Shown: positions 1 through 64,000 of the stretch, piece after piece
How positions within the stretch are numbered: the first letter of the stretch is position 1
Layout of the letters: every line of letters begins with the position of its first letter
Notes under the pieces: generated by a model
Seen by the model: only the letters and a program-made list of their open reading frames with translations
What the model was told of the DNA's origin: nothing
Databases searched by the model: none
Position numbers and translations under genes: made by a program
Assembly (NCBI RefSeq): GCF_900156625.1
Contig: NZ_FTOB01000001.1
Coordinates: forward strand, 186,001 to 250,000
DNA: 64,000 nucleotides
Source: Zobellia uliginosa
GTDB lineage: Bacteria; Bacteroidota; Bacteroidia; Flavobacteriales; Flavobacteriaceae
Direction: 5' to 3'

Positions 1-2414
1 TGATTGCCGATCAATAAGTACCTCGGATTTTCAACAGGTACCAGTATTTCGTGCAGCAATTGCACAAACAAATTACCTTCGTAATTACTAGCTCCCTTTA
101 GGTAACAAACAAAGGCACCATTGGCCTGCTGTTCGGCCGAAACCGACACCTCAGAGTGTTCCGTATGGATCTGCCCCGTTTGCATGAGATAGTCTAACAA
201 AGCATTAGCTATCTTCTTGGTCTTCTTAAAAGCGTTTCCGAACAAGAAATACAGCTTAAGGGCCTTATAGGTTTTTGGGGCAAAACCAATGATTATCCCT
301 GCCAATAAAAAATACATAAAGGCAAAAACACCCTTGTTCAATAGCGTTGTTATATTCTTCATCAGAAACTCGGGCAGAAAGAGACCCAAACCGGCCACGA
401 GCTCAATAAGCAGGTATTGTGCGGCATCTACCGAACGCATTTTTTTAGCTTTTCTAAAAGGCGTTTTTCCCGCATAGGGTATCTTCACCTCCCTCACCAG
501 TATACTGCCCTTATCTATGGCCTCATGCCACCTGTCCTTTAGCGCTTCCCGATTTGAGGCCGAATCCATCATGGTTTTGTTCAGTTGATCAAGCTGGGCC
601 TCCCCACTAAAGTGGTCTGGTAGCTGTAGTCTATCCAGTCCGTTTTCAATATAAGCCTCTCCCTCTATAGAAACCCCTGAAAAAGCGGTAAACCTTCGCT
701 TTAGTTTTTCCAAGTCCTTACCCCCATCGGTCGCAGTCGGATCCAAACAAGCCAAGTGCCAAATGTTTCCACTCTTATCAGGGTCATTGGTATCGGTTCG
801 AATAGCCCTACCCCGCATTTGGTTTGAAGACACAAAAGACCCAACATAAGACGCCAATACCAAGGTATTTATAGCAGGGGCATCCCAACCTTCCCCTAAA
901 AGGGATTTTGTACCAATAAGTATTTTTATTTTCCCCAACTGAAAAAGCCGTGTGACCACCCCTACAATCCTATTCTTGTGAGTCCCCGAAACCGAAATCT
1001 CTACAAAATCGGAATCCGAAGACATGGGCTTCATACCAATGGCCGTATCAGCGCCCAACAAAGCTTCAAAATCAGCGGTTAGTTTTTTATGGAGCACTAC
1101 TAGAGAGCCCGTAAGAATGGCCAAATCATCCTTTTGTACCAATTTTATTCGGAGGTACTGAAAAATAGATACCACTCCCAATTTGTTGAGCGGAGCCGTT
1201 GCCTCCCCTTTAAATTCCAAGAATTCCTTTCGTATAAAATCAGTAAGTACTACCGCCTTCAACCGATTGCCGAGCACCTTGCGTTCTTCCTCAAGAATAT
1301 TATGAATACTCCTCAATTTACTAGAACTACTCGCCAAAGCCCTATAGAGCCGCTCGTCTCCAACAAAATTCACCCTTTTCTTCTCGTATACCCCAATACG
1401 GCCCAGTCGTTTTTCAATTTTATCCAAGAGAGATTCGTAAGCTATCAAATCTTCACGCTGGGCTACCAATAGCTCTTGCAGCAGCAACTCTATCCATTCA
1501 TACGTAAGTGCGGGAAACTCCACGTTTTTACCCTCAAAACCGAGAAACAACAATTTCTCTTTATCGATCTGAACGCCTGCGGAATTCAGAAAAATCAAGA
1601 GGGCCGACAAAAACGAAGGTTTGGCATAAATTTCCTCAAGTCTATCCTCGGTATCCGCGTAAAAGGGATGCTCCAAAAGAAGCTGTTGAAACCCTATATC
1701 GGCCTTCAGTTCATTCGTGAACCGAATAATATTTTCCCTATACGTGACAATAGATTTTATCTGTGCCTCTGAAGGCTTGGAGAAATACACAAAATCTTGA
1801 TGCGGACAAAGGTCTCCGTTCTTTACAAGATCCGGTACGGCAATTTCATCATCTATAGGGCCGCAGAGCTCAAAGTACTTTTCGAGTTCCCCTGCCGAAC
1901 TATCATAGGGCGGTGTCGCTGTCAAGGCGATAACGGTCAAGCCCTCGATTTCCTTTAAGGCCATCAAGCATTTATACCATTCGTTTTTTAAATGATGCGC
2001 CTCATCGAGCACAATGGTTTTTATTCCATGCTTCGTGACGAATTTTAATAGGGATTCATCTTCGTCGCCAGCAAAACCTTTGCTTAATGCATGTAACGAC
2101 TGGTAGGTAGAAAAGGTCAAAAGTTTAGGCGCCCTAAGGGTTATGGAATAATCGGAAAACGAGGCATCGCCCAAAAAAAATGATACCAATCGGTCTTTCC
2201 ATTGGTTCCTTATAGTCAGCGTAGGCGCCAAGACCAAGGTGCGTTTATTGACCCTGCGCAGCACTTCCAATCCTAAAATGGTCTTTCCTGAGCCGGGAGG
2301 GGCTACCACATGCAAATGATTATCCTCAATATGGTCTTCGAAATTATCTAGAAAACCCTGCTGATAGCTACGCCATTCAAACTTAAATTTTAGGTGGTCT
2401 ATAAGTTGCGTCAA
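1..2414 (-). CDS. Superfamily II DEAD/DEAH-box helicase with predicted C-terminal membrane hairpin (partial)
   Basis: The frame is open from a TTG start at 2414 to the window edge, giving about 804 residues with the C terminus missing. Helicase motifs lie in order: Walker A PPGSGKT (39-45), DEAH (137-140), TATPP motif III (165-169) and QMRGRAIR motif VI (532-539), as in the ResIII/DEAD families that unwind nucleic acid with ATP. Two hydrophobic stretches at about 667-686 and 695-713 look like a transmembrane hairpin, which is unusual for a helicase. No in-frame ATG precedes the motifs, so TTG is chosen. The gene is divergent from hemB across about 70 bp. Its substrate is unknown; no restriction methylase is visible beside it. 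Confidence 0.85.
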   Translation of the reverse strand, partial: MTQLIDHLKFKFEWRSYQQGFLDNFEDHIEDNHLHVVAPPGSGKTILGLEVLRRVNKRTLVLAPTLTIRNQWKDRLVSFFLGDASFSDYSITLRAPKLLTFSTYQSLHALSKGFAGDEDESLLKFVTKHGIKTIVLDEAHHLKNEWYKCLMALKEIEGLTVIALTATPPYDSSAGELEKYFELCGPIDDEIAVPDLVKNGDLCPHQDFVYFSKPSEAQIKSIVTYRENIIRFTNELKADIGFQQLLLEHPFYADTEDRLEEIYAKPSFLSALLIFLNSAGVQIDKEKLLFLGFEGKNVEFPALTYEWIELLLQELLVAQREDLIAYESLLDKIEKRLGRIGVYEKKRVNFVGDERLYRALASSSSKLRSIHNILEEERKVLGNRLKAVVLTDFIRKEFLEFKGEATAPLNKLGVVSIFQYLRIKLVQKDDLAILTGSLVVLHKKLTADFEALLGADTAIGMKPMSSDSDFVEISVSGTHKNRIVGVVTRLFQLGKIKILIGTKSLLGEGWDAPAINTLVLASYVGSFVSSNQMRGRAIRTDTNDPDKSGNIWHLACLDPTATDGGKDLEKLKRRFTAFSGVSIEGEAYIENGLDRLQLPDHFSGEAQLDQLNKTMMDSASNREALKDRWHEAIDKGSILVREVKIPYAGKTPFRKAKKMRSVDAAQYLLIELVAGLGLFLPEFLMKNITTLLNKGVFAFMYFLLAGIIIGFAPKTYKALKLYFLFGNAFKKTKKIANALLDYLMQTGQIHTEHSEVSVSAEQQANGAFVCYLKGASNYEGNLFVQLLHEILVPVENPRYLLIGN

Positions 2415-2452
2415 GAGTTAGTCCGTTTTCTGTTTTTTAGGAGGATAATAAG

Positions 2453-2460
2453 TAACTTTG
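2453..2460 (+). promoter_or_regulatory. Bacteroidota -7 promoter box for hemB
   Basis: TAACTTTG matches the TAnnTTTG -7 consensus of Bacteroidota housekeeping promoters and lies 23 bp before the hemB ATG. No convincing TTTG -33 box is seen; TTCTG at about 2428 is a weak candidate. Confidence 0.5.
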
Positions 2461-2483
2461 GGTATTCAAAAATAGGCAAAAGT

Positions 2484-3473
2484 ATGTACCCACTTAGAAG
2501 AAACCGTAGATTAAGAACAAACGATTCCATCAGACATTTAGTACGCGAAACCATTTTATCTCCCAAGGATTTTCTGGTACCGCTTTTTGTAACGGAAGGC
2601 AAGGGCATCAAAGAAGAAATCGCCTCTATGCCCGATTACTACAGATTGAGCCTCGACCTTCTAGAAACCGAGATCAAGGAACTATGGAATATGGGCTTAC
2701 ATGCCGTTTTGCTTTTCGTAAAAGTACCAGAGGAGCTAAAGGATAATAAAGGCACCGAGGCCCTCAACGATAACGGACTCATGCAACGCGCCATCAAAAC
2801 GATAAAGAACGTATGTCCGGACATGTTGGTAATGACCGATGTCGCCATGGACCCCTATTCTTCGTTCGGCCATGATGGCATAGTGGAAAACGGACTGATC
2901 CTCAATGATGAAACTTCTGAGTTTTTGGCCGAAATGAGTGTATCCCACGCCTTGGCCGGCGCAGATTTTGTTGCACCGAGCGATATGATGGACGGCCGTA
3001 TCCTTTCGATTCGCGAAGCTTTAGAGGATGAAGGCCTTATCAATACCGGAATCATGAGCTACAGTGCCAAATACGCCAGCGCCTTCTATGGCCCCTTTAG
3101 AGACGCCTTGGATTCGGCTCCCGTGGATGTAAAGAACGTCCCCAAGGACAAAAAAACCTATCAAATGGATTATGCCAATCGTTTTGAAGCCCTAAAGGAA
3201 ACCGAAATGGATGTCGATGAAGGAGCGGATATCGTTATGGTAAAACCCGGACTCTGTTACCTAGATATCGTGCGCGAAATTCGCAACGAAGTAGATGTAC
3301 CCGTTGCCGTATACCAAGTAAGCGGCGAGTATGCCATGGTAAAAGCAGCCGCAGAAAAAGGGTGGCTAGACCACGATGCCGTAGTAATGGAGCAACTGAC
3401 CGCCATGAAAAGAGCCGGCGCCAATATCATTGCGACATATTTTGCCAAAGATGCCATTCGCTTGTTAGATTAA
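2484..3473 (+). CDS. hemB: Porphobilinogen synthase (delta-aminolevulinic acid dehydratase)
   Basis: The protein condenses two 5-aminolevulinate molecules to porphobilinogen in tetrapyrrole synthesis in the cytoplasm. At 329 aa it has the family length. The two Schiff-base lysines are K196 (in YSAKYASAF) and K254 (in VMVKPG). The metal-site segment TDVAMDPYSSFGHDG (from residue 118) has no cysteines where zinc-type enzymes carry a Cys triad, so this is the Asp-type, magnesium-dependent class by family rules. The start at MYPLRRNRRL is preferred because the 30 codons before it contain the promoter box and are not conserved-looking. Likely transcribed alone. Confidence 0.97.
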   Translation: MYPLRRNRRLRTNDSIRHLVRETILSPKDFLVPLFVTEGKGIKEEIASMPDYYRLSLDLLETEIKELWNMGLHAVLLFVKVPEELKDNKGTEALNDNGLMQRAIKTIKNVCPDMLVMTDVAMDPYSSFGHDGIVENGLILNDETSEFLAEMSVSHALAGADFVAPSDMMDGRILSIREALEDEGLINTGIMSYSAKYASAFYGPFRDALDSAPVDVKNVPKDKKTYQMDYANRFEALKETEMDVDEGADIVMVKPGLCYLDIVREIRNEVDVPVAVYQVSGEYAMVKAAAEKGWLDHDAVVMEQLTAMKRAGANIIATYFAKDAIRLLD

Positions 3474-3497
3474 ATCGACCAACAAAGTGATGCCATC

Positions 3498-4834
3498 GTG
3501 AAACCGCTATATTCCATCTTCCTGATTTTCGCACTAAACGTAATGTTAGCGCAGGAAGATGGACCTATACCCCTTAACTTGGGCAAAGGCGAAGATGTAC
3601 TCACGTACGCGCATCCATCGGAGGTGGGTTTAGATTCTGCTTATATACACTCCGAGGTCTCAAAAAAATTATAACAAACGGTATAAAGAAGAAGGCCTTT
3701 CCGGGTGCCCAAGTATTGGTCGCCAAGAACGGGAAGATCATCTTCCACCAAGCCTATGGCTATCATACTTATGACAGCATTCGGGCCGTTGCCCTGAACG
3801 ACATTTATGACCTAGCCTCGGTCACCAAAATTACGGCGGCCCTTCCTGCCCTAATGAAACTCGTTGACGAAGGCATACTCGACCTTGACCAAGCTTTTAG
3901 CACCTACTGGAAACCCTGGCGCAAGCGGAAGGACAAACACGATATTACCCTACGGGAAATCTTGTCCCACCAAGCCGGCCTAGAACCTTATATCGTGCTA
4001 CTGAACACCGTGCGAAAAAACAATGGCACCTTAAAAAAACGCTTCGTGAGAACCAAACCAAATCCACGCTTTCGACGACGCGCCTATGATAACATTTATA
4101 TTAAAAGCAGATTTATAAAAAAAGTACATCGTCTCATCGACCGATCTCAGGTTTCAGATGAAAAAAGCTATAGGTATTCCGGATTGGCCTTCCTTATTTT
4201 TCCTGATCTTATACAACAACTAACCGGCCAATCATTTTCCGAGTATTTACAAAGAAATTTCTATGGTCCAATCGGCTTAAATACCGTAAATTTCAATCCT
4301 AAGCTGAAATCGTATACGAATTTTATTGTGCCTACCGAGCAAGATTCCACCTTTGGAAAGGCCCTGACACACGCTTGGGTACACGATGAAAATGCTGCCT
4401 TGCTGGGTGGGGTGTCGGGCAATGCCGGTCTCTTCGCTTCTGCTACCGATTTGGCCCAACTAATGCAACTGTACCTCCAATATGGCGTATACAACGGCAA
4501 ACGCTATTTCTCGAAAGCTGTCGTCGAGGAATTTACCCGTATACAATTTCCAGAAAACGATAACCGAAGAGGCTTAGGCTTCGACAAGCCCTTATTGAAC
4601 AATGCGGAGCTAGCCCTCTCCAAGGCATACCCAGCTCCCGAAGTAAGTCCCGACAGTTTTGGACACAGTGGTTTTACCGGCACTTTCGTATGGGCCGACC
4701 CTAAAAACCAATTGGTATATATTTTCCTTTCCAACCGGGTATATCCCTCCCGTTCCCATCGACAGATCTACGACCTCAATATTCGTCCGGCCGTGCAACA
4801 GGTTTTCTATCAAGCTAGGCTAGCTATCGAATAA
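3498..4834 (+). CDS. Serine hydrolase, class C beta-lactamase-like family, interrupted by a -1 frameshift
   Basis: The first frame starts at GTG 3498 with a signal peptide (KPLYSIFLIFALNVMLAQ) and stops at 3672-3674 after 58 codons. The rest continues in the -1 frame to 4834. Joined at an A7 run (3662-3668), the product is about 445 aa with S-V-T-K (108-111, nucleophile and general base), a Tyr motif near 227 and H-S-G (390-392). The sequence from the joint onward resembles the serine hydrolase domain often found fused to family 3 glycosidases in Bacteroidota. The protein is probably periplasmic. It may be a pseudogene, a sequencing error in the homopolymer, or a gene read by -1 slippage. Nothing else in the hydrolase domain is damaged. 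Confidence 0.8.
3662..3668 (+). other. A7 slippery heptamer at a -1 frame junction
   Basis: In the upstream frame the bases read tcA AAA AAA tta taa, which is a canonical A_AAA_AAA -1 slip site four bases before the in-frame TAA. A one-base slip here enters the long serine hydrolase frame directly. Confidence 0.55.
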
Positions 4835-4859
4835 GTGCATTTCGTTTTCTAATAATTGG

Positions 4860-4867
4860 TATCTTCG
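4860..4867 (+). promoter_or_regulatory. Candidate -7 promoter box for the CNNM/CBS gene
   Basis: TATCTTCG differs at one position from TAnnTTTG and sits 17 bp before the ATG at 4885. Confidence 0.35.
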
Positions 4868-4884
4868 TAAGATAAAACCGATTT

Positions 4885-5991
4885 ATGGGCTTACTAATTT
4901 TTTACGCTTTCGTATCGATTTTCTTTTCTTTCCTCTGTTCCATTCTTGAAGCTGTGTTACTAAGCATCAACCCCACCTTCGTAAACGTCAAGAAAAAGGA
5001 AGGGAAAGCCTATGCCTTAGTTTTGGAAGAACTAAAGAAGGATGTCGACAAGCCGCTGATCGCCATTTTGACCCTTAACACCATTGCCCATACCGTTGGC
5101 GCCATTTTAGTTGGGGTACAGGCCAAGGTGGCCTATGCGGAATTGTACGGCACCACCACACGCCGTATATTCGGAATTGCCTTTACCGAAGACCTCATGG
5201 TGGGTGTTGTATCTACTTTGATGACCATACTCATTTTGGTAGCCTCCGAAATCATACCTAAAACCATTGGCGCCACCTATTGGCGACAATTGGCCAATTT
5301 CACGGCCAAGGCCCTGCGCGTTATGGTCGTTGCCTTAAAGTATACGGGACTCTTATGGGTTCTACAGATCTTTACCAAACTCGTAGGCGGCAAAGGCCAC
5401 CATGGTAGCGTATTAAGCCGGGAAGATTTTACCGCAATGACCGATATGGCCCGCGAAGAAGGTGTTTTCGAAAAATCGGAATCGACTATCATAAAAAACC
5501 TATTACGTTTTGATCAAGTATTGGTCAAGGATGTAATGACCCCAAGGGCCGTGATGAAAATTGCTCCGGAAAACAAAACGATAGCCGAATTTTTTGCGGA
5601 CAATCCTAAGATGCGTTTTTCACGCATTCCGGTATATGGCGAAAAAATGGACCATATAGACGGTTTTGTGCTGAAGGATACGATTTTGGAGGAAATGGTA
5701 AACAATAATGGAAACACACCTCTTTCCGAAATAAAACGCGAAATTTTAATCACCGAAAGAAACACACCCATACCACGTCTTTTTGATACATTCATTTCCA
5801 AAAGAATACATATTGCCCTTGTTGTGGATGAATACGGCTCAGTAAGTGGATTAGTAACTATGGAAGATATTATAGAAACCTTACTAGGGCTCGAAATAAT
5901 GGACGAGAGCGACAATGTTGCCGACTTGCAAGAGCTAGCTCGTAAAAACTGGGAAACCCGCGCAAAACGCACCGGAATACTCGACAAGTAG
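4885..5991 (+). CDS. CNNM (DUF21) transmembrane protein with CBS-domain pair
   Basis: Membrane protein of 368 aa. The N-terminal DUF21/CNNM domain has about four hydrophobic segments (about 1-20, 57-80, 101-125, 134-155) and the conserved ASEIIPKTIGA stretch. A CBS pair follows (about 210-335; VKDVMTPRAVM, then HIALVVDEYGSVSGLVTMEDIIE). It ends soon after the CBS pair and lacks the C-terminal CorC/HlyC domain of about 80 residues found in many relatives. The family is linked to magnesium or cobalt homeostasis and is often annotated as hemolysin; the substrate here is inferred only. The gene lies upstream of ogt by 49 bp and may be co-transcribed. Confidence 0.88.
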   Translation: MGLLIFYAFVSIFFSFLCSILEAVLLSINPTFVNVKKKEGKAYALVLEELKKDVDKPLIAILTLNTIAHTVGAILVGVQAKVAYAELYGTTTRRIFGIAFTEDLMVGVVSTLMTILILVASEIIPKTIGATYWRQLANFTAKALRVMVVALKYTGLLWVLQIFTKLVGGKGHHGSVLSREDFTAMTDMAREEGVFEKSESTIIKNLLRFDQVLVKDVMTPRAVMKIAPENKTIAEFFADNPKMRFSRIPVYGEKMDHIDGFVLKDTILEEMVNNNGNTPLSEIKREILITERNTPIPRLFDTFISKRIHIALVVDEYGSVSGLVTMEDIIETLLGLEIMDESDNVADLQELARKNWETRAKRTGILDK

Positions 5992-6040
5992 ATTTTGGGG
6001 CCGTTCCAATGGTCCATCAACACCTAAAATACCACAAGCT

Positions 6041-6514
6041 ATGGAAACCGCCTTTATTCGCACCCCTCTCGGCATAGCCAAACTTGAAGGTAACGCCGAC
6101 GGCCTGGCTTCCATAATTGTGCTGAATACAGAAGAAACCGTTTCATCAGTAGTTCCGGAAAACCTCCAAGCCGCCGTAAAGCAACTGCAAGAATATTTTG
6201 CCGGCGAACGGAATAGCTTTGACCTTGCGTTGAACCCCACGGGTACCGACTTTCAAAAACGCGTTTGGAAGGCCTTATCAAAAATACCCTACGGCAAAAC
6301 GGTCTCCTACCTTGAACTTTCCAAGACCTTGGGCGACGCAAAGGCCATTCGGGCCGTAGCATCCGCTAACGGAAAGAATCCCTTATGGATTATAGTTCCC
6401 TGTCACCGTGTCATTGGCACCGATGGTTCCCTAACCGGTTATGCCGGTGGCCTGCACCGAAAAAAATGGCTGCTAGACCATGAAAATCCCGTAAAACAGC
6501 AATCGCTCTTTTAA
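6041..6514 (+). CDS. ogt: Methylated-DNA--protein-cysteine methyltransferase
   Basis: Suicide repair protein that moves the methyl group from O6-methylguanine (or O4-methylthymine) to its own cysteine. At 157 aa it is the short form. The active site PCHRVIG has acceptor C121, and the helix-turn-helix arginine-finger segment KAIRAVASANGKNP precedes it. The last residues, QQSLF, resemble the Qxx(L)F peptide that binds the DNA polymerase sliding clamp; this is an inference from the sequence. It sits directly behind the CNNM gene and is followed by a hairpin at 6642. Confidence 0.95.
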   Translation: METAFIRTPLGIAKLEGNADGLASIIVLNTEETVSSVVPENLQAAVKQLQEYFAGERNSFDLALNPTGTDFQKRVWKALSKIPYGKTVSYLELSKTLGDAKAIRAVASANGKNPLWIIVPCHRVIGTDGSLTGYAGGLHRKKWLLDHENPVKQQSLF

Positions 6515-6641
6515 AAAAAACCGACCCCCTGGTCCGTTGCCCCGAAAAATTCGCCCAATGCCTTTGCCATTTGGCCGATCATCGATCAAAACATATATTT
6601 CATTTGCTTCCAACCTGACCCCACCGCATTGGCAAAACAAA

Positions 6642-6665
6642 GAAACCGACCCTAGGGTCGGTTTC
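6642..6665. terminator. Bidirectional terminator between ogt and the lipoprotein gene
   Basis: A perfect 24-nt palindrome whose arms are GAAACCGACCC and GGGTCGGTTTC around TA. It lies between two convergent genes, 28 bp past the lipoprotein stop. The flanking T-runs are short, so the termination efficiency is uncertain. Confidence 0.65.
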
Positions 6666-6693
6666 TCTTAAAACGGTAAAAAAACGCTTCGGC

Positions 6694-7536
6694 CTAATTA
6701 CACCTCGTCTCGCTTAAGTTGGCATCGTCGGAAATGGCATCCGCCTGGGCCATTGCATCATTAAAAAGTACGAATCGATCGATACCATGACCGGAAGACC
6801 TCGCCGAGATTTCCATGGTATAGACTCCGGCTTTCTCGAACACCACATAAATATTATGCCCCTTGTTATCAAAAGTACTGGACTGCCACTTAAAATCAAG
6901 GTTGCTTCCACTACGGTAGATTTTAAACCATCCGTCTTTTGATGCGCCTTCAGGGTTGGGGGTTTTTCCCGTATCCTTGGGATAAACGATACTGTCGTCC
7001 CTCTGGGCATAAAAATCATCGGCATCGTTAAACCGTAGCCAAGTATCGTTGTGGTCTGAGCCACTGTTTCCTGATTTTACCGCAGATTTCCACAGAAATC
7101 GATAGGTACCCGTATTTTTTATTTCAATTTTAAAACTGGTCTTTCCATTACCTGGATTTCCCAAATATTGATCGCCTTCCCAAACCATATAGCCTTTTCC
7201 CGTAAAACTATCACCATCGCTCTTAAGCACCCAACCATCCGGGAACTGTGCATTTTCAAACTCGACATTCACCAAACCGTTCTTTTCCTTAAAAATATAA
7301 TTGGCAACATCGGTACATGCCGAATCACTACCTCCCTCGGTCTCATCGGTCTCGTCAGTTTCATCGGTATCATCAATGTCATCGGTTTCGTCGACCACAT
7401 CGATCACATCGGTTTTATCTTCGGAATCGTTGTCCGTATCGGCATCTTTACTACAAGCCATTAAAACCGTTAACAATACCAACACAGATAAGCGGCCCAG
7501 CAAAGAGGACCGTGATTTAAAGCGATTTTTCATCAT
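6694..7536 (-). CDS. Lipoprotein with acidic D/E/T-repeat linker and carbohydrate-binding-like C-terminal domain
   Basis: Predicted lipoprotein of 280 aa. A basic and hydrophobic leader ends in the lipobox LMAC (C28). Residues 31-67 are almost entirely Asp, Glu and Thr in short repeats, a likely flexible, calcium-friendly spacer. The C-terminal part (about 75-265) is a beta-rich domain with features of sugar-binding jelly rolls (paired segments such as TYRFLWKSAVKSG and HGIDRFVLFND). No catalytic motif is visible. Function is not known; a surface-exposed binding protein is my inference. It is monocistronic and convergent with ogt. Confidence 0.8.
   Translation of the reverse strand: MMKNRFKSRSSLLGRLSVLVLLTVLMACSKDADTDNDSEDKTDVIDVVDETDDIDDTDETDETDETEGGSDSACTDVANYIFKEKNGLVNVEFENAQFPDGWVLKSDGDSFTGKGYMVWEGDQYLGNPGNGKTSFKIEIKNTGTYRFLWKSAVKSGNSGSDHNDTWLRFNDADDFYAQRDDSIVYPKDTGKTPNPEGASKDGWFKIYRSGSNLDFKWQSSTFDNKGHNIYVVFEKAGVYTMEISARSSGHGIDRFVLFNDAMAQADAISDDANLSETRCN
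7336..7446 (-). repeat. Low-complexity Asp/Glu/Thr codon repeat inside the lipoprotein gene
   Basis: A run of short imperfect units of the type GAT-GAA-ACC, encoding the acidic linker at residues 31-67. Such tracts change length easily by slippage. Confidence 0.7.
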
Positions 7537-7720
7537 GATAAATACGTATAATTATAGTTTATAACCCCCAAACGTTACAATTCCACAGGAAATTGGATGG
7601 GCTTCGATAATTTCGACGAACACCCACTGGGATCAGAAGGGAAGAAGGTAGTATGGGAACAAATTTGGCCGCAAACAGGATTAGTTTGTATCTTTCAGAT
7701 GCTATTAAACAAAATATAAG

Positions 7721-8434
7721 GTGCTATATAAAATCAATCTTGAACACATTCTTTTCCTAGATATCGAAACCGTTCCCGAAGAGCCGAATTTCGAAGCCCT
7801 TAACGACGAAAAAAAGGAGCTATGGGAGCAAAAATCAAGATACCAGCGCAAGGATGAGTTTACCCCTGAAGAGTTTTATGAACGTGCCGGCATTTGGGCG
7901 GAATTCGGTAAAATCGTTTGTATCTCCGTCGGTTATTTCAGGCTTGTCGGAGAGAACAGAACTTTTAGGACTACCTCTTTCCACGGTGACGAGGCCACTC
8001 TTTTAAAAGAGTTCAAAAATCTCTTGGACGGTCATTTTAACTCCCCAAGACATTTACTTTGCGGCCATAATGCCAAGGAATTCGACTTTCCCTATATCGC
8101 ACGTAGAATGATCATACACGGTATACAGTTACCGTACAAACTCAATCTATTTGGTAAAAAACCATGGGAAATCCCGCATTTAGACACCATGGAACTGTGG
8201 AAATTCGGCGACTATAAAAACTTTACATCCTTAAAGCTATTGGCAAATATATTGGGCATACCATCGCCCAAACAAGACATTGATGGCAGCATGGTAGGCC
8301 ATGTCTATTACGAAGAAAACGACATCGACCGCATTGTTACCTATTGCGAACTTGACGTGGTCACCACTGCCCAAGTATTCTTGCGCCTAAGAGGAGACGA
8401 CCTCATCGATGACGCCTTCATCAAAAGCATATAG
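7721..8434 (+). CDS. DnaQ-fold 3'-5' exonuclease, PolB-like DEDDy type
   Basis: Predicted 237-aa nuclease related to the proofreading domain of family B polymerases but without a polymerase. Exo I is DIETVPE (D and E ligands near residues 12-14), Exo II is GHNAKEFDFP, and Exo III is YCELDVVTTAQ, giving the DEDDy set that holds two metal ions. The GTG at 7721 is the start: the in-frame ATG at 7700 is cut off by TAA at 7718. The gene is convergent with the next one, 5 bp apart. It is probably a cytoplasmic DNA or RNA trimming enzyme; the substrate is unknown. Confidence 0.85.
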   Translation: MLYKINLEHILFLDIETVPEEPNFEALNDEKKELWEQKSRYQRKDEFTPEEFYERAGIWAEFGKIVCISVGYFRLVGENRTFRTTSFHGDEATLLKEFKNLLDGHFNSPRHLLCGHNAKEFDFPYIARRMIIHGIQLPYKLNLFGKKPWEIPHLDTMELWKFGDYKNFTSLKLLANILGIPSPKQDIDGSMVGHVYYEENDIDRIVTYCELDVVTTAQVFLRLRGDDLIDDAFIKSI

Positions 8435-8439
8435 GCGTA

Positions 8440-9414
8440 TCAAGCGTTATACTTCAGCTGGATATACACGGGGAAATGATCACTATACCCTCCTAAATAC
8501 CTATTCCCGACATAGGTGCGATAGGGCGAACCCATATATTTCCCTTTAAATTCGGTCAAAAAGTGCTCGTCAAAAATATTGGCATGGGCAAAACTATGGG
8601 TTCCTTTTTCAAAATTCAGAAAACTGTGTGACACCATAATCTGGTCAAATAGCATCCACGACCTCTTATAATTGGCACTACCCCTATCGGGGGTCAATAG
8701 TTTTTCCATGGGGTTGTAGAGGGTCTTGGTGTCGATAAGCCTTTTGATACTGTCCGATTGCGGACCATCATTAAAATCGCCCATAATTATATAGTTCGGC
8801 TCGACCTCTTCTTCTTCGATACGCGCCATAAACTGGATCATGGTCTCGGCGGCAATCATTCGCTTGTGTTCGGTAGTGGTATTTCCGCTTCGGCGAGACG
8901 GCCAATGGTTCACGAAAATATGCACCTGTTCGTTATTGAGCTTGCCTTTAACATAAAGGATATCGCGAGTGGTATCCCGTCTTTCATCCTCCTCATAAAT
9001 CAACACGGCTATAGGTTCGGAGTACAATACCTCAAAATGATCTTTGTGATAGATGAGTCCACAATCAATACCCCTTTCGTCGGGCGAATCGTAATGGACA
9101 TAGTCGTAACTGATGTTGGCCAGAGGTTCGCTCGCCAAAAGATCTTGCATCACCTGTTCGTTTTCAATTTCGGCCACCCCGACCAGGACAGGCGGACTTT
9201 GAGTTTCAGTATTCCCGATTTCCGCTATAGTCTTGGCCAATTTGTACAGCTTTTTTTTGTACCTTCTAAGAGACCATTTTTTGCGCCCTTTTGGCGTAAA
9301 ATCGTCATCAAGGGTTTTAGGATCGTCTATCGTATCAAATAAATTCTCGAGGTTATAAAAGCTTATTGTGTTTAAATGGCTTCCCTTTTTCTTTCTGAAA
9401 AATGAAAAAATCAT
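8440..9414 (-). CDS. Endonuclease/exonuclease/phosphatase-fold protein
   Basis: A 324-aa member of the EEP superfamily. Family motifs are visible in order: FYNLENLFD near the start, GVAEIEN with the metal-binding Glu, VNHWPSRR, MGDFNDGP and YSDHFPVYIQ at the end. These enzymes cleave phosphodiesters in DNA or small phosphorylated molecules. There is no obvious signal peptide, although the N terminus (MIFSFFRKKKG) is hydrophobic then basic. The ATG at 9414 is preferred to a start 32 codons upstream because that extension would overlap the divergent hflX promoter. Confidence 0.85.
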   Translation of the reverse strand: MIFSFFRKKKGSHLNTISFYNLENLFDTIDDPKTLDDDFTPKGRKKWSLRRYKKKLYKLAKTIAEIGNTETQSPPVLVGVAEIENEQVMQDLLASEPLANISYDYVHYDSPDERGIDCGLIYHKDHFEVLYSEPIAVLIYEEDERRDTTRDILYVKGKLNNEQVHIFVNHWPSRRSGNTTTEHKRMIAAETMIQFMARIEEEEVEPNYIIMGDFNDGPQSDSIKRLIDTKTLYNPMEKLLTPDRGSANYKRSWMLFDQIMVSHSFLNFEKGTHSFAHANIFDEHFLTEFKGKYMGSPYRTYVGNRYLGGYSDHFPVYIQLKYNA

Positions 9415-9467
9415 AAATTTCTCGATTGGAACCTTAAATTTACGAAAATAGCTCGGTCGGTATTGCT

Positions 9468-9475
9468 TAAATTTG
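9468..9475 (+). promoter_or_regulatory. -7 promoter box for hflX
   Basis: TAAATTTG fits TAnnTTTG and ends 15 bp before the hflX ATG at 9491. Confidence 0.5.
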
Positions 9476-9490
9476 CATTTTAGTTTCGAT

Positions 9491-10702
9491 ATGTTAGAAA
9501 AGAAGACCATAGATCACGAAAAGGCCGTATTAATCGGCATTATAAACCGCGAACAGAGCGAGGGCAAAGTTACCGAGTATCTTGACGAGCTTGAATTTTT
9601 AACCTATACCGCAGGTGGAGAGGTCGTTAAACGCTTTGTGCAACGCATGGATGTTCCCAACCCCAAGACCTTAATTGGCACCGGTAAGATGGAAGAAGTG
9701 GAAGCCTTTGTCAAAGCGAACGATATTGGTTCGGTAATCTTTGATGATGAACTTACCCCGGCCCAACAGCGAAATATAGAAAAGCTACTGCGCTGTAAAA
9801 TTGTGGACCGTACCAGCCTTATTCTCGATATTTTCGCCCAACGCGCGCAAACAAGCTACGCACGCACCCAAGTGGAACTGGCCCAATACGAGTACTTATT
9901 GCCCCGTTTAACGGGACTTTGGACCCACTTGGAACGTCAACGAGGAGGTATCGGGATGCGCGGACCCGGTGAAACCGAAATTGAAACGGATAGACGTATC
10001 GTAAGGGACCGCATTTCATTACTAAAGAAGAAGCTCCTTAAGATCGATCGACAAATGGAGACCCAACGGGGCAACCGTGGTGCTTTGGTACGTGTGGCAC
10101 TGGTAGGATACACGAATGTGGGCAAATCTACCCTGATGAACGTTATCAGTAAGAGCGACGTATTTGCGGAAAACAAGCTTTTTGCCACATTGGATACCAC
10201 CGTGCGCAAGGTTGTCATAGGCAATTTGCCGTTTTTACTCAGTGACACGGTCGGTTTTATCCGTAAACTCCCCACCCAACTTGTGGAAAGTTTTAAAAGC
10301 ACCTTAGACGAGGTTCGCGAAGCAGATCTGTTGCTACATGTTGTTGACATCTCCCACCCACAGTTTGAAGAGCATATTGAATCGGTCAATAAAATATTGG
10401 ACGAAATCGATAGTGCCGACAAGAACACCATCATGGTTTTCAACAAGATCGACCTCTACAAACATGCCGAAATAGATGAGGACGATTTGGTTACCGAACG
10501 CACCGAAAGACATTTTACGATAGATGAGTGGAAAAAAACGTGGATGCAGCGTGTAGGCGACAAGGCCCTCTTTATATCGGCCCTGAACAAAGAAAACCTA
10601 GACGAGTTCAGAAAAAGGGTCTACGACGAAGTACGCGACATTCATGTGACGCGTTTTCCGTACAACAACTTTTTATATCCCGAACATTTAGACGAGTATT
10701 AG
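9491..10702 (+). CDS. hflX: Ribosome-associated GTPase HflX
   Basis: A 403-aa GTPase that splits stalled ribosomes and binds 50S subunits. The N-terminal HflX domain ends in the glycine-rich GGIGMRGPGETEIETDRR segment. The G domain carries G1 GYTNVGKST (about 206-214), G3 DTVGFI (about 252) and G4 NKID (about 318). The start at ATG 9491 (MLEKKT) is chosen because an earlier TTG lies inside the promoter box. The stop is 20 bp before the first intergenic repeat unit, and the terminator of that unit is the first one downstream of hflX. Confidence 0.96.
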   Translation: MLEKKTIDHEKAVLIGIINREQSEGKVTEYLDELEFLTYTAGGEVVKRFVQRMDVPNPKTLIGTGKMEEVEAFVKANDIGSVIFDDELTPAQQRNIEKLLRCKIVDRTSLILDIFAQRAQTSYARTQVELAQYEYLLPRLTGLWTHLERQRGGIGMRGPGETEIETDRRIVRDRISLLKKKLLKIDRQMETQRGNRGALVRVALVGYTNVGKSTLMNVISKSDVFAENKLFATLDTTVRKVVIGNLPFLLSDTVGFIRKLPTQLVESFKSTLDEVREADLLLHVVDISHPQFEEHIESVNKILDEIDSADKNTIMVFNKIDLYKHAEIDEDDLVTERTERHFTIDEWKKTWMQRVGDKALFISALNKENLDEFRKRVYDEVRDIHVTRFPYNNFLYPEHLDEY

Positions 10703-10757
10703 AATTTATATGTTTTGGCCTACCGTTCGTCGGATATACCGAACCGCTTGTATTTTT

Positions 10758-10785
10758 CACAACAAGCTGCCTAACGTACACAACA
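10758..10785 (+). promoter_or_regulatory. 21-bp-spaced CACAACA direct repeat, copy A
   Basis: Two CACAACA heptamers exactly 21 bp (two helical turns) apart, just before a TAATTTAG box. This geometry fits a dimeric activator binding one DNA face next to the polymerase. Confidence 0.55.
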
Positions 10786-10946
10786 ATAATTTAGACAGCT
10801 AGATATTCCGACGTAGGTTTACAGTGTAATTAAGTGAGAGTAATGACCCCAAATCGACGCTTGAACTTAAGCCCAACAGCTAACAATCCCCAAATGTGTT
10901 AACTGACCTAAAAAGACAAACACCAAATTGACCAAATCTACTTGAT

Positions 10947-10973
10947 AAAAACCTCTTTATAGAGGTTTTTTTT
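10947..10973 (+). terminator. Intrinsic terminator of copy A
   Basis: Arms AAAACCTCT and AGAGGTTTT followed by more T residues. It ends copy A and would also catch hflX read-through. Confidence 0.8.
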
Positions 10974-11053
10974 ATGCCCCTTACTTTCGTAAAAAATACG
11001 CTTTGCCACTAGGGGATGCCGTTCATCGGATATACTGAACCACTGGTATTTTT

Positions 11054-11081
11054 CACAACAATTTGAGCTGTGTACACAACA
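11054..11081 (+). promoter_or_regulatory. 21-bp-spaced CACAACA direct repeat, copy B
   Basis: Identical heptamers and spacing to copy A, with a different 14-bp filler, so the heptamers rather than the filler are conserved. Confidence 0.55.
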
Positions 11082-11262
11082 ATAATTTAGACCATAGGGC
11101 AAACCTATGTAGATTTACAGTGTAATTAAGAGAGAGTAACGATTCCAAATCAATTCTTGAACTTAACCCCGACAAGTACGAATCCCAAATCCGGACTTGA
11201 CCTACGAAACGCTTACAAACCGTGACCCCAAATCACGAACCCGATCTTACAAGAATACCTAC

Positions 11263-11300
11263 AAAACAAAAAAGCCCGTTCACACGGGCTTTTTTGTTTT
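11263..11300 (+). terminator. Intrinsic terminator of copy B
   Basis: Arms AAAAAAGCCCGT and ACGGGCTTTTTT around TCAC, continued by GTTTT. Nearly symmetric, so it could also act on the minus strand. Confidence 0.9.
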
Positions 11301-11366
11301 TACATAACGCTCTTCCCCGAGGGAAGAATTAAGGTGCATTTCATCGAACAAAAATACATTTTAACG

Positions 11367-11566
11367 AGTTACACCACAAATTGGGCATGCTTTACAACAA
11401 ATATTTAGTGTTCACGACCTTGCCGATTACATTAGTCTTGTATTTGAAATTTAGTGTACGTCCCAAATAAATTACTTAATCAAGGTTTGATTTATTATTG
11501 ACTGTACAACCAAACTTAACGTATCCTACTTAAAAACAAAACGCCCCGACAAATGTCGGGGCGTTT
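11367..11566 (+). ncRNA. Diverged candidate unit, copy D
   Basis: Third unit in the row. CACCACA (11372-11378) and TACAACA (11393-11399) are again 21 bp apart and are followed by ATATTTAG at 11401-11408. The body is mostly unlike A-C but contains a CCCAAAT stretch in a possible loop near 11461-11470 (arms ATTTA/TAAAT) and ends at a terminator. Support rests mainly on the spacing and position. Confidence 0.3.
11539..11566. terminator. Terminator shared by copy D and the DUF3078 gene
   Basis: A 13-bp perfect stem (AAACGCCCCGACA/TGTCGGGGCGTTT) around AA. It lies 28 bp past the stop of the minus-strand DUF3078 gene and at the end of copy D, so it probably works both ways. Confidence 0.85.
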
Positions 11567-11594
11567 CGTTTATACTGAAACAAACAATACTCGA

Positions 11595-12527
11595 TTAGAA
11601 CGAATAGTTAAGACCGAAAAGGTAGTAACTCTGCAAATCATTATCGATATTATCAAAAGTCGGGGTAGGAGTTGGAACCGGAACGGCGGCCAATGCATTA
11701 CCCAAAGCTTCTTGCTTATTATTTCTCAACCCGAATTCAAAACCTACGCCGATACCTTTCCAAAGTGTATAACCAAAGGAATTTATCCATGTCCAGTTTG
11801 AAAGGTCTCCGCTTTTATAGCTCTGAAATGTAGAGAAATTGGTCTTGAAATTGATAGCACCCAATTTTTTGGTATAATCCATAACAATCTTGGCACCTGC
11901 AGATGATTCGTAAGCCGTATCGTTATCAGCAAAGACAAAGTTGTAGTTCAACGGGTGAATAACCACTACCATATCAGGAATAGGAGTCCATGTAGCACCA
12001 ACACCAAAATCGAGATAACCTGGATCATTGAAATTGTTGATAATAGACGTCCTATATTCCCCTAAGGCGGAAATAGCAAAGTTCTTGTTCAACTTATATC
12101 CGTATAGGGATACAATGTTAAAGACATCGGTAGTTCCGTTAAACCCTTCTTCGTCGGCAGGGTTGTCCTTATCATCAAGTTTTACCCACTGCAAGTTAAC
12201 GTTGGCCGAGTTCTTCCAGAAGAACTTCTCCCTATCTAAATTCGCGTATGCGTTTACCGTAACCCCTATGTTTCCTGAAGAGTTGTTCGGTGTTCCTTGC
12301 GAATACCAATTGTTGAATTTCGAAAGATTGGCTCCAATGGTACCAAAAGCACCGATTTTCCACCCTGGAAAAGCATCGATTTGACCTTGAAGTGCATCTA
12401 CCCTAGCCTGTATGGCACTGATAGAATCTTTTTTAGTAGCCTGTTCTGCTTTTAATTCATCTATTGTTTGTGCAAAACCGAACGAAAACGTCAGAATTGC
12501 CATAGATGATAGAAGTAATTTTCTCAT
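11595..12527 (-). CDS. DUF3078 outer-membrane beta-barrel protein
   Basis: A 310-aa exported protein with a clear signal peptide (LLLSSMAILTFSFGFAQ). A short coiled region of about 30 residues (IDELKAEQATKKDSISAIQ) precedes a beta-barrel made of alternating strands, closing with YLFGLNYSF, whose final Phe is typical for outer-membrane insertion. The family is common in Bacteroidota and has no assigned function. It follows the DUF2480 gene by 66 bp but has its own promoter box. A proline/threonine loop near the C terminus (PVPTPTPTF) is probably extracellular. Confidence 0.85.
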   Translation of the reverse strand: MRKLLLSSMAILTFSFGFAQTIDELKAEQATKKDSISAIQARVDALQGQIDAFPGWKIGAFGTIGANLSKFNNWYSQGTPNNSSGNIGVTVNAYANLDREKFFWKNSANVNLQWVKLDDKDNPADEEGFNGTTDVFNIVSLYGYKLNKNFAISALGEYRTSIINNFNDPGYLDFGVGATWTPIPDMVVVIHPLNYNFVFADNDTAYESSAGAKIVMDYTKKLGAINFKTNFSTFQSYKSGDLSNWTWINSFGYTLWKGIGVGFEFGLRNNKQEALGNALAAVPVPTPTPTFDNIDNDLQSYYLFGLNYSF

Positions 12528-12555
12528 GGTTAATGTGTTTATTAGTTAAGACACG

Positions 12556-12563
12556 CAAAAGTA
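12556..12563 (-). promoter_or_regulatory. -7 promoter box for the DUF3078 gene
   Basis: TACTTTTG on the minus strand, 28 bp before the ATG, fits TAnnTTTG exactly. It suggests transcription separate from the suf genes. Confidence 0.5.
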
Positions 12564-12593
12564 CTAATTGTCACATTTCTTTGAGAAAAAATA

Positions 12594-13100
12594 CTACTTT
12601 CTTTTATACAAAGGTACCGAAGAGCAGGCTTCGCCGTACATAAGAGACTTAACAACAGACTGTAACTTACTTGTTGCCAGAAGATAAGCATTTGACGGAA
12701 CAGGTTTATTGCTACACCCCTTAATAATCACCATTTTATCTTTAAATTCCGAAATTTCTAGATTGGAAAGGGTTTCGGTGTACAAAACAGTCTCCAAATC
12801 CTCTAAGGAGCCTTGAACACACTTTTTGGCAAAGGGATGTAGGTGTGTAGCCAATAACATATATGCCCAACCCGGCACAATGGCATCGGTAGAACAATGT
12901 AGGGCCACATAGGCATCTTGATATTGAGACCAATCATGCTCCGCCGCACGGGACCGAAAATCCTTTTCCTTTAAAAGAAGTCCCTCAAACAGCCAGTTCG
13001 AAATATCAAAAAGCACACGCCTCCCCTGAACATAGTAATCTTCCAAGTTAAACGTAACCAATTTGCTCTCGGCTACCCTATTGATGATTTCGTCAGACAT
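12594..13100 (-). CDS. DUF2480 family protein
   Basis: A 168-aa soluble protein with no signal peptide, matching a family that in Bacteroidota usually sits at the end of the suf cluster. It keeps several cysteines, including KKCVQG, KGCSNKPVPS and EACSSVPLYKRK, which could bind metal or an iron-sulfur intermediate; that role is an inference from position. ATG 13100 (MSDEI) is chosen over a TTG two codons upstream. The gene follows sufT after 9 bp, so both are almost surely one transcript. Confidence 0.85.
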   Translation of the reverse strand: MSDEIINRVAESKLVTFNLEDYYVQGRRVLFDISNWLFEGLLLKEKDFRSRAAEHDWSQYQDAYVALHCSTDAIVPGWAYMLLATHLHPFAKKCVQGSLEDLETVLYTETLSNLEISEFKDKMVIIKGCSNKPVPSNAYLLATSKLQSVVKSLMYGEACSSVPLYKRK

Positions 13101-13109
13101 AATCAACTT

Positions 13110-13439
13110 TTATAACAAGCCTAATTCCAATTTAGCCTCTTCACTCATCAAATCTTGGGTCCATGGGGGATCAAAGGTAATCTCTACCTCTGCATCGCTT
13201 ACCAAATCCAAAGATTTCACCTTCTCCTCGACCTCGGCAGGAAGTGATTCCGCAACGGGACAGTTAGGAGAGGTAAGGGTCATTAGAATTTTAACCTCAT
13301 TTTCTTCGTTCACAAAAACATCGTAAATCAACCCTAGTTCATATATATCAACAGGAATTTCAGGATCGTATATCGTTTTGAGTACGGTTACTATTTTTTC
13401 GCCCAATTCTTGGCTATCTACTGCTATTTCTTCGCTCAT
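13110..13439 (-). CDS. sufT: SufT-like DUF59/MIP18 family iron-sulfur assembly protein
   Basis: A 109-aa DUF59 protein. The family takes part in maturing iron-sulfur proteins after cluster assembly. The hallmark TSPNCPVAESLP carries the conserved C60, and the helical N-terminal half has YDPEIPVDIYELGLIYD. It sits between sufE and DUF2480 in the suf cluster, which supports the assignment; the symbol follows common usage for suf-linked DUF59 proteins. Confidence 0.88.
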   Translation of the reverse strand: MSEEIAVDSQELGEKIVTVLKTIYDPEIPVDIYELGLIYDVFVNEENEVKILMTLTSPNCPVAESLPAEVEEKVKSLDLVSDAEVEITFDPPWTQDLMSEEAKLELGLL

Positions 13440-13493
13440 GTTCCTTAGATTAGTTCTTTAAAAATTCAGGTAGGTCACCCATCGGCCCACTAC

Positions 13494-13916
13494 CTAGTTC
13501 AATTGAGTTTGGTACGCCACCGCATACAACTTCAATTGTTTTATCATGCTTACCAGACCATTGGCCCTGGTAGGCGAAAGGTGCTCTTTCAATCCGATTT
13601 CGTCAATAAAATCGGTATTGGCGTCGATAATATCCTGTGGTTTTTGGTTGCTAAAGGCGCGAATCAAAATAGCGATTATACCTTTCGTTATAATTGCGTC
13701 GCTATCAGCGGTGAACACCAATTTATCATCATCGAGTTCCGCATGTACCCACACTTTGCTCTGGCAACCTTTGATGATATTGTCATCGGTCTTATATTTC
13801 TCGTCTATGAGCGGCAAGCTCTTGCCCAATTCGATCATATACTCGTAGCGCTGCATCCAATCATCAAACATTGAAAATTCGTCTACTATTTCGTCTTGTA
13901 TTTCCTTTATCTGCAT
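13494..13916 (-). CDS. sufE: SufE sulfur-acceptor protein
   Basis: A 140-aa partner of the desulfurase SufS. The acceptor cysteine is C51 in KGCQSKVW, the family signature, which receives the persulfide and passes it to the SufBCD scaffold. The length is normal. It lies 74 bp after sufS on the same strand. Confidence 0.95.
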   Translation of the reverse strand: MQIKEIQDEIVDEFSMFDDWMQRYEYMIELGKSLPLIDEKYKTDDNIIKGCQSKVWVHAELDDDKLVFTADSDAIITKGIIAILIRAFSNQKPQDIIDANTDFIDEIGLKEHLSPTRANGLVSMIKQLKLYAVAYQTQLN

Positions 13917-13990
13917 TATCGCTATTTTCGGTAAAAATACAACAAGTATCTATGGATTTCAATACTTTAAGAGAATGATAACTCCCCAAG

Positions 13991-15205
13991 CTATTCCAAC
14001 ATTGCTTTTGCGCGTGCTACAGCCTCGACCAAGGTATCTACCTCATCCTTGGTATTGTAGAAACAAAAGCTCGCCCTTACCGTACCGGGAATCCCGAAGA
14101 AATCCATTATAGGCTGGGCACAATGGTGGCCCGTACGTACGGCAACCCCCAGCTTATCTAAAATAGAGCCGATGTCATAGGGATGTAGCCCTTCAATATT
14201 AAAGGATATCACCGACGTTTTGTTTTTGGCCGTTCCGTAAATTCTAAGTCCCTCTATCTTCAGAAGTTCTTGGGTAGCATATTCAAGCAGGCCGTGTTCG
14301 TATTCGGCAATAGCATCAAAACCGATATGGTTCATATAATCAAGAGCGACACCAAAGGCGATGCCTCCACAAATATTCGGCGTTCCGGCCTCAAACTTAT
14401 GTGGCAGATCGGCATAGGTCGTTTTTTCGAAGGTTACTTCGGCAATCATCTCTCCACCTCCTTGATAGGGCGGTAACTTATTCAGCCATTCTTCCTTTCC
14501 GTAGAGCATACCTACACCGGTAGGTCCGCACATTTTGTGGGCCGAAGCCGCGTAAAAATCGACATCTAGCTGTTGCATATCCGCTTTAATATGGGGAGCC
14601 GCTTGTGCCCCATCAATTAAAACAGCAGCGCCGACCACATGTGCCTTATCTATAATTTCCTTGATAGGGTTAATGGTACCCAATGCGTTCGAAATATGGT
14701 TACAGAATACCAGTTTGGTCTTATCGGAAAGCAATTCATCATATACCTCCATCAACAACTCACCCTCCATATTCATCGGGATTACCCTTAAAACAGCACC
14801 CGTTCTTTCTGCCAACATTTGCCAAGGCACGATATTAGAATGGTGCTCCATCGCCGACACCAGTATCTCATCACCTTTTTTCAATAAGGTGGTAAACCCG
14901 TTGGCAACGATATTAATACTGTGCGTTGTACCTGAGGTAAATATAATCTCGTACGAATTTTTCGCATTGAAATGCTTCTGGATTTTCTGCCGTGCTATTT
15001 CATACTTATCAGTTGCTTCTTGCGAAAGCGCATGTACCCCCCGATGTATGTTGGCATTGTAATTATGGTAGTAATCTACTATAACATCTATAACCTGTTG
15101 AGGCGTTTGTGATGTAGCGGCATTGTCTAAGTATACCAAGGGCTTCCCGTTCACTTCTCTTTTCAGAATGGGGAAATCCTCTCTTATTTTATTTATATCT
15201 AACAT
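13991..15205 (-). CDS. sufS: Cysteine desulfurase SufS
   Basis: PLP enzyme of 404 aa that turns cysteine to alanine and loads sulfur on its own cysteine. The PLP lysine is K224 in ASAHKMCGPTG; the catalytic cysteine is C362 in RTGHHCAQP, the group II (SufS) context. The ATG at 15205 (MLDINKIREDFP) is preferred over one seven codons upstream because it leaves a normal distance to the TATCTTTG box at 15224-15231. It is separated from sufD by 300 bp with a terminator, so it probably opens a second transcription unit. Confidence 0.96.
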   Translation of the reverse strand: MLDINKIREDFPILKREVNGKPLVYLDNAATSQTPQQVIDVIVDYYHNYNANIHRGVHALSQEATDKYEIARQKIQKHFNAKNSYEIIFTSGTTHSINIVANGFTTLLKKGDEILVSAMEHHSNIVPWQMLAERTGAVLRVIPMNMEGELLMEVYDELLSDKTKLVFCNHISNALGTINPIKEIIDKAHVVGAAVLIDGAQAAPHIKADMQQLDVDFYAASAHKMCGPTGVGMLYGKEEWLNKLPPYQGGGEMIAEVTFEKTTYADLPHKFEAGTPNICGGIAFGVALDYMNHIGFDAIAEYEHGLLEYATQELLKIEGLRIYGTAKNKTSVISFNIEGLHPYDIGSILDKLGVAVRTGHHCAQPIMDFFGIPGTVRASFCFYNTKDEVDTLVEAVARAKAMLE

Positions 15206-15223
15206 AGTCGATCTTCTTAGATA

Positions 15224-15231
15224 CAAAGATA
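15224..15231 (-). promoter_or_regulatory. -7 promoter box for sufS
   Basis: TATCTTTG on the minus strand, 18 bp before the sufS ATG, an exact TAnnTTTG match. It overlaps the hairpin at 15229-15257. Confidence 0.5.
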
Positions 15232-15257
15232 CCCGATCGTAAAAACAAATCGGGTAT
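15229..15257 (-). other. Hairpin overlapping the sufS promoter
   Basis: Arms ATACCCGAT and ATCGGGTAT (9 bp) with an 11-nt spacer. No T-run follows on the minus strand, so it is more likely an operator-like inverted repeat than a terminator. Confidence 0.4.
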
Positions 15258-15294
15258 AAGAAGAATTCTATTTGTGTTTTGACTGCTTAAAACC

Positions 15295-15408
15295 TCAAGC
15301 CCCGCCAACTTTTAACCGGCTAATATCGTTTTTAAGACCAGACTGCTTTACAGAAGCATTATCCTTGTATTCCGTATCCCCATGTTGACAAATAGAATCG
15401 TGTTGCAT
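15295..15408 (-). CDS. Possible small ORF, 37 aa, between sufD and sufS
   Basis: ATG at 15408 to TGA at 15295 encodes a soluble peptide starting MQHDSICQHGDTEYKD. It follows the sufD terminator and precedes the sufS promoter. No family is recognised, no ribosome-binding site stands out, and an ORF this short can occur by chance. Confidence 0.25.
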   Translation of the reverse strand: MQHDSICQHGDTEYKDNASVKQSGLKNDISRLKVGGA

Positions 15409-15432
15409 CAGCACTAAAAAAATCCAAAAAAG

Positions 15433-15455
15433 AACGGCACTCCTAAAGTGCCGTT
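15433..15455 (-). terminator. Terminator after sufD
   Basis: Arms AACGGCAC and GTGCCGTT around seven bases. On the minus strand it is followed by CTTTTTTGG and another T-run, 51 bp past the sufD stop. Confidence 0.8.
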
Positions 15456-15505
15456 AAATAATTTCCGTAATTATAATATCTTACTAAAAAAAGACGTAGA
15501 ACCTT

Positions 15506-16822
15506 TTACAGATCAAAACCAAGGTTAACCCCTAACTTTTTAGCTATCAATTTATTGATCCGCGTTTTAAGCTCAGGGATGCGTACACTCTCCAAGACAT
15601 TATTGGCAAAGGCATACATTAACAAGGCTCGCGCTTCTTTCTTAGGAATACCACGGGATTGCAAGTAGAACAAAGCGTCTTCATCCAACTGCCCTATGGT
15701 ACAACCGTGGGAGCACTTTACATCGTCGGCAAAAATCTCCAACTGTGGCTTGGTATTGATCGTTGCCTTGTCGCTTACCAAAATATTATTGTTCTGTTGA
15801 AAGGCATTGGTTTTCTGTGCAATCTTATCTACGATGATCTTACCGTTAAAAACCCCTGTGGAATTATCCCCGTAAATACCTTTATAATCTTGGTGACTTT
15901 CGCAATTGGGCTCTATATGGTGTACTAGGGTATGATGGTCAACGTGCTGCTTGTCCCCCAAAATGGTAACCCCTTTCATGGTAGAATCGATATACTCGCC
16001 ATTCTGATAGAAATTGAGGTTATTACGGGTCAATTTGCCCCCAAAAGAAAAGGTGTGCACCTTTACCACGCTCTTGTCTTTTTGATCGATATAGGTATTA
16101 TCTATCAAGGAAGCCGAAGGTGCATCGTTCTGGATTTTATAATAATCGACAATGGCGCTTTTGGCCGCAAAGATCTCGGTAACCGAATTCGTCAAAACTT
16201 CGTTGGAAGTCAAACTCTGGTGACGCTCTATAATTTGAACTTCGGCGTTTTCTTCAGCAATGACCAAGTTTCTAGGCTGTAACAAAAGGGAAGCCTCGTT
16301 ACCTGTGGCGAAATGAATAATTTCGATAGGCTTCTTAGGCATTTTGTTTTTTGGGATGTATATATACGCCCCTTCCCTACTGAAGGCCGTGTTCAAACTT
16401 GTAAGCGATTCGTCTTTAGAGGCTACCTTATTGAAATACACATCGATAACGGGCCTGTACATGGGCTTGGTAAGCGCTGCGCTCATCAGGCAGATATCTA
16501 CCCCATCATGGGTTGTCTCGGAAAGATAAGAGCTGTAAATACCGTCTACAAAGACAATTTTATACGAATCGACTTCGTGTAAAAAGTACTTTTTAACGTT
16601 TTTATACTCAAGGGTATTTTCTTCTCGTGGAAAAATGCTGAAATCTATCTTTTGAAGACTGTTCAAGGAAGTGTACTTCCATGCCTCCTCCTTTTTGCTG
16701 GGGAAGCCTTTGCGTTCAAAATTCTTCATGGCCTCGGTTCGAACGTCGTGCACGGGGTGCTCGATATCTACGTTGTTTTCGAAGGCCATAAAAGATGATA
16801 TCAATTTGTCTTTTAAATCCAT
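15506..16822 (-). CDS. sufD: Fe-S cluster assembly scaffold subunit SufD
   Basis: A 438-aa subunit of the SufBC2D scaffold where iron-sulfur clusters are built. The C-terminal beta-helix core shows the SufB/SufD family segment HHTLVHHIEPNCESHQDYK and the late DVKCSHGCTIGQLDEDALFYL, with the conserved His and Cys region. It lies in the order sufA-B-C-D, 73 bp behind sufC. A terminator follows, ending the first suf transcript. Confidence 0.95.
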   Translation of the reverse strand: MDLKDKLISSFMAFENNVDIEHPVHDVRTEAMKNFERKGFPSKKEEAWKYTSLNSLQKIDFSIFPREENTLEYKNVKKYFLHEVDSYKIVFVDGIYSSYLSETTHDGVDICLMSAALTKPMYRPVIDVYFNKVASKDESLTSLNTAFSREGAYIYIPKNKMPKKPIEIIHFATGNEASLLLQPRNLVIAEENAEVQIIERHQSLTSNEVLTNSVTEIFAAKSAIVDYYKIQNDAPSASLIDNTYIDQKDKSVVKVHTFSFGGKLTRNNLNFYQNGEYIDSTMKGVTILGDKQHVDHHTLVHHIEPNCESHQDYKGIYGDNSTGVFNGKIIVDKIAQKTNAFQQNNNILVSDKATINTKPQLEIFADDVKCSHGCTIGQLDEDALFYLQSRGIPKKEARALLMYAFANNVLESVRIPELKTRINKLIAKKLGVNLGFDL

Positions 16823-16895
16823 ATTTTCTAATATTTAGCAACAAGCACAAAGTATAAAGTCCCTTGTCCTCTTTACTAGGTACTTCCGTACTATT

Positions 16896-17648
16896 TTAAA
16901 CCGCGGCCTCTTGCTTTAACCAATCGTACCCTTTTTCTTCTAGTTCCAATGCCAATTCCTTTCCTCCGGACTTAACAATTTTACCATTGTGCAATACGTG
17001 GACAAAATCGGGAACGATATAATCTAACAAACGCTGGTAGTGCGTAATCACTATTACCGCATTGTCTTTACTCTTTAGCTTGTTCACCCCATTGGCTACA
17101 ATGCGAAGGGCATCGATATCCAAGCCTGAATCGGTCTCATCCAAGATGGCCAATTTAGGCTCTAGCATAGCCATTTGAAATATCTCGTTTCTTTTCTTTT
17201 CCCCTCCGGAAAAACCTTCGTTCAATGAGCGCGACAAGAACTTACGGTCAATTTCCAAAAGCTCCGATTTTTCGCGGATCATCTTCAACATCTCGTTAGC
17301 GGGCATATCGGCAAGACCTTTGGCCTTTCTAGATTCGTTTATGGCGGTTTTCATAAAGTTGGTAACGGAAACCCCTGGAATCTCAACAGGATACTGAAAA
17401 GAAAGGAAAACCCCCTTATGGGCGCGTTCTTCAGGAGAAGTTTCTTCCAAATCCTCACCTTCCAACTGCACGCTGCCTTCGGTTACCTCAAATTCCTCTT
17501 TACCCGCAATAACAGATGCCAAGGTACTTTTTCCGGAACCGTTAGGCCCCATTATGGCATGAACCTCACCGGCTTTCACCTCAAGATTGATCCCCTTTAA
17601 TATTTCTTTGTCCTCTACACGGGCGTGTAAATTTTCTATTTTAAGCAT
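16896..17648 (-). CDS. sufC: Fe-S cluster assembly ATPase SufC
   Basis: ABC-type ATPase of 250 aa that drives shape change in the SufBCD scaffold; it is cytoplasmic and not a transporter. Walker A is GPNGSGKST (34-42), the signature is GFSGGEKKRNE, and Walker B is LAILDETDSGLDID. It sits between sufB (47 bp) and sufD. Confidence 0.97.
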   Translation of the reverse strand: MLKIENLHARVEDKEILKGINLEVKAGEVHAIMGPNGSGKSTLASVIAGKEEFEVTEGSVQLEGEDLEETSPEERAHKGVFLSFQYPVEIPGVSVTNFMKTAINESRKAKGLADMPANEMLKMIREKSELLEIDRKFLSRSLNEGFSGGEKKRNEIFQMAMLEPKLAILDETDSGLDIDALRIVANGVNKLKSKDNAVIVITHYQRLLDYIVPDFVHVLHNGKIVKSGGKELALELEEKGYDWLKQEAAV

Positions 17649-17695
17649 TTTACGAATCTTATTTATTATTCAAATATAAACTGCATTTGGCAAGA

Positions 17696-19141
17696 TTAAC
17701 CTACCGAGCCTTCTAAACTAATTTCCAACAATTTTTGGGCCTCTACGGCAAACTCCATAGGCAACTTGTTCAATACTTCCTTACTGAACCCGTTTACGAT
17801 CAAGGCTATGGCCTTTTCGGTGTTGATTCCCCTTTGGTTACAATAGAAAATCTGGTCTTCACCAATTTTACTAGTGGTCGCCTCGTGCTCTATTTGGGCC
17901 GTCTTATTCTTCACCTCGATATAGGGAAAGGTATGGGCCCCACATTCGTTGCCCATTAAGAGCGAGTCGCATTGTGAAAAGTTTCGCGCATTCTCGGCAC
18001 GGCTGTTCACTTGTACAAGTCCCCTATAACTGTTCTGTGATTTTCCGGCCGATATACCTTTGGAAATAATGGTACTACGGGTATTTTTACCCAAGTGTAT
18101 CATTTTGGTACCGGTATCGGCTTGCTGATAATTATTGGTAACGGCAATGGAGTAGAATTCCCCAATGGAGTTATCGCCTTTCAATATACAAGAAGGATAT
18201 TTCCAGGTAACCGCGGAACCGGTTTCCACCTGTGTCCAAGAAATCTTAGCGTTTTTCTCGCATAGCCCCCTTTTGGTCACAAAGTTATAAACGCCCCCAT
18301 TTCCTTCCTTATTCCCGGGGAACCAATTTTGTACCGTTGAGTATTTTATCTCGGCGTCATCTAGTGCAATAAGCTCTACGACCGCGGCATGCAATTGATT
18401 TTCATCCCTTGACGGTGCCGTACAGCCTTCTAGATAACTCACATAACTTCCTTCATCGGCTATGACCAAGGTTCTTTCGAACTGGCCCGTACCCGCTTGG
18501 TTGATCCTAAAATAGGTAGATAGTTCCATAGGGCAACGTACGCCTTTTGGAATATAACAGAAAGAACCATCTGAAAATACGGCCGAGTTCAAGGCGGCGT
18601 AAAAATTATCTTTCTGAGGGACTACCGAACCAATATATTTTTTGACCAGCTCGGAGTGCTCTTTGATTGCCTCCGATATGGAACAGAAAATTATCCCCTT
18701 TTCGGCCAAGGTCTTTTTAAAGGTAGTGGCCACTGAAACGGAGTCCATAACGATATCCACCGCAACACCCGCCAGTTTCTTTTGTTCGTCGACCGAAATC
18801 CCTAACTTTTTAAAGGTGTCCAACAATTCGGGATCCACCTCGTCCAAACTATCGTATTTGGGCTTTTTATTCGGGGCCGAATAGTATGATATCGCCTGAA
18901 AGTCGGGTTTCGTATAATTGACGTTCGCCCATTCGGGCTCCACCATTTCTTTCCAGTGTTTAAAAGCTTCCAAGCGCCAAAGCGTCATCCATTCGGGCTC
19001 TTCCTTCTTTTTTGAAATGGCGATAACGATCTCTTCACTCAATCCTTTCGGAAAGGTATCGGAATCGATATCCGTATAGAAACCGTACTCGTACTCCTTG
19101 GTTTCAAGTTCTTTTTTTAGTTCTTCTTCTGTATATGCCAT
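17696..19141 (-). CDS. sufB: Fe-S cluster assembly protein SufB
   Basis: The 481-aa catalytic scaffold subunit. Typical SufB features are visible: the [19 protein letters not shown] block, the [26 protein letters not shown] block with a cysteine implicated in cluster assembly, and the C-terminal [21 protein letters not shown]. The length is normal. It is 63 bp behind sufA. Confidence 0.97.
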
Positions 19142-19204
19142 CTTTTCCTGTTAACCAATTACCCGGAGTAATTGCATAAATATTTCGTTTTTTTGCTTTT
19201 CGCC

Positions 19205-19534
19205 CTATAACGAAAAACTCTCACCACAGCCGCAAGTACGTTGTGCGTTCGGATTGTTGAAGACAAAGCCTTTTCCGTTGAGTCCGCCCGAATATTCCAA
19301 AGTGGTGCCCACTAAATAGAGAAAACTCTTTTTATCAACGATAATACGTACTTCGTTATCTTCAAAAACCTTGTCGGTCTCCCCCATTTCCTTGTCGAAA
19401 TCGAGTTCATACGATAGGCCACTGCAGCCCCCGCTCTTGACGCCTACGCGAACAAAGTCCTTAGAGGCATCAAAACCTCCTTCGGTCATCAAGTCGATCA
19501 CTTTCTTTTTCGCTGTCTCAGATACTTGAATCAT
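19205..19534 (-). CDS. sufA: HesB/IscA-family iron-sulfur carrier SufA
   Basis: A-type carrier of 109 aa that takes clusters from SufBCD to target enzymes. The three cluster cysteines are C37 (SGGCSGLSY) and C101/C103 in the C-terminal TCGCGESFSL. ATG 19534 (MIQVSE) fits the family start; an ATG two codons earlier is possible. As first gene of the suf operon it follows a good promoter box. Confidence 0.93.
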   Translation of the reverse strand: MIQVSETAKKKVIDLMTEGGFDASKDFVRVGVKSGGCSGLSYELDFDKEMGETDKVFEDNEVRIIVDKKSFLYLVGTTLEYSGGLNGKGFVFNNPNAQRTCGCGESFSL

Positions 19535-19563
19535 AAGCATTTGGATTTAATCTAAATAGTTCA

Positions 19564-19571
19564 CAAATATA
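19564..19571 (-). promoter_or_regulatory. -7 promoter box for sufA
   Basis: TATATTTG on the minus strand matches TAnnTTTG; the -33 region is poor. Confidence 0.5.
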
Positions 19572-19864
19572 CGGTATTAGTAGGGTTTTACCATAAGAAC
19601 TAACATTATTATAACGCATATCTACATAAGCATTTTCTATAGTTGCCTCAAAATTTGCACATTAAGCAAAAGACAGGCTTCCCACTACCAATACACTTAT
19701 TATATTCTATAATAAACAAGATTATTGAAGTATTTTCGAAACTACCATAGCCCAAAACCGTTTTTGCTTTACAATAAAGCATAACGATTCTACCAGACTG
19801 TGCCCAGAAAGATATTTATTGCACGCTATTGCCTTAAAATTAGGTCTATGAAGATTTTCATTCT

Positions 19865-19872
19865 TACTTTTG
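19865..19872 (+). promoter_or_regulatory. -7 promoter box for thiL
   Basis: TACTTTTG ends only 4 bp before the thiL ATG, so the transcript is expected to be leaderless or nearly so. Confidence 0.5.
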
Positions 19873-19876
19873 CAAA

Positions 19877-20926
19877 ATGTTAGAAGATAAAAATCCACAA
19901 CGTACATCTTTGGAAAAATTGGGTGAGTTCGGACTCATTGACCATTTGACCAAAAATTTCGAAATAAAACACAACTCGACCTTAAAAGGGATTGGCGACG
20001 ATGCCGCGGTCTTTGACCATAAGCAGCAGACGGTATTGACCACCGACTTTTTAATTGAAGGCGTACATTTCGACCTGAGTTACATGCCCCTAAAACACTT
20101 GGGCTATAAAGCGGTAATGGTTAACCTTTCCGACGTATACGCCATGAATGCCAAGGCGACCCAAATTACGGTCTCCTTAGCCGTTTCCAACCGTTTTCCG
20201 TTAGAGGCCCTAGAAGAACTCTATGCGGGTATCGCCCTTGCCTCCAAAGTATACAATGTAGACCTCATCGGAGGTGATACGACCACCTCAACTTCGGGCA
20301 TGCTTATCAGCATTACGGCCATAGGCGAGGCTAAAGAAGAGGAAATCACATACCGTAGCGGCGCAAAACCAAACGATCTTCTTGTAGTGAGTGGCGATTT
20401 GGGAGCGGCCTATATGGGACTGCAGGTTTTAGAGCGGGAAAAAGAGGTCTTTAAAGTGAATCCGAACAACCAACCTGACCTTTCGCCCTATTCATACATT
20501 GTAGAACGTCAGCTTAAACCGGAAGCGCGAAAAGATATCGCCGAACTATTGAAGCAACTCGATGTGCTACCGACGGCCATGATAGATATAAGTGACGGAC
20601 TTTCTTCGGAAATTCTCCACCTCTGTAAAAACAGTAAGGTCGGATGCAATCTGTTTGAAGAGAAAATTCCATTAGACCCAACGGTAATAACCACATGTGA
20701 AGAATTTAACATAGATAGCACCATGGTCGCCCTCAGCGGAGGCGAAGACTATGAACTCTTATTTACCATTGCCCAAAACGATTTTGACAAAATTAAAGGA
20801 AATCCCAACCTGACCGTAATCGGACATATGACCGAAGCCAGTGAGGGAGCACACCTGGTTACAAGGGCCAATACCAAAATAGAATTGACCGCCCAAGGCT
20901 GGAATTCGTTCAAATCAAACGATTAA
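19877..20926 (+). CDS. thiL: Thiamine-monophosphate kinase
   Basis: A 349-aa kinase of the PurM/ThiL fold that phosphorylates thiamine monophosphate to the diphosphate, the last step of cofactor synthesis. Visible motifs are KGIGDDAAVFD, LIGGDTTTS, VSGDLGAAYMG and DISDGLSSE, which bind the magnesium-ATP and substrate phosphates. The start ATG directly follows the promoter box. The next gene starts 6 bp after the stop, so the two are co-transcribed. Confidence 0.95.
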   Translation: MLEDKNPQRTSLEKLGEFGLIDHLTKNFEIKHNSTLKGIGDDAAVFDHKQQTVLTTDFLIEGVHFDLSYMPLKHLGYKAVMVNLSDVYAMNAKATQITVSLAVSNRFPLEALEELYAGIALASKVYNVDLIGGDTTTSTSGMLISITAIGEAKEEEITYRSGAKPNDLLVVSGDLGAAYMGLQVLEREKEVFKVNPNNQPDLSPYSYIVERQLKPEARKDIAELLKQLDVLPTAMIDISDGLSSEILHLCKNSKVGCNLFEEKIPLDPTVITTCEEFNIDSTMVALSGGEDYELLFTIAQNDFDKIKGNPNLTVIGHMTEASEGAHLVTRANTKIELTAQGWNSFKSND

Positions 20927-20932
20927 ACCTTT

Positions 20933-21964
20933 ATGAAAAGGCATAAAAGCACTGTAAAATGGGGACTACGGTTTTCTGTTTTCACCCTGGTTCCACTTTT
21001 CTTTTATGCTTGCGCATCGGTACCTAAACTATCGGATGAGACGGAAAGTATGATCAAGGAAGTCATGCACCAACCCGTGCCCGAAATGGTTAAGGGCCAT
21101 ACCGGTTACGCGATTTCGAACGGATGGAAAGTGTGGTACGAAAGAATTCCTCCCCAAACCACCAAGAAGGGGAGCATTATCTTGGTCATGGGGGCGGCCA
21201 ATGACGCATTGAGCTGGCCTTCAGACTTTATCTCGAAATTTAACGATGCCGGTTATGAGGTAATCCGTTACGACCACAGGGGAACAGGACTGACCGAACG
21301 CCTAAAAAAAACGGACAAGCACTACTCCCTTACCGACATGGCCCACGACCCTATCGCCATTCTTGACAGTCTGCATATAGAAAAGGCCCATATTTTAGGG
21401 GTTTCCATGGGAGGTATGATCGCACAGGTGGCCACTATTCAAAATGAAGGACAGTTTGAAACTTTGACTTCCATAATGTCATCGGCCGATCTCTTCGACA
21501 ACTCACTACCCACCCCATCTGCCGAAGTGCTGCCCAAAATGATCAGTGCCGTACTGAAATACGGTATTTTCGGAGGCAAGAAAAGCCAAATAAAACTACA
21601 GTTCGTTCACAAGAAGATTCTAATGGGTGAAGCTACCGGCGATATCGCCAGCCGAGAGCTTGCCGAAGCGGCCTTGTACACCATAAAGAAGCGCAGCGGA
21701 TACCATTTTATCGCGGGCAGGCAACACCAAAAAGCTATTGAAGGCTCCGAATCGAGATACACGCCCTTATCACAACTGAAGATTCCGGTACTGGTCGTCC
21801 ATGGCGAACAAGATCCCGTCATACCTATGGCCCACGGCAAAAAAATGGCTTCGATCATACCAAATGCCGATAGTCTTTGGATTGCGAATATGGGCCACGA
21901 CCTACCAGAAGCAAAAATGGACCTAATATGCGATAAGATTTTAGGAAGAATGGAAAAGAAATAA
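20933..21964 (+). CDS. Alpha/beta-hydrolase lipoprotein
   Basis: A 343-aa hydrolase with a type II-like leader (SVFTLVPLFFYACASV, lipidation at C27 likely). The catalytic triad is readable: Ser158 in GVSMGGMIA, Asp294 in GEQDPVIP and His322 in NMGHDLP. An oxyanion and cap region lies between. It is probably a membrane-anchored periplasmic esterase of unknown substrate. It is coupled to thiL by a 6-bp gap, although no functional link is obvious. Confidence 0.85.
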   Translation: MKRHKSTVKWGLRFSVFTLVPLFFYACASVPKLSDETESMIKEVMHQPVPEMVKGHTGYAISNGWKVWYERIPPQTTKKGSIILVMGAANDALSWPSDFISKFNDAGYEVIRYDHRGTGLTERLKKTDKHYSLTDMAHDPIAILDSLHIEKAHILGVSMGGMIAQVATIQNEGQFETLTSIMSSADLFDNSLPTPSAEVLPKMISAVLKYGIFGGKKSQIKLQFVHKKILMGEATGDIASRELAEAALYTIKKRSGYHFIAGRQHQKAIEGSESRYTPLSQLKIPVLVVHGEQDPVIPMAHGKKMASIIPNADSLWIANMGHDLPEAKMDLICDKILGRMEKK

Positions 21965-22168
21965 TGCGTAATATTCTGACTAACAATAAAATACAAACAG
22001 ATTCCGTACAATATAAAAACAAAAAATTCCCGAAAATAAAGGACATACCTAACTTGTACTGTTGTGGGGCGAACGACAGTGGAGAACGAGGCTGTTTCCT
22101 AAATTTCCGGAAATAAGTTTAAAATCCCGATACCTTTTAAAGCTCAGGATTTCGGTGCCAAAGCATAG

Positions 22169-22387
22169 TTAAGCGGCATGCTCTGCTGCCCTATGTCTTT
22201 TCTGAAATATATTTTCTAAAGTTTTATTGATGTCTTGCAGTTCTGGGGTAAGCGTCGAGAGATTACCACTTACATCCGTTGTTACTTGCTTGCCACAATG
22301 GATACATTTATACTCTTTAATGTGTAGGGTTACTTTCTTAGACACCGTGTAATGATGCCCGAATAAACTGCAAAAAAACTTCTTCAT
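22169..22387 (-). CDS. Small CxxC zinc-ribbon-like protein, DUF1660-like
   Basis: A 72-aa protein starting MKKFFCSLFGHHY, with C-H-H near the N terminus and CIHCGKQ at about 34-40, which together could bind one zinc. The remainder is a charged amphipathic helix ending in an Ala/His tail. It resembles small DUF1660-type proteins, but this is by eye only. Its leader contains a CCCAA-loop hairpin like those of the repeat units. The function is unknown. Confidence 0.65.
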   Translation of the reverse strand: MKKFFCSLFGHHYTVSKKVTLHIKEYKCIHCGKQVTTDVSGNLSTLTPELQDINKTLENIFQKRHRAAEHAA

Positions 22388-22413
22388 GATTTGTAGGTTT
22401 TAAAACGCATCAT

Positions 22414-22430
22414 CGGTTTTTGGGAAACCG
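22414..22430 (-). other. CCCAA-loop hairpin in the CxxC-protein leader
   Basis: On the minus strand, arms CGGTTT and AAACCG (6 bp) close a CCCAA loop 27 nt before the ATG. A second GACCCAAAT stretch lies about 20 nt upstream of it. The loop matches that of the intergenic repeat units. Confidence 0.45.
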
Positions 22431-22535
22431 CTTACTGCAAAAATTTGGGTCTAATATTAAAAGTGTTTCCAATTACTTTATTACATCAACGCGCACCTAT
22501 CTTTTTTTATTGGATGCTATGCTATCATTGCACGA

Positions 22536-22713
22536 TTTTTTCGATGAAATACATTTTTTTCGATAAACGGAGCACTAAAATGGGTGTAGCCATCATTTGT
22601 TATCAAGTGAATTTACGGTATCTTTCCACGATTTTTTCACTAAAAAACCCACATCACGATTTAAGGACTTCCATTCGTCAATTTCGATGAACAACCACCC
22701 TTTTTTCGATGAA
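22536..22713. repeat. Array of five TTTTTTCGATGAA-type motifs
   Basis: Copies at 22536-22548 and 22701-22713 (exact), 22555-22567 (TTTTTTCGATAAA), 22632-22644 (TTTTTTCACTAAA) and 22679-22691 (CAATTTCGATGAA). Spacings are 19, 77, 47 and 22 bp. The last pair includes an inverted TTCGTC. Probably binding sites for a regulator of brnQ or of the divergent small gene. Confidence 0.5.
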
Positions 22714-22767
22714 GTGCCAAGCAAGCAATGGATAGTTAGCCATGAGGCACCTTAATATTTTCGCGCG

Positions 22768-24054
22768 ATGGATCTTATAAAAAAGGAAACCAAAGAGGTT
22801 CTGGTAACCGCATTTGCCCTATTCTCTTTATTCTTTGGGGCGGGCAATCTCATACTACCTCCCTTGCTAGGAAACCAATCGGGCGATCTGTGGTGGCTCG
22901 TTGCCTTGGGTTTTTGTGCCTCGGCCGTACTCATTCCCATTATGGGCATCATGGCACACGCCAAGCTTCAGGGCACCATATTCGATTTTGGCAAGAAAGT
23001 GTCCCCCACCTTTAGCCTTGTCTATTCGTTGTTGATTTACGCCATCTCCATTAGTCTGCCCTCACCTCGAACGGCAGCGGTTACCCATGAAATGGCAATC
23101 GAACCTTTTTTCAACACACCTCCCCTACTCACCAGTATTGTCTATTTCTCCCTAGTATTCGTATTCGTTATCAATCGCTCAAAAATTCTGAATATTCTCG
23201 GGAAGCTTTTAACGCCGGCCATTATCCTTATTTTGTTCCTTATTATAGGTACGGCCATTTTATCCTATGATTTTGCATTTGGTGAAACCGTATTTCAAAA
23301 TCCGTTTTCAGAAGGTATTCTTGAGGGCTATCAGACTTTTGACGCCATAGGTGCGGTAGTAGTGGGCGGCGTGATCATCATTTCGATCAACCTAAGAAAA
23401 AAAGAGGCCTCCTATGAAGAAAAGAAAGTGCTCATCAGGCGCTCAGGCTGGTTGGCAGGCTTAAGCCTCTTTCTAATTTATGCCGGACTCATTGTTACCG
23501 GGGCACTTATGCACGGTGAATTTAGTGCCGATATTTCACGTACCGCCTTATTGGGCGGAATCAGCACCAAAACCTTGGGCGGAACGGCCAATTGGTTTTT
23601 AAGTATTTTGGTCAGTCTTGCCTGCTTTACTACCGCCGTAGGTATAGTAACGGGAACGGCCGATTTTATCAAGTATCGTTTTCACGATTCCCAAGCCGTA
23701 TATTTAGCTACGGCCATACTAGGTTGTATTTTAGGAATAGTGATGGGCCAATTTAATGTGGGCTATATAATTGCGGTAGCCCTGCCTGCCCTTATGTTCA
23801 TCTATCCGATTACTATTGTGCTCATTCTTTTAAATATAGTACCAGATAAATTGGCTTCCAAAAAGGTATTTCGGGCCGTGGTTTTTACCACCATTCTGTT
23901 TAGCGTTCCCGATTTCTTGGGAAGCATTGGCTTTACCGAAGCCTTATCGTACGTACAAAGATTCATTCCTTTGAGCACCTATAGCCTAGGATGGGTATTA
24001 CCGGCAGGGGCTGTTTTTACACTGGTCAATATGCTCGATAAAGAACAGACCTAA
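22768..24054 (+). CDS. brnQ: Branched-chain amino acid transport system II carrier protein
   Basis: A 428-aa inner-membrane protein with about twelve hydrophobic segments. BrnQ/LivII carriers import leucine, isoleucine and valine with sodium or protons. The N-terminal LFFGAGNLILPPLLG and the PSPRTAAVTHEMA stretch are characteristic. The long upstream region with repeated motifs suggests regulation. It is convergent with aqpZ. Confidence 0.92.
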   Translation: MDLIKKETKEVLVTAFALFSLFFGAGNLILPPLLGNQSGDLWWLVALGFCASAVLIPIMGIMAHAKLQGTIFDFGKKVSPTFSLVYSLLIYAISISLPSPRTAAVTHEMAIEPFFNTPPLLTSIVYFSLVFVFVINRSKILNILGKLLTPAIILILFLIIGTAILSYDFAFGETVFQNPFSEGILEGYQTFDAIGAVVVGGVIIISINLRKKEASYEEKKVLIRRSGWLAGLSLFLIYAGLIVTGALMHGEFSADISRTALLGGISTKTLGGTANWFLSILVSLACFTTAVGIVTGTADFIKYRFHDSQAVYLATAILGCILGIVMGQFNVGYIIAVALPALMFIYPITIVLILLNIVPDKLASKKVFRAVVFTTILFSVPDFLGSIGFTEALSYVQRFIPLSTYSLGWVLPAGAVFTLVNMLDKEQT

Positions 24055-24097
24055 AACTACCCCTGCCGGCTTCACCACTTAAACTATTTTCAGTAAG

Positions 24098-24787
24098 CTA
24101 TTCCGCTATCTCTGGGGAAAGCGCTTTGTAAACGAGTCCCGCCAGCACGGCACCAACGATCGGGGCCACCCAAAACAACCACAGTTCACCCAAGGCCCAA
24201 TCGCCCACGAATATCGCCTGGCTCGTACTGCGGGCCGGATTTACCGAAGTATTGGTAACCGGTATACTAATAAGATGGATCAAAGTCAAACAAAGGCCGA
24301 TGGCCAATCCCGCAAAACCTCTTGGGGCCTGTGTATAGGTAGAACCAAGAATTACGAACAAGAAGATAAAGGTCATCACCACCTCGCACACCAAGGCCGC
24401 CATCATACTATAGCCTCCCGGGGAGTGTTCGCCATAACCGTTAGCGGCAAAGCCGCCAAGTTCAAATCCGGGTTGCCCGGAGGCAATAACATACAAGATA
24501 CCTGCCCCGGCGATACCACCCAATACTTGGGCTACGATATAAGGCACCAAATCTTTTATATCGAAACGCCCACCGATCCATAGACCAATCGATACTGCCG
24601 GATTCAAATGGCAGCCCGAAATATGGCCTATGGCATAGGCCATGGTCACCACCGTTAGACCAAATGCGAGGGCCACGCCCACAAAGCCAATTCCCAATTC
24701 AGGAAAACCTGCAGCCAATACTGCGCTTCCACACCCCCCTAGAACCAACCAAAGGGTACCGATAAATTCTGCTACTAATTTCTTCAT
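24098..24787 (-). CDS. aqpZ: Aquaporin Z
   Basis: A 229-aa MIP-family channel in the inner membrane with six membrane segments and both pore motifs: HLNPAVS (Asn62-Ala64) and SVNPARS near residue 182. The small length, the His-containing helix [10 protein letters not shown] and the [10 protein letters not shown] context fit a water-selective AqpZ rather than a glycerol facilitator. It is transcribed alone; the upstream region holds no clear promoter match. Confidence 0.94.
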
Positions 24788-24945
24788 TTTGAAATGTTTA
24801 GTTAATGGTTATACATAAGTACAACCCTAAGGTAGCAAAATTTTAAGTTTATTTTTGTAAGTTAAAGATTACTTTTTTGTGAAATGATGTACCTCTCCCT
24901 TCTCAATAGAAACATGGATCATTGACATAAAGGGTTCACCCCTTC

Positions 24946-25113
24946 TTAGTCTTGCCTACTTTTTCTAGAGAAATAGTAAAAGGCGTAGGCCACCAAGACC
25001 AAAACGACAAATGGAAGGTAGGTGCCTATGGTCAAACCTATTTCATAGGCACTATCCGGGGCCGCTTCGATTTTCTTTTCGATTTCAGAAACATCTTGCC
25101 ACAATAGAAACAT
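24946..25113 (-). CDS. Small single-pass membrane protein, 55 aa
   Basis: ATG at 25113 to TAA at 24946. An acidic N-terminal part (DVSEIEKKIEAAPDSAYEIG) leads into one membrane segment (about 28-48, TIGTYLPFVVLVLVAYAFYY) and a short basic tail (SRKSRQD). It starts 9 bp after xth, so it is probably the last gene of that operon. No family is recognised; the codon pattern and topology look genuine. Confidence 0.6.
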   Translation of the reverse strand: MFLLWQDVSEIEKKIEAAPDSAYEIGLTIGTYLPFVVLVLVAYAFYYFSRKSRQD

Positions 25114-25122
25114 AGCCCTACC

Positions 25123-25893
25123 CTAAAATGATATTTCAAGACTAATCGGGCAATGGTCGCTACCCATTACCTGATCGTGAATTTCGGCTGATTGAACCTT
25201 GGGCCAGATAGATTCACTGACCAAAAAATAATCGATACGCCAACCAACGTTACGCCCACGGGCGCCTCCGCGCATACTCCAAAAAGTATATTTATCAAAG
25301 TTTGTTGGGTGCAAGGTTCTAAAACTATCTACCAAGTTCAACTCTTTTAATATAGCATCAAAACCATCTATCTCTACCTGTGTAAAGCCCGAGGTTTTGT
25401 TGTAATTGGACTTGGGATTGGCCAAATCGTTTGCAGTATGGGCCACATTGAAGTCCCCCGTAATAATCAAGGGTTTGCTCTGTGACAATTCTTTGAGATA
25501 GGCCGTAAAATCCTTGTCCCATACCGACCTATAATCCAATCGCTTTAGACCACTGCCACTATTGGGCACATATACGTTGACCAGATGGAATTCTTCGTAC
25601 TCTACATGGGTAATACGCCCTTCGGTATCGTGTTCCTCTTTTCCCATATCCACGGTAAAAGTCAGCGGTTTTTTCTTGGAAAGGATTGCCGTACCGGAAT
25701 AGCCTTTTTTTACGGCACTGTTACAAAATAACTCGTAATCGGAAATCCCTTCCAAGGCTTCTTTAACCTGATCATCTTGGGCCTTGGTTTCCTGAACACA
25801 AAACACATCTGCATCAAAACTTGACACAACTTCTTCAAAGCCCTTTTTCACTGAGGCCCTTATTCCATTAACATTCCACGATACTAATTTCAT
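25123..25893 (-). CDS. xth: Exodeoxyribonuclease III
   Basis: A 256-aa AP endonuclease and 3'-5' exonuclease of base-excision repair. EEP motifs are complete: NVNGIRAS, QETKAQ (metal Glu35), YVPNSG, GDFNVAH, RIDYFLVS and GSDHCPISLEI. Length and order match the ExoA/Xth family. It follows pepP after 9 bp and precedes the small membrane protein. Confidence 0.93.
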   Translation of the reverse strand: MKLVSWNVNGIRASVKKGFEEVVSSFDADVFCVQETKAQDDQVKEALEGISDYELFCNSAVKKGYSGTAILSKKKPLTFTVDMGKEEHDTEGRITHVEYEEFHLVNVYVPNSGSGLKRLDYRSVWDKDFTAYLKELSQSKPLIITGDFNVAHTANDLANPKSNYNKTSGFTQVEIDGFDAILKELNLVDSFRTLHPTNFDKYTFWSMRGGARGRNVGWRIDYFLVSESIWPKVQSAEIHDQVMGSDHCPISLEISF

Positions 25894-25902
25894 AATGCGG
25901 TA

Positions 25903-27195
25903 TTATTGGTTCATCAATTCTTCAATTTCCTCGACTTCAATAGGGATATTGGCCATTAGGTTGAACGGTTCGCCACTCTCTTGGATTACCACATCGTCTT
26001 CGATACGTATACCCATCTTTTCTTCAGGGATGTAGATACCCGGCTCAACGGTAAAGACCATATTAGCTTTCATAGGGGCCTTTAGTTCGCCATAATCATG
26101 GGTGTTCAATCCGATATGGTGACTAGTGCCGTGCATAAAGTATTTTTTATAGGCAGGCCAATCTTTGTTTTCGTTCTGAACATCGGCCTTGTCCAATAGT
26201 CCCAACCCTAAAAGTTCGGAGGTCATCAGTTTTCCGCATTCCACGTGATACTCTGCCCATATAGTTCCTGGAACAAGCATTTTGGTAGCTTCGTTCTTAA
26301 CGCGAAGGACCGCTTCGTATACCTCTTTTTGTCGTGGGGTAAACTTTCCATTTGCAGGTATGGTTCGGGTAAGGTCGCTAGAATAATTGGCGTACTCGGC
26401 AGCAACATCCATTAGAATCAGGTCCCCGCTTTTGCACTGTTGGTTATTTTCAACATAGTGGAGTACGTTCGCATTGTTTCCCGATGCAATAATAGGCGAA
26501 TACGCAAAACCTTTTGAACGGTTTCGAATGAACTCATGCAGCAGTTCGGCTTCTATTTCGTACTCCCAGACCCCGGGTTTTGTAAAGCCCAGCACACGGC
26601 GGAAACCTTTTTCGGTAATATCGCAGGCGGTTTGCATCAACTCGATTTCTTCGGGTTCTTTTACCCCCCGTATCTTTTGCAAGATAGGATTGCTTTTGGC
26701 CACCTTATGCGCCGGAAACTTGCGTTTACAATCTATAATAAACCGATCTTCGCGGGTTTGGGTCTCAACGGCCTGACGATAGTGCTCATTGGTATTGAAA
26801 TAAATCGTTTCGGCCTCCGTCATCAAATCGAAGAACACTTTATCAAAATCTTGCAACCAATAGATGGTTTCAATACCTGAAACTTCGGTCGCCTTCTCCT
26901 TGGTCAGCTTTTCGCCTTCCCAAATGGCTATATGTTCATTGGTTTCTCGTACAAAGAGTATTTCTCGATGTTTTTTTGCCGTTGCATCGGGAAACAAGAC
27001 CAAAATAGTCTCTTCTTGGTCGGCACCGCTTAGGTAAAAGATATCCCTATGCTGCTCGAAAGGTAAGGTGCTGTCGGCACTAATGGGATATATATCGTTA
27101 GAGTTGAAAACGGCAATGCTCTTCGTTTGCATTTCCGCCATGAATTTTTTCCTATTCTTTACAAATAGACTACTCTTTATTTGCTCGTACTTCAT
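25903..27195 (-). CDS. pepP: Xaa-Pro aminopeptidase (aminopeptidase P)
   Basis: A 430-aa metallopeptidase of the M24B family that removes residues ahead of proline. The pita-bread metal ligands appear in order: LILMDVAAEYANYSSDLTRT (two Asp), HGTSHHIGL (His), FTVEPGIY (Glu) and GIRIEDDVV (Glu). The N-terminal half is the creatinase-like domain. Start at 27195 (MKYEQIK) fits the family; two ATGs lie upstream but give an atypical extension. Confidence 0.92.
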   Translation of the reverse strand: MKYEQIKSSLFVKNRKKFMAEMQTKSIAVFNSNDIYPISADSTLPFEQHRDIFYLSGADQEETILVLFPDATAKKHREILFVRETNEHIAIWEGEKLTKEKATEVSGIETIYWLQDFDKVFFDLMTEAETIYFNTNEHYRQAVETQTREDRFIIDCKRKFPAHKVAKSNPILQKIRGVKEPEEIELMQTACDITEKGFRRVLGFTKPGVWEYEIEAELLHEFIRNRSKGFAYSPIIASGNNANVLHYVENNQQCKSGDLILMDVAAEYANYSSDLTRTIPANGKFTPRQKEVYEAVLRVKNEATKMLVPGTIWAEYHVECGKLMTSELLGLGLLDKADVQNENKDWPAYKKYFMHGTSHHIGLNTHDYGELKAPMKANMVFTVEPGIYIPEEKMGIRIEDDVVIQESGEPFNLMANIPIEVEEIEELMNQ

Positions 27196-27249
27196 ATCTA
27201 TTTTGAATTTCATCAAAATTAATGATTTACGACAACTCACAAATGGTAA

Positions 27250-27282
27250 GGCCCCAAAGGTTTGTTAAAACCTTTGGGGCCC
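27250..27282. other. Strong orphan hairpin upstream of pepP
   Basis: Arms GGCCCCAAAGGTTT and AAACCTTTGGGGCC form a 14-bp perfect stem around GTTA. It has no T-run on either side and no gene ends here. The remaining part of the 380-bp gap (27196-27575) is AT-rich and holds the promoter of the next gene. Confidence 0.55.
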
Positions 27283-27526
27283 CTAATTTAAGTTGGTTAT
27301 GTTACTTATTTGAAAGCCATCGGTTTCTGTACGAAACCTCAAACTATCATATGAATTTGAAACTTAGGTTGATTATCGTTTCAATTCCTTATTTTCAATA
27401 AATTAACAAAATTTTAAGTTCCCCTGCAACAGTATCCCATTTTTTTAACGATTTATTGCTCAACTGATCAATATAAAACGTTTTGACGGATCTACACCTC
27501 AGATTTACCGCAAACGACCCTATTTT

Positions 27527-27534
27527 TATATTTG
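27527..27534 (+). promoter_or_regulatory. -7 promoter box for the BNR/VPS10-type gene
   Basis: TATATTTG matches TAnnTTTG and lies 42 bp before the ATG at 27576. Confidence 0.45.
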
Positions 27535-27575
27535 AGTTTTGCTAACTTTCCTAACTATCACAAAACTGCTTGTCC

Positions 27576-30464
27576 ATGAAATCGTTTTTCCTTTCCCTTC
27601 TCTTTATCTGTCCTTTAATAGGCCTATCGCAAATTACGGCCACCCCAGCAAAAACCAGGACTCAAGCCTTGGAGGCGAAGGCACGTATGGCCGACCGTTC
27701 CCTGGTTAAAAACCTTCCCCTAAAAAGTATTGGTCCTTCAATAATGAGCGGTCGGGTAGTAGATGTAGACGTCAACCCCGACAATCCCATTGAATTTTAC
27801 GTAGCCTATGCCAGTGGCGGACTGTGGTATACGAACAACAATGGAACCTCCTTCATTCCGGTAATGGATAGCACACCAACACAAAACATCGGTGATATTG
27901 CCGTACATTGGAAAACGCGCACCCTATGGGTCGGCACAGGTGAAAATAACGCCTCAAGATCTTCCTATTCGGGCATCGGCATCTTAAAGTCAACCGACCA
28001 AGGCAAGACATGGCAAAACGTGGGCCTGAGCGATTCGCACCATATCGGTCGCATCCTTATAAATAATGATAACCCCGACGAAGTTTTAATCGGTGTTACC
28101 GGGCATCTGTATTCGCCAAATACCGAAAGGGGCGTCTACAAAACAACCGATGGAGGCAAGACATGGAAGAAAACCCTTTTTATTAGCGATACGGCCGGAA
28201 TCATCGATTTGGCCCAGGTACCGGGCAATTTCAACATACTGTTTGCGGCCGCATGGGAAAAAGATCGTAAAGCATGGGATTTTTTAGGAAGCGGTAACGA
28301 CTCAGGCCTGTACAAAAGTATTGACGGAGGAAGCACTTGGACCAAAATATCAAACGAGGGAAGCGGATTCCCGACCGGTTTCGGCGTCGGCCGTATTGGC
28401 TTAGCCGTCTATGATGAAAATACAGTCTACGCCCTACTCGACAATCAATACCACCGCGAAAAAACGGAAGTGGCCGAATCAAAGTCGAACGGACTCACAA
28501 AAGAGGATTTCAAATCGATGTCGGCAAACGATTTTGTAAAGCTCGATGACAAAAAACTCAATGCTTTTCTCAAAACCAATGGCTTTCAAGAAAAATACCG
28601 AGCCGAAAACATTAAGCAAATGGTACGTAGTGGTGTAGTCGCCCCCATAGACATTACCAAGTATCTGGAAAACGCCAACACCTCCCTTTTTGATACCCCC
28701 GTTATCGGTGCAGAGGTGTACAGAAGTGACAACGGGGGAAAAACATGGCAAAAACAGAATGAAGACTATATCGATGGCCTGCTTTATAGCTACGGGTACT
28801 ATTTTGGTGAAATACGGGTAGCTGCCTATGATGCCAACAAAATATATTTGGGAGGAGTACCCCTTATCCGATCCGACGATGGCGGAAAAACCTATATATC
28901 CATTAGTGGCGACAACGTTCATGCCGACCACCACGCCCTATGGGTAAACCCCAAAATGCCGGGCCACTTGATCAATGGCAACGATGGGGGCGTAAATATT
29001 TCATATGACGACGGAGCCCATTGGATCAAGAACAACTCCGCTGCGGTAGGACAATTTTACGCCATTAACGTTGACAACCAAAAGCCATATCACGTCTATG
29101 GCGGACTACAGGACAATGGGGTTTGGGAAGGACCACATAATGCCAAGGAAAATTCAAGATGGCACCAGACCGGCGACTACCCTTGGAAGTCCCTTATGGG
29201 TGGCGACGGCATGCACATCCAAATCGACAAGCGCAACCCTCAAATCGTATATACGGGTTACCAATTCGGAAACTACTATCGTATTGATAAAAGTACGGGC
29301 AAACGCCATTACATCCAGCCGAAACATGAGCTGGGTGAAGCCCCCTACCGTTTTAATTGGCAAACCCCAATTTTACTTTCACCGCACAACCAAGACATTC
29401 TTTACCTAGGCGGCAACAAGCTTCATCGTTCTATGAACCAAGGTGACGATTGGGAAGCCATTTCGGCCGACCTTACCCGTGGCGGTAAAGGAGGCAATGT
29501 GGCCTACGGTACCCTAACCGCCCTATCAGAATCTCCCTTTAGCTTTGGATTACTGTACACAGGAAGTGATGATGGCCTGGTTCACGTATCAAAAAATGCA
29601 GGGGGCAGTTGGGAAAATATTTCGAATAACATCAATATCCCTCAATTCAAAAATCTTAGGAATATTGAAAACGAAGCCAATCTTTGGGTAAGCCGCGTTA
29701 TAGCCTCCAAGCATAAAAAAGAGCGTGTCTACCTCACACTAAACGGTTACCGATGGGACGATTTTACACCTTATGTCTTCAAGAGTGATGATTATGGAAA
29801 TACTTGGACCTCAATTTCCGGGGGGATTCCAGATGCGCCGGTAAACGTAATCATCGAAGACCCCGAAAACGAAAAGCTGTTGTTTGTGGGTACGGACAAT
29901 GGGCTCTATGTTTCCTTTGACCAAGGAAGTTCTTGGGAAAACTTTCAAAACGGGATGCCCAACGTAGCCGTTCATGATCTAGTCATTCAACCCACGGCCA
30001 AACACCTTCTGGTGGCCACCCACGGCAGAAGCATTTACAAAGCGGACATTGCCCCTTTACAAAAAATGACGACCGAACTCTTAGCGAAAGACCTACATCT
30101 GTTTGAATTGGAAGATATTAAACACCTTAAAAACTGGGGTAACCCAAGCGGTGCATGGGCCAAGGCGAACACACCCGGCCTAGATATCACCTTTTACAGT
30201 GCCCAGCCCCATACGTATAAAGCCATTATTAAAACGGAAGAAGGCTTATTCGTCAGTGAGACGGAGCTTCAAGCGGACAAAGGGTTGAATATCCTCTCCT
30301 ACGACTTGGCTTTCTCGAAAACGGGTTTAGAAGCATACCTTAAGAAAAACAAAGCCAAACTTGAGGAAGCAAAAGACGGAAAGACCTATCTACCAAAAGG
30401 GAAATACACCGTACAGCTCAAAGGCAACCGTAACACGGCAGAAGCCAGGTTTCAAATCAAATGA
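27576..30464 (+). CDS. Secreted BNR/VPS10 (sortilin)-type beta-propeller protein
   Basis: A 962-aa exported protein (signal peptide FFLSLLFICPLIGLSQ). It carries about ten Asp-box repeats of the S-x-D-x-G-x-T-W type, such as STDQGKTW, TTDGGKTW, SIDGGSTW, SDNGGKTW, SDDGGKTY, SDDYGNTW and SFDQGSSW, which build one or two large propellers. The last 130 residues form a separate beta domain. Sialidase catalytic arginines are not evident, so a binding or unusual glycosidase role is more likely. An ATG two codons inside the earliest frame is taken as start. A terminator lies 8 bp after the stop. Confidence 0.85.
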   Translation: MKSFFLSLLFICPLIGLSQITATPAKTRTQALEAKARMADRSLVKNLPLKSIGPSIMSGRVVDVDVNPDNPIEFYVAYASGGLWYTNNNGTSFIPVMDSTPTQNIGDIAVHWKTRTLWVGTGENNASRSSYSGIGILKSTDQGKTWQNVGLSDSHHIGRILINNDNPDEVLIGVTGHLYSPNTERGVYKTTDGGKTWKKTLFISDTAGIIDLAQVPGNFNILFAAAWEKDRKAWDFLGSGNDSGLYKSIDGGSTWTKISNEGSGFPTGFGVGRIGLAVYDENTVYALLDNQYHREKTEVAESKSNGLTKEDFKSMSANDFVKLDDKKLNAFLKTNGFQEKYRAENIKQMVRSGVVAPIDITKYLENANTSLFDTPVIGAEVYRSDNGGKTWQKQNEDYIDGLLYSYGYYFGEIRVAAYDANKIYLGGVPLIRSDDGGKTYISISGDNVHADHHALWVNPKMPGHLINGNDGGVNISYDDGAHWIKNNSAAVGQFYAINVDNQKPYHVYGGLQDNGVWEGPHNAKENSRWHQTGDYPWKSLMGGDGMHIQIDKRNPQIVYTGYQFGNYYRIDKSTGKRHYIQPKHELGEAPYRFNWQTPILLSPHNQDILYLGGNKLHRSMNQGDDWEAISADLTRGGKGGNVAYGTLTALSESPFSFGLLYTGSDDGLVHVSKNAGGSWENISNNINIPQFKNLRNIENEANLWVSRVIASKHKKERVYLTLNGYRWDDFTPYVFKSDDYGNTWTSISGGIPDAPVNVIIEDPENEKLLFVGTDNGLYVSFDQGSSWENFQNGMPNVAVHDLVIQPTAKHLLVATHGRSIYKADIAPLQKMTTELLAKDLHLFELEDIKHLKNWGNPSGAWAKANTPGLDITFYSAQPHTYKAIIKTEEGLFVSETELQADKGLNILSYDLAFSKTGLEAYLKKNKAKLEEAKDGKTYLPKGKYTVQLKGNRNTAEARFQIK

Positions 30465-30471
30465 CACAAAT

Positions 30472-30500
30472 AAAAAAGCTCCGAATCGGAGCTTTTTTTT
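30472..30500. terminator. Bidirectional terminator after the BNR gene and at the end of copy C
   Basis: Arms AAAAAAGCTCCG and CGGAGCTTTTTT around AAT. Plus-strand T-run for the BNR gene, minus-strand T-run for the repeat unit. Confidence 0.9.
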
Positions 30501-30676
30501 AAGTAGGTTTTGATTTTTCCGGTGGGGACCGGTATTTCTTTTAAGCTTGTGTAGGTTAAGTAGCGGACTTGGGATTCGTTACTTGTTGGGGTTAAGTTCA
30601 AGAATTGATTTGGGGTCGTTACTCTCACTTAATTACACTGTAAATCTACGCCAGTATAAGCAACTATCTAAATTAT

Positions 30677-30704
30677 TGTTGTGAACCCGTCCATCCGTGT
30701 TGTG
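30677..30704 (-). promoter_or_regulatory. 21-bp-spaced CACAACA direct repeat, copy C
   Basis: Same heptamers and 21-bp period as copies A, B and E, on the opposite strand and 19 kb away. Confidence 0.55.
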
Positions 30705-30775
30705 AAAAACACAAACGGTCAATTTATTCGACAAAATACCTCGTTATCAAAGCTTTAGATGCTTTATTCCCACAA

Positions 30776-30803
30776 AAAAAATCCCTGCACAGGGCAGGGA
30801 CTT
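30776..30803 (-). terminator. Terminator after the PfpI-family gene
   Basis: Stem TCCCTGC/GCAGGGA with a five-base loop and an eight-T run on the minus strand, about 38 bp after the stop. Confidence 0.9.
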
Positions 30804-30838
30804 TATAGTACTCTCTATAGGCTTCGACCTAGAATCGA

Positions 30839-31384
30839 TTAGGCATGCTGTTCTTCATGCTTCCCTTCCTTGATTTCTTCTACCAACTTAGAATTGAAGG
30901 CAGGCAAATCGTCAGGATTTCTACTGGTTACAAAACCTTGGTCTACTACGACCTCTTCATCAACCCAATGGGCACCGGCATTGACCAAATCGTCTTTTAT
31001 AGAGTGAAAACTGGTCATTTTACGACCTTTTACCACCTCTGCACTAATGAGCGTCCATGATGCGTGACAAATCGCCGCTACGGGCTTCTCTTGCTTGAAA
31101 AAATCCCTTACAAAAGTCAACACTTTCCCTTCCCTTCTCAGTTTGTCGGGATTAATGACTCCCCCGGGCAACATCAAGGCATTGTAGTCTTCTGCCGTCA
31201 CTTGGTCTATGGTCTTATCCACTTGATACGAATTGGACCAATTACCATCGGCCCATCCTTTTATTTCACCAGATTCCAAGCTTACGATATCCACTTGAAA
31301 GCCTTCTTTTTCCATGGCTTCCTTGGGAGATTTTAATTCACTTTCTTCAAATCCATTTGTAGCTAATATGGCTATCCTCTTCAT
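30839..31384 (-). CDS. DJ-1/PfpI family protein (type 1 glutamine amidotransferase-like)
   Basis: A 181-aa cytoplasmic protein. The nucleophile is C106 in AAICHASW, with the usual upstream LPGG turn and conserved Glu (EESELKSP) that activates the cysteine. Relatives include PfpI/YhbO chaperone-like deglycases and stress proteins; the exact activity is disputed for the family. The earlier 41 codons of the open frame overlap vsr and are excluded; ATG 31384 gives the canonical MKRIAILATNGFEE. Confidence 0.92.
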   Translation of the reverse strand: MKRIAILATNGFEESELKSPKEAMEKEGFQVDIVSLESGEIKGWADGNWSNSYQVDKTIDQVTAEDYNALMLPGGVINPDKLRREGKVLTFVRDFFKQEKPVAAICHASWTLISAEVVKGRKMTSFHSIKDDLVNAGAHWVDEEVVVDQGFVTSRNPDDLPAFNSKLVEEIKEGKHEEQHA

Positions 31385-31475
31385 AGGTATAATTTTTAAT
31401 GGTTCATAATTCATTATACCGCAATTTAGGCGTAACCACCAGGATAGCTTGACGGAAAACAAATAGATGCTTGCT

Positions 31476-31946
31476 CTATTGAAGCGACCGTAAATGCTGA
31501 AGTACATCGCCCAGACATCTATCTAGTTCCTTTTTAATTTCCGTTTCCCAAAACCGGAATACTTTATACCCCAACCGTTCCAATTCAACATTGACCTCTT
31601 CGTCGCGTTGAATGTTCCGCTCTATTTTAGCGATCCAAAACTCACGGTTGGTCTTAACCTTGGGCTTTCGTTCTTCCCAATTGTAACCATGCCAATATTC
31701 CCCATCAATAAATATGACCGTCTTATACTTTTTTAAGGCGATGTCGGGCTTTCCGATAAGTTTCTTATAATCGACACGGTAGCGGTAGCCTGCTGCGTAC
31801 AAGGCTTTACGAAAGGCCAGTTCGGGCTTGGTGTTCTTCCCTTTGATCTTGCTCATGATCTTAGAGCGCTTGGCCGTAGTGTAGAAACCCGATTCTTCGT
31901 TAAAACGGGGCACTTTAATTCGTTCTTTAGGATAGTCTTTGGGCAT
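31476..31946 (-). CDS. vsr: Very short patch repair (Vsr-type) endonuclease
   Basis: A 156-aa nuclease that nicks at T:G mismatches created by deamination of 5-methylcytosine. It shows the family N terminus SKIMSKIKGKNTKPELAFRKALYAAGYRYR, the IDGEYWHGYNW region and the C-terminal RDEEVNVELERLGYKVFRFWE. Where E. coli Vsr has FIHGCFWH, this protein reads FIDGEYWH, so the zinc site is reduced. No cytosine methylase gene lies in the window, so it is an orphan here. Confidence 0.85.
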   Translation of the reverse strand: MPKDYPKERIKVPRFNEESGFYTTAKRSKIMSKIKGKNTKPELAFRKALYAAGYRYRVDYKKLIGKPDIALKKYKTVIFIDGEYWHGYNWEERKPKVKTNREFWIAKIERNIQRDEEVNVELERLGYKVFRFWETEIKKELDRCLGDVLQHLRSLQ

Positions 31947-31961
31947 GGTTTAAAATAACAA

Positions 31962-31998
31962 AAAATCCCAAACTCCATAAAGAGGAGTTTGGGATTTT
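31962..31998 (-). terminator. Terminator of the sdhCAB operon
   Basis: A 15-bp stem (AAAATCCCAAACTCC/GGAGTTTGGGATTTT) with a seven-base loop, a T-rich minus-strand tail, 38 bp past the sdhB stop. Confidence 0.92.
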
Positions 31999-32035
31999 AT
32001 ATTGTTTTAACGGTACCGGATAGGCACTTGTATTT

Positions 32036-32782
32036 TTATCCTTTTACGGACGCGCTTAAATATTCGCGGTTCATACGGGCGATGTTCTTCAAGGAAATTC
32101 CCTTAGGACATTCCACTTCGCACGCACCGGTATTGGTACAGTTTCCGAAACCTTCCAAATCCATTTGGCGCACCATATTCTGCACACGGTCTACGGCCTC
32201 TACCCGTCCTTGGGGCAATAACGCAAATTGCGATACCTTGGCCGAGGTGAACAACATAGCACTTGCATTCTTACAAGCCGCCACACAAGCACCACAACCA
32301 ATACAGGTTGCCGCATCCATGGCTTCATCGGCATCGTGCTTGTTAATAGGAATAGCATTGGCGTCTACGGTGTTTCCGGAAGTGTTCACGGAAATATAGC
32401 CACCTGCCTGTTGAATTCTATCAAAAGCGCTTCTATCTACCACTAAATCGGTAATTACCGGAAAGGCGGTTGCACGAAACGGTTCAATAACGATCGTATC
32501 GCCATCGTTGAATTTTCGCATATGCAATTGACATGTGGTAACCAAACGGTCAGGCCCATGGGGCTCACCATTGATCTGCAATGAACATGCACCACAGATA
32601 CCTTCACGACAATCATGGTCGAATTGTACCGGCTCTTCTCCTTTATTGATCAATTGTTCGTTGAGCACGTCTAACATCTCAAGAAAAGACATATCGCCCT
32701 CTATACCTTTTAAGGTATAATCGACTAATTCACCTTTGGTCTTAGCATCTTTTTGACGCCATATTTTTAAATTAAGCTTCAT
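32036..32782 (-). CDS. sdhB: Succinate dehydrogenase/fumarate reductase iron-sulfur subunit
   Basis: A 248-aa electron-transfer subunit of complex II. The plant-type 2Fe-2S site is [11 protein letters not shown]; the bacterial ferredoxin part has [15 protein letters not shown] and later [17 protein letters not shown] for the 4Fe-4S and 3Fe-4S clusters. It lies 6 bp behind sdhA and ends the operon. Confidence 0.96.
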
Positions 32783-32788
32783 AGCTAT

Positions 32789-34792
32789 CTATTTATAACT
32801 TCTTGTCTTCAACTCGATATTTTCGTACACCAACTCTTCCTTGTGCAAGACGGCATCTTTAGGCTCGCCTTTGTACTCCCAAGCGGAAACGAACTTAAAG
32901 TTTTCATCGTCACGTAGTGCTTCACCTTCAGGGGTCTGGTACTCTTCCCTAAAGTGCCCCCCACAAGACTCGTTTCTGGTAAGTGCATCTTTAGCAAAGA
33001 GTTCGCCAAGTTCTAGGAAATCGGCCACACGACCCGCTTTTTCCAATTCTTGGTTCATTCCATCGGCCTTACCTGGTATTTTTACATTCTCCCAGAAATC
33101 GGCCCTTAGGGCGGCAATCTCTACAATGGCCTCTTGAAGCCCTTTTGCGTTTCTTGCCATGCCACATTTATCCCACATGATCTTTCCTAATTTCTTGTGG
33201 TAATAATCTACGGAGTGCTGTCCACTACCCGACATCAATTTTTGCAAACGCTCTTTTACCGCAGCTTCTGAAGCTTCAAACTCGGGCAAGTCGGTAGGTA
33301 TGGCACCGGTTCTAATATCTTTCGACAAATAATCGCCAATAGTATATGGCAATACGAAATACCCATCGGCAAGCCCCTGCATCAGTGCCGAAGCCCCCAA
33401 ACGGTTGGCCCCGTGATCACTAAAGTTCGCCTCGCCCGCACAGTAGCAGCCCTCTATGGTGGTCTGTAGGTTGTAATCTACCCATAGTCCGCCCATGGTA
33501 TAGTGAACCGCCGGATATATCATCATTGGGGTTTCATACGGATTCTCGTCAACGATTTTTTCGTACATCTGAAAAAGGTTTCCGTATTTGGCCTCGATGA
33601 CTTTTTTACCCAAGCGTGTTATTTCTTTTTCATCAGGATTTTTGATACCGTGGGTAAGGGCTTCCTCCTTACCGTAACGTTGAATGGCCGAAGCAAAATC
33701 CAAATAAACGGCTTCCCCGGTTTTATTTACTCCGAAACCGGCATCACAACGTTCTTTTGCGGCACGCGATGCCACATCACGAGGCACCAAGTTTCCGAAT
33801 GCGGGATATCTTCGTTCTAGGTAGTAATCACGATCTTCTTCTTTTAGCTGGACCGGTTTTAACCGACCTTCCCGAATGGCAATGGCATCATCGATACGTT
33901 TTGGCACCCAAATCCGTCCATCGTTACGAAGTGATTCCGACATCAGGGTCAACTTAGATTGATGATCTCCGGAAACCGGAATACAGGTTGGGTGAATCTG
34001 TGTAAAACATGGGTTAGCGAAAAAGGCCCCCCTACGGTGTGCCCTCCAAGCCGCCATCACGTTACTACCCATAGCGTTGGTAGACAAGAAGAATACGTTT
34101 CCATATCCCCCTGTGGCCAAAACAACGGCATGTGCCGAATGACGCTCAATTTCACCGGTAACCAAATTACGGGCAATAATACCCCTTGCTTTTCCGTCGA
34201 CAAGCACCAAATCCATCATTTCATGACGGTTATACGCTTTGATCTTACCGCGATTGATCTGTCTGTTCATTGCGGCATAAGCCCCTAAGAGCAATTGCTG
34301 CCCTGTTTGTCCTTTGGCATAAAAGGTACGCGAAACGAGTACACCTCCAAAAGAACGGTTATCGAGCAATCCGCCATATTCCCTGGCGAAGGGTACACCT
34401 TGTGCCACACATTGGTCGATAATGTTGGCCGATTCTTCCGCCAAACGATAAACGTTGGCTTCACGGGAACGATAATCGCCCCCCTTTATCGTATCATAAA
34501 AAAGTCTGTAGGCACTATCGCCATCCCCTTGATAGTTCTTCGCCGCATTGATTCCTCCTTGAGCTGCAATGGAGTGGGCCCTACGTGGGGAATCTTGATA
34601 ACAAAAGGTTTTTACATTATAGCCCAATTCCGCTAAAGTAGCAGCGGCGGAACCACCTGCAAGTCCGGTACCAACAACGATAATATCAATATTTCGCTTG
34701 TTGGCGGGGTTTACAAGATTAATGTCGTTTTTATGCTGGGTCCATTTATTGGCCAATGGCCCTTTAGGAACTTTAGAATCCAATATGCCCAT
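32789..34792 (-). CDS. sdhA: Succinate dehydrogenase/fumarate reductase flavoprotein subunit
   Basis: The 667-aa catalytic subunit. The N-terminal Rossmann motif [17 protein letters not shown] binds FAD, SIAAQGG holds the covalent flavin region, and HPTCIP and RLGASAL mark the substrate and flavin domains. The length is that of the Bacteroidota and epsilonproteobacterial FrdA/SdhA class, longer than E. coli SdhA. The gene is 2 bp behind sdhC. Confidence 0.97.
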
Positions 34793-34794
34793 AA

Positions 34795-35463
34795 TTAATG
34801 TGTTATTGGGTTAAAATGATGGTATAGCGCGATAAATATGAATCCCAAAGGAATAACTATCGCATATATTTTTGTAAAAGTCTGTATGCCGGCCGAATAC
34901 TTGTTATTGACACCCATGGTCTGAAAGGACGAGGCAAAACCGTGCCATAGATGTAATGACAAGAGTACAAATGAAATAACATAGATTATAGTACGCGCGA
35001 AAGGCTCGAACTTATGTACCGTTTCCTCAAGATATCGGGTCGGGTCTTCAGGACTCACCTCTATATACTTATAGGTTATCTCATGTATCCAAAAATCATA
35101 CAAGTGCAACCCGAGAAAGGCAAGTACGACCAAGCCCGTGATGATCATGTTTCTCGACATCCACGAAGCATTGGCACTGCCCTTGTATTGTTTGTACTTG
35201 ATTGCCCTAGCCTTGTTGTTTTTTATCTCCAGTGCAATCCCCATGGCAAAATGCACTATAACACCAGCAATCAAAACAGGCTGAAGAATGTACTGTACCA
35301 ACCCGTTGTAGCCCATGAAATGAGACCACTCGTTGAACGTGTCGGGTGCAATTACCGAAGTAATGTTGATAATGAAGTGTTGCAAAAGAAAAAAGACCAA
35401 AAAAAGACCCGATAGGGCCATGACCACTTTTCGGGCTATCGAAGATTTTGTCAATCCGCTCAT
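34795..35463 (-). CDS. sdhC: Succinate dehydrogenase cytochrome b subunit
   Basis: A 222-aa membrane anchor with five hydrophobic helices, the one-subunit di-heme type found in Bacteroidota and Wolinella-like fumarate reductases. Candidate heme-ligand histidines lie in [26 protein letters not shown] and LHLWHGFA. It starts the operon and has the best promoter in the window. Confidence 0.95.
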
Positions 35464-35499
35464 TTTATAATAAGTTGGAGTTAGTTTAAAGACTGTTCA

Positions 35500-35531
35500 C
35501 AAAATTAGGGCATAAGCTCGGCTTTAACAAA
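35500..35531 (-). promoter_or_regulatory. Consensus promoter of the sdhCAB operon
   Basis: Minus strand TTTG (35528-35531), 20 bp, then TAATTTTG (35500-35507). This is the full -33/-7 arrangement known for Bacteroidota primary sigma factor, about 37 bp before the sdhC ATG. Confidence 0.8.
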
Positions 35532-35748
35532 CTTTTGGGCATTTAGTAAAGGTATTTAGAAACGTTTTAAGCAAGCCCTCCCCACCCGCCTATCAAGGCC
35601 CGCACAGCCCCTGAACACTATTGGGCCGTGCCATGGCGGCAGCCACAAAAAAAGAAGCCGTCCTATATTTTTTTCCTTGTCCTTCGTCTTATTGCAATTT
35701 TTGACCGATATTCAAGTCGCAAACGACCACTAACCTTCTCTTTTAATT

Positions 35749-36639
35749 ATGGATATTGGCCTACTATCAATGAGTATGAACGTCTATTCAACCCGGCGAA
35801 TAGCGGATGAAGCCAAAAAGCTGGGTCATCATATCGAATGGGTCGACCATACCAAATGTGCCATAAAAATAGGAGCCCGCCCGCCCCAAATTATCTTTCG
35901 TCAGGAAAATATCATCGATGCCTTCGATGCCATCATACCCCGTATCGGAACAAAGGTCACCCGACATGGGGTTGCCGTTGTCAAACAATTTGAGATGAAC
36001 CGTGTTTTCAGTACAGCGCACTCCTTGGGCATTTCTAGGGCGCGAAACAAGGCAAGGGCCCTTCAAATCGTAGCCCATAATAAAATTGCCGTACCCGATA
36101 CCTTATTCTCTATCGATCCCGAAAATATTTCGGCACAGATCGACGCTTTAGGAGGTGCCCCGGTAGTCATCAAATTACAGGAAGGCACCCAAGGTTTAGG
36201 GGTGATACTCGCCGAAACCAAAAAATCGGCAAAATCGATCATCGACACCTTCTACAAAATGGAAACCCATATTCTTGTTCAAGAATACATCAAAGAAAGC
36301 AATGGCGAAGACATTCGCATCTTTGTAGTAGGCGATAAGATCGTTGCCGCCATGAAACGCAGCTGTGAGCTCGATGATTTTCGGTCGAACCTACACCGCG
36401 GTGGCACCACGCAACCGGTTAAGCTTTCTTCCAAAGAACGGGCCATGGCACTAAATGCCGCCAAACACATCGGTCTAGGGGTGGCAGGGGTAGACCTGAT
36501 CCGCTCAAAAAAGGGCCCTTTACTACTTGAAGTGAACGCCTCTCCCGGATTACAGGGCATTGAATCGGTATCGGGCGTAAACGTTGCCAAAGAAATCATT
36601 TTGTTCGTTGAACGTAGTTGCCGCAAAAGAAAACGATAG
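35749..36639 (+). CDS. rimK: RimK-like ATP-grasp glutamate ligase
   Basis: A 296-aa ligase of the RimK branch. The ATP-grasp core is visible: KLQEGTQGLGVILAE (P-loop-like glycine-rich loop), ILVQEYIKESNGEDIRIFVVG, KRSCELDDFRSNLHRGG and the metal-binding LLEVNASPGLQGIE. Relatives add glutamates to ribosomal protein S6 or to coenzyme F420. The substrate here is not known. It is followed after 26 bp by an aspartoacylase-like gene, suggesting that one enzyme adds and the other removes an acyl or amino group. Confidence 0.9.
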   Translation: MDIGLLSMSMNVYSTRRIADEAKKLGHHIEWVDHTKCAIKIGARPPQIIFRQENIIDAFDAIIPRIGTKVTRHGVAVVKQFEMNRVFSTAHSLGISRARNKARALQIVAHNKIAVPDTLFSIDPENISAQIDALGGAPVVIKLQEGTQGLGVILAETKKSAKSIIDTFYKMETHILVQEYIKESNGEDIRIFVVGDKIVAAMKRSCELDDFRSNLHRGGTTQPVKLSSKERAMALNAAKHIGLGVAGVDLIRSKKGPLLLEVNASPGLQGIESVSGVNVAKEIILFVERSCRKRKR

Positions 36640-36665
36640 CCTATATAAAAAGTTACTAGTACCCT

Positions 36666-37631
36666 ATGCACAAAAATAAAACCATAACCATTGGAGGTGA
36701 AAGCGTAAAGCCTGGTGAAACCAAGTTGCTGAAAATTCCTATCGACCGTTTGCCTACCGGTACCTTGATCGATATACCGGCATATGTTTTTAATGCCAAA
36801 AAACCAGGGCCGACCCTTTTGGTCCAGGCTGGACTACACGGTGACGAGATCAACGGAATTGAAATCGTAAGGCGCATGTTGGCCGAAAAACGATTCCATG
36901 TTAGTGCAGGCGCCATTATAGCGGTGCCGGTATTGAATATTTTTGGTTTTATCCACTTTTCAAGGGATGTTCCTGACGGAAAGGATGTCAACCGTAGCTT
37001 TCCAGGTACCAAATCGGGTTCCATGGCCGGACGTATCGCCTATCATTATATGACTTCCATCCTTAACCAAATCGACTACGGTATCGACCTACATACCGGA
37101 GGAAGCCAAAGACACAATTTTCCACAGGTACGCTATACCGAAAAGGATGAAGAGAGTGCAAAACTGGCCGAAATTTTCAATGCCCCCATTTCCTTCTCAT
37201 CAAAGTTGATAAAAGGTTCTTTTAGAAATGCCGCCTTCTTGATGAAAAAACCCACTATCGTTTATGAAGCCGGGGAGAGCATGCGGCTTGACGATTACTC
37301 CATTCTCGAAGGAATGCAAGGCATTTTAAATATTATGAGCCACTTCGGCATGGCACAGCCCATAACCCCTCCTTACGTACAACGCAGCAAAACCACCCGT
37401 ATAGATAGCCGGAAATGGCTCAGGGCCCCAACCGCAGGTATGTTCATACCTAAAATATCGAATGGCAGCGAAGTTCATAAAGGACAGATATTGGGCATTG
37501 TTTCCGATACCTACGCCAAACACACAAAAACCATCAAGGCACCTTTTGACGGTCTCGTATTCTGTATTAACCATCAGGCCGTGGTCAACCAAGGAGAGGC
37601 ACTCTTTCATTTAGGAACCAAAAAACCTTAA
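36666..37631 (+). CDS. Succinylglutamate desuccinylase/aspartoacylase family protein
   Basis: A 321-aa zinc hydrolase of the M14-related AstE/AspA family. Zinc ligands are H58 and E61 in LHGDEINGIE, with the third histidine in DLHTGGS. The catalytic Glu lies in VYEAGE. The C-terminal 80 residues form a biotinyl/lipoyl-like beta barrel (VHKGQILGIVSD), usual in this subgroup. It is next to rimK and probably co-transcribed; a role in processing the RimK product is inferred. Confidence 0.88.
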   Translation: MHKNKTITIGGESVKPGETKLLKIPIDRLPTGTLIDIPAYVFNAKKPGPTLLVQAGLHGDEINGIEIVRRMLAEKRFHVSAGAIIAVPVLNIFGFIHFSRDVPDGKDVNRSFPGTKSGSMAGRIAYHYMTSILNQIDYGIDLHTGGSQRHNFPQVRYTEKDEESAKLAEIFNAPISFSSKLIKGSFRNAAFLMKKPTIVYEAGESMRLDDYSILEGMQGILNIMSHFGMAQPITPPYVQRSKTTRIDSRKWLRAPTAGMFIPKISNGSEVHKGQILGIVSDTYAKHTKTIKAPFDGLVFCINHQAVVNQGEALFHLGTKKP

Positions 37632-37735
37632 CGATTTATCCTTTTTTATAGGACTTCCCTAGATACATCAATCTAAGATATGGCATTGACTAAAGAAGCC
37701 TTCTGAACGCGGTCTGCCCAGCCAGTATTGCAACC

Positions 37736-38713
37736 CTATTTAGTAAACTTTCGTGAACTGGTCTGCTCGGCGGTAGGAAAATCGGCAGGAATAGACTGGC
37801 TTACCGCGCCTGTGGCCGCCCATTCGGCTCCTCTAAGCATACTGGTCAAAAAGCCGACACATTCAACCGAATAATCGACATGACCCATGATGTTATGAAA
37901 GATACGGCCCTTACCGTACTCTAGGGCCATAAGTGCAGGTTCGTGCCTACCTGTACCTTTGTTTTCTGGATCGGAATACGCGGTTGCCAAAACCTCCATA
38001 CGCTCTGCAGGGCCACGAAGACTATTATACAACTCATCTTTGGTATGCAACCACACTTTGGGCATACCCTTGGTAATCGGATGGTCTTCATTTCTTATTT
38101 GAACCTGATATTCGCTTTGCGGACCATGGGCACCGGCATTTCCAGGACTATTATCCCGAATAAGCTCACCTGCATCATTGTAGTACACATAAGGTCCGTC
38201 TTTTTCGGTACGATCGCCCCAACCGCCTAAACCGATCATTTGGTTATAGGCTTCCCATTTAGGAAAAGAATTGTCCGCAGCATGGAAAACGACCAATCCG
38301 CCTCCTTTTTTTATATACTTTTCAAACTTCTTCTGGGTCTTTTCGGGCCATGGTGCAGCATTCCATCCAAAATTACAGATGACTACATCGTATTTTGAAA
38401 AATCGGGACTATAGTTCGGGTCGGCCACGGGCTTTTCCTTTGCCTCGGTTTTAGGTAAATCTTTTATTGGAAATTCAGCGATAAAGTTATCTCCTTTCCA
38501 GGTATATGCCGAACGGGCGACCTCTACGGTAAACAAACCGGTGTTCTCCATTTCCGTTTTCAACATATAAGTAATCTTCGGCCATTGATCATGATTGTTT
38601 TGACCATCAACAATAAGTGTTTTTATTTTTTTGGATGAAGCAGTTTGTGAAAAAAGGGTATTGATGGTAAAAACCATGGAAAAAACTAAAACGAGAGTTC
38701 GAAAATTGCGCAT
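37736..38713 (-). CDS. ThuA-domain protein, exported
   Basis: A 325-aa protein with a signal peptide (TLVLVFSMVFTINTLFSQ) and a ThuA/trehalose-utilisation fold, related to class I glutamine amidotransferase-like domains: VVFHAADNSFPKWEAYNQMIGLGGWG and GHVDYSVECVGF. Family members occur in polysaccharide-degrading Bacteroidota and are thought to act on sugars, but no reaction is proven. ATG 38713 is chosen because the 103 codons upstream in the same frame overlap the aminotransferase and lack a signal peptide. Confidence 0.88.
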   Translation of the reverse strand: MRNFRTLVLVFSMVFTINTLFSQTASSKKIKTLIVDGQNNHDQWPKITYMLKTEMENTGLFTVEVARSAYTWKGDNFIAEFPIKDLPKTEAKEKPVADPNYSPDFSKYDVVICNFGWNAAPWPEKTQKKFEKYIKKGGGLVVFHAADNSFPKWEAYNQMIGLGGWGDRTEKDGPYVYYNDAGELIRDNSPGNAGAHGPQSEYQVQIRNEDHPITKGMPKVWLHTKDELYNSLRGPAERMEVLATAYSDPENKGTGRHEPALMALEYGKGRIFHNIMGHVDYSVECVGFLTSMLRGAEWAATGAVSQSIPADFPTAEQTSSRKFTK

Positions 38714-38825
38714 ATCATATGTTTTGGATGCATAAATATAAGGGATCACAATTAAGTTTATTAAAAAAAGAAAAAGTATGTGCCCCATAAAGTTGTAAAT
38801 TGAAATCTTAAATGAACAGTACCGA

Positions 38826-39983
38826 ATGACTTCCTCTAATTTGAGATTTTCATCTAAACTCCCCAAGGCAAAAACCACCATTTTCACTACGGTGGGCAAC
38901 TTGGCCCGAAAGAATAAGGCCATAGACCTTTCCCAAGGCTTTCCTAATTTTGAAATAGACCCTAAACTGAAGGAATTGGTCACAGATGCCATGGAAAACG
39001 GCCATAACCAATATGCCGCCATGCCAGGGTATTATGGTTTAAGGGAAATTATTTCAGAAAAAATAGAAAAACTACATAAGAGGCTTTACGATCCCGAAAG
39101 CGAAATTACCGTTACCGTAGGCGCAACTCAGGCCCTGTTTACGGCAATTACCGCCTTCGTAAACCATGGGGACGAGGTCATCGTAATAAAGCCAGCCTAT
39201 GATTGTTATGAACCGGCCATATTATTGAATGGGGGAATTCCCGTTTATGTACAACTCGACGCAAATGGCTACGAGATCGACTGGCAAGCCTTGAAAAGCA
39301 AGATTTCAGAAAAGACGCGTATGATCATCATAAATACGCCACACAACCCGAGCGGACGTATATTTTCAAGGGAAGACATGCTGCAGTTACAGGAAATCCT
39401 TAGGCCCACCAATTGCATCTTGGTGAGCGACGAGGTATATGAGCATATCATTTTTGATGGAAAGGAGCACCAAAGCGCTTCCCGTTTCGACGATTTGGCC
39501 CAGCGCAGCTTTGTTTGTGCCTCTTTTGGCAAAACTTTTCACGTCACCGGATGGAAAATCGGCTATTGCGCCGCACCTGCCGAACTAATGCAAGAATTCA
39601 GAAAAACACACCAATTTGCCGTGTTTTGTGTAGACCACCCCGTGCAAAGGGCAATGGCTTCCTACCTTAAAAACGAGCAAAACTATTTGGGCCTTTCTTC
39701 ATTTTATCAAGAAAAACGGGATTCGTTCCTAGAAGGATTAAAAGGCTCCAGATTCAAGTACAGACCCTCGGAGGGCACCTATTTTCAACTTTTGGATTAC
39801 ACGCAAATCACGGAAGAAGACGATGAAGCTTTTGCCAAACGATTGATCGTTGAACATAAATTGGCCAGTATTCCTATATCGTCTTTTAATGTCGGTAATC
39901 GGCAAGACGGTGTATTGCGATTCTGCTTTGCCAAGAAAAATGAGACCTTAGAAGAGGCCGTTAGCATTCTGCGTTCACTGTAG
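38826..39983 (+). CDS. PLP-dependent aminotransferase, methionine aminotransferase-like (class I/II)
   Basis: A 385-aa fold-type I enzyme. Visible are NLSQGFPNFE-like DLSQGFPNFEIDP, YAAMPGYYGLRE, NTPHNPSGRIF, VSDEVYEH and the PLP lysine K236 in SFGKTFHVTGWKIGY. The pattern is that of YbdL/kynurenine aminotransferase-type enzymes that use methionine, kynurenine or glutamine with 2-oxo acids. It is divergent from the ThuA gene across 112 bp. Confidence 0.9.
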   Translation: MTSSNLRFSSKLPKAKTTIFTTVGNLARKNKAIDLSQGFPNFEIDPKLKELVTDAMENGHNQYAAMPGYYGLREIISEKIEKLHKRLYDPESEITVTVGATQALFTAITAFVNHGDEVIVIKPAYDCYEPAILLNGGIPVYVQLDANGYEIDWQALKSKISEKTRMIIINTPHNPSGRIFSREDMLQLQEILRPTNCILVSDEVYEHIIFDGKEHQSASRFDDLAQRSFVCASFGKTFHVTGWKIGYCAAPAELMQEFRKTHQFAVFCVDHPVQRAMASYLKNEQNYLGLSSFYQEKRDSFLEGLKGSRFKYRPSEGTYFQLLDYTQITEEDDEAFAKRLIVEHKLASIPISSFNVGNRQDGVLRFCFAKKNETLEEAVSILRSL

Positions 39984-40022
39984 CAAGCACTATTTCGGCC
40001 CCAGATCAAAATAATAGCGCAT

Positions 40023-40050
40023 AAAAAAAGCGGCCTTTGGGTGAGCCGCT
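40023..40050 (-). terminator. Terminator of unit E
   Basis: Stem AGCGGC/GCCGCT with loop TCACCCAAAG and a seven-T run on the minus strand. The loop itself contains CCCAAA. It may also serve the plus-strand aminotransferase gene. Confidence 0.85.
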
Positions 40051-40075
40051 CTTGTAATTACTTTTTCAAAACATT

Positions 40076-40177
40076 TTACAGCATAAACAACTTCTTGGTC
40101 AGCATTACGATTCCGCTGAAAAAGTCGTTTTTATAAACTTGTATTTCTTCTTGTGTGTGATTGATTTGAGCTTCCAT
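40076..40177 (-). CDS. Small ORF, 33 aa, in unit E
   Basis: ATG 40177 to TAA 40076. The peptide starts MEAQINHTQEEIQVYKNDFF and ends with a hydrophobic helix (GIVMLTKKLFML). It is placed between a leader hairpin (17 nt upstream of the ATG) and a terminator 25 nt after the stop, which is the layout of a real short gene. No family is recognised. Confidence 0.45.
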   Translation of the reverse strand: MEAQINHTQEEIQVYKNDFFSGIVMLTKKLFML

Positions 40178-40269
40178 AGGTTTTTTATTTGGGCAAAATC
40201 GGATTTGGGATGCGATTTTCGATTAATAACAATATAAATATACGAATCACTCTTTAAATGGTAAAAAAC

Positions 40270-40300
40270 TTGTTGTGAAGAGTTCCCACATTGTTGTGAA
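40270..40300 (-). promoter_or_regulatory. 21-bp-spaced TTCACAACAA direct repeat, unit E
   Basis: The 10-mer TTCACAACAA occurs twice in full, 21 bp apart (read as TTGTTGTGAA at 40270 and 40291 on the plus strand). This is the best-conserved pair and defines the motif beyond the heptamer. Confidence 0.55.
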
Positions 40301-40346
40301 AGCCAATTTTTATACGCCCTACAACGGAGAAACCCCTGCCTTTAGC

Positions 40347-41000
40347 CTAGATTGGCATTTCAGGAACACTACCTTCCACGATCAAATGGCCTTCGGTAGC
40401 CGTCTTGATTTCCTCCACGGTCACTCCCGGGGCTCTTTCTACAAGTTTAAAACCAGCGGGCGTTACTTCAAGAACAGCGAGGTTGGTGACAATCTTGGTA
40501 ACACACCCCACGCCGGTAAGCGGTAGACTACACCTTTTTAAGAGCTTAGATACACCGGCTCTATTGGTATGCATCATGGCTACAATAATATTTTCCGCAG
40601 AGGCCACCAAATCCATGGCGCCGCCCATTCCCTTGACCATTTTTCCGGGTATTTTCCAATTGGCAATATCCCCGTTTTCGGCAACTTCCATAGCCCCCAA
40701 AATGGTCAGGTCTACATGTTGTCCACGGATCATGCCGAAACTCGTGGCCGAATCAAAAAAAGAAGCTCCTGGCAAGGTTGTAATAGTCTGTTTTCCGGCA
40801 TTGATAATATCGGCATCCTCTTCCCCTTCAAAAGGGAAAGGCCCCATTCCCAAGACGCCGTTCTCACTTTGAAACTCTACATTGATATCATCCCTGACAA
40901 AATTTGCGACCAGGGTAGGTATGCCAATACCCAAGTTTACGTAGTAACCATCTTTTACCTCTTGTGCTATTCGCTTTGCAATTCCGTTTTTATCTAACAT
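40347..41000 (-). CDS. scoB: 3-oxoacid CoA-transferase subunit B
   Basis: A 217-aa beta subunit of a succinyl-CoA:3-ketoacid (or related) CoA transferase that activates acetoacetate in the cytoplasm. The catalytic glutamate is in SENGVLGMGP and the glycine-rich LGIGIPTLVANF binds CoA. ATG 41000 (MLDKNGIAKRIAQE) fits the family; a longer frame begins 13 codons earlier. The A subunit lies upstream but 387 bp away. Confidence 0.93.
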   Translation of the reverse strand: MLDKNGIAKRIAQEVKDGYYVNLGIGIPTLVANFVRDDINVEFQSENGVLGMGPFPFEGEEDADIINAGKQTITTLPGASFFDSATSFGMIRGQHVDLTILGAMEVAENGDIANWKIPGKMVKGMGGAMDLVASAENIIVAMMHTNRAGVSKLLKRCSLPLTGVGCVTKIVTNLAVLEVTPAGFKLVERAPGVTVEEIKTATEGHLIVEGSVPEMPI

Positions 41001-41387
41001 AACAGTTAATTTGAAAATGTCAATTTGAAAATTGAACAATTACGATTTTTTACTTGTTGATATAATTTTCGAAACGATCAAAGTCACAGAATTTAAATTC
41101 TTCATTAAGCTTTCACTTGGGTTTGGATAAAATTCCGAAGACTAACACATTTCCAACAAATATTCGAGTTTATGAGCCCCTTTTACTTTCTGCATTTTAC
41201 ACCTCCCTTATATTCGCTTCTATCGATGTTCCACCCCTAAATATCTATGGGCCATTTCAAACGATTATCAGCTCTAATCCTTTCCGAAAACGCTACGACT
41301 TCAAGAGCTAAATCAAAATTTAAGTTTACAATTAAATTTTTCCTATCATTTCTCATCTTGAAATTAAGTAATTTTCAAAGGGTACAG
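41001..41387. other. AT-rich spacer between the two CoA-transferase genes
   Basis: No credible gene on either strand. On the minus strand a TGACTTTG box lies about 75-80 bp before scoB next to the palindrome GAATTTAAATTC, and might start a separate scoB transcript. Nothing else recognisable. Confidence 0.4.
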
Positions 41388-42086
41388 TTATCGCTTTCTA
41401 ACCGTTCGTTGTTCAATACGCTTTTCATAGTTGCTCCCTTGAAAAATACGCTGTACGAAAATGCCCGGTATATGAATCTGATTGGGGTCTAGCTCACCTG
41501 CGGGAACCAGCTCCTCCACTTCGGCGACCGTAATTTTCGCGGCCCCGCACATACATGGATTGAAATTTCGGGCCGTACCTTTAAAGATCAGGTTTCCGGC
41601 TTCATCACCCTTCCAGGCCTTAACAAAGGAAAAATCGGCTTTAAAAGCCTCCTCAAGCACATACATTTTTCCATTAAACTCTCGGGTTTCCTTGCCTTCG
41701 GCAACTTCGGTACCATAACCTGCAGGGGTATAAAATGCAGGAAAACCGGCTTGTGCGGCACGGCATTTTTCCGCCAAAGTTCCCTGGGGCGTAAGCTCTA
41801 CTTCGAGTTCGCCACTGAGCATCTGACGTTCAAACTCTTCGTTCTCGCCTACATAAGACGATATCATTTTTTTAATCTGGCGCTTGTGAAGTAAAAGTCC
41901 CAATCCAAAATCGTCTACACCGGCATTATTGGAAATACAGGTGATATCCTTGATATTGGAAGCAACCAGTTCGGCAATGGCGTTTTCCGGAATCCCGCAG
42001 AGGCCAAAACCGCCCAACATAAATGTCATGCCGTCTTGAACACCATCTAAGGCTTCTTTAACACTTGCTACTTTCTTAGAGATCAT
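41388..42086 (-). CDS. scoA: 3-oxoacid CoA-transferase subunit A
   Basis: A 232-aa alpha subunit. It has the family features [15 protein letters not shown] (CoA-binding glycine-rich loop) near the N terminus, [16 protein letters not shown] and [20 protein letters not shown]. It pairs with the B subunit downstream. The C terminus ([14 protein letters not shown]) is typical for the SCOT-type A subunit. Confidence 0.94.
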
Positions 42087-42139
42087 ACAATAAGGAATAA
42101 AAGATTTCTATTGCAGTCAAGTTACAATTTTTAAACGAA

Positions 42140-42176
42140 AATTGCCCGTGACTTTTATTCAAAATCACGGGCAATT
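42140..42176 (-). terminator. Terminator after the PBP1A gene
   Basis: A 12-bp stem (AATTGCCCGTGA/TCACGGGCAATT) with a 13-base loop and a T-rich minus-strand tail, 28 bp past the stop. Confidence 0.88.
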
Positions 42177-42203
42177 CTTGTTATTCCTTTATGTAGCAAG
42201 ACC

Positions 42204-44546
42204 TTAGAAATCTAGGTCGTCTAAATCATCCTCTAGGTCTAAATCCTGTTGATTATCGTCAGAAACCTTGCTACAATCTACTTTGATGGACAGGTTTTTG
42301 GGTTTTTCAAAGGCTCCGTCTGAGATACCCAAGTCTTTATTCTCATAATTCTTTTTCATGTACAATCCCCAAATCGGCAACGCCATAGAGGCACCTTGTC
42401 CATAGGCTATCGATTTAAAATGTATAGAACGCTCTTCACCGCCGACCCAAACACCGGTGACAAGGTTTGGTACCATCCCCATGAACCAACCATCACTTTG
42501 GTTTTGTGTCGTACCCGTTTTACCGGCAATGGGGTTTGTAAACCCGTAAGGATAGCCCGTAATCACCTTTTTGTACACAGTAGAGTTCTTAGCCCCCGTA
42601 TGTCTTAGACGCGTACCCGAACCTCCTTGGGTAACCCCTTCCATAAGGTTTACCATAGCATAGGCCACATCTTTACTCAACACATCCTTGGTCTCGGGCA
42701 CATATTCGTAAAGCACCGTACCGTTCTTATCTTCAATACGGGTTACCATAACAGGTTTAACGTATACCCCTTGATTTGCAAATGCCCCATAAGCCCCTAC
42801 CATTTCGTAGACATTAGATTCCGGAGTACCCAATGCTATGGACGGTACTTCTAAAATGTCTCCTTTCAGACCTAAATTTTTGATAATAGAAACTACCGAT
42901 CGTGGCCCTACCCTATCTATTAATTGGGCAGTAACCGAGTTTACCGAATTTGCCAAAGCAAATTTTAAGGTCATATCCTTACCAGAAAACTTACCGTCTG
43001 AATTATCAGGACACCATGGTTCCACATTGCCATGTTTTCCTGCCTCGATACAATATTGTGTATCTGGCAAGGTTTCACACGGAGAAAGACGCAGTTGATC
43101 GATGGCCGCTGCATATACAAAAGGCTTAAAGGTAGATCCCGCTTGCCGCGAACCTTGAATAACATTGTCATACTGAAAATGCCTGTAATCAACACCCCCT
43201 ACCCATGCCTTAACATGTCCGGTCTGCGGCTCCATAGATATCATGCCTGCCCTTAAAAAAGTTTTATAATACCTAATGGAATCCAACGGAGTCATAATAG
43301 TATCACGCTCACGGCCATCACTATTCCAGTCAAAAACGGTCATCTCCGTTTTTTTGGTGAACGATGCCCGGATGACTTCTTCAGATTTCCCTTCATCCTT
43401 CATCTTACGCCATCTAGATGAATTTTTCATGGCACGTTCTAGAATGCGATTGACTTGAGATTTATCTAAATCCAAGAAAGGTGCGGTCGGGTTTTTATCC
43501 GGTGTATTTTGGCGAAAGAATTCATTTTGAAGATTGGCCATATGCTTGCGTACGGCATCTTCGGCATTGGCCTGCATACGTGAGTCTATGGTCGTATAGA
43601 TTTTAAGTCCATCTAAAAATAGATTCCACTTATCCCTGCCACCTTCCATAGCTGGTTTAGGATTTTTGGAAATCCAATCGTTCATAAATCTTTGGAGGTA
43701 CATTCTAAAATAAGTAGCGAGACCTTCCTTATGCGATTCTGGATTAAAGTTGATATCCATTTTCAGGGCCTGTAACGAATCTTTCTCCTTTTCAGTGATA
43801 TAACCGTATTTCGCCATTTGGCCCAGCACGGTGTTTCTGCGATTGGCCACCAATTCTTCCCTTCTTATGGGGTTAAAGTATGAGGAGTTTTTAAGCATTC
43901 CGACCAAAACGGCAGATTCTTCGACCTTTAGCTCTTGTGGTTCTTTACCAAAGTATATTTTCGCCGCTGATCGAATACCATCGGCATTGTTCAAAAAGTC
44001 GTACTGGTTCAAGTACATAGCAATAATCTCTTGCTTGGTGTACTGCCTTTCCAATCGAGTGGCCAAGACCCATTCCATCACTTTCTGCTTTATGGTCTCA
44101 AACTTGTTCTTTGACCTGACCCCCACAAAAAGCTGGCGTGCCAATTGTTGGGTAATGGTACTAGCCCCCCCTTTTTTTCCTAAATAGACAAAGGCCCTTA
44201 AGGTTCCCCGGGCATCGATACCCGAGTGGTCAAAAAAGCGGGCGTCTTCGGTAGCTACCAAGGCATCTACCAAGTTTTGGGGAAGACTGTCATAAGGCAC
44301 CGGGGTTCTGTTATCGTCTAAATAGAACTTGCCCAATGTTTTTCCGTCTGAAGAAATAATCTCGGTAGCCAGATTGGTCTGGGGATTTTCGAGATGTTCA
44401 TATTCGGGCATGTCGCCCAAAAGCCCCCATGAAGCCGACAAAAATATTAATGCAACCAATAAAATACCTGAAACAAACAGGATCCAGAACCATTTGATAT
44501 ATTTAAAATACCCGGTAGGTTTTTTCTTTTTAACAACTTTGGCCAT
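42204..44546 (-). CDS. Class A penicillin-binding protein 1A
   Basis: A 780-aa bifunctional peptidoglycan synthase. One N-terminal membrane helix (WFWILFVSGILLVALIFLSA) is followed by the GT51 glycosyltransferase domain (EDARFFDHSGID, GASTITQQLARQLF) and the transpeptidase domain with SxxK in GSTFKPF, SxN in SVNSV and KTG in KTGTTQNQSDGW. The C-terminal tail is strongly acidic (DLDLEDDLDDLDF). It follows gldH after 3 bp and is probably translated from the ricT-gldH-PBP transcript. Confidence 0.95.
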   Translation of the reverse strand: MAKVVKKKKPTGYFKYIKWFWILFVSGILLVALIFLSASWGLLGDMPEYEHLENPQTNLATEIISSDGKTLGKFYLDDNRTPVPYDSLPQNLVDALVATEDARFFDHSGIDARGTLRAFVYLGKKGGASTITQQLARQLFVGVRSKNKFETIKQKVMEWVLATRLERQYTKQEIIAMYLNQYDFLNNADGIRSAAKIYFGKEPQELKVEESAVLVGMLKNSSYFNPIRREELVANRRNTVLGQMAKYGYITEKEKDSLQALKMDINFNPESHKEGLATYFRMYLQRFMNDWISKNPKPAMEGGRDKWNLFLDGLKIYTTIDSRMQANAEDAVRKHMANLQNEFFRQNTPDKNPTAPFLDLDKSQVNRILERAMKNSSRWRKMKDEGKSEEVIRASFTKKTEMTVFDWNSDGRERDTIMTPLDSIRYYKTFLRAGMISMEPQTGHVKAWVGGVDYRHFQYDNVIQGSRQAGSTFKPFVYAAAIDQLRLSPCETLPDTQYCIEAGKHGNVEPWCPDNSDGKFSGKDMTLKFALANSVNSVTAQLIDRVGPRSVVSIIKNLGLKGDILEVPSIALGTPESNVYEMVGAYGAFANQGVYVKPVMVTRIEDKNGTVLYEYVPETKDVLSKDVAYAMVNLMEGVTQGGSGTRLRHTGAKNSTVYKKVITGYPYGFTNPIAGKTGTTQNQSDGWFMGMVPNLVTGVWVGGEERSIHFKSIAYGQGASMALPIWGLYMKKNYENKDLGISDGAFEKPKNLSIKVDCSKVSDDNQQDLDLEDDLDDLDF

Positions 44547-44549
44547 AAG

Positions 44550-45035
44550 TTATTCGTTACTTTTTTCTATTTCAAATCCAACATCGGTGATTCCTTTCAA
44601 ATCTTCAATACCGTTTACGCTTCCATTTTTGCGCATGGCGTGCCAAACGCGTAGATTATATACGCCCGAAGACGGAAAAACGATGTTTTCTTTATACCAT
44701 AATTTATTTTCTTTGATACTTCCGTACCCTTTGCCCAACCACGATCCATCGGGCAAGGCCATTTCGTACTCCAGCGTATCTTTAACGGTTTCTCCCGAGG
44801 GAAATTCCAGTTCGGTAATCAAGAATAGGTTATTGTATGGAAAAGTGGCATCGTTACGCACCGTAATGAACATATTGTGCCTTTGCATGGTATCGATTTC
44901 AGAGAATGAAAACTGAATGCTGTCGGTTTTGTTCCAGACACCGCCTTTTGTGGCCTGAAATTCAGATTTTACCAAATTATCGTTACACGAAACGAGCCCT
45001 ACGACAAGGGCCAAAGCTAGCAAGACCCTAGCCAT
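44550..45035 (-). CDS. gldH: Gliding motility lipoprotein GldH
   Basis: A 161-aa lipoprotein (lipobox VGLVSC, C17) required for gliding in Flavobacterium. Family landmarks include WNKTDSIQFSF, RNDATFPYNNLFL and SLGKGYG-like WLGKGYGSIKENKLWY. The ATG at 45035 overlaps the last 8 bases of ricT, which supports translational coupling and decides the start over a frame that extends 31 codons into ricT. Confidence 0.9.
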   Translation of the reverse strand: MARVLLALALVVGLVSCNDNLVKSEFQATKGGVWNKTDSIQFSFSEIDTMQRHNMFITVRNDATFPYNNLFLITELEFPSGETVKDTLEYEMALPDGSWLGKGYGSIKENKLWYKENIVFPSSGVYNLRVWHAMRKNGSVNGIEDLKGITDVGFEIEKSNE

Positions 45036-46269
45036 TTTTTTGCTGTCTTTTTTGATTGTTGTTCCTACGACCTCTTTTCTTTTGGGGGTTCGGGTTGTTT
45101 CCGCTATTGCTGTTCTTGTTCTTCCCACTATTGCTCTTCGCCTTGTTTCTCTTACGGTTTCTGTTTCTAGGTCTTTTCGGCTTATCGAAACGGGTTAGGC
45201 TATCTTGGCCCACCACGTTCTCAAACACCTTTTCTTCCTTAACGAAATTATCTACCGTATATTCCTCTAGACTGGCAACTTTTTCTTTCTTTTTGTTTTT
45301 TTCCAGAATTTCCTGCACTTGTTCCTTGGTCAGGGTATGCCAACTAGAAGGGTCTTCCTTGTACGAAAACCACAACATTCCCTTGAAAATATCGGTCTTT
45401 TGGCAGAAGGCCAGCCCTTTTTCGGTAAATAGCTTGGTGTCTTGTGAAGGAAAATCTTTTAAGGCCTCCAAGTACATATCAAGCTCATAGTTCAGGCAAC
45501 ATTTGAGCTTTCCGCATTGCCCTGCCAGTTTTTGGGGATTCAATGACAATTGTTGATACCGTGCAGCGGAAGTACTGACCGACCTAAAATCGGTCAACCA
45601 TGTAGAACAACAGAGTTCACGCCCACACGAACCGATTCCGCCCAAACGCTGGGCTTCTTGGCGATATCCGATTTGGCGCATCTCGATCCTAATACCGAAG
45701 GCTTTGGCCATATCCTTGATCAACTGTCGAAAGTCGACCCGATCCTCGGCCGTATAATAAAACGTGGCTTTTGAACCATCACCTTGAAATTCTACATCGG
45801 AAATCTTCATTTGAAGCTTTAGGATGATAGCTATTTCTCGAGCACGCTTTTTTATTTCCTCTTCGCGGTCACGGCATTTTTGCCATTTATCGATATCGTT
45901 CTGCGTAGCCTTTCGGTGTATCTTAGGCAGGTCTTTATCTTTATAGTCAACCTTTTTGCGCTTCATTTGCACCTTGACGAGCTCGCCCGTTAAGGTTACC
46001 ATGCCCACATCGTGGCCCGATGATGCCTGTGTTGCCACAATATCACCAATGGAAAGCGTTAGGTTTTCCGTGTTTCTGAAGAATTCTTTTCTACTGTTCT
46101 TAAATCGAACTTCGACGCAATCGAACGGCTTTTCCCCATTGGGAAGCGACATGTTGGAAAGCCAATCAAAGACCGTTAATTTATTACAACCATCGGTACC
46201 ACAAGTTCCGTTGTTCTTGCAACCTCGAGGTTGTCCGTCCTTACCGGTCGAACAACTGCTACAGCCCAT
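45028..46269 (-). CDS. ricT: PSP1-domain protein, RicT/YaaT-like
   Basis: A 413-aa protein with the PSP1 C-terminal region (GYRQEAQRLGGIGSCGRELCCSTWL, GQCGKLKCCLNYE) known from YaaT/RicT, which in Bacillus forms an iron-sulfur complex with RNase Y. The N terminus adds a Cys-rich block (CSSCSTGKDG... CGTDGC) and the C terminus a basic Asn/Lys/Arg-rich tail of about 60 residues that probably binds RNA. First gene of the ricT-gldH-PBP1A set. Confidence 0.9.
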   Translation of the reverse strand: MGCSSCSTGKDGQPRGCKNNGTCGTDGCNKLTVFDWLSNMSLPNGEKPFDCVEVRFKNSRKEFFRNTENLTLSIGDIVATQASSGHDVGMVTLTGELVKVQMKRKKVDYKDKDLPKIHRKATQNDIDKWQKCRDREEEIKKRAREIAIILKLQMKISDVEFQGDGSKATFYYTAEDRVDFRQLIKDMAKAFGIRIEMRQIGYRQEAQRLGGIGSCGRELCCSTWLTDFRSVSTSAARYQQLSLNPQKLAGQCGKLKCCLNYELDMYLEALKDFPSQDTKLFTEKGLAFCQKTDIFKGMLWFSYKEDPSSWHTLTKEQVQEILEKNKKKEKVASLEEYTVDNFVKEEKVFENVVGQDSLTRFDKPKRPRNRNRKRNKAKSNSGKNKNSNSGNNPNPQKKRGRRNNNQKRQQKNG

Positions 46270-46394
46270 ATTTTATATCTTGGTTTGGCCCAAACGGGGG
46301 TTTACGGCCAAATAGGGTTCGTACTAATTTTATATGTAAAGGTACTAAATTTTTAATGTGAACGAAAGTTATCTCAACTTACACGGCTTCTTCG

Positions 46395-46420
46395 TTTCTT
46401 TGCACGACATATGCATATGT
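46395..46420 (+). promoter_or_regulatory. Promoter and palindromic operator candidate for the MFS gene
   Basis: TTTCTTTG (46395-46402), a one-mismatch -7 box, is followed by the perfect 14-bp palindrome ACATATGCATATGT (46407-46420), just where a repressor would block the start of transcription. The ATG follows at 46446. Confidence 0.4.
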
Positions 46421-46445
46421 TTAAAAAAATAGGGAGACGGTCTTT

Positions 46446-47615
46446 ATGGAAAAACCCAGAACACTAAGTAACGCGGTTCTCTACCTCATGAGTATCTCGG
46501 CAGGCCTGGTCGCCGCCAATCTCTACTACAACCAACCTTTATTACACTTGATTTCCATCAGTTTTGGGGTAAGCGAATCGGCGGTGAGCAATGTGGCCCT
46601 GGCCACCCAGTTGGGCTATGCCTTCGGATTACTTTTTGTAGTTCCGCTTGGTGACATGGTAAACAACCATAAAATTTTGAAATTGGATTTTATTTTAATG
46701 TTACTCTCCCTTGTGGCCGCAGGATTTGCCCCCTCACTTTGGTTTCTGGTCATTACCAGTTTCTTTATAGGATGCACATCTGCCCTGCCCCAATTATTCG
46801 TACCCATGGCGGCCCAATTGTCGAATGCCGAAAACAGGGGGCGTGCCATTGGCATTGTCATGAGCGGTCTGCTCATAGGTATTTTAGCAAGCCGCGCCAT
46901 AAGTGGTTTTATAGGGGAGCAGTTCGGGTGGCGCAGTATGTATTTTGTGGCAACCCTTATCATGCTCGTTCTTTTTGTCGTCCTCAAATTTAAACTCCCC
47001 AAAATAGCACCGATATACAAAGGCAGTTATACCGAGCTTATGACGTCCCTCCTTTATTATTTCAAGTCGGAGCCTCCATTGCGACTAGCCGCAGTGCGAG
47101 GCGGACTCTCTTTTGCAGGCCTAAGTGCTTTTTGGACCACCTTGGTCTTTTTAATGGAAGACAACTTCGGTTATGGCAGTGGTATCACCGGTACTTTCGG
47201 ACTCATTGGGGTAGTTGGGGCCTTGGCGGCCAGTATCGTCGGCAAATTAAGCGATAAGATAAGCAAGAACCTCATCATTTTAACTTCTACCGTAATCTTG
47301 ATCCTTTCTTGGTCGATCTTTATGATTTCGGCACATTCGATCATAGGAATCGTTCTCGGGGTCATATTTGTCGACCTCGGGCAACAATCGCTTCACATTG
47401 CCAATCAGAACATTATATTCTCTAGAAACGAAAGTGCCCGAAACCGGATCAATACTATTTATATGGTCATTTTTTTTCTCGGAGGTGCCTTGGGCACAAG
47501 CCTAGGAGCCTATGCATGGCAACATTACCAATGGATAGGAGTATCGGTGCTGGGTCTTAGCCTTTCCCTACTTAGCCTTATCGCACATTTAATCTATGGC
47601 GATAAAAAAATGTAG
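46446..47615 (+). CDS. Major facilitator superfamily transporter
   Basis: A 389-aa inner-membrane transporter with about twelve hydrophobic helices. The N terminus SAGLVAANLYYNQPLLHLIS and GLLFVVPLGDMVNNHKI (motif A region) are typical of the AraJ/sugar-efflux-like or YgaY group of drug and metabolite exporters. The substrate is unknown. It is transcribed alone and divergent from ricT. Confidence 0.88.
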   Translation: MEKPRTLSNAVLYLMSISAGLVAANLYYNQPLLHLISISFGVSESAVSNVALATQLGYAFGLLFVVPLGDMVNNHKILKLDFILMLLSLVAAGFAPSLWFLVITSFFIGCTSALPQLFVPMAAQLSNAENRGRAIGIVMSGLLIGILASRAISGFIGEQFGWRSMYFVATLIMLVLFVVLKFKLPKIAPIYKGSYTELMTSLLYYFKSEPPLRLAAVRGGLSFAGLSAFWTTLVFLMEDNFGYGSGITGTFGLIGVVGALAASIVGKLSDKISKNLIILTSTVILILSWSIFMISAHSIIGIVLGVIFVDLGQQSLHIANQNIIFSRNESARNRINTIYMVIFFLGGALGTSLGAYAWQHYQWIGVSVLGLSLSLLSLIAHLIYGDKKM

Positions 47616-47624
47616 GGCAAGACC

Positions 47625-48656
47625 TTAGCGCTTAAACTTCAACACCTCTGAACGGCCTTTTTTAAAGATTTTATTGCTAGCTCCCTTACCCTTACGCAGC
47701 TTTTTCTGTTCTTCGTAAGGCAATGCGTGTATTTCCTTACACCTGTCGGAACAACAATCATCCATCTTTTTGGCACATTCCCCGCATTGTATAAATAAGA
47801 GGTGGCAGGCTTCGTTGGCACAGTTTACATGGGTATCGCAAGGTTTTCCACATTGGTGGCAATTTGCAATTACATCATCGGTAATGCGTTCGCTACGTCG
47901 ATGGTCAAAAACGAAATTTTTCCCTAAGAACTTATTTTCGAGTTTTTTCTCTTCAACCTGTCGGGCATAGTCGATAATACCGCCCTCCAACTGATAGACC
48001 TGCTTGAAACCTTTGTGCTTGTAATAGGCACTCGCCTTTTCACATCGTATACCACCTGTACAGTACATGACCAGCTTTTTGTCTTCCTTATAATCGGCCA
48101 GGTCTTTTTCTATAATATCCAAAGAGTCACGAAACGTATCAACGTCAGGAGTTATGGCATTCTTAAAGTGCCCTATCTCGCTTTCATAGTGGTTTCGCAT
48201 ATCGACCAAAATAGTATTGGGATCGTCAATAAGTTCATTGAACTTTTCGGCACCTACGTGAACCCCTTTGTTGGTCACATCAAAAGTGCTGTCGTTCAAA
48301 CCGTCGGCTAAAATTTTCTTTCTAACCTTAATTTTCAGTTTTAAAAACGAAAGGTTGTCTTGTTCAATGGCGATATTAAGCCTCACGTTCTCTAAAAACG
48401 TTATGCTATCCAAGTGCTTTTTAAAAGCCTCGAAATTCTCGGCAGGAACTGACAATTGGGCATTAATACCTTCGTGGGCTACATAAATACGCCCTAGAAC
48501 ATCAAGTTCGTTCCAATGTATAAAGAGATGGTTCCTAAAGAGTTGTGGGTTGCCGATTTGTGCATATTTGTAGAAAGAGATCGTCAAGCGCTCTTGCCCG
48601 GCTTCCTTAATAAGGGCCGCTCTTTCTTTTGCACTTAAATTATTGTACAGTTGCAT
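47625..48656 (-). CDS. trhO: tRNA uridine(34) hydroxylase, rhodanese-like
   Basis: A 343-aa protein of the YceA/TrhO family that makes 5-hydroxyuridine at tRNA position 34 from oxygen. The N-terminal acylphosphatase-like domain is followed by a rhodanese domain with the active cysteine in MYCTGGIRCEKASAYYKHKGF. The C-terminal extension has many cysteines (CHQCGKPCDTHVNCAN, CGECAKKMDDCCSDRCKE), probably a zinc site, and a basic end. Confidence 0.92.
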   Translation of the reverse strand: MQLYNNLSAKERAALIKEAGQERLTISFYKYAQIGNPQLFRNHLFIHWNELDVLGRIYVAHEGINAQLSVPAENFEAFKKHLDSITFLENVRLNIAIEQDNLSFLKLKIKVRKKILADGLNDSTFDVTNKGVHVGAEKFNELIDDPNTILVDMRNHYESEIGHFKNAITPDVDTFRDSLDIIEKDLADYKEDKKLVMYCTGGIRCEKASAYYKHKGFKQVYQLEGGIIDYARQVEEKKLENKFLGKNFVFDHRRSERITDDVIANCHQCGKPCDTHVNCANEACHLLFIQCGECAKKMDDCCSDRCKEIHALPYEEQKKLRKGKGASNKIFKKGRSEVLKFKR

Positions 48657-49180
48657 TCTATACTAATGTTTTAAGTTTATAAAGATTTTCTAAGGCGGCA
48701 AAGATAAGAAATAATGTCAAGCTGTTATGAACCCATACGCCCGGATCAAGTCGGCATGGCCACATCACAAATAAAAAAGAGCCCTGATGTGATATCAAGG
48801 CTCCTTATTGGCCACTCCATTTTTTTCTTTTTCATAGCATCTTTTCAAGTACAAAAAAGGAAATGACCACCAACACTCCTCAACACTTAAACTAGAGAAG
48901 TCTATCATGTATGTATACTTGGTTATGACATAGACACTATTTCATACAATAGATGCAAAAACAGCCTTTCGGTTGCGTAACACCAAGCACCATAAATCTT
49001 TATCGCATAAGTTTAGTCGGCATAATCTATTCAAGCTTACACGATTTCAATAAAAATTTTCGAACTTTCACTTCGCCAAAAAAAGCCTTTCAAGTTAATT
49101 TTTCTTTTTATAAAATGCAGGCTTTAACTGGCATTATGATAAAAGAAATGCTAATTTAGCATCCCTTAAAAAAAGAAAAT
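48657..49180. other. Intergenic region between trhO and recA
   Basis: 524 bp without a convincing gene. It contains a minus-strand terminator-like hairpin near 48770-48805 (GAGCC/GGCTC plus a T-run) that ends no known gene, a 37-codon minus-strand ORF running into that hairpin (48795-48908), and the recA promoter with TAATTTAG at 49152-49159. Confidence 0.5.
49152..49159 (+). promoter_or_regulatory. -7 promoter box candidate for recA
   Basis: TAATTTAG, 21 bp before the ATG. It equals the box that follows the direct repeats in units A, B and C, so this variant may be a working -7 element. Confidence 0.4.
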
Positions 49181-50188
49181 ATGAGCGCGGAAAAAGAAGC
49201 AAAACTAAAAGCCCTTAAATTAACCTTAGATAAATTGGACAAGACTTACGGTAAAGGTGCCGTAATGAAAATGGGCGATAGTGTAGTGGCAGATGTAGAA
49301 GTCATTCCTTCAGGCTCATTAGGTCTAGATATAGCTCTCGGCGTTGGCGGATACCCACGCGGAAGGGTCATTGAAATATACGGTCCTGAATCTTCAGGTA
49401 AAACGACCTTAACCCTTCATGCCATTGCCGAAGCACAAAAAAACGGTGGTATAGCCGCCTTTATCGATGCGGAACATGCCTTTGACCGTTTCTACGCACA
49501 AAAATTAGGTGTCGATATAGACAACTTGATCATATCGCAACCCGATAACGGGGAGCAAGCCTTAGAGATTGCCGATAACCTTATCCGTTCGGGAGCTATC
49601 GATATCGTAATCGTGGATTCCGTTGCCGCATTGACTCCGAAAAGTGAAATCGAAGGAGAAATGGGAGACTCTAAAATGGGACTCCATGCAAGATTGATGT
49701 CACAGGCCTTACGTAAACTGACCGGTTCTATCAGCAAGACCAACTGTACCGTTGTTTTCATCAACCAGTTGCGTGAGAAAATTGGCGTGATGTTCGGAAA
49801 CCCAGAAACTACTACCGGCGGTAATGCCTTAAAATTCTATGCCTCCGTTAGGTTAGACATTAGAAGGTCTACCCAGATTAAAGATACCGACGGCAGTGTT
49901 CAAGGAAACAAGACACGGATAAAAGTGGTCAAAAACAAAGTGGCCCCACCTTTTAGAACTGCGGAATTCGACATTATGTACGGTGAAGGAATTTCCAAAG
50001 TAGGAGAGATCATCGACCTAGGTGTAGAATATGAAATCATCAAGAAGAGCGGATCTTGGTTCAGCTATGGCGATACCAAGTTAGGACAAGGGCGAGATGC
50101 GGTTAAATCATTATTGCTCGACAATCCCGAACTTTTTGAAGAGCTGGACGAAAAAATTCGTGCCGCCATTAATGCCCTTAAGAAATAA
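49181..50188 (+). CDS. recA: Recombinase RecA
   Basis: A 335-aa DNA strand-exchange ATPase central to recombination and the SOS response. Walker A is GPESSGKTT, Walker B is [14 protein letters not shown], and the DNA-binding L2 region has [25 protein letters not shown]. The acidic C-terminal tail is short. It is monocistronic with a hairpin after the stop. No LexA-type box could be recognised. Confidence 0.98.
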
Positions 50189-50222
50189 TTTAGGCCATTA
50201 GCCTATTCCCGTTTTACAATTT

Positions 50223-50262
50223 ACGCCTTAAAGAATGGTTGTCAACCCTTTCTTTAAGGCGT
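50223..50262 (+). terminator. Hairpin after recA
   Basis: Arms ACGCCTTAAAGAA and TTCTTTAAGGCGT with an inner GGTT/AACC pair; the T-run that follows is weak. Confidence 0.6.
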
Positions 50263-50341
50263 ATTCGTTTTCAGCCTTTATGTGGCAGACTACGCAACCC
50301 TAGCGCCCTTTTTTCATCTTATATGTAAAAATCAAAACCAT

Positions 50342-50776
50342 ATGAAGAGAATATATTTAAAGCTACTTACCATAGCTTTCACCCTAGCGATTGCTTCCTG
50401 CAGTCTTGACGACGACGGGACCAACTTTCAGTACGCCCCCTTGGAAATAACGGGCGCCAGCTTGCCCGACACTTTTGAACTCGGGCGTGTATACAGTATA
50501 GATGTCAAAATCTTAAGACCTGACGATTGCACCATGGTCGACCGTTTTGACGTAAGCCGTTCGTTTACCGATTCGACCCAAATCAGAACCGTCTCGGCAG
50601 TAGGTATTATTTTAGACAAAGAAAAATGCAATACGGTAGATGACGAAGTTCAAGATTCGTTTCAATTTGAAGTTCTGTACGATAAACCCTATGTTTTTAA
50701 GTTCTACAAGGGAAGCGATGATCAAGGTGAACCTGAATTTTTAGAAATAGAAGTGCCTGTAAGCCAGAAACCTTAA
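50342..50776 (+). CDS. Small lipoprotein of unknown function
   Basis: A 144-aa protein with leader KRIYLKLLTIAFTLAIASC (lipidation at C20). The mature part is beta-rich, Asp- and Pro-containing, and holds two cysteines (DDCTMVDR, KEKCNTVDD) that may form a disulfide. No family is recognised. ATG 50342 is preferred because the 20 codons before it are not signal-like. It lies between recA and the sigma factor gene. Confidence 0.7.
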   Translation: MKRIYLKLLTIAFTLAIASCSLDDDGTNFQYAPLEITGASLPDTFELGRVYSIDVKILRPDDCTMVDRFDVSRSFTDSTQIRTVSAVGIILDKEKCNTVDDEVQDSFQFEVLYDKPYVFKFYKGSDDQGEPEFLEIEVPVSQKP

Positions 50777-50876
50777 TTATCTTTAACCTAAGGAACCGTA
50801 TGTGCTATGCATAAAACCCCTTAAATCGGTTTAAAAGCATGCAAAACCCCTAGAACACTTTCAAAATGATGCGACC

Positions 50877-51449
50877 TTGAGTCTTGAAGAACTCATACAT
50901 AACTGTAAAAAAGGAAACAGACAGGCACAGGAACAATTGTACCGTGATTACTCACGAGTATTGTTCGGTATCTGCCTGAAGTATTCGCGTAACCGTACGG
51001 AAGCCGAAGACAACCTGCATGACAGTTTTATGGTCATCTATGAAAAAATCGGCCAATTCAAGAATAAAGGCTCTTTTGAAGGATGGCTAAAACGCGTTAC
51101 CGTAAATACCGTTTTACAAAAATACCGAAAAGAAGAACCCCTTTCCTTGGTGACGGAATACGCCGAGAAAATAGATACGGACGATGAAAGCGACTATGAA
51201 AGCCTAAGCTTGGACACCTTACTGAAACACATACAAGAACTGCCGGACAAATACCGGTTAACATTTAACCTTTATGTCCTTGACGGATATACCCATAAAG
51301 AAATAAGTGAGCTCTTAGGTACCTCGCCGGGCACATCAAAAAGTAACCTGGCCCGTGCCCGTAACCTACTTAGGGAAAAAATAGCCACGTCTAAAAATAA
51401 AGCCATCATTGGGATGTTGCTTCCCTTGCTATTGCAAATATGCACCTGA
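50877..51449 (+). CDS. ECF-type RNA polymerase sigma factor
   Basis: A 190-aa sigma-70 family regulator with regions 2 (LFGICLKYSRNRTEAEDNLHDSF) and 4 (ELPDKYRLTFNLYVLDGYTHKEISELLG). The frame contains no ATG before the conserved part: TTG at 50877 (then SLEELI) is the only plausible start. Unusually, the C terminus ends in a hydrophobic stretch (AIIGMLLPLLLQICT). The next gene, 55 bp downstream, encodes a membrane/beta-barrel protein that is the likely regulator. Confidence 0.9.
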   Translation: MSLEELIHNCKKGNRQAQEQLYRDYSRVLFGICLKYSRNRTEAEDNLHDSFMVIYEKIGQFKNKGSFEGWLKRVTVNTVLQKYRKEEPLSLVTEYAEKIDTDDESDYESLSLDTLLKHIQELPDKYRLTFNLYVLDGYTHKEISELLGTSPGTSKSNLARARNLLREKIATSKNKAIIGMLLPLLLQICT

Positions 51450-51504
51450 CCGATGAAAAATTATTACATCAAAAGAAAAAACCTTGTACCTAAGGCATTG
51501 AATA

Positions 51505-53079
51505 ATGAATAAAAAAAATATAGACGAACTGTTCCAAGAGAAGTTTCGAGACTTCGGCGAAGTGCCGGACAAAAAAGTCTGGAATACCATAGAAGCTTCC
51601 TTGAACAAGAAAAAGAAGAAAAGGGTCATTCCCATCTGGTGGAAACTGGGGGGAGCGGCAGCCATCTTAAGCGGTGTGGTGCTGGCAATAAACCTCTTTT
51701 CCTCCCCTACCGATGCCGAAGGCAGTATCACCGATATCAAAACCCACGACAACACACAGACCGAAGGCGTAAAGCAAGATGAAGACAAGAACTTTCAGGA
51801 ATCGCCCATCAGCAATGAAAATGCGATAACCCATACACAAAACGATTCGGGTTCGGAAGAAAACGACATAGAAAACGCAGCCCATGATCAGGATGTAGAA
51901 CATCGACTAAACAGCCTTCCCAAAGAAAATACCAACCGTTCTAAAAACTCAAAAACCAATAGAATTGCCCCTTCAGAACTAAGCGAGGGCTTAAACCCAA
52001 GTAAAGACAGAACACAGGAGCCCTACAACGCCAAGAAGGAAGCTAGCGATAATAAGCTAATAAACCCCGAAGCGGAAAATGCCCTTGCAGCCAAGACCTC
52101 TACCGGTCAGGATACACACGCTCCAAGCGATGGAAAAGAAGGGTCAACACCCCCTATCGACCACGAGAAACACCCAGACCCTATGGGCCTTAAACCCTCA
52201 GAAGGCATAGTACAGAATGTTATCGAAGAAGAATTGCCAAATAGCCCCGAAAATCAAGAAGACCCTACAGAAAAGAAGTCCATTTTTGATGAAATCGATC
52301 CTGAAGAGGAAATTGCAAACAACGACGGGGAAAGCCGCTGGTCCCTTGGGCCAAATATAGCCCCAGTGTACTATGACGCCTTAGGCAAGGGATCGCCCGT
52401 AAACGCCATTTTCAGCTCCAATTCAAAATCGGGCAATACCAATATGAGCTACGGCCTCTCAATAGCCTATGCGATCAACGACAAACTAAGGGTCCGCTCC
52501 GGCGTCAACAAGGTCGATTACGGATACGACACCCAGGGTGTGGAATTTTCCGGCACCCTACAGGCCGTCGCTTCAGACTTATTGAAAAACATATCATATT
52601 CCGGCGCTTCGAAAAACGTAGTCTTACAAAGCGAGACTGCCAACATTAAAAATTATGAGGTTTCCGATAATTCCTTTGCCCCTTCCCCTGGGCTTACGGA
52701 AAAGCCCGGTGGTCTACGCAATGGGTCGATGGCACAGCAATTCGGGTATCTTGAGGTGCCCTTAGAGCTAGAGTACGCCCTAATCGACCGAAAGCTAGGG
52801 GTAAACCTATTGGGCGGCGTAAGTTCGTTGTTTTTGATCGACAATTCGATCTCGCTTACCTCAGGAGACCTCACCACCGAAATCGGTGAAGCCAACAATG
52901 TAAACTCGGTCAATTTCAGTACCAATGTCGGTTTTGGGGTAAACTATAATTTCACTCCCAAAATACGATTGAACATCGAACCCGTTTTCAAATACCAATT
53001 GAACACATTTTCGAATGTTTCCGGGGATTTCAGACCCTTCTCGATAGGGGTGTACAGCGGCCTGAATTTTAAGTTTTAA
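51505..53079 (+). CDS. Anti-sigma-like membrane protein with C-terminal outer-membrane beta-barrel
   Basis: A 524-aa protein with an unusual layout. Residues 1-43 are a short charged cytoplasmic-type domain (IDELFQEKFRDFGEVPDKKVW) like those that hold ECF sigma factors. A membrane helix follows at about 44-66. Residues 67-270 are a low-complexity, hydrophilic linker rich in Asn, Glu, Pro and Lys. The last 250 residues are beta-strands ending in IGVYSGLNFKF with a terminal Phe, typical for an outer-membrane barrel. It may span the periplasm and control the upstream sigma factor. Confidence 0.75.
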   Translation: MNKKNIDELFQEKFRDFGEVPDKKVWNTIEASLNKKKKKRVIPIWWKLGGAAAILSGVVLAINLFSSPTDAEGSITDIKTHDNTQTEGVKQDEDKNFQESPISNENAITHTQNDSGSEENDIENAAHDQDVEHRLNSLPKENTNRSKNSKTNRIAPSELSEGLNPSKDRTQEPYNAKKEASDNKLINPEAENALAAKTSTGQDTHAPSDGKEGSTPPIDHEKHPDPMGLKPSEGIVQNVIEEELPNSPENQEDPTEKKSIFDEIDPEEEIANNDGESRWSLGPNIAPVYYDALGKGSPVNAIFSSNSKSGNTNMSYGLSIAYAINDKLRVRSGVNKVDYGYDTQGVEFSGTLQAVASDLLKNISYSGASKNVVLQSETANIKNYEVSDNSFAPSPGLTEKPGGLRNGSMAQQFGYLEVPLELEYALIDRKLGVNLLGGVSSLFLIDNSISLTSGDLTTEIGEANNVNSVNFSTNVGFGVNYNFTPKIRLNIEPVFKYQLNTFSNVSGDFRPFSIGVYSGLNFKF

Positions 53080-53149
53080 TTCCACCCATCGACAGGAAGG
53101 AAACGTAGCGCCTTTCGCACTATAACAGCATCAAAAATTTGAACGACTG

Positions 53150-54034
53150 ATGAAGCAAAAATTCCAAATTTTCAAGGCAGCAGCGAACCATCTGAGCTTT
53201 ACAAAGGCCTCTGAACAATTGTTCATATCGCAACCCGCAGTTTCAAAAGCCATTCGTAGTATTGAAGAAGAGTACAAAACCACCCTTTTTCTTCGCAAGC
53301 GGAATTCCATAGAACTCACCGAAGAAGGCAAGGCCTTTTTATTGTATACCAATAGAATATTGGACATACATGCGGAAATGGAGAATCAATTTCTCTATCA
53401 AAAGGAACACATCCCCGAAATGATTCAATTTGGCGCCAGTACCACTTTGGTCAACCATATCGTTCCCAAAATAATTGCCCGGTTCAGAACACAGCACCCA
53501 CGTACCAATTTTGACATTAAAAGTGGCAACTCCGAAGAAATAGAGGAATATATTTTAAACCAACAATTGGATTTTGGGATTACCGAAGGAAATAACACCA
53601 ATCGTAAACTACACTATAAAAAGTTTATAAAAGACGAAATCGTACTTGTCACGAACGCCAAGAACAACGGCATTAAACAGAGTGCCATAAGCGTAGACAC
53701 CTTAGAACAACTACCGATCATAGAACGCGAAATGGGATCGGGCACACGAGAAATCATTTATGATGCCTTAAAATCGGCCTACATCAAAAAACTGAACAAT
53801 GTAGTGACCCTGAACAGCACGGAAGCCATAAAAAACTACCTCAACAACTCCGATGCCTTCGCCTTGCTTTCCATTAGCGCCATTCACGAAGACCTCGTCA
53901 CCAACAAACTCAAGATCATAGATATTAAAAACCTTAGCATAGAACGCTGGTTCTATTTTGTTTCCAGAACTGGTTACCAGTCTCAGGTAATGGACTATTT
54001 TGAAAAGTTCGCCCGAAGCAATTATAACTTTTAG
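53150..54034 (+). CDS. LysR-family transcriptional regulator
   Basis: A 294-aa regulator with an N-terminal winged helix (HLSFTKASEQLFISQPAVSKAIRSIEEEY) and a C-terminal periplasmic-binding-like effector domain. It precedes the YeiH-type gene on the same strand by 75 bp. LysR genes beside yeiH occur widely, so control of that exporter is likely. The effector is unknown; sulfite- or cysteine-related signals are possible. Confidence 0.92.
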   Translation: MKQKFQIFKAAANHLSFTKASEQLFISQPAVSKAIRSIEEEYKTTLFLRKRNSIELTEEGKAFLLYTNRILDIHAEMENQFLYQKEHIPEMIQFGASTTLVNHIVPKIIARFRTQHPRTNFDIKSGNSEEIEEYILNQQLDFGITEGNNTNRKLHYKKFIKDEIVLVTNAKNNGIKQSAISVDTLEQLPIIEREMGSGTREIIYDALKSAYIKKLNNVVTLNSTEAIKNYLNNSDAFALLSISAIHEDLVTNKLKIIDIKNLSIERWFYFVSRTGYQSQVMDYFEKFARSNYNF

Positions 54035-54081
54035 TTATTTCACATAGCGTTTTAAATTGCTTAAAAGTAATTTGACGACCC

Positions 54082-54089
54082 TACTTTTG
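54082..54089 (+). promoter_or_regulatory. -7 promoter box for the YeiH-family gene
   Basis: TACTTTTG fits TAnnTTTG and lies 20 bp before the ATG, so the gene can be transcribed apart from the LysR gene. Confidence 0.5.
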
Positions 54090-54109
54090 TATCGTAAAAG
54101 ACAAATGAT

Positions 54110-55030
54110 ATGAAAGATAGAATCGCGAAAATTACGTTTCTCCTAATGGCCCTTATCGTTTTTAGTGGATGGGTCAATAGTCCAACCGCCTTAATGCTCG
54201 GTTTCGGGTTTACCTTGTTTTTCAACAATCCGTTCAAGGCATACTGCCATAAGGCCATTCACTCGTTTCTTAAGGTTTCGGTGGTCGGACTTGGTTTTGG
54301 CATGTTCCTCAAAGAGACCCTAGAAACGGGCAAGGAAGGTTTTATACTGACTTTTTTATCGATCACCTTGACGGTAGGCCTCGGCTTCCTGCTGACGAAA
54401 GCGTTAAAACTAGATACCAAATTAGGCCACCTTATCACTTCAGGAACCTCGGTTTGCGGAGGTAGTGCCATTGCGGCCATCTCACCGGTGATCAACGCCA
54501 AAAGCAAGGTCATCAGTATTGCATTGGCCGTGGTATTCCTGCTTAACTCCATAGCCCTTTTTGTCTTTCCGGCCATAGGCCACTACCTGCACCTGACCCA
54601 ACATCAATTCGGACTATGGTGTGCCGTAGCCATTCACGATACGAGTTCGGTTATCGGTGCTTCCATAGGTTATGGTGACGAGGCATTGCGGACCGCCACA
54701 ACGGTTAAGCTTTCCCGTATGCTTTGGATCGTACCTTTATCCATATTGTCTATGCTCGTTTTTAAGACCAAGGGCGAAAAAGTAAAAATGCCTTATTTCA
54801 TCTTGCTTTTTATAGGGGCCATAATCTTAAACAGTTATCACCTTGTTCCGGCCACGGCGAGTTTGACCATCGTCTCTATTTCCAAAAAGCTTTTGATACT
54901 AACCCTGTTTTTAGTGGGCTCTACCCTTTCTATTGAAGATTTGCGCGCCACGGGAACAAGGCCTATGGTCTTAGCCGTATTGCTCTGGGTCTTCATTTCG
55001 GTACTTTCATTGCTTTATATCCTACATTAA
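54110..55030 (+). CDS. YeiH/UPF0324-family membrane protein (putative sulfate exporter)
   Basis: A 306-aa inner-membrane protein with about nine to ten hydrophobic helices. Family landmarks are HLITSGTSVCGGSAIAAISPVI and AVAIHDTSSVIGASIGYGDEAL. Relatives are proposed to export sulfate or related anions after sulfonate breakdown, but the activity is little tested. It is preceded by its likely LysR regulator. Confidence 0.88.
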   Translation: MKDRIAKITFLLMALIVFSGWVNSPTALMLGFGFTLFFNNPFKAYCHKAIHSFLKVSVVGLGFGMFLKETLETGKEGFILTFLSITLTVGLGFLLTKALKLDTKLGHLITSGTSVCGGSAIAAISPVINAKSKVISIALAVVFLLNSIALFVFPAIGHYLHLTQHQFGLWCAVAIHDTSSVIGASIGYGDEALRTATTVKLSRMLWIVPLSILSMLVFKTKGEKVKMPYFILLFIGAIILNSYHLVPATASLTIVSISKKLLILTLFLVGSTLSIEDLRATGTRPMVLAVLLWVFISVLSLLYILH

Positions 55031-55063
55031 AAGCAAGAGGGACGATATTACAGGCTACAACGG

Positions 55064-55804
55064 TTATCTTGTTTGCAGTTCTTTCAAGATAACCGTTCTT
55101 ACCTTCTCCCTTAGGGCCGCCTTGTCGTCTTCGGAAAGGCCCTTGGTTTTGTAAAATGAATGCACTTTGGCACGGATTCTTCCCGGTCCTCCACTGAAAA
55201 AGGAGAAAGAAAATCGCTTTTTGTTATCGTAGAACGTCATAGGGACGACCGGAATCGTATGGGCTATAGCCATTTTAAAGGCCCCATCCTTAAAGTTGTC
55301 CAATAGGATGCTTTCATCATCGGGCACTCCCCCTTCAGGAAAAATACAGATGCTCAAGCCTTGGTTCAACCTCTTTTGTGCCCGTCGGTAAACGGCGGTT
55401 CTGCTCCTAGCATCGCCCCGATCTACCATAATACAGACCCGTTTATAGAAAAACCCGAAAACCGGAATTTTCGCCAGCTCTTTCTTCCCCACAAAAACGA
55501 AAGGGTTTTTACTGATGTAAAGCATCAGCATAATATCTAACATACTGGTATGGTTGGCAACGAGCATATAACTTTTTCCCTTTTCCATTCTTTCGTCCCA
55601 ATATACTTTTGGCGGACAACCCATACCGTACAAAATGGGCAAGGCCCATAAGTTTCTGGCCAACCAAAAAAAATACGGATACCATTTTTGCGACAAGGTG
55701 GTCAACAATAAAAAAGGAAAAAACAAGAAGATGGGCAGGGCTACCAAAATATAGAACCAAATACGGTACAAGGTGTAGCCAATTTTTTTAACTAATCTGG
55801 GCAT
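55064..55804 (-). CDS. plsC: 1-acyl-sn-glycerol-3-phosphate acyltransferase
   Basis: A 246-aa membrane-bound acyltransferase that makes phosphatidic acid. The catalytic HX4D motif is NHTSMLD, and the glycerophosphate site is FPEGGVPDD. Two hydrophobic segments at the N terminus (WFYILVALPIFLFFPFLLL) anchor it. Length and motif order fit PlsC. It is divergent from trpS across about 70 bp. Confidence 0.9.
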   Translation of the reverse strand: MPRLVKKIGYTLYRIWFYILVALPIFLFFPFLLLTTLSQKWYPYFFWLARNLWALPILYGMGCPPKVYWDERMEKGKSYMLVANHTSMLDIMLMLYISKNPFVFVGKKELAKIPVFGFFYKRVCIMVDRGDARSRTAVYRRAQKRLNQGLSICIFPEGGVPDDESILLDNFKDGAFKMAIAHTIPVVPMTFYDNKKRFSFSFFSGGPGRIRAKVHSFYKTKGLSEDDKAALREKVRTVILKELQTR

Positions 55805-55847
55805 AAAATCAAAAGTAACAATTTTATCAGGTATAATCGATTTCTTT

Positions 55848-55855
55848 TATCTTTG
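55848..55855 (+). promoter_or_regulatory. -7 promoter box for trpS
   Basis: TATCTTTG, exact TAnnTTTG, ending 21 bp before the ATG at 55877. Confidence 0.55.
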
Positions 55856-55876
55856 TGCTCCTTTGAAAATCGACAA

Positions 55877-56845
55877 ATGGCAAGAATCTTAACAGGAATA
55901 CAGAGTACGGGCGTTCCACACCTAGGAAACATTTTGGGCGCTATTATACCCGCAATAGAAATGGCACAGGACCCAAAGAACGAATCGTTTTTGTTCATTG
56001 CAGACCTACATTCGCTCACACAGATTAAAAATGCGGAAGAACTTCGAAAAAACACCTATGCCATAGCTTCTACTTGGCTGGCTTTCGGACTGGACATTGA
56101 AAAGACCGTTTTTTACCGTCAGAGCGATGTCCCCCAGACCACCGAGCTCTCTTGGTACCTAGGCTGTTTCTTTCCATATCAAAGATTGACCTTGGCACAT
56201 TCGTTCAAAGACAAGGCGGACCGCCTAGAGGATGTCAATGCCGGACTCTTTACCTATCCGATGTTGATGGCGGCCGATATTCTTCTGTACGATGCCAATA
56301 TCGTTCCGGTAGGAAAAGATCAAATGCAACATATTGAGATTACCCGTGACGTGGCTTCGCGTTTTCATGCACAACTAGGAGAAACCTTTGTCATGCCCGA
56401 AGGTAAGGTTCAGGAAAGCACCATGTACATTCCCGGTACCGATGGAGAGAAGATGAGCAAGAGCAGGGGCAACTTGATCAACCTTTTCCAGACCGATAAA
56501 AAACTAAGGAAACAGATTATGGGTATACAGACGGACAGTACGCCTATGGAAGAACCAAAAGACCCGACTAACGACAACGTTTTTGCCTTATATAAAATAC
56601 TGGCCTCTCAAGAACAGATTGAAGAAATGAGTGCCAACTACCTTGCAGGAAACTACGGATACGGCCATGCCAAACAAGCACTTTACGAAGTAATCGTAAA
56701 CAAATTTGGAGATGCACGGGAGAAGTATGATTACTACATGAACCACCCCCAAGAAGTAGACGAAGCATTGGCCATAGGTGCTGAAAAAGCACGCAAAGTT
56801 GCCGATGGGGTACTTCAAAGAGTACGTGAAAAACTAGGATACTAA
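55877..56845 (+). CDS. trpS: Tryptophanyl-tRNA synthetase
   Basis: A 322-aa class I synthetase. The HIGH-like motif is TGVPHLGNILGA and the KMSKS loop is DGEKMSKSRGN. ATG 55877 (MARILTGIQSTG) is the start; the earlier ATG of the frame overlaps the promoter box. It is followed by a terminator 5 bp after the stop. Confidence 0.97.
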   Translation: MARILTGIQSTGVPHLGNILGAIIPAIEMAQDPKNESFLFIADLHSLTQIKNAEELRKNTYAIASTWLAFGLDIEKTVFYRQSDVPQTTELSWYLGCFFPYQRLTLAHSFKDKADRLEDVNAGLFTYPMLMAADILLYDANIVPVGKDQMQHIEITRDVASRFHAQLGETFVMPEGKVQESTMYIPGTDGEKMSKSRGNLINLFQTDKKLRKQIMGIQTDSTPMEEPKDPTNDNVFALYKILASQEQIEEMSANYLAGNYGYGHAKQALYEVIVNKFGDAREKYDYYMNHPQEVDEALAIGAEKARKVADGVLQRVREKLGY

Positions 56846-56850
56846 AATTT

Positions 56851-56882
56851 AACAAAACCGACCTCAGGGTCGGTTTTGTTTT
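56851..56882 (+). terminator. Terminator after trpS
   Basis: Arms AACAAAACCGACC and GGTCGGTTTTGTT around TCAG, then a T-run. The stem core resembles the one after ogt (6642). Confidence 0.9.
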
Positions 56883-57027
56883 TATAGGGTCTTCCCCATA
56901 TTCTTAATCCTTCGGATTTGGGAAGGTTTTTTATCGATAACTGGCATTTATACCGATACATCACCAGCATACCCCAACTTTACAAACTCACTGGTCGGTT
57001 GGCCTATCATCACAGCTTTGGGTTTTG

Positions 57028-58131
57028 TTAAATCGCTTCGAACAATTTTCCGGGCAAGGGACGCACAACGCCCTTCATTTCCATATTCAACAAAGTAGAA
57101 GAAGCCTTAAAGACAGGCAAGCGACATTCCAAGGCAATACTATCGAGCAATTGCTTTCCATTGCTTTGCAAATAATCATAGATCGATTGTTCGTCAGGCT
57201 CAAGATCCACGAAGAGCTGTTTTTGAACGGGCCTGGTTTCCTTCTCGGCCACATCCCATCCTAAGAGATATACCAAGTCGGCCGCGGAAGTGAGCATATG
57301 TGCCTTTTGTTGTTTTATAAGGTTATTACAACCCGAGCTATACTTATCCTGTGCCCTTCCGGGGACGGCAAAAACATCGCGATTATAACTGTTGGCAATA
57401 TCGGCCGTAACCAAACTGCCCCCTCTTTCCGCCGATTCGATGACCACCGTAGCCTCGGTCATACCGGCAATAATCCGGTTTCGTTTTAAAAAATTCTCCC
57501 TGTCGGGCCGGGTCGTACTGCGAAATTCGGTGTAAAACCCTCCATTCTTTTCTACATCACGGACATACTTGCCATGGGCTTCGGGATAGATTTGGTTGAG
57601 GCCATGGGCCAAGCATCCAATAGTCTGCAAACCATGTTTAATGGCGGCCTTTTGGGCGGTAATATCCACCCCATAGGCAAAGCCGCTTACGATAATGGGG
57701 TTCAAGGGCGCTATTTCCTCTATAAATTTTTCACAGAAGGCAGTGCCATAACCCGTAATCTTACGGGTGCCCACAATACTGATAAGCCTACGGCCCTCCA
57801 AGTTAATGTTACCCCTTTTGTAGAGCAGTACCGGACTGTCGATACAGTGCTTTAGATAGCTGGGATAATCGGCATCCTTAAAATACGAAAAACCAATGCG
57901 GTTCTTCTGGATATAATCATATTCGCGCTCTGCGGCTTCTTGATGTTCCCCATCGTGCAAACCTTTTAAGATATGTGTGCCAATACCATCGATCTTTAAA
58001 AGATGGTGTCGTTTTTCCTCAAAAACGGCTTGGGCACTACCACAATGCTCAATAAGTTTTTTAATGGTTACATCTCCAATTTTAGGAACACTTTGTAAGC
58101 GCAAAATCGCAAGCAATTCATCTGTAATCAT
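57028..58131 (-). CDS. dprA: DNA-processing protein DprA
   Basis: A 367-aa protein that binds incoming single-stranded DNA and loads RecA during natural transformation. An N-terminal helix-hairpin-helix region (LQSVPKIGDVTIKKLIEHCG, KIDGIGTHILKGL) is followed by the Rossmann-like DprA fold (VGTRKITGYGTAFCEKF, VSGFAYGVDITAQKAAI, GSLVTADIANSYNRDVFAVPG). The C terminus holds a small winged-helix domain. It is divergent from the HU-CCDC81/SPOR gene. Confidence 0.95.
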   Translation of the reverse strand: MITDELLAILRLQSVPKIGDVTIKKLIEHCGSAQAVFEEKRHHLLKIDGIGTHILKGLHDGEHQEAAEREYDYIQKNRIGFSYFKDADYPSYLKHCIDSPVLLYKRGNINLEGRRLISIVGTRKITGYGTAFCEKFIEEIAPLNPIIVSGFAYGVDITAQKAAIKHGLQTIGCLAHGLNQIYPEAHGKYVRDVEKNGGFYTEFRSTTRPDRENFLKRNRIIAGMTEATVVIESAERGGSLVTADIANSYNRDVFAVPGRAQDKYSSGCNNLIKQQKAHMLTSAADLVYLLGWDVAEKETRPVQKQLFVDLEPDEQSIYDYLQSNGKQLLDSIALECRLPVFKASSTLLNMEMKGVVRPLPGKLFEAI

Positions 58132-58222
58132 TTATACTAGCATCAAAGTTATCCACAAAATACACAAATTATAATGTTAATAAAAAGTCAGAAGGACCCT
58201 AGTCTGCCCCTATAATTTTTTC

Positions 58223-58230
58223 CATATTTG
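58223..58230 (+). promoter_or_regulatory. -7 promoter box for the HU-CCDC81/SPOR gene
   Basis: CATATTTG, one mismatch from TAnnTTTG, ends 6 bp before the chosen ATG, which predicts a nearly leaderless mRNA. Confidence 0.35.
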
Positions 58231-58236
58231 CGTCAT

Positions 58237-59196
58237 ATGGGATTAGAACGCTATATATCTGAGTTAATGTACAGGTACAACTGTGTAGTTGTGCCAGGTT
58301 TCGGTGCTTTCTTAACCGAACAGAAATCTGCCGTAATACATGAGAGCACCAATACTTTTTACCCTCCAGTAAAAACCGTTTCGTTCAACCAACAGTTGTT
58401 GTCAAATGACGGCCTCTTGGTTTCATACGCTGCCGAAGCGCAAAATATTTCCTTTGAGGAAATGCTCGGGCAGGTCAACGAAATTGTGGCCGAGTGGAAA
58501 GCCGAATTAAAAAAAGGTAGTCAATTACAATTGGCCGATATCGGAACCCTTTGGTTCAACTCAGAAAATAAAATACAGTTTCAACCCTCCGGAAACGTCA
58601 ACTACCTGACCTCTTCCTTCGGAATGTCCTCTTTTGTTTCCGCACCGGTAACCCGAGAGGTCTTAAAAGAAGAAGTGTCTCAGCTAGAGGAAAGCATTCC
58701 TTTGGCATTTACACCGGAAAAGCGCGAGACCCTAAGCCTTCGCCCATACTTAAAGTATGCAGCGGTCGCTTTGATTGCCTTAACATTGGGCGTTACAGGA
58801 TTTCAGTTTTACAAATCTAATGCGAACAACCAACAGTTAGCTCGCGAAGAAGCCCAGGAACAGGTTTCAAAACGCATTCAAGAAGCCACATTTTTTGATG
58901 CGCAACCCTTAGAACTACCCACAATTACGCTTAAAACTTCCAAAAAAGGAGCGGCGGATAAAGCGGAAAAACGCATGCACCACATTATTGCCGGGGCATT
59001 CCGATACCGCACCAACGCCGACAGAAAAATAGAGGAATTAAAGCAGAAGGGATACAATCCATCTTATATAGGAACGAATCCGTTCGGCCTGTACTTGGTA
59101 GCCTACGACAGCTTTACCGACTCGAACAAAGCGTTAATGGCCCTTCGGGAAATTAAGCTTACCCAAAAGGATGCTTGGTTAAAATCAAGTCACTAA
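58237..59196 (+). CDS. HU-CCDC81 and SPOR domain membrane protein
   Basis: A 319-aa bitopic protein. The N-terminal part (about 1-135) resembles the HU-like CCDC81 domain pair (YNCVVVPGFGAFLTEQKSA), a membrane helix lies at about 170-190 (AAVALIALTLGVTGFQFY), and the C-terminal about 80 residues form a SPOR domain (HHIIAGAFRYRTNADRKIEELKQKG) that binds denuded glycan strands. It probably links an inner DNA- or filament-binding domain with septal peptidoglycan. ATG 58237 is preferred to a TTG three codons earlier that overlaps the promoter. Confidence 0.88.
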   Translation: MGLERYISELMYRYNCVVVPGFGAFLTEQKSAVIHESTNTFYPPVKTVSFNQQLLSNDGLLVSYAAEAQNISFEEMLGQVNEIVAEWKAELKKGSQLQLADIGTLWFNSENKIQFQPSGNVNYLTSSFGMSSFVSAPVTREVLKEEVSQLEESIPLAFTPEKRETLSLRPYLKYAAVALIALTLGVTGFQFYKSNANNQQLAREEAQEQVSKRIQEATFFDAQPLELPTITLKTSKKGAADKAEKRMHHIIAGAFRYRTNADRKIEELKQKGYNPSYIGTNPFGLYLVAYDSFTDSNKALMALREIKLTQKDAWLKSSH

Positions 59197-59302
59197 CATT
59201 CCTTTAGACTTACGGTTTTAGGCCTAAAAACTTCAATAGCCCATCTTTTTTTTCAACTTGTCCTAGGCAAAAAGCTTCTGCTATGGTGCCCATTAAAAAA
59301 AG

Positions 59303-59310
59303 TATCTTTG
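59303..59310 (+). promoter_or_regulatory. -7 promoter box for the thioesterase gene
   Basis: TATCTTTG, exact TAnnTTTG, ending 15 bp before the ATG at 59326. Confidence 0.55.
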
Positions 59311-59325
59311 ACAAAAAATTGATTT

Positions 59326-59838
59326 ATGCAGGCTAAAAATCCCAGCGATTCTAGAACGATATTGACCGATATGGTACTCCCTAGTGAGACCAACCCCCTT
59401 AACAATCTCTTTGGAGGCGAATTACTGGCTCGAATGGACCGTGCCGCAAGTATAGCCGCACGTCGCCATAGCCGTCGTATTACGGTTACCGCTTCGGTGA
59501 ACCACGTAGCCTTTAACCAATCCGTACCCGTAGGAAGCGTTCTTACGGTAGAAGCAGCCGTTTCACGAGCTTTTAATACTTCTATGGAGGTTTACATCGA
59601 TGTATGGATGGAAGATCGCTTTACAGGTGAAAAATCAAAGGCAAACGAAGCCATATACACCTTTGTAGCCGTAGACGATACCGGAAGGCCTACAGTGGTG
59701 CCCCCTTTACAACCCGAGACTCCACTCGAGCAAGAACGCTACGATGGCGCTTTGCGCAGAAAGCAATTAAGCCTTGTCTTGGCCGGAAAAATGAAACCTC
59801 ATGATGCCACCGAACTAAAGGCATTGTTCATGGAATAA
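59326..59838 (+). CDS. Acyl-CoA thioesterase, hotdog fold
   Basis: A 170-aa enzyme of the YciA/BACH type that hydrolyses acyl-CoA. The family signature PSETNPLNNLFGGELLARMDRAA contains the catalytic Asn/Asp region, and SVNHVAFNQSVPVGSVL forms the hotdog helix environment. The C-terminal 40 residues are a helical extension. It is convergent with the aldo/keto reductase gene. Confidence 0.92.
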   Translation: MQAKNPSDSRTILTDMVLPSETNPLNNLFGGELLARMDRAASIAARRHSRRITVTASVNHVAFNQSVPVGSVLTVEAAVSRAFNTSMEVYIDVWMEDRFTGEKSKANEAIYTFVAVDDTGRPTVVPPLQPETPLEQERYDGALRRKQLSLVLAGKMKPHDATELKALFME

Positions 59839-59845
59839 GCCTTCT

Positions 59846-60688
59846 TTAAAAATCGAAATTATCGGGATCGGGCCCGGTGCGCTCACCCTTATCAAGACTA
59901 TCTAGATAGGCCATATCGGAATGTGAAAGTTCAAAGTCGAAAATATCGGCATTGGACTTGATCCTATTTTCGTGTACCGATTTTGGAATGGCCACTATGC
60001 CCTTCTGTAAATTGTAGCGCAAGATAATCTGTGCAATGGATTTATTGTATTTGCCGGTCAGCCCATCAAAGACATCGGATTTTGCATCGAAGACCTTCCC
60101 ATGCATAAAGGGCGACCAAGATTCGTACTGACCCCCCTTGTCATTGCAAAAATCGATCAGGTCTTGTTGCACCAAGTAAGGATGGAATTCCATTTGATTG
60201 ACCATTGGGACAATTTCGGCCGTTTCAAGCAAGTCTTCGAGGTGATGTCGCAAAAAGTTGCTCACACCAATGGCCCGAATACGCTTTTCACGGTACAACT
60301 TTTCCATGGCACGCCAAGTATCCTTGTATTTTCCAGCCACTGGCCAATGAATTAGATACAAATCGAGGTATTCTACCCCCAGACGCTCCAAACTGTCTTC
60401 AAAAGCCTTTAAAGTGCTTTCATAGCCTTGGTCGGCATTCCATAGCTTAGATACCAAGAACACCTCTTCGCGCGCGACATCACTTTGCCGAATTCCCTTG
60501 CCAACGCCCTCTTCGTTTTTATATATTGCGGCAGTATCGATATGTCGATACCCCAGGTTCAAAGCCGTTTTAACGGCATCGACCACATCTTGGTCATTAT
60601 CGGCCAAGTACGTACCTAGGCCCAAATAAGGGATTTCTACCCCATTGTTTAACGCAAATGTGCCCTGTAAGTCTGTTATCTTCTTCAT
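59846..60688 (-). CDS. Aldo/keto reductase
   Basis: A 280-aa NADPH-dependent oxidoreductase of the AKR5-like (2,5-diketogluconate reductase) group. The catalytic tetrad is Asp and Tyr in HIDTAAIYKNEEGVG, Lys in LVSKLWN and His in LIHWP. The phosphate-binding IPKSVHENRIKSNADIFDF lies near the C terminus. Two residues usual in the substrate loop (GGQYESWSPF) are somewhat changed. The physiological substrate is unknown. Confidence 0.92.
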   Translation of the reverse strand: MKKITDLQGTFALNNGVEIPYLGLGTYLADNDQDVVDAVKTALNLGYRHIDTAAIYKNEEGVGKGIRQSDVAREEVFLVSKLWNADQGYESTLKAFEDSLERLGVEYLDLYLIHWPVAGKYKDTWRAMEKLYREKRIRAIGVSNFLRHHLEDLLETAEIVPMVNQMEFHPYLVQQDLIDFCNDKGGQYESWSPFMHGKVFDAKSDVFDGLTGKYNKSIAQIILRYNLQKGIVAIPKSVHENRIKSNADIFDFELSHSDMAYLDSLDKGERTGPDPDNFDF

Positions 60689-60695
60689 ATCCTTC

Positions 60696-61925
60696 CTATA
60701 ATTGGTACACCCACTCCTCTGGATTGAGTTTGGAAGTGTTCTGGTGCAAGTAAAACTTCAATTTGGTCTGTCCGTTAGACCGATTGGTATAAATCTCGCC
60801 CAACTCGGTTTTTGCTTCAACGCGATCCCCCTTCTTAACATAGAGTTTAGAAAGGTTGTAATAGGTGCTGATAAAGTTACCATGCTTCAATTGCACGGCC
60901 TTATTCCCCCCTGGTATAGACAGAATGGCAATAACCTCTCCCCTAAAAATAGCCCTGGCCTTCGCCCCTTGGTCGGTAGTTATGATAACCCCGTTACTCT
61001 GGTGTTTTATCCCCGGGTATATAGCATCGGCATATACACCGAAACCTTGGCTTTTAAATCCCTTCTCCACCGGCCATATCAAGCGGCCCTTATTGGCGGT
61101 AAAACTATTGGCAACAATAGCGGCCTCCGGCGTCAATAAGAATTTACTCGGATCATCACTTTTCTTTCCGCTGTCTTTGTTCGACGCGGCAATGGCCTCA
61201 CGGATCAAACGTTCGATTTGACGATCGATTTGCTTGGCTTGATTTTGTTTATCGCGTATTTGGGCCGCATATTTCGTCTCACTCTTACGAATCGAGCCCA
61301 AGAGTTCTTGGTGGGCCTTCTTTTCCGTAGTCATGGCCTTCTTTGCCTTCAAGTTCTCGGCCAACAAACGTTCCTTCTCCTTTCGTTGTACCGTAAGTCC
61401 GGCGTTGAGCTTGCCCAATTCTTCGGTCTTGACCACAATTTTTTCCCCTTGTTTACGCCTAAACTCAGTGTATTGCTTTATATACTGCATCCGCTTGAAG
61501 GCTTGATAAAAATTTTCGGAGGAAAGAAGGAACATTAATTTACTCTGTTGGATCTTACTCTGATACCCCTTTTGTATCATCAAGGCGTAATCATCCTTGA
61601 GCGCTTCCAATTCTTCACGCAGTTTGGTAATGACTCGAATATTGTCATTGATTTTCTTGTTCAGCAAATTTGATTGTTGATTGGTAACATCGATAAGCTT
61701 TTGGCGCACCTTGATCTTATTGTCTAGGGCTTCCATTTGATCGAGAACGTTGCCTTTTTTCTTCTTTTGGTCAAAAAGCAAGTAATTGATCTGCTCTATT
61801 TCCTTTTGCAACTGTTCGCGTTTGGCCTCTAGGGCTTCCTGCTCTTCGTTTTGGGCACAAAGCGTGCTCCATCCAAATAAATAGAAACCAAGAAAAACGA
61901 CAAGAAAATACTTATTACCGCGCAT
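60696..61925 (-). CDS. EnvC-like murein hydrolase activator (degenerate M23/LytM domain)
   Basis: A 409-aa exported protein (signal FLGFYLFGWSTLCAQ). Residues about 25-255 are a long coiled coil with two heptad-rich arms. The C-terminal LytM domain (about 285-409) lacks the usual zinc ligands: the last HxH motif reads LKFYLHQ with Lys in the first His place, and HxxxD is absent near IKHQSNG. It is therefore probably an activator of amidases in cell division, as EnvC is, not an enzyme. Its start overlaps the DUF4292 gene end by 11 bp. Confidence 0.88.
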   Translation of the reverse strand: MRGNKYFLVVFLGFYLFGWSTLCAQNEEQEALEAKREQLQKEIEQINYLLFDQKKKKGNVLDQMEALDNKIKVRQKLIDVTNQQSNLLNKKINDNIRVITKLREELEALKDDYALMIQKGYQSKIQQSKLMFLLSSENFYQAFKRMQYIKQYTEFRRKQGEKIVVKTEELGKLNAGLTVQRKEKERLLAENLKAKKAMTTEKKAHQELLGSIRKSETKYAAQIRDKQNQAKQIDRQIERLIREAIAASNKDSGKKSDDPSKFLLTPEAAIVANSFTANKGRLIWPVEKGFKSQGFGVYADAIYPGIKHQSNGVIITTDQGAKARAIFRGEVIAILSIPGGNKAVQLKHGNFISTYYNLSKLYVKKGDRVEAKTELGEIYTNRSNGQTKLKFYLHQNTSKLNPEEWVYQL

Positions 61926-62709
61926 CGTCAGTTAGTGTAATTTCTTTAAAACCTTTCGGTATTTTATACGGAAAGTTCATGGGTTGGTCAAATTCAATAT
62001 TGCGATATTCGATATCTACCGTATTCCGATCACCCCCTTCTATGGCCGCAACGGCGATACGTTGGGGTAGAATATATTTTCCTATTTTCTGATAATCCGT
62101 ATAGTTCACCTGCAGCAATCTTTTCTTTAAGGGTTGCGAGAGCTGTTGTGAGGCCATCTTAAAGTTTTTGGGTTCTATCTGAAAAACGACCTTGAACAAT
62201 TCCATGGCTTTTTTAGGCTTCAACTGATAATCGCCATTAACCACTGTAGCATCGTATTTTGCTTCCTTAAGGTTGAAAAGGGCCTGCCCCATTAAAAGGT
62301 TCTGTACCTGCTCAAAATCGAGTTCAGTACCTAAGAACTTGCTCAAATAAGCAAAATCACCATCAAAGTACTCGTTCTGCAACTTGTTGTAAAAAGTAAC
62401 CCTTCCCGGGGTAATATAAGCCTTGACCATGCCCAAGGGGGCACTCATCCAGATGGCCTTGTCCTTTTCCATACGCAAACTAACGGAAACCCCTTGTGTC
62501 GATTCACCGTCGGAATAATCAATACGCATTTTACCGCTCAAGGTATTGAAATCGGTAGTATGGGCATAGTGGTTTTTCACTATGGCCTTCGCCGAAAGAT
62601 TGCCATCGACCTTTCCATCGGCCAAAACCTTGTTCGACTTACAGGAAAGAGAAAGGGATAGTACAACAAGCGCCATCAAACGCAAGACAATTCGCAATGG
62701 TAAGGCCAT
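61915..62709 (-). CDS. DUF4292 lipoprotein
   Basis: A 264-aa lipoprotein (lipobox LSLSC, C23) of a Bacteroidota family with a LolA/LolB-like antiparallel beta half-barrel: AIVKNHYAHTTDFNTLSGKMRIDYSDG and IWMSAPLGMVKAYITPGRVTFYN. The fold suggests lipid or lipoprotein binding in the periplasm; the true role is unknown. It lies between the TPR gene (15 bp) and the EnvC-like gene, all one strand. Confidence 0.88.
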   Translation of the reverse strand: MALPLRIVLRLMALVVLSLSLSCKSNKVLADGKVDGNLSAKAIVKNHYAHTTDFNTLSGKMRIDYSDGESTQGVSVSLRMEKDKAIWMSAPLGMVKAYITPGRVTFYNKLQNEYFDGDFAYLSKFLGTELDFEQVQNLLMGQALFNLKEAKYDATVVNGDYQLKPKKAMELFKVVFQIEPKNFKMASQQLSQPLKKRLLQVNYTDYQKIGKYILPQRIAVAAIEGGDRNTVDIEYRNIEFDQPMNFPYKIPKGFKEITLTDDAR

Positions 62710-62724
62710 AATTTTTGTAACAGT

Positions 62725-63666
62725 TTAAAACCCGGGTTTTATCTTACGAAGATACATATTTGCCTTGACTGAATTGTTAATGGAATTATAAGCATCGGAC
62801 AGCTCTTGATAAAATTTATTGGCCAGGGAGATATCGCCCACCAAATAATCGAGTCCCGCTTCAAGCGTTTCTATGGCTTCGCGCGCCCTTCCTTTCCTGT
62901 TCAGGGCGAGGCCTTGGGCATAATAAAAATAGGGTTGCGAAGGATAACTTTCCAAGGCTTCGGCGGCAACGCGGTCTAAGGCAAGGTAATTCTTGGTTTG
63001 AAGCATTCCTTGAATACGGCTTCGATATTGCTCAAAAGACCCCGATTCAGAGCCGCCATCATTGGAGAAGGTAAAGGAACTTTTACTGGCCGCAGCTTCC
63101 TGTGCCTCGATTAAATCGGCCACTTTTATGGAAAGTTGCCGGGTAAAATTAGACTTAGGTGTTTCCTTTAAAACGGATTGTGCCTCCTTGGCCCTTCCCC
63201 TTCTGAAAAAAATCAGGGCGAGGTTTTCCTTAAATTTTACATTGTCGAAAGGCAATTGCTCCCTTAGGGAATCAATAGATTTTTGCTGCTTCCGTGCGAT
63301 ATCCACGTAAGTATCGATATACCAAAGATTGTCGGGACGGGCCAAAAGTGCGGCCAAGGCATACTCTTCGGCCACAGGATACTGTTTTTCCTTTAAATAG
63401 AGCTTTGCGAGCTCATGGTCTACCACATCGTTTTCGGGGTCGAGCTGTTTGCACTCGAGCATAAGGTTGATCGCCCTATCATAGTTCTCTATACCCTTTT
63501 GTTTCAGGGCTTCGAAAAATTTATCTTGAAACGCATCCGAATAATCCTCCAAAAAAACTTCGGCACTCTGGTTTTCATCAATAGCGGGCGTTTCTTGGGC
63601 ATAGGCCGATAGGGAGACCCCAAAAAATCCTCCTACAAATAGCGATATGAGCTGTCTCGTTTTCAT
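62725..63666 (-). CDS. Tetratricopeptide-repeat protein, exported
   Basis: A 313-aa protein with a signal peptide (LISLFVGGFFGVSLSAYA). It has about five to six helical TPR-like pairs, e.g. KGIENYDRAINLMLECKQLDP, LALNRKGRAREAIETLEAGL and FYQELSDAYNSINNSVKANMY. Such proteins act as scaffolds. Its constant position with dut, DUF4292 and the EnvC-like gene suggests a cell-envelope role, which is an inference. Confidence 0.85.
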   Translation of the reverse strand: MKTRQLISLFVGGFFGVSLSAYAQETPAIDENQSAEVFLEDYSDAFQDKFFEALKQKGIENYDRAINLMLECKQLDPENDVVDHELAKLYLKEKQYPVAEEYALAALLARPDNLWYIDTYVDIARKQQKSIDSLREQLPFDNVKFKENLALIFFRRGRAKEAQSVLKETPKSNFTRQLSIKVADLIEAQEAAASKSSFTFSNDGGSESGSFEQYRSRIQGMLQTKNYLALDRVAAEALESYPSQPYFYYAQGLALNRKGRAREAIETLEAGLDYLVGDISLANKFYQELSDAYNSINNSVKANMYLRKIKPGF

Positions 63667-63701
63667 TTGATACCCAAGGTAAATACTATCTTAGCCCTTG
63701 C

Positions 63702-64000
63702 CTACTTTACACCGGTACTCCCGAATCCGCCCTCACCTCTGGCGGTTTCCGATAATTCTTTTACTTCCTCCCATTCGGCGCGTTCGTGTTTGGCAATTAC
63801 CAATTGCGCGATACGCTCACCATTTTCCACGGTAAAGCTTTCATTGGAAAGGTTGACCAAGATTACACCGATTTCCCCACGATAGTCGGCATCTACCGTA
63901 CCCGGGGCGTTCAATACGGTAATTCCTTTTTTTGCGGCCAGGCCACTTCTTGGCCTTACCTGGGCCTCAAAACCGACCGGAAGCTCAATGAATAATCCGG
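63702..64000 (-). CDS. dut: dUTP diphosphatase (partial, N terminus beyond the window)
   Basis: The 98 visible residues are the C-terminal two thirds of a trimeric dUTPase that removes dUTP and supplies dUMP. Motif 2 is [11 protein letters not shown], motif 3 is [16 protein letters not shown] with the catalytic Asp, motif 4 is GERIAQLVI, and motif 5 is the terminal [10 protein letters not shown]. The gene runs off the right edge. It lies 36 bp upstream of the TPR gene and probably heads this envelope operon. Confidence 0.95.

Follow-up and report, generated by a model that had tools for sequence, protein, structure and literature searches.

A family of small-RNA-like units in Zobellia uliginosa as candidate decoys of a conserved tandem sRNA-like element

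What are the five repeated intergenic units, A, B, D, C and E, that lie in a 64,000-nucleotide stretch of the Zobellia uliginosa genome (the window; contig NZ_FTOB01000001.1, positions 186,001 to 250,000)? Regulatory RNA is sparsely mapped in the Bacteroidota, and marine Flavobacteriaceae play a major part in breaking down algal carbon. A preliminary description took the units for one undescribed family of paralogous small RNAs. As it proposed, A, B and C are clear paralogues, as evidenced by two blocks common to A and B (86 nt at 80% and 74 nt at 84% identity) and by exact matches to ACAGTGTAATTAAG, which are restricted to these three copies. The paired heptamer is common to all five units: CACAACA-N14-CACAACA, allowing at most 2 mismatches, has five matches in the window where 0.39 would be expected, one at each unit and none elsewhere, and none of 100 shuffled windows contains five such pairs. 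A terminator-like hairpin closes each unit, in agreement with the intrinsic terminators assigned earlier. D had been thought to keep only these landmarks. Its sequence nevertheless aligns in 16 rows, of which two are the window's own D, seven come from other Zobellia and seven from seven non-Zobellia genomes; judged by its sequence, D belongs to the family as a diverged paralogue. E is a weak match to the covariance model described below (27.7 bits, E-value 0.0049). All five units are real, and the family extends further, with an additional copy outside the window (G000:C16, about 564225-564391). The copies are repeated, partly in tandem. The transcripts of A–D and of E are predicted from sequence; the features are collected in Table 1.

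Table 1. Positions of promoter elements, putative transcripts and Z-complementary runs of the five units within the window (Z is the second element introduced in the text)
Feature	Position	Strand	Basis
Copy A, upstream boxes CCGTTCGTC/CCGCTTGTA, 21-bp period	10723..10752	+	sequence
Copy A, promoter: heptamer pair 10758-10785, -7-like box TAATTTAG 10787-10794	10756..10794	+	
Copy A, putative sRNA, terminator-like hairpin at end	10801..10975	+	start inferred from -7-like box
Copy A, Z-complementary runs	10847-10855, 10862-10870, 10888-10895, 10932-10939	+	
Copy B, promoter: upstream boxes from 11019, heptamer pair 11054-11081, -7-like box 11083-11090	11019..11090	+	
Copy B, putative sRNA, terminator arms 11263-11279/11284-11300	11097..11303	+	
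Copy B, Z-complementary runs	11145-11151, 11158-11168, 11184-11191, 11226-11234, 11244-11250	+	
Copy D, promoter: diverged heptamer pair 11372-11399, box ATATTTAG 11401-11408	11372..11408	+	
Copy D, putative diverged sRNA, terminator arms 11531-11551/11554-11574	11415..11575	+	
Copy D, Z-complementary runs	11462-11468, 11513-11520, 11525-11532	+	
Copy C, promoter: heptamer pair 30704-30677, -7-like box 30675-30668	30668..30704	-	
Copy C, putative sRNA with terminator	30470..30661	-	
Copy C, Z-complementary runs	30615-30607, 30600-30590, 30563-30557, 30509-30500	-	
Copy E, heptamer pair	40271..40298	-	
Copy E, leader 5' of start codon: CCCAAATC 40209-40202, CCCAAAT 40193-40187	40187..40209	-	
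Copy E, 33-residue microprotein ORF, stop included	40076..40177	-	third-position changes
Copy E, terminator-like hairpin	40022..40050	-	

Copies in related genomes, which the preliminary description anticipated, are found. A covariance model of the RNA core, built from 39 of the 40 distinct cores (L042 was excluded for an insertion, and one truncated unit and identical cores had been excluded earlier), matches 28 of 299 Flavobacteriaceae genomes, and family matches occur at corresponding distances in 9/9 Zobellia genomes. Removal of 10 overlapping-locus duplicates and 3 weak matches (L010, L016 and the second site in L070) from the 58 model matches leaves 45. The window has no Rfam match at gathering score, consistent with the earlier view that no known family was recognizable. 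The predicted hairpins fare less well. CCCAAA does occur two or three times per RNA within predicted loops, as first described, but covariation is slight: 98.1% of cells pair, a two-sided change is seen in only 3 of 15 named pairs, and the 10-pair RNAalifold consensus contains none. Covariation support for the hairpins is thus limited, and structure alone is weak evidence.

In 44 of 45 distinct core matches (44 from the core-only model outside Zobellia, the remaining one being E), the CACAACA pair stands at one fixed upstream distance. T is kept at −29 and −8 from heptamer 1 in 98 and 100, respectively, of 101 units that are distinct over 120 nt, include close relatives and derive in part from loci retrieved with the heptamer or with a BLAST query that contained it. 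The boxes upstream of copy A resemble LytTR-type sites, in which a pair of 9-bp direct repeats follows a 21-bp period; this period and the key bases are kept in the 101 units, which makes control by a LytTR protein a possibility. The box that follows the repeats, TAATTTAG, is indeed there, but it occupies the place expected of a Bacteroidota −7 box (consensus TAnnTTTG); TAATTTAG and the heptamers are therefore promoter rather than RNA. E has the same paired-CACAACA promoter as A–D.

The repetition of the copies, partly in tandem, would also be expected of repeats with no role as RNA, for instance mobile or regulatory DNA that has decayed. The fixed spacing of promoter and core in 44/45 matches, the terminators and the corresponding distances in Zobellia genomes all speak against this explanation, as does the strand-specific complementarity described below, and we regard it as very improbable. 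The family core pattern is found on no viral contig, which further weighs against it and disfavors a phage-borne element; the Z pattern is likewise found on none, and a phage origin was rejected.

Outside the window, the same genome contains six tandem sRNA-like units of ~70 nt, which we name Z. The Z core, AAGTAGGTTAAGTT[C/T]ATGGTAAGATTTGGG with at most 3 mismatches, occurs in 106 of 299 Flavobacteriaceae genomes, with 0 for the control; elsewhere in the phylum it was found in 4 of 296 genomes, every one a member of the Flavobacteriaceae. When the A/B/D region and four Z loci were compared with Rfam at a relaxed E-value, all matches listed fell below gathering score. A 30-nt core that is identical or almost identical in so many genomes and has no Rfam match points to a widely kept regulator. 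In the literature searched, mainly the main texts of open-access papers, none of four Z strings was found, two of three promoter strings matched 3 unrelated papers only, and the titles listed name no such family. Z and the family occur together: at least 3 Z copies are present in 28/28 genomes with the family versus 26/271 others, and at least 2 in 22/22 genomes with at least 3 heptamer pairs versus 8/127 others, both being plain counts that ignore kinship. Since Z is found in 106 of the 299 genomes and the family model in 28, Z seems to act without A–D as well.

The conserved motifs of A–E are complementary to Z. Exact Z-complementary runs of at least 7 nt cover 34 nt of A, 42 of B, 37 of C, 23 of D and 22 of E, a cover that is reached by 0, 0, 0, 6 and 5 of 1000 dinucleotide shuffles, respectively. 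The bipartite element CCCCAAATC-N6-TGAACTTAA (at most 2 substitutions) is found in the window in A, B and C only, with the spacing of the Z complement. Across the 45 family matches, run as 33 + 12, 44 are equalled by at most 5 of 100 shuffled Z and 30 by none; as a strand control, only 5/45 reverse complements pass. Microprotein leaders, of which E is one, behave likewise, with 13/13 equalled by at most 5 of 100 shuffled Z. A sponge is marked by complementarity to the conserved region through which a different sRNA pairs, and in silico the family has it. Hybrid energies are less discriminating: that of D is not significant (71/200 shuffled targets, 29/100 shuffled Z), and when the window is scanned by energy alone, the top stretch is an unrelated one, with C, B and A at ranks 2, 4 and 7 of the distinct stretches. 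Among heptamer units without the family core, 62/90 are unremarkable in the shuffled-Z test. CCCAA lies 76–95 nt past heptamer 1 in 22/90 regulon units without the family core versus 24/630 same-size windows, a test that drew on 106 heptamer units from fetched loci (117 units are listed outside Zobellia). Genome-wide, CCCAAATCTTACCAT, a longer stretch of the Z complement, shows no enrichment, with 20 matches besides Z itself versus 23 for the control. Three genomic Z-complement sites (L394, L399 and L400) lie 16–30 nt upstream of a start codon. Z leaves unexplained TTTACAGTGTAA, the block of highest conservation at the RNA 5' end. Taken as a property of the sequences, the complementarity of Z to the conserved motifs of A–E is well supported in silico.

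E is more than a non-coding unit. It encodes a 33-residue microprotein whose homologues vary mostly at third codon positions. The idea of an undescribed family of paralogous small RNAs fits A–D, given their fixed promoter, their terminators, the lack of an Rfam match and the copies in related genomes, but not E, whose putative transcript would encode a conserved microprotein. In 8/13 microprotein leaders, all three start-codon bases pair with the CCAUAG end of Z; in the four Zobellia leaders including E, plus one other, only A and U pair, and they do so with a different part of Z. For shuffled Z, pairing of all three bases is seen in 356/1300 cases (27%), and the case that Z would cover the start codon is moderate.

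The family, its promoter architecture, the conservation of Z, the complementarity and the co-occurrence, all observed in silico, lead us to favor, at a probability of roughly 0.58, a reading in which A–D are leader-mimic decoys, or sponges. Z, which carries ACCAUAGCAUAAGUAGGUUAAGUUCAUGGUAAGAUUUGGGG, would pair with leaders holding CCCAAAUC 5' of the start codon; the leaders of E-type microprotein mRNAs are its proposed targets, and their translation would be hindered. A–D would repeat the Z-complementary motifs of the leader, CCCCAAAUC, UGAACUUAACC and ACCUACUU, with a terminator in place of the ORF, and would titrate Z. Decoys and E have the same type of paired-CACAACA promoter, and induction would therefore co-produce both, freeing the target from Z. 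Transcription, pairing in the cell, repression by Z, titration by A–D and the identity of the transcription factor are all steps that we infer here. The decoys may derive from the microprotein mRNA leader, or the leader from the decoys.

The complementarity between Z and A–D is symmetric, and the direction could be the reverse, with A–D as regulators whose CCCAAA loops act on mRNAs, and with A–D held in check by the Z array as a sponge. A possible A–D target, GATTTGGGG, occurs 68 times in the genome versus 23 for the reversed control, a count into which the Z units and the opposite strand of copies A, B and C also enter. The reverse direction nevertheless sits poorly with the presence of Z in 106/299 genomes versus 28 for the family model, and with Z-complementary leaders standing before a conserved microprotein, and we consider it unlikely.

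CsrB titrates the protein CsrA, and CsrB and RsmZ are protein-titrating RNAs. Titration by A–D of an RNA-binding protein that recognizes CCCAAA hairpin loops was our first reading and was demoted after Z was found. The motif is repeated in the predicted loops of each RNA, with two or three occurrences, it recurs in leaders of the same regulon, and CsrB/RsmZ likewise combine several hairpins with a common loop motif and several copies. However, the non-loop motifs TGAACTTAACC and ACCTACTT are also conserved and Z-complementary, so that the conserved motifs here, unlike those of CsrB/RsmZ, match a complementary RNA; protein titration strikes us as improbable, more so than the reverse direction.

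With the decoy reading, Z gains a partner, a regulon and a microprotein, which makes the circuit directly testable in a laboratory Zobellia; for Z. galactanivorans, a published microarray carries 19,345 intergenic probes (PMC5613140). If the decoy reading is correct, A–D and Z would form a switch deciding whether certain messages are translated, and many sponges would face many sRNAs, a case relevant to the question of why sRNA genes are maintained in multiple copies in bacteria. The wider proposal, an undescribed Flavobacteriaceae RNA switch in which a near-invariant tandem sRNA restrains a dedicated regulon through cover of its start regions and the promoter of that regulon also makes multicopy, ORF-less leader decoys to titrate the sRNA, we put forward tentatively, at somewhat less than even odds.

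Known systems offer partial precedents. QrrX of Vibrio cholerae is a sponge RNA whose partners are the multicopy Qrr1-4 sRNAs, bound at the conserved region through which they pair; it is a single RNA under its own transcriptional control and by experiment acts with Hfq (PMC9732341). Both it and the proposed sponge match such a region in a multicopy sRNA, whereas the sponge proposed here is multicopy, has a promoter in common with a proposed target and is predicted from sequence. FopS of Bacteroides thetaiotaomicron comprises 14 paralogous sRNAs that directly repress SusC-like mRNAs and bind RbpB (PMC11697453). It is likewise a paralogous multicopy sRNA family of the same phylum, set apart by its description, in the portion available to us, which includes no partner sRNA of the kind proposed here. 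Rfp18 of Flavobacterium psychrophilum, one conserved sRNA of the Flavobacteriaceae (PMC9723704), comes from the same bacterial family as A–D and is set apart by its description as a single RNA.

All five repeats that the preliminary description had placed in the window are present there, and its pairing of A with B as paralogues is borne out by two blocks of 80–84% identity. The window has five instances of the heptamer pair with 21-bp spacing that it had noted (CACAACA-N14-CACAACA), one at each copy, where 0.39 would be expected. The window belongs to a genome of 5.3 Mb in 27 contigs, and the surroundings of the copies and of a second array considered below are listed in the table.

Gene neighbourhoods and positions of the repeat copies and associated elements
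Feature	Position	Strand	Neighbours or context	Basis
A, B, D		+	GTPase gene of the HflX type on one side; DUF3078 gene, then suf genes, on the other	Pfam
C		-	sortilin/VPS10-like gene and DJ-1/PfpI gene	Pfam
E		-	CoA-transferase gene and aminotransferase gene	Pfam
TTTACAGTGTAA block	10818-10834		RNA 5' end; equivalent block in B, C and relatives	
Z array (L329)	G000:C16:455800-458900		end of a purF-like gene on one side; superoxide dismutase-like gene on the other	by eye

Further copies exist in relatives. BLASTN with copy C matched 15 of 60 genomes, the source genome counted; each of the nine Zobellia genomes holds 4–5 matches, of which a few are short or resemble terminators. A covariance model built on 39 cores finds the family in 28 of 299 Flavobacteriaceae genomes (24 of 236 genera), and a pattern scan names 35 stretches, including ones in Maribacter, Pseudozobellia, Ulvibacterium, Kriegella, Euzebyella and Aurantibacter. 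In 44 of the 45 distinct core hits the heptamer pair, with no more than 3 mismatches in 18, lies 56–57 bp upstream of the match; in the remaining hit, L110, it has 4 mismatches, and control positions 150 bp farther upstream have 6–11. It is found at the corresponding place in 101 of 101 units of a larger set, which includes close relatives and some loci fetched via the heptamer itself. Farther upstream stands another box pair, CCGTTCATC-like and likewise 21 bp apart, that may resemble LytTR sites.

Two earlier statements need amendment. D and E were said to keep only the landmarks; D has homologues that align in 7 other Zobellia and 7 non-Zobellia genomes, with an identical CCTACTTA ending just before the terminator. 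The copies were also taken for small RNAs throughout, and this does not fit E, which carries a 33-residue ORF with homologues. Among 14 distinct homologues (5 from Zobellia, 9 from other genomes), codon positions 1, 2 and 3 differ in 415, 107 and 949 pairwise comparisons, a pattern that reads as the mark of a coding sequence; the ORF has no match in NCBIfam. At L088, a family core (50.8 bits) is the leader of an E-type microprotein gene. E and its kin are thus mRNA-like, with a leader resembling A–D.

The heptamer pair reaches beyond the family. With at most 1 mismatch it occurs in 33 of 149 family genomes (5 control hits in total), and with at most 2 it occurs 11–16 times in each of nine Zobellia genomes (control 0–3), where the units include an ECF sigma gene (9/9 genomes), an RNase R-like gene, a leucine-rich-repeat protein judged by eye, and a second sRNA-like class bearing TTTTCATTTTCATATAGTGTTCTCG. 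In 90 non-Zobellia units that lack the family core, CCCAA falls 76–95 nt after the first heptamer in 22; windows of equal size farther downstream contain it in 24 of 630 cases. The motif is thus common to sRNA-like units and mRNA leaders. Second-class loci, with the same heptamer pair, TTTTCATTTTCATATAGTGTTCTCG and a terminator, come from the source genome and relatives (L010, L016, L177–L179, L182, L183, L195, L229, L231, L238), and their TTTTCATTTTCATATAGTGTTCTCG shows complementarity to ATGAAAATGAAAA-type start regions. At L225 (G138) and L297 (G159), the pair immediately precedes genes with similar starts; the L225 protein matches a PAS S-box domain and might serve the controlling system as a sensor. 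Units at L248, L251, L254, L256 and L261, from several genera, contain two tandem ORFs of ~32–33 residues, the second beginning MLYDTYGEEYL. Lipoprotein-like genes at L399 (source genome) and L278 (G105), orthologous by eye, have CCCAAATC shortly before the start codon, that of L278 under a heptamer pair.

A candidate partner RNA, Z, is encoded outside the window. GATTTGGGG, the complement of CCCCAAATC, has 68 matches in the source genome against 23 for the control; five are spaced ~240 bp apart, within an array of six tandem units on a single strand. Each unit consists of a -7-like box, CCATAGCATAAGTAGGTTAAGTT[C/T]ATGGTAAGATTTGGG and a terminator, a layout common to 81 units in 31 loci; four such loci gave no Rfam family at gathering score. 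The 30-nt core (at most 3 mismatches) is present in 106 of 299 family genomes and 88 of 236 genera (control 0), at 1–7 copies per genome, and in a phylum sample only 4 of 296 genomes have it, all four Flavobacteriaceae. At least 3 copies are found in 28/28 genomes with the family versus 26/271 others, and at least 2 in 22/22 genomes with three or more heptamer pairs versus 8/127 others, kinship being ignored in both counts. Since many genomes with Z have no match to the family model, Z is likely the older part of the pair.

Z is the complement of the family motifs and preserves the 6-nt spacing that separates CCCCAAATC from TGAACTTAACC. In all five copies the exact complementary runs reach significance, and hybrid energies are significant for A, B, C and E (0, 1, 0 and 4 of 200 shuffles as good) and not for D (71 of 200). 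Raw energy across the window is not specific, and the full Z complement is not enriched genome-wide. For 44/45 family hits and 13/13 microprotein leaders, no more than 5 of 100 shuffled versions of Z do as well, a level reached by 5/45 reverse complements of the hits. The predicted duplexes with these leaders run from -40/-31 to +5/+10 relative to the ATG. In 8 of 13 leaders the start codon is paired at every base with the CCAUAG end of Z, and shuffled Z pairs all three bases in 356 of 1300 cases; E and three more Zobellia leaders, and likewise L269, have only two bases paired, with a different part of Z. Contact of Z with the start region is so rendered plausible on pairing grounds, short of proof. 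The almost palindromic, strongly conserved TTTACAGTGTAA block, found too in second-class units L010 and L016, is unexplained by Z.

In the simplest reading, Z would repress the E-type leaders, and A–D would be noncoding mimics of such a leader: when the promoter fires, A–D would be made and Z soaked up. The nearest known case to the proposed A–D/Z pair is QrrX with Qrr1–4 of Vibrio cholerae (PMC9732341). Within the phylum, the nearest paralogous sRNA family in the literature searched is FopS of Bacteroides, which targets mRNAs directly (PMC11697453), whereas A–D are proposed to soak up Z.
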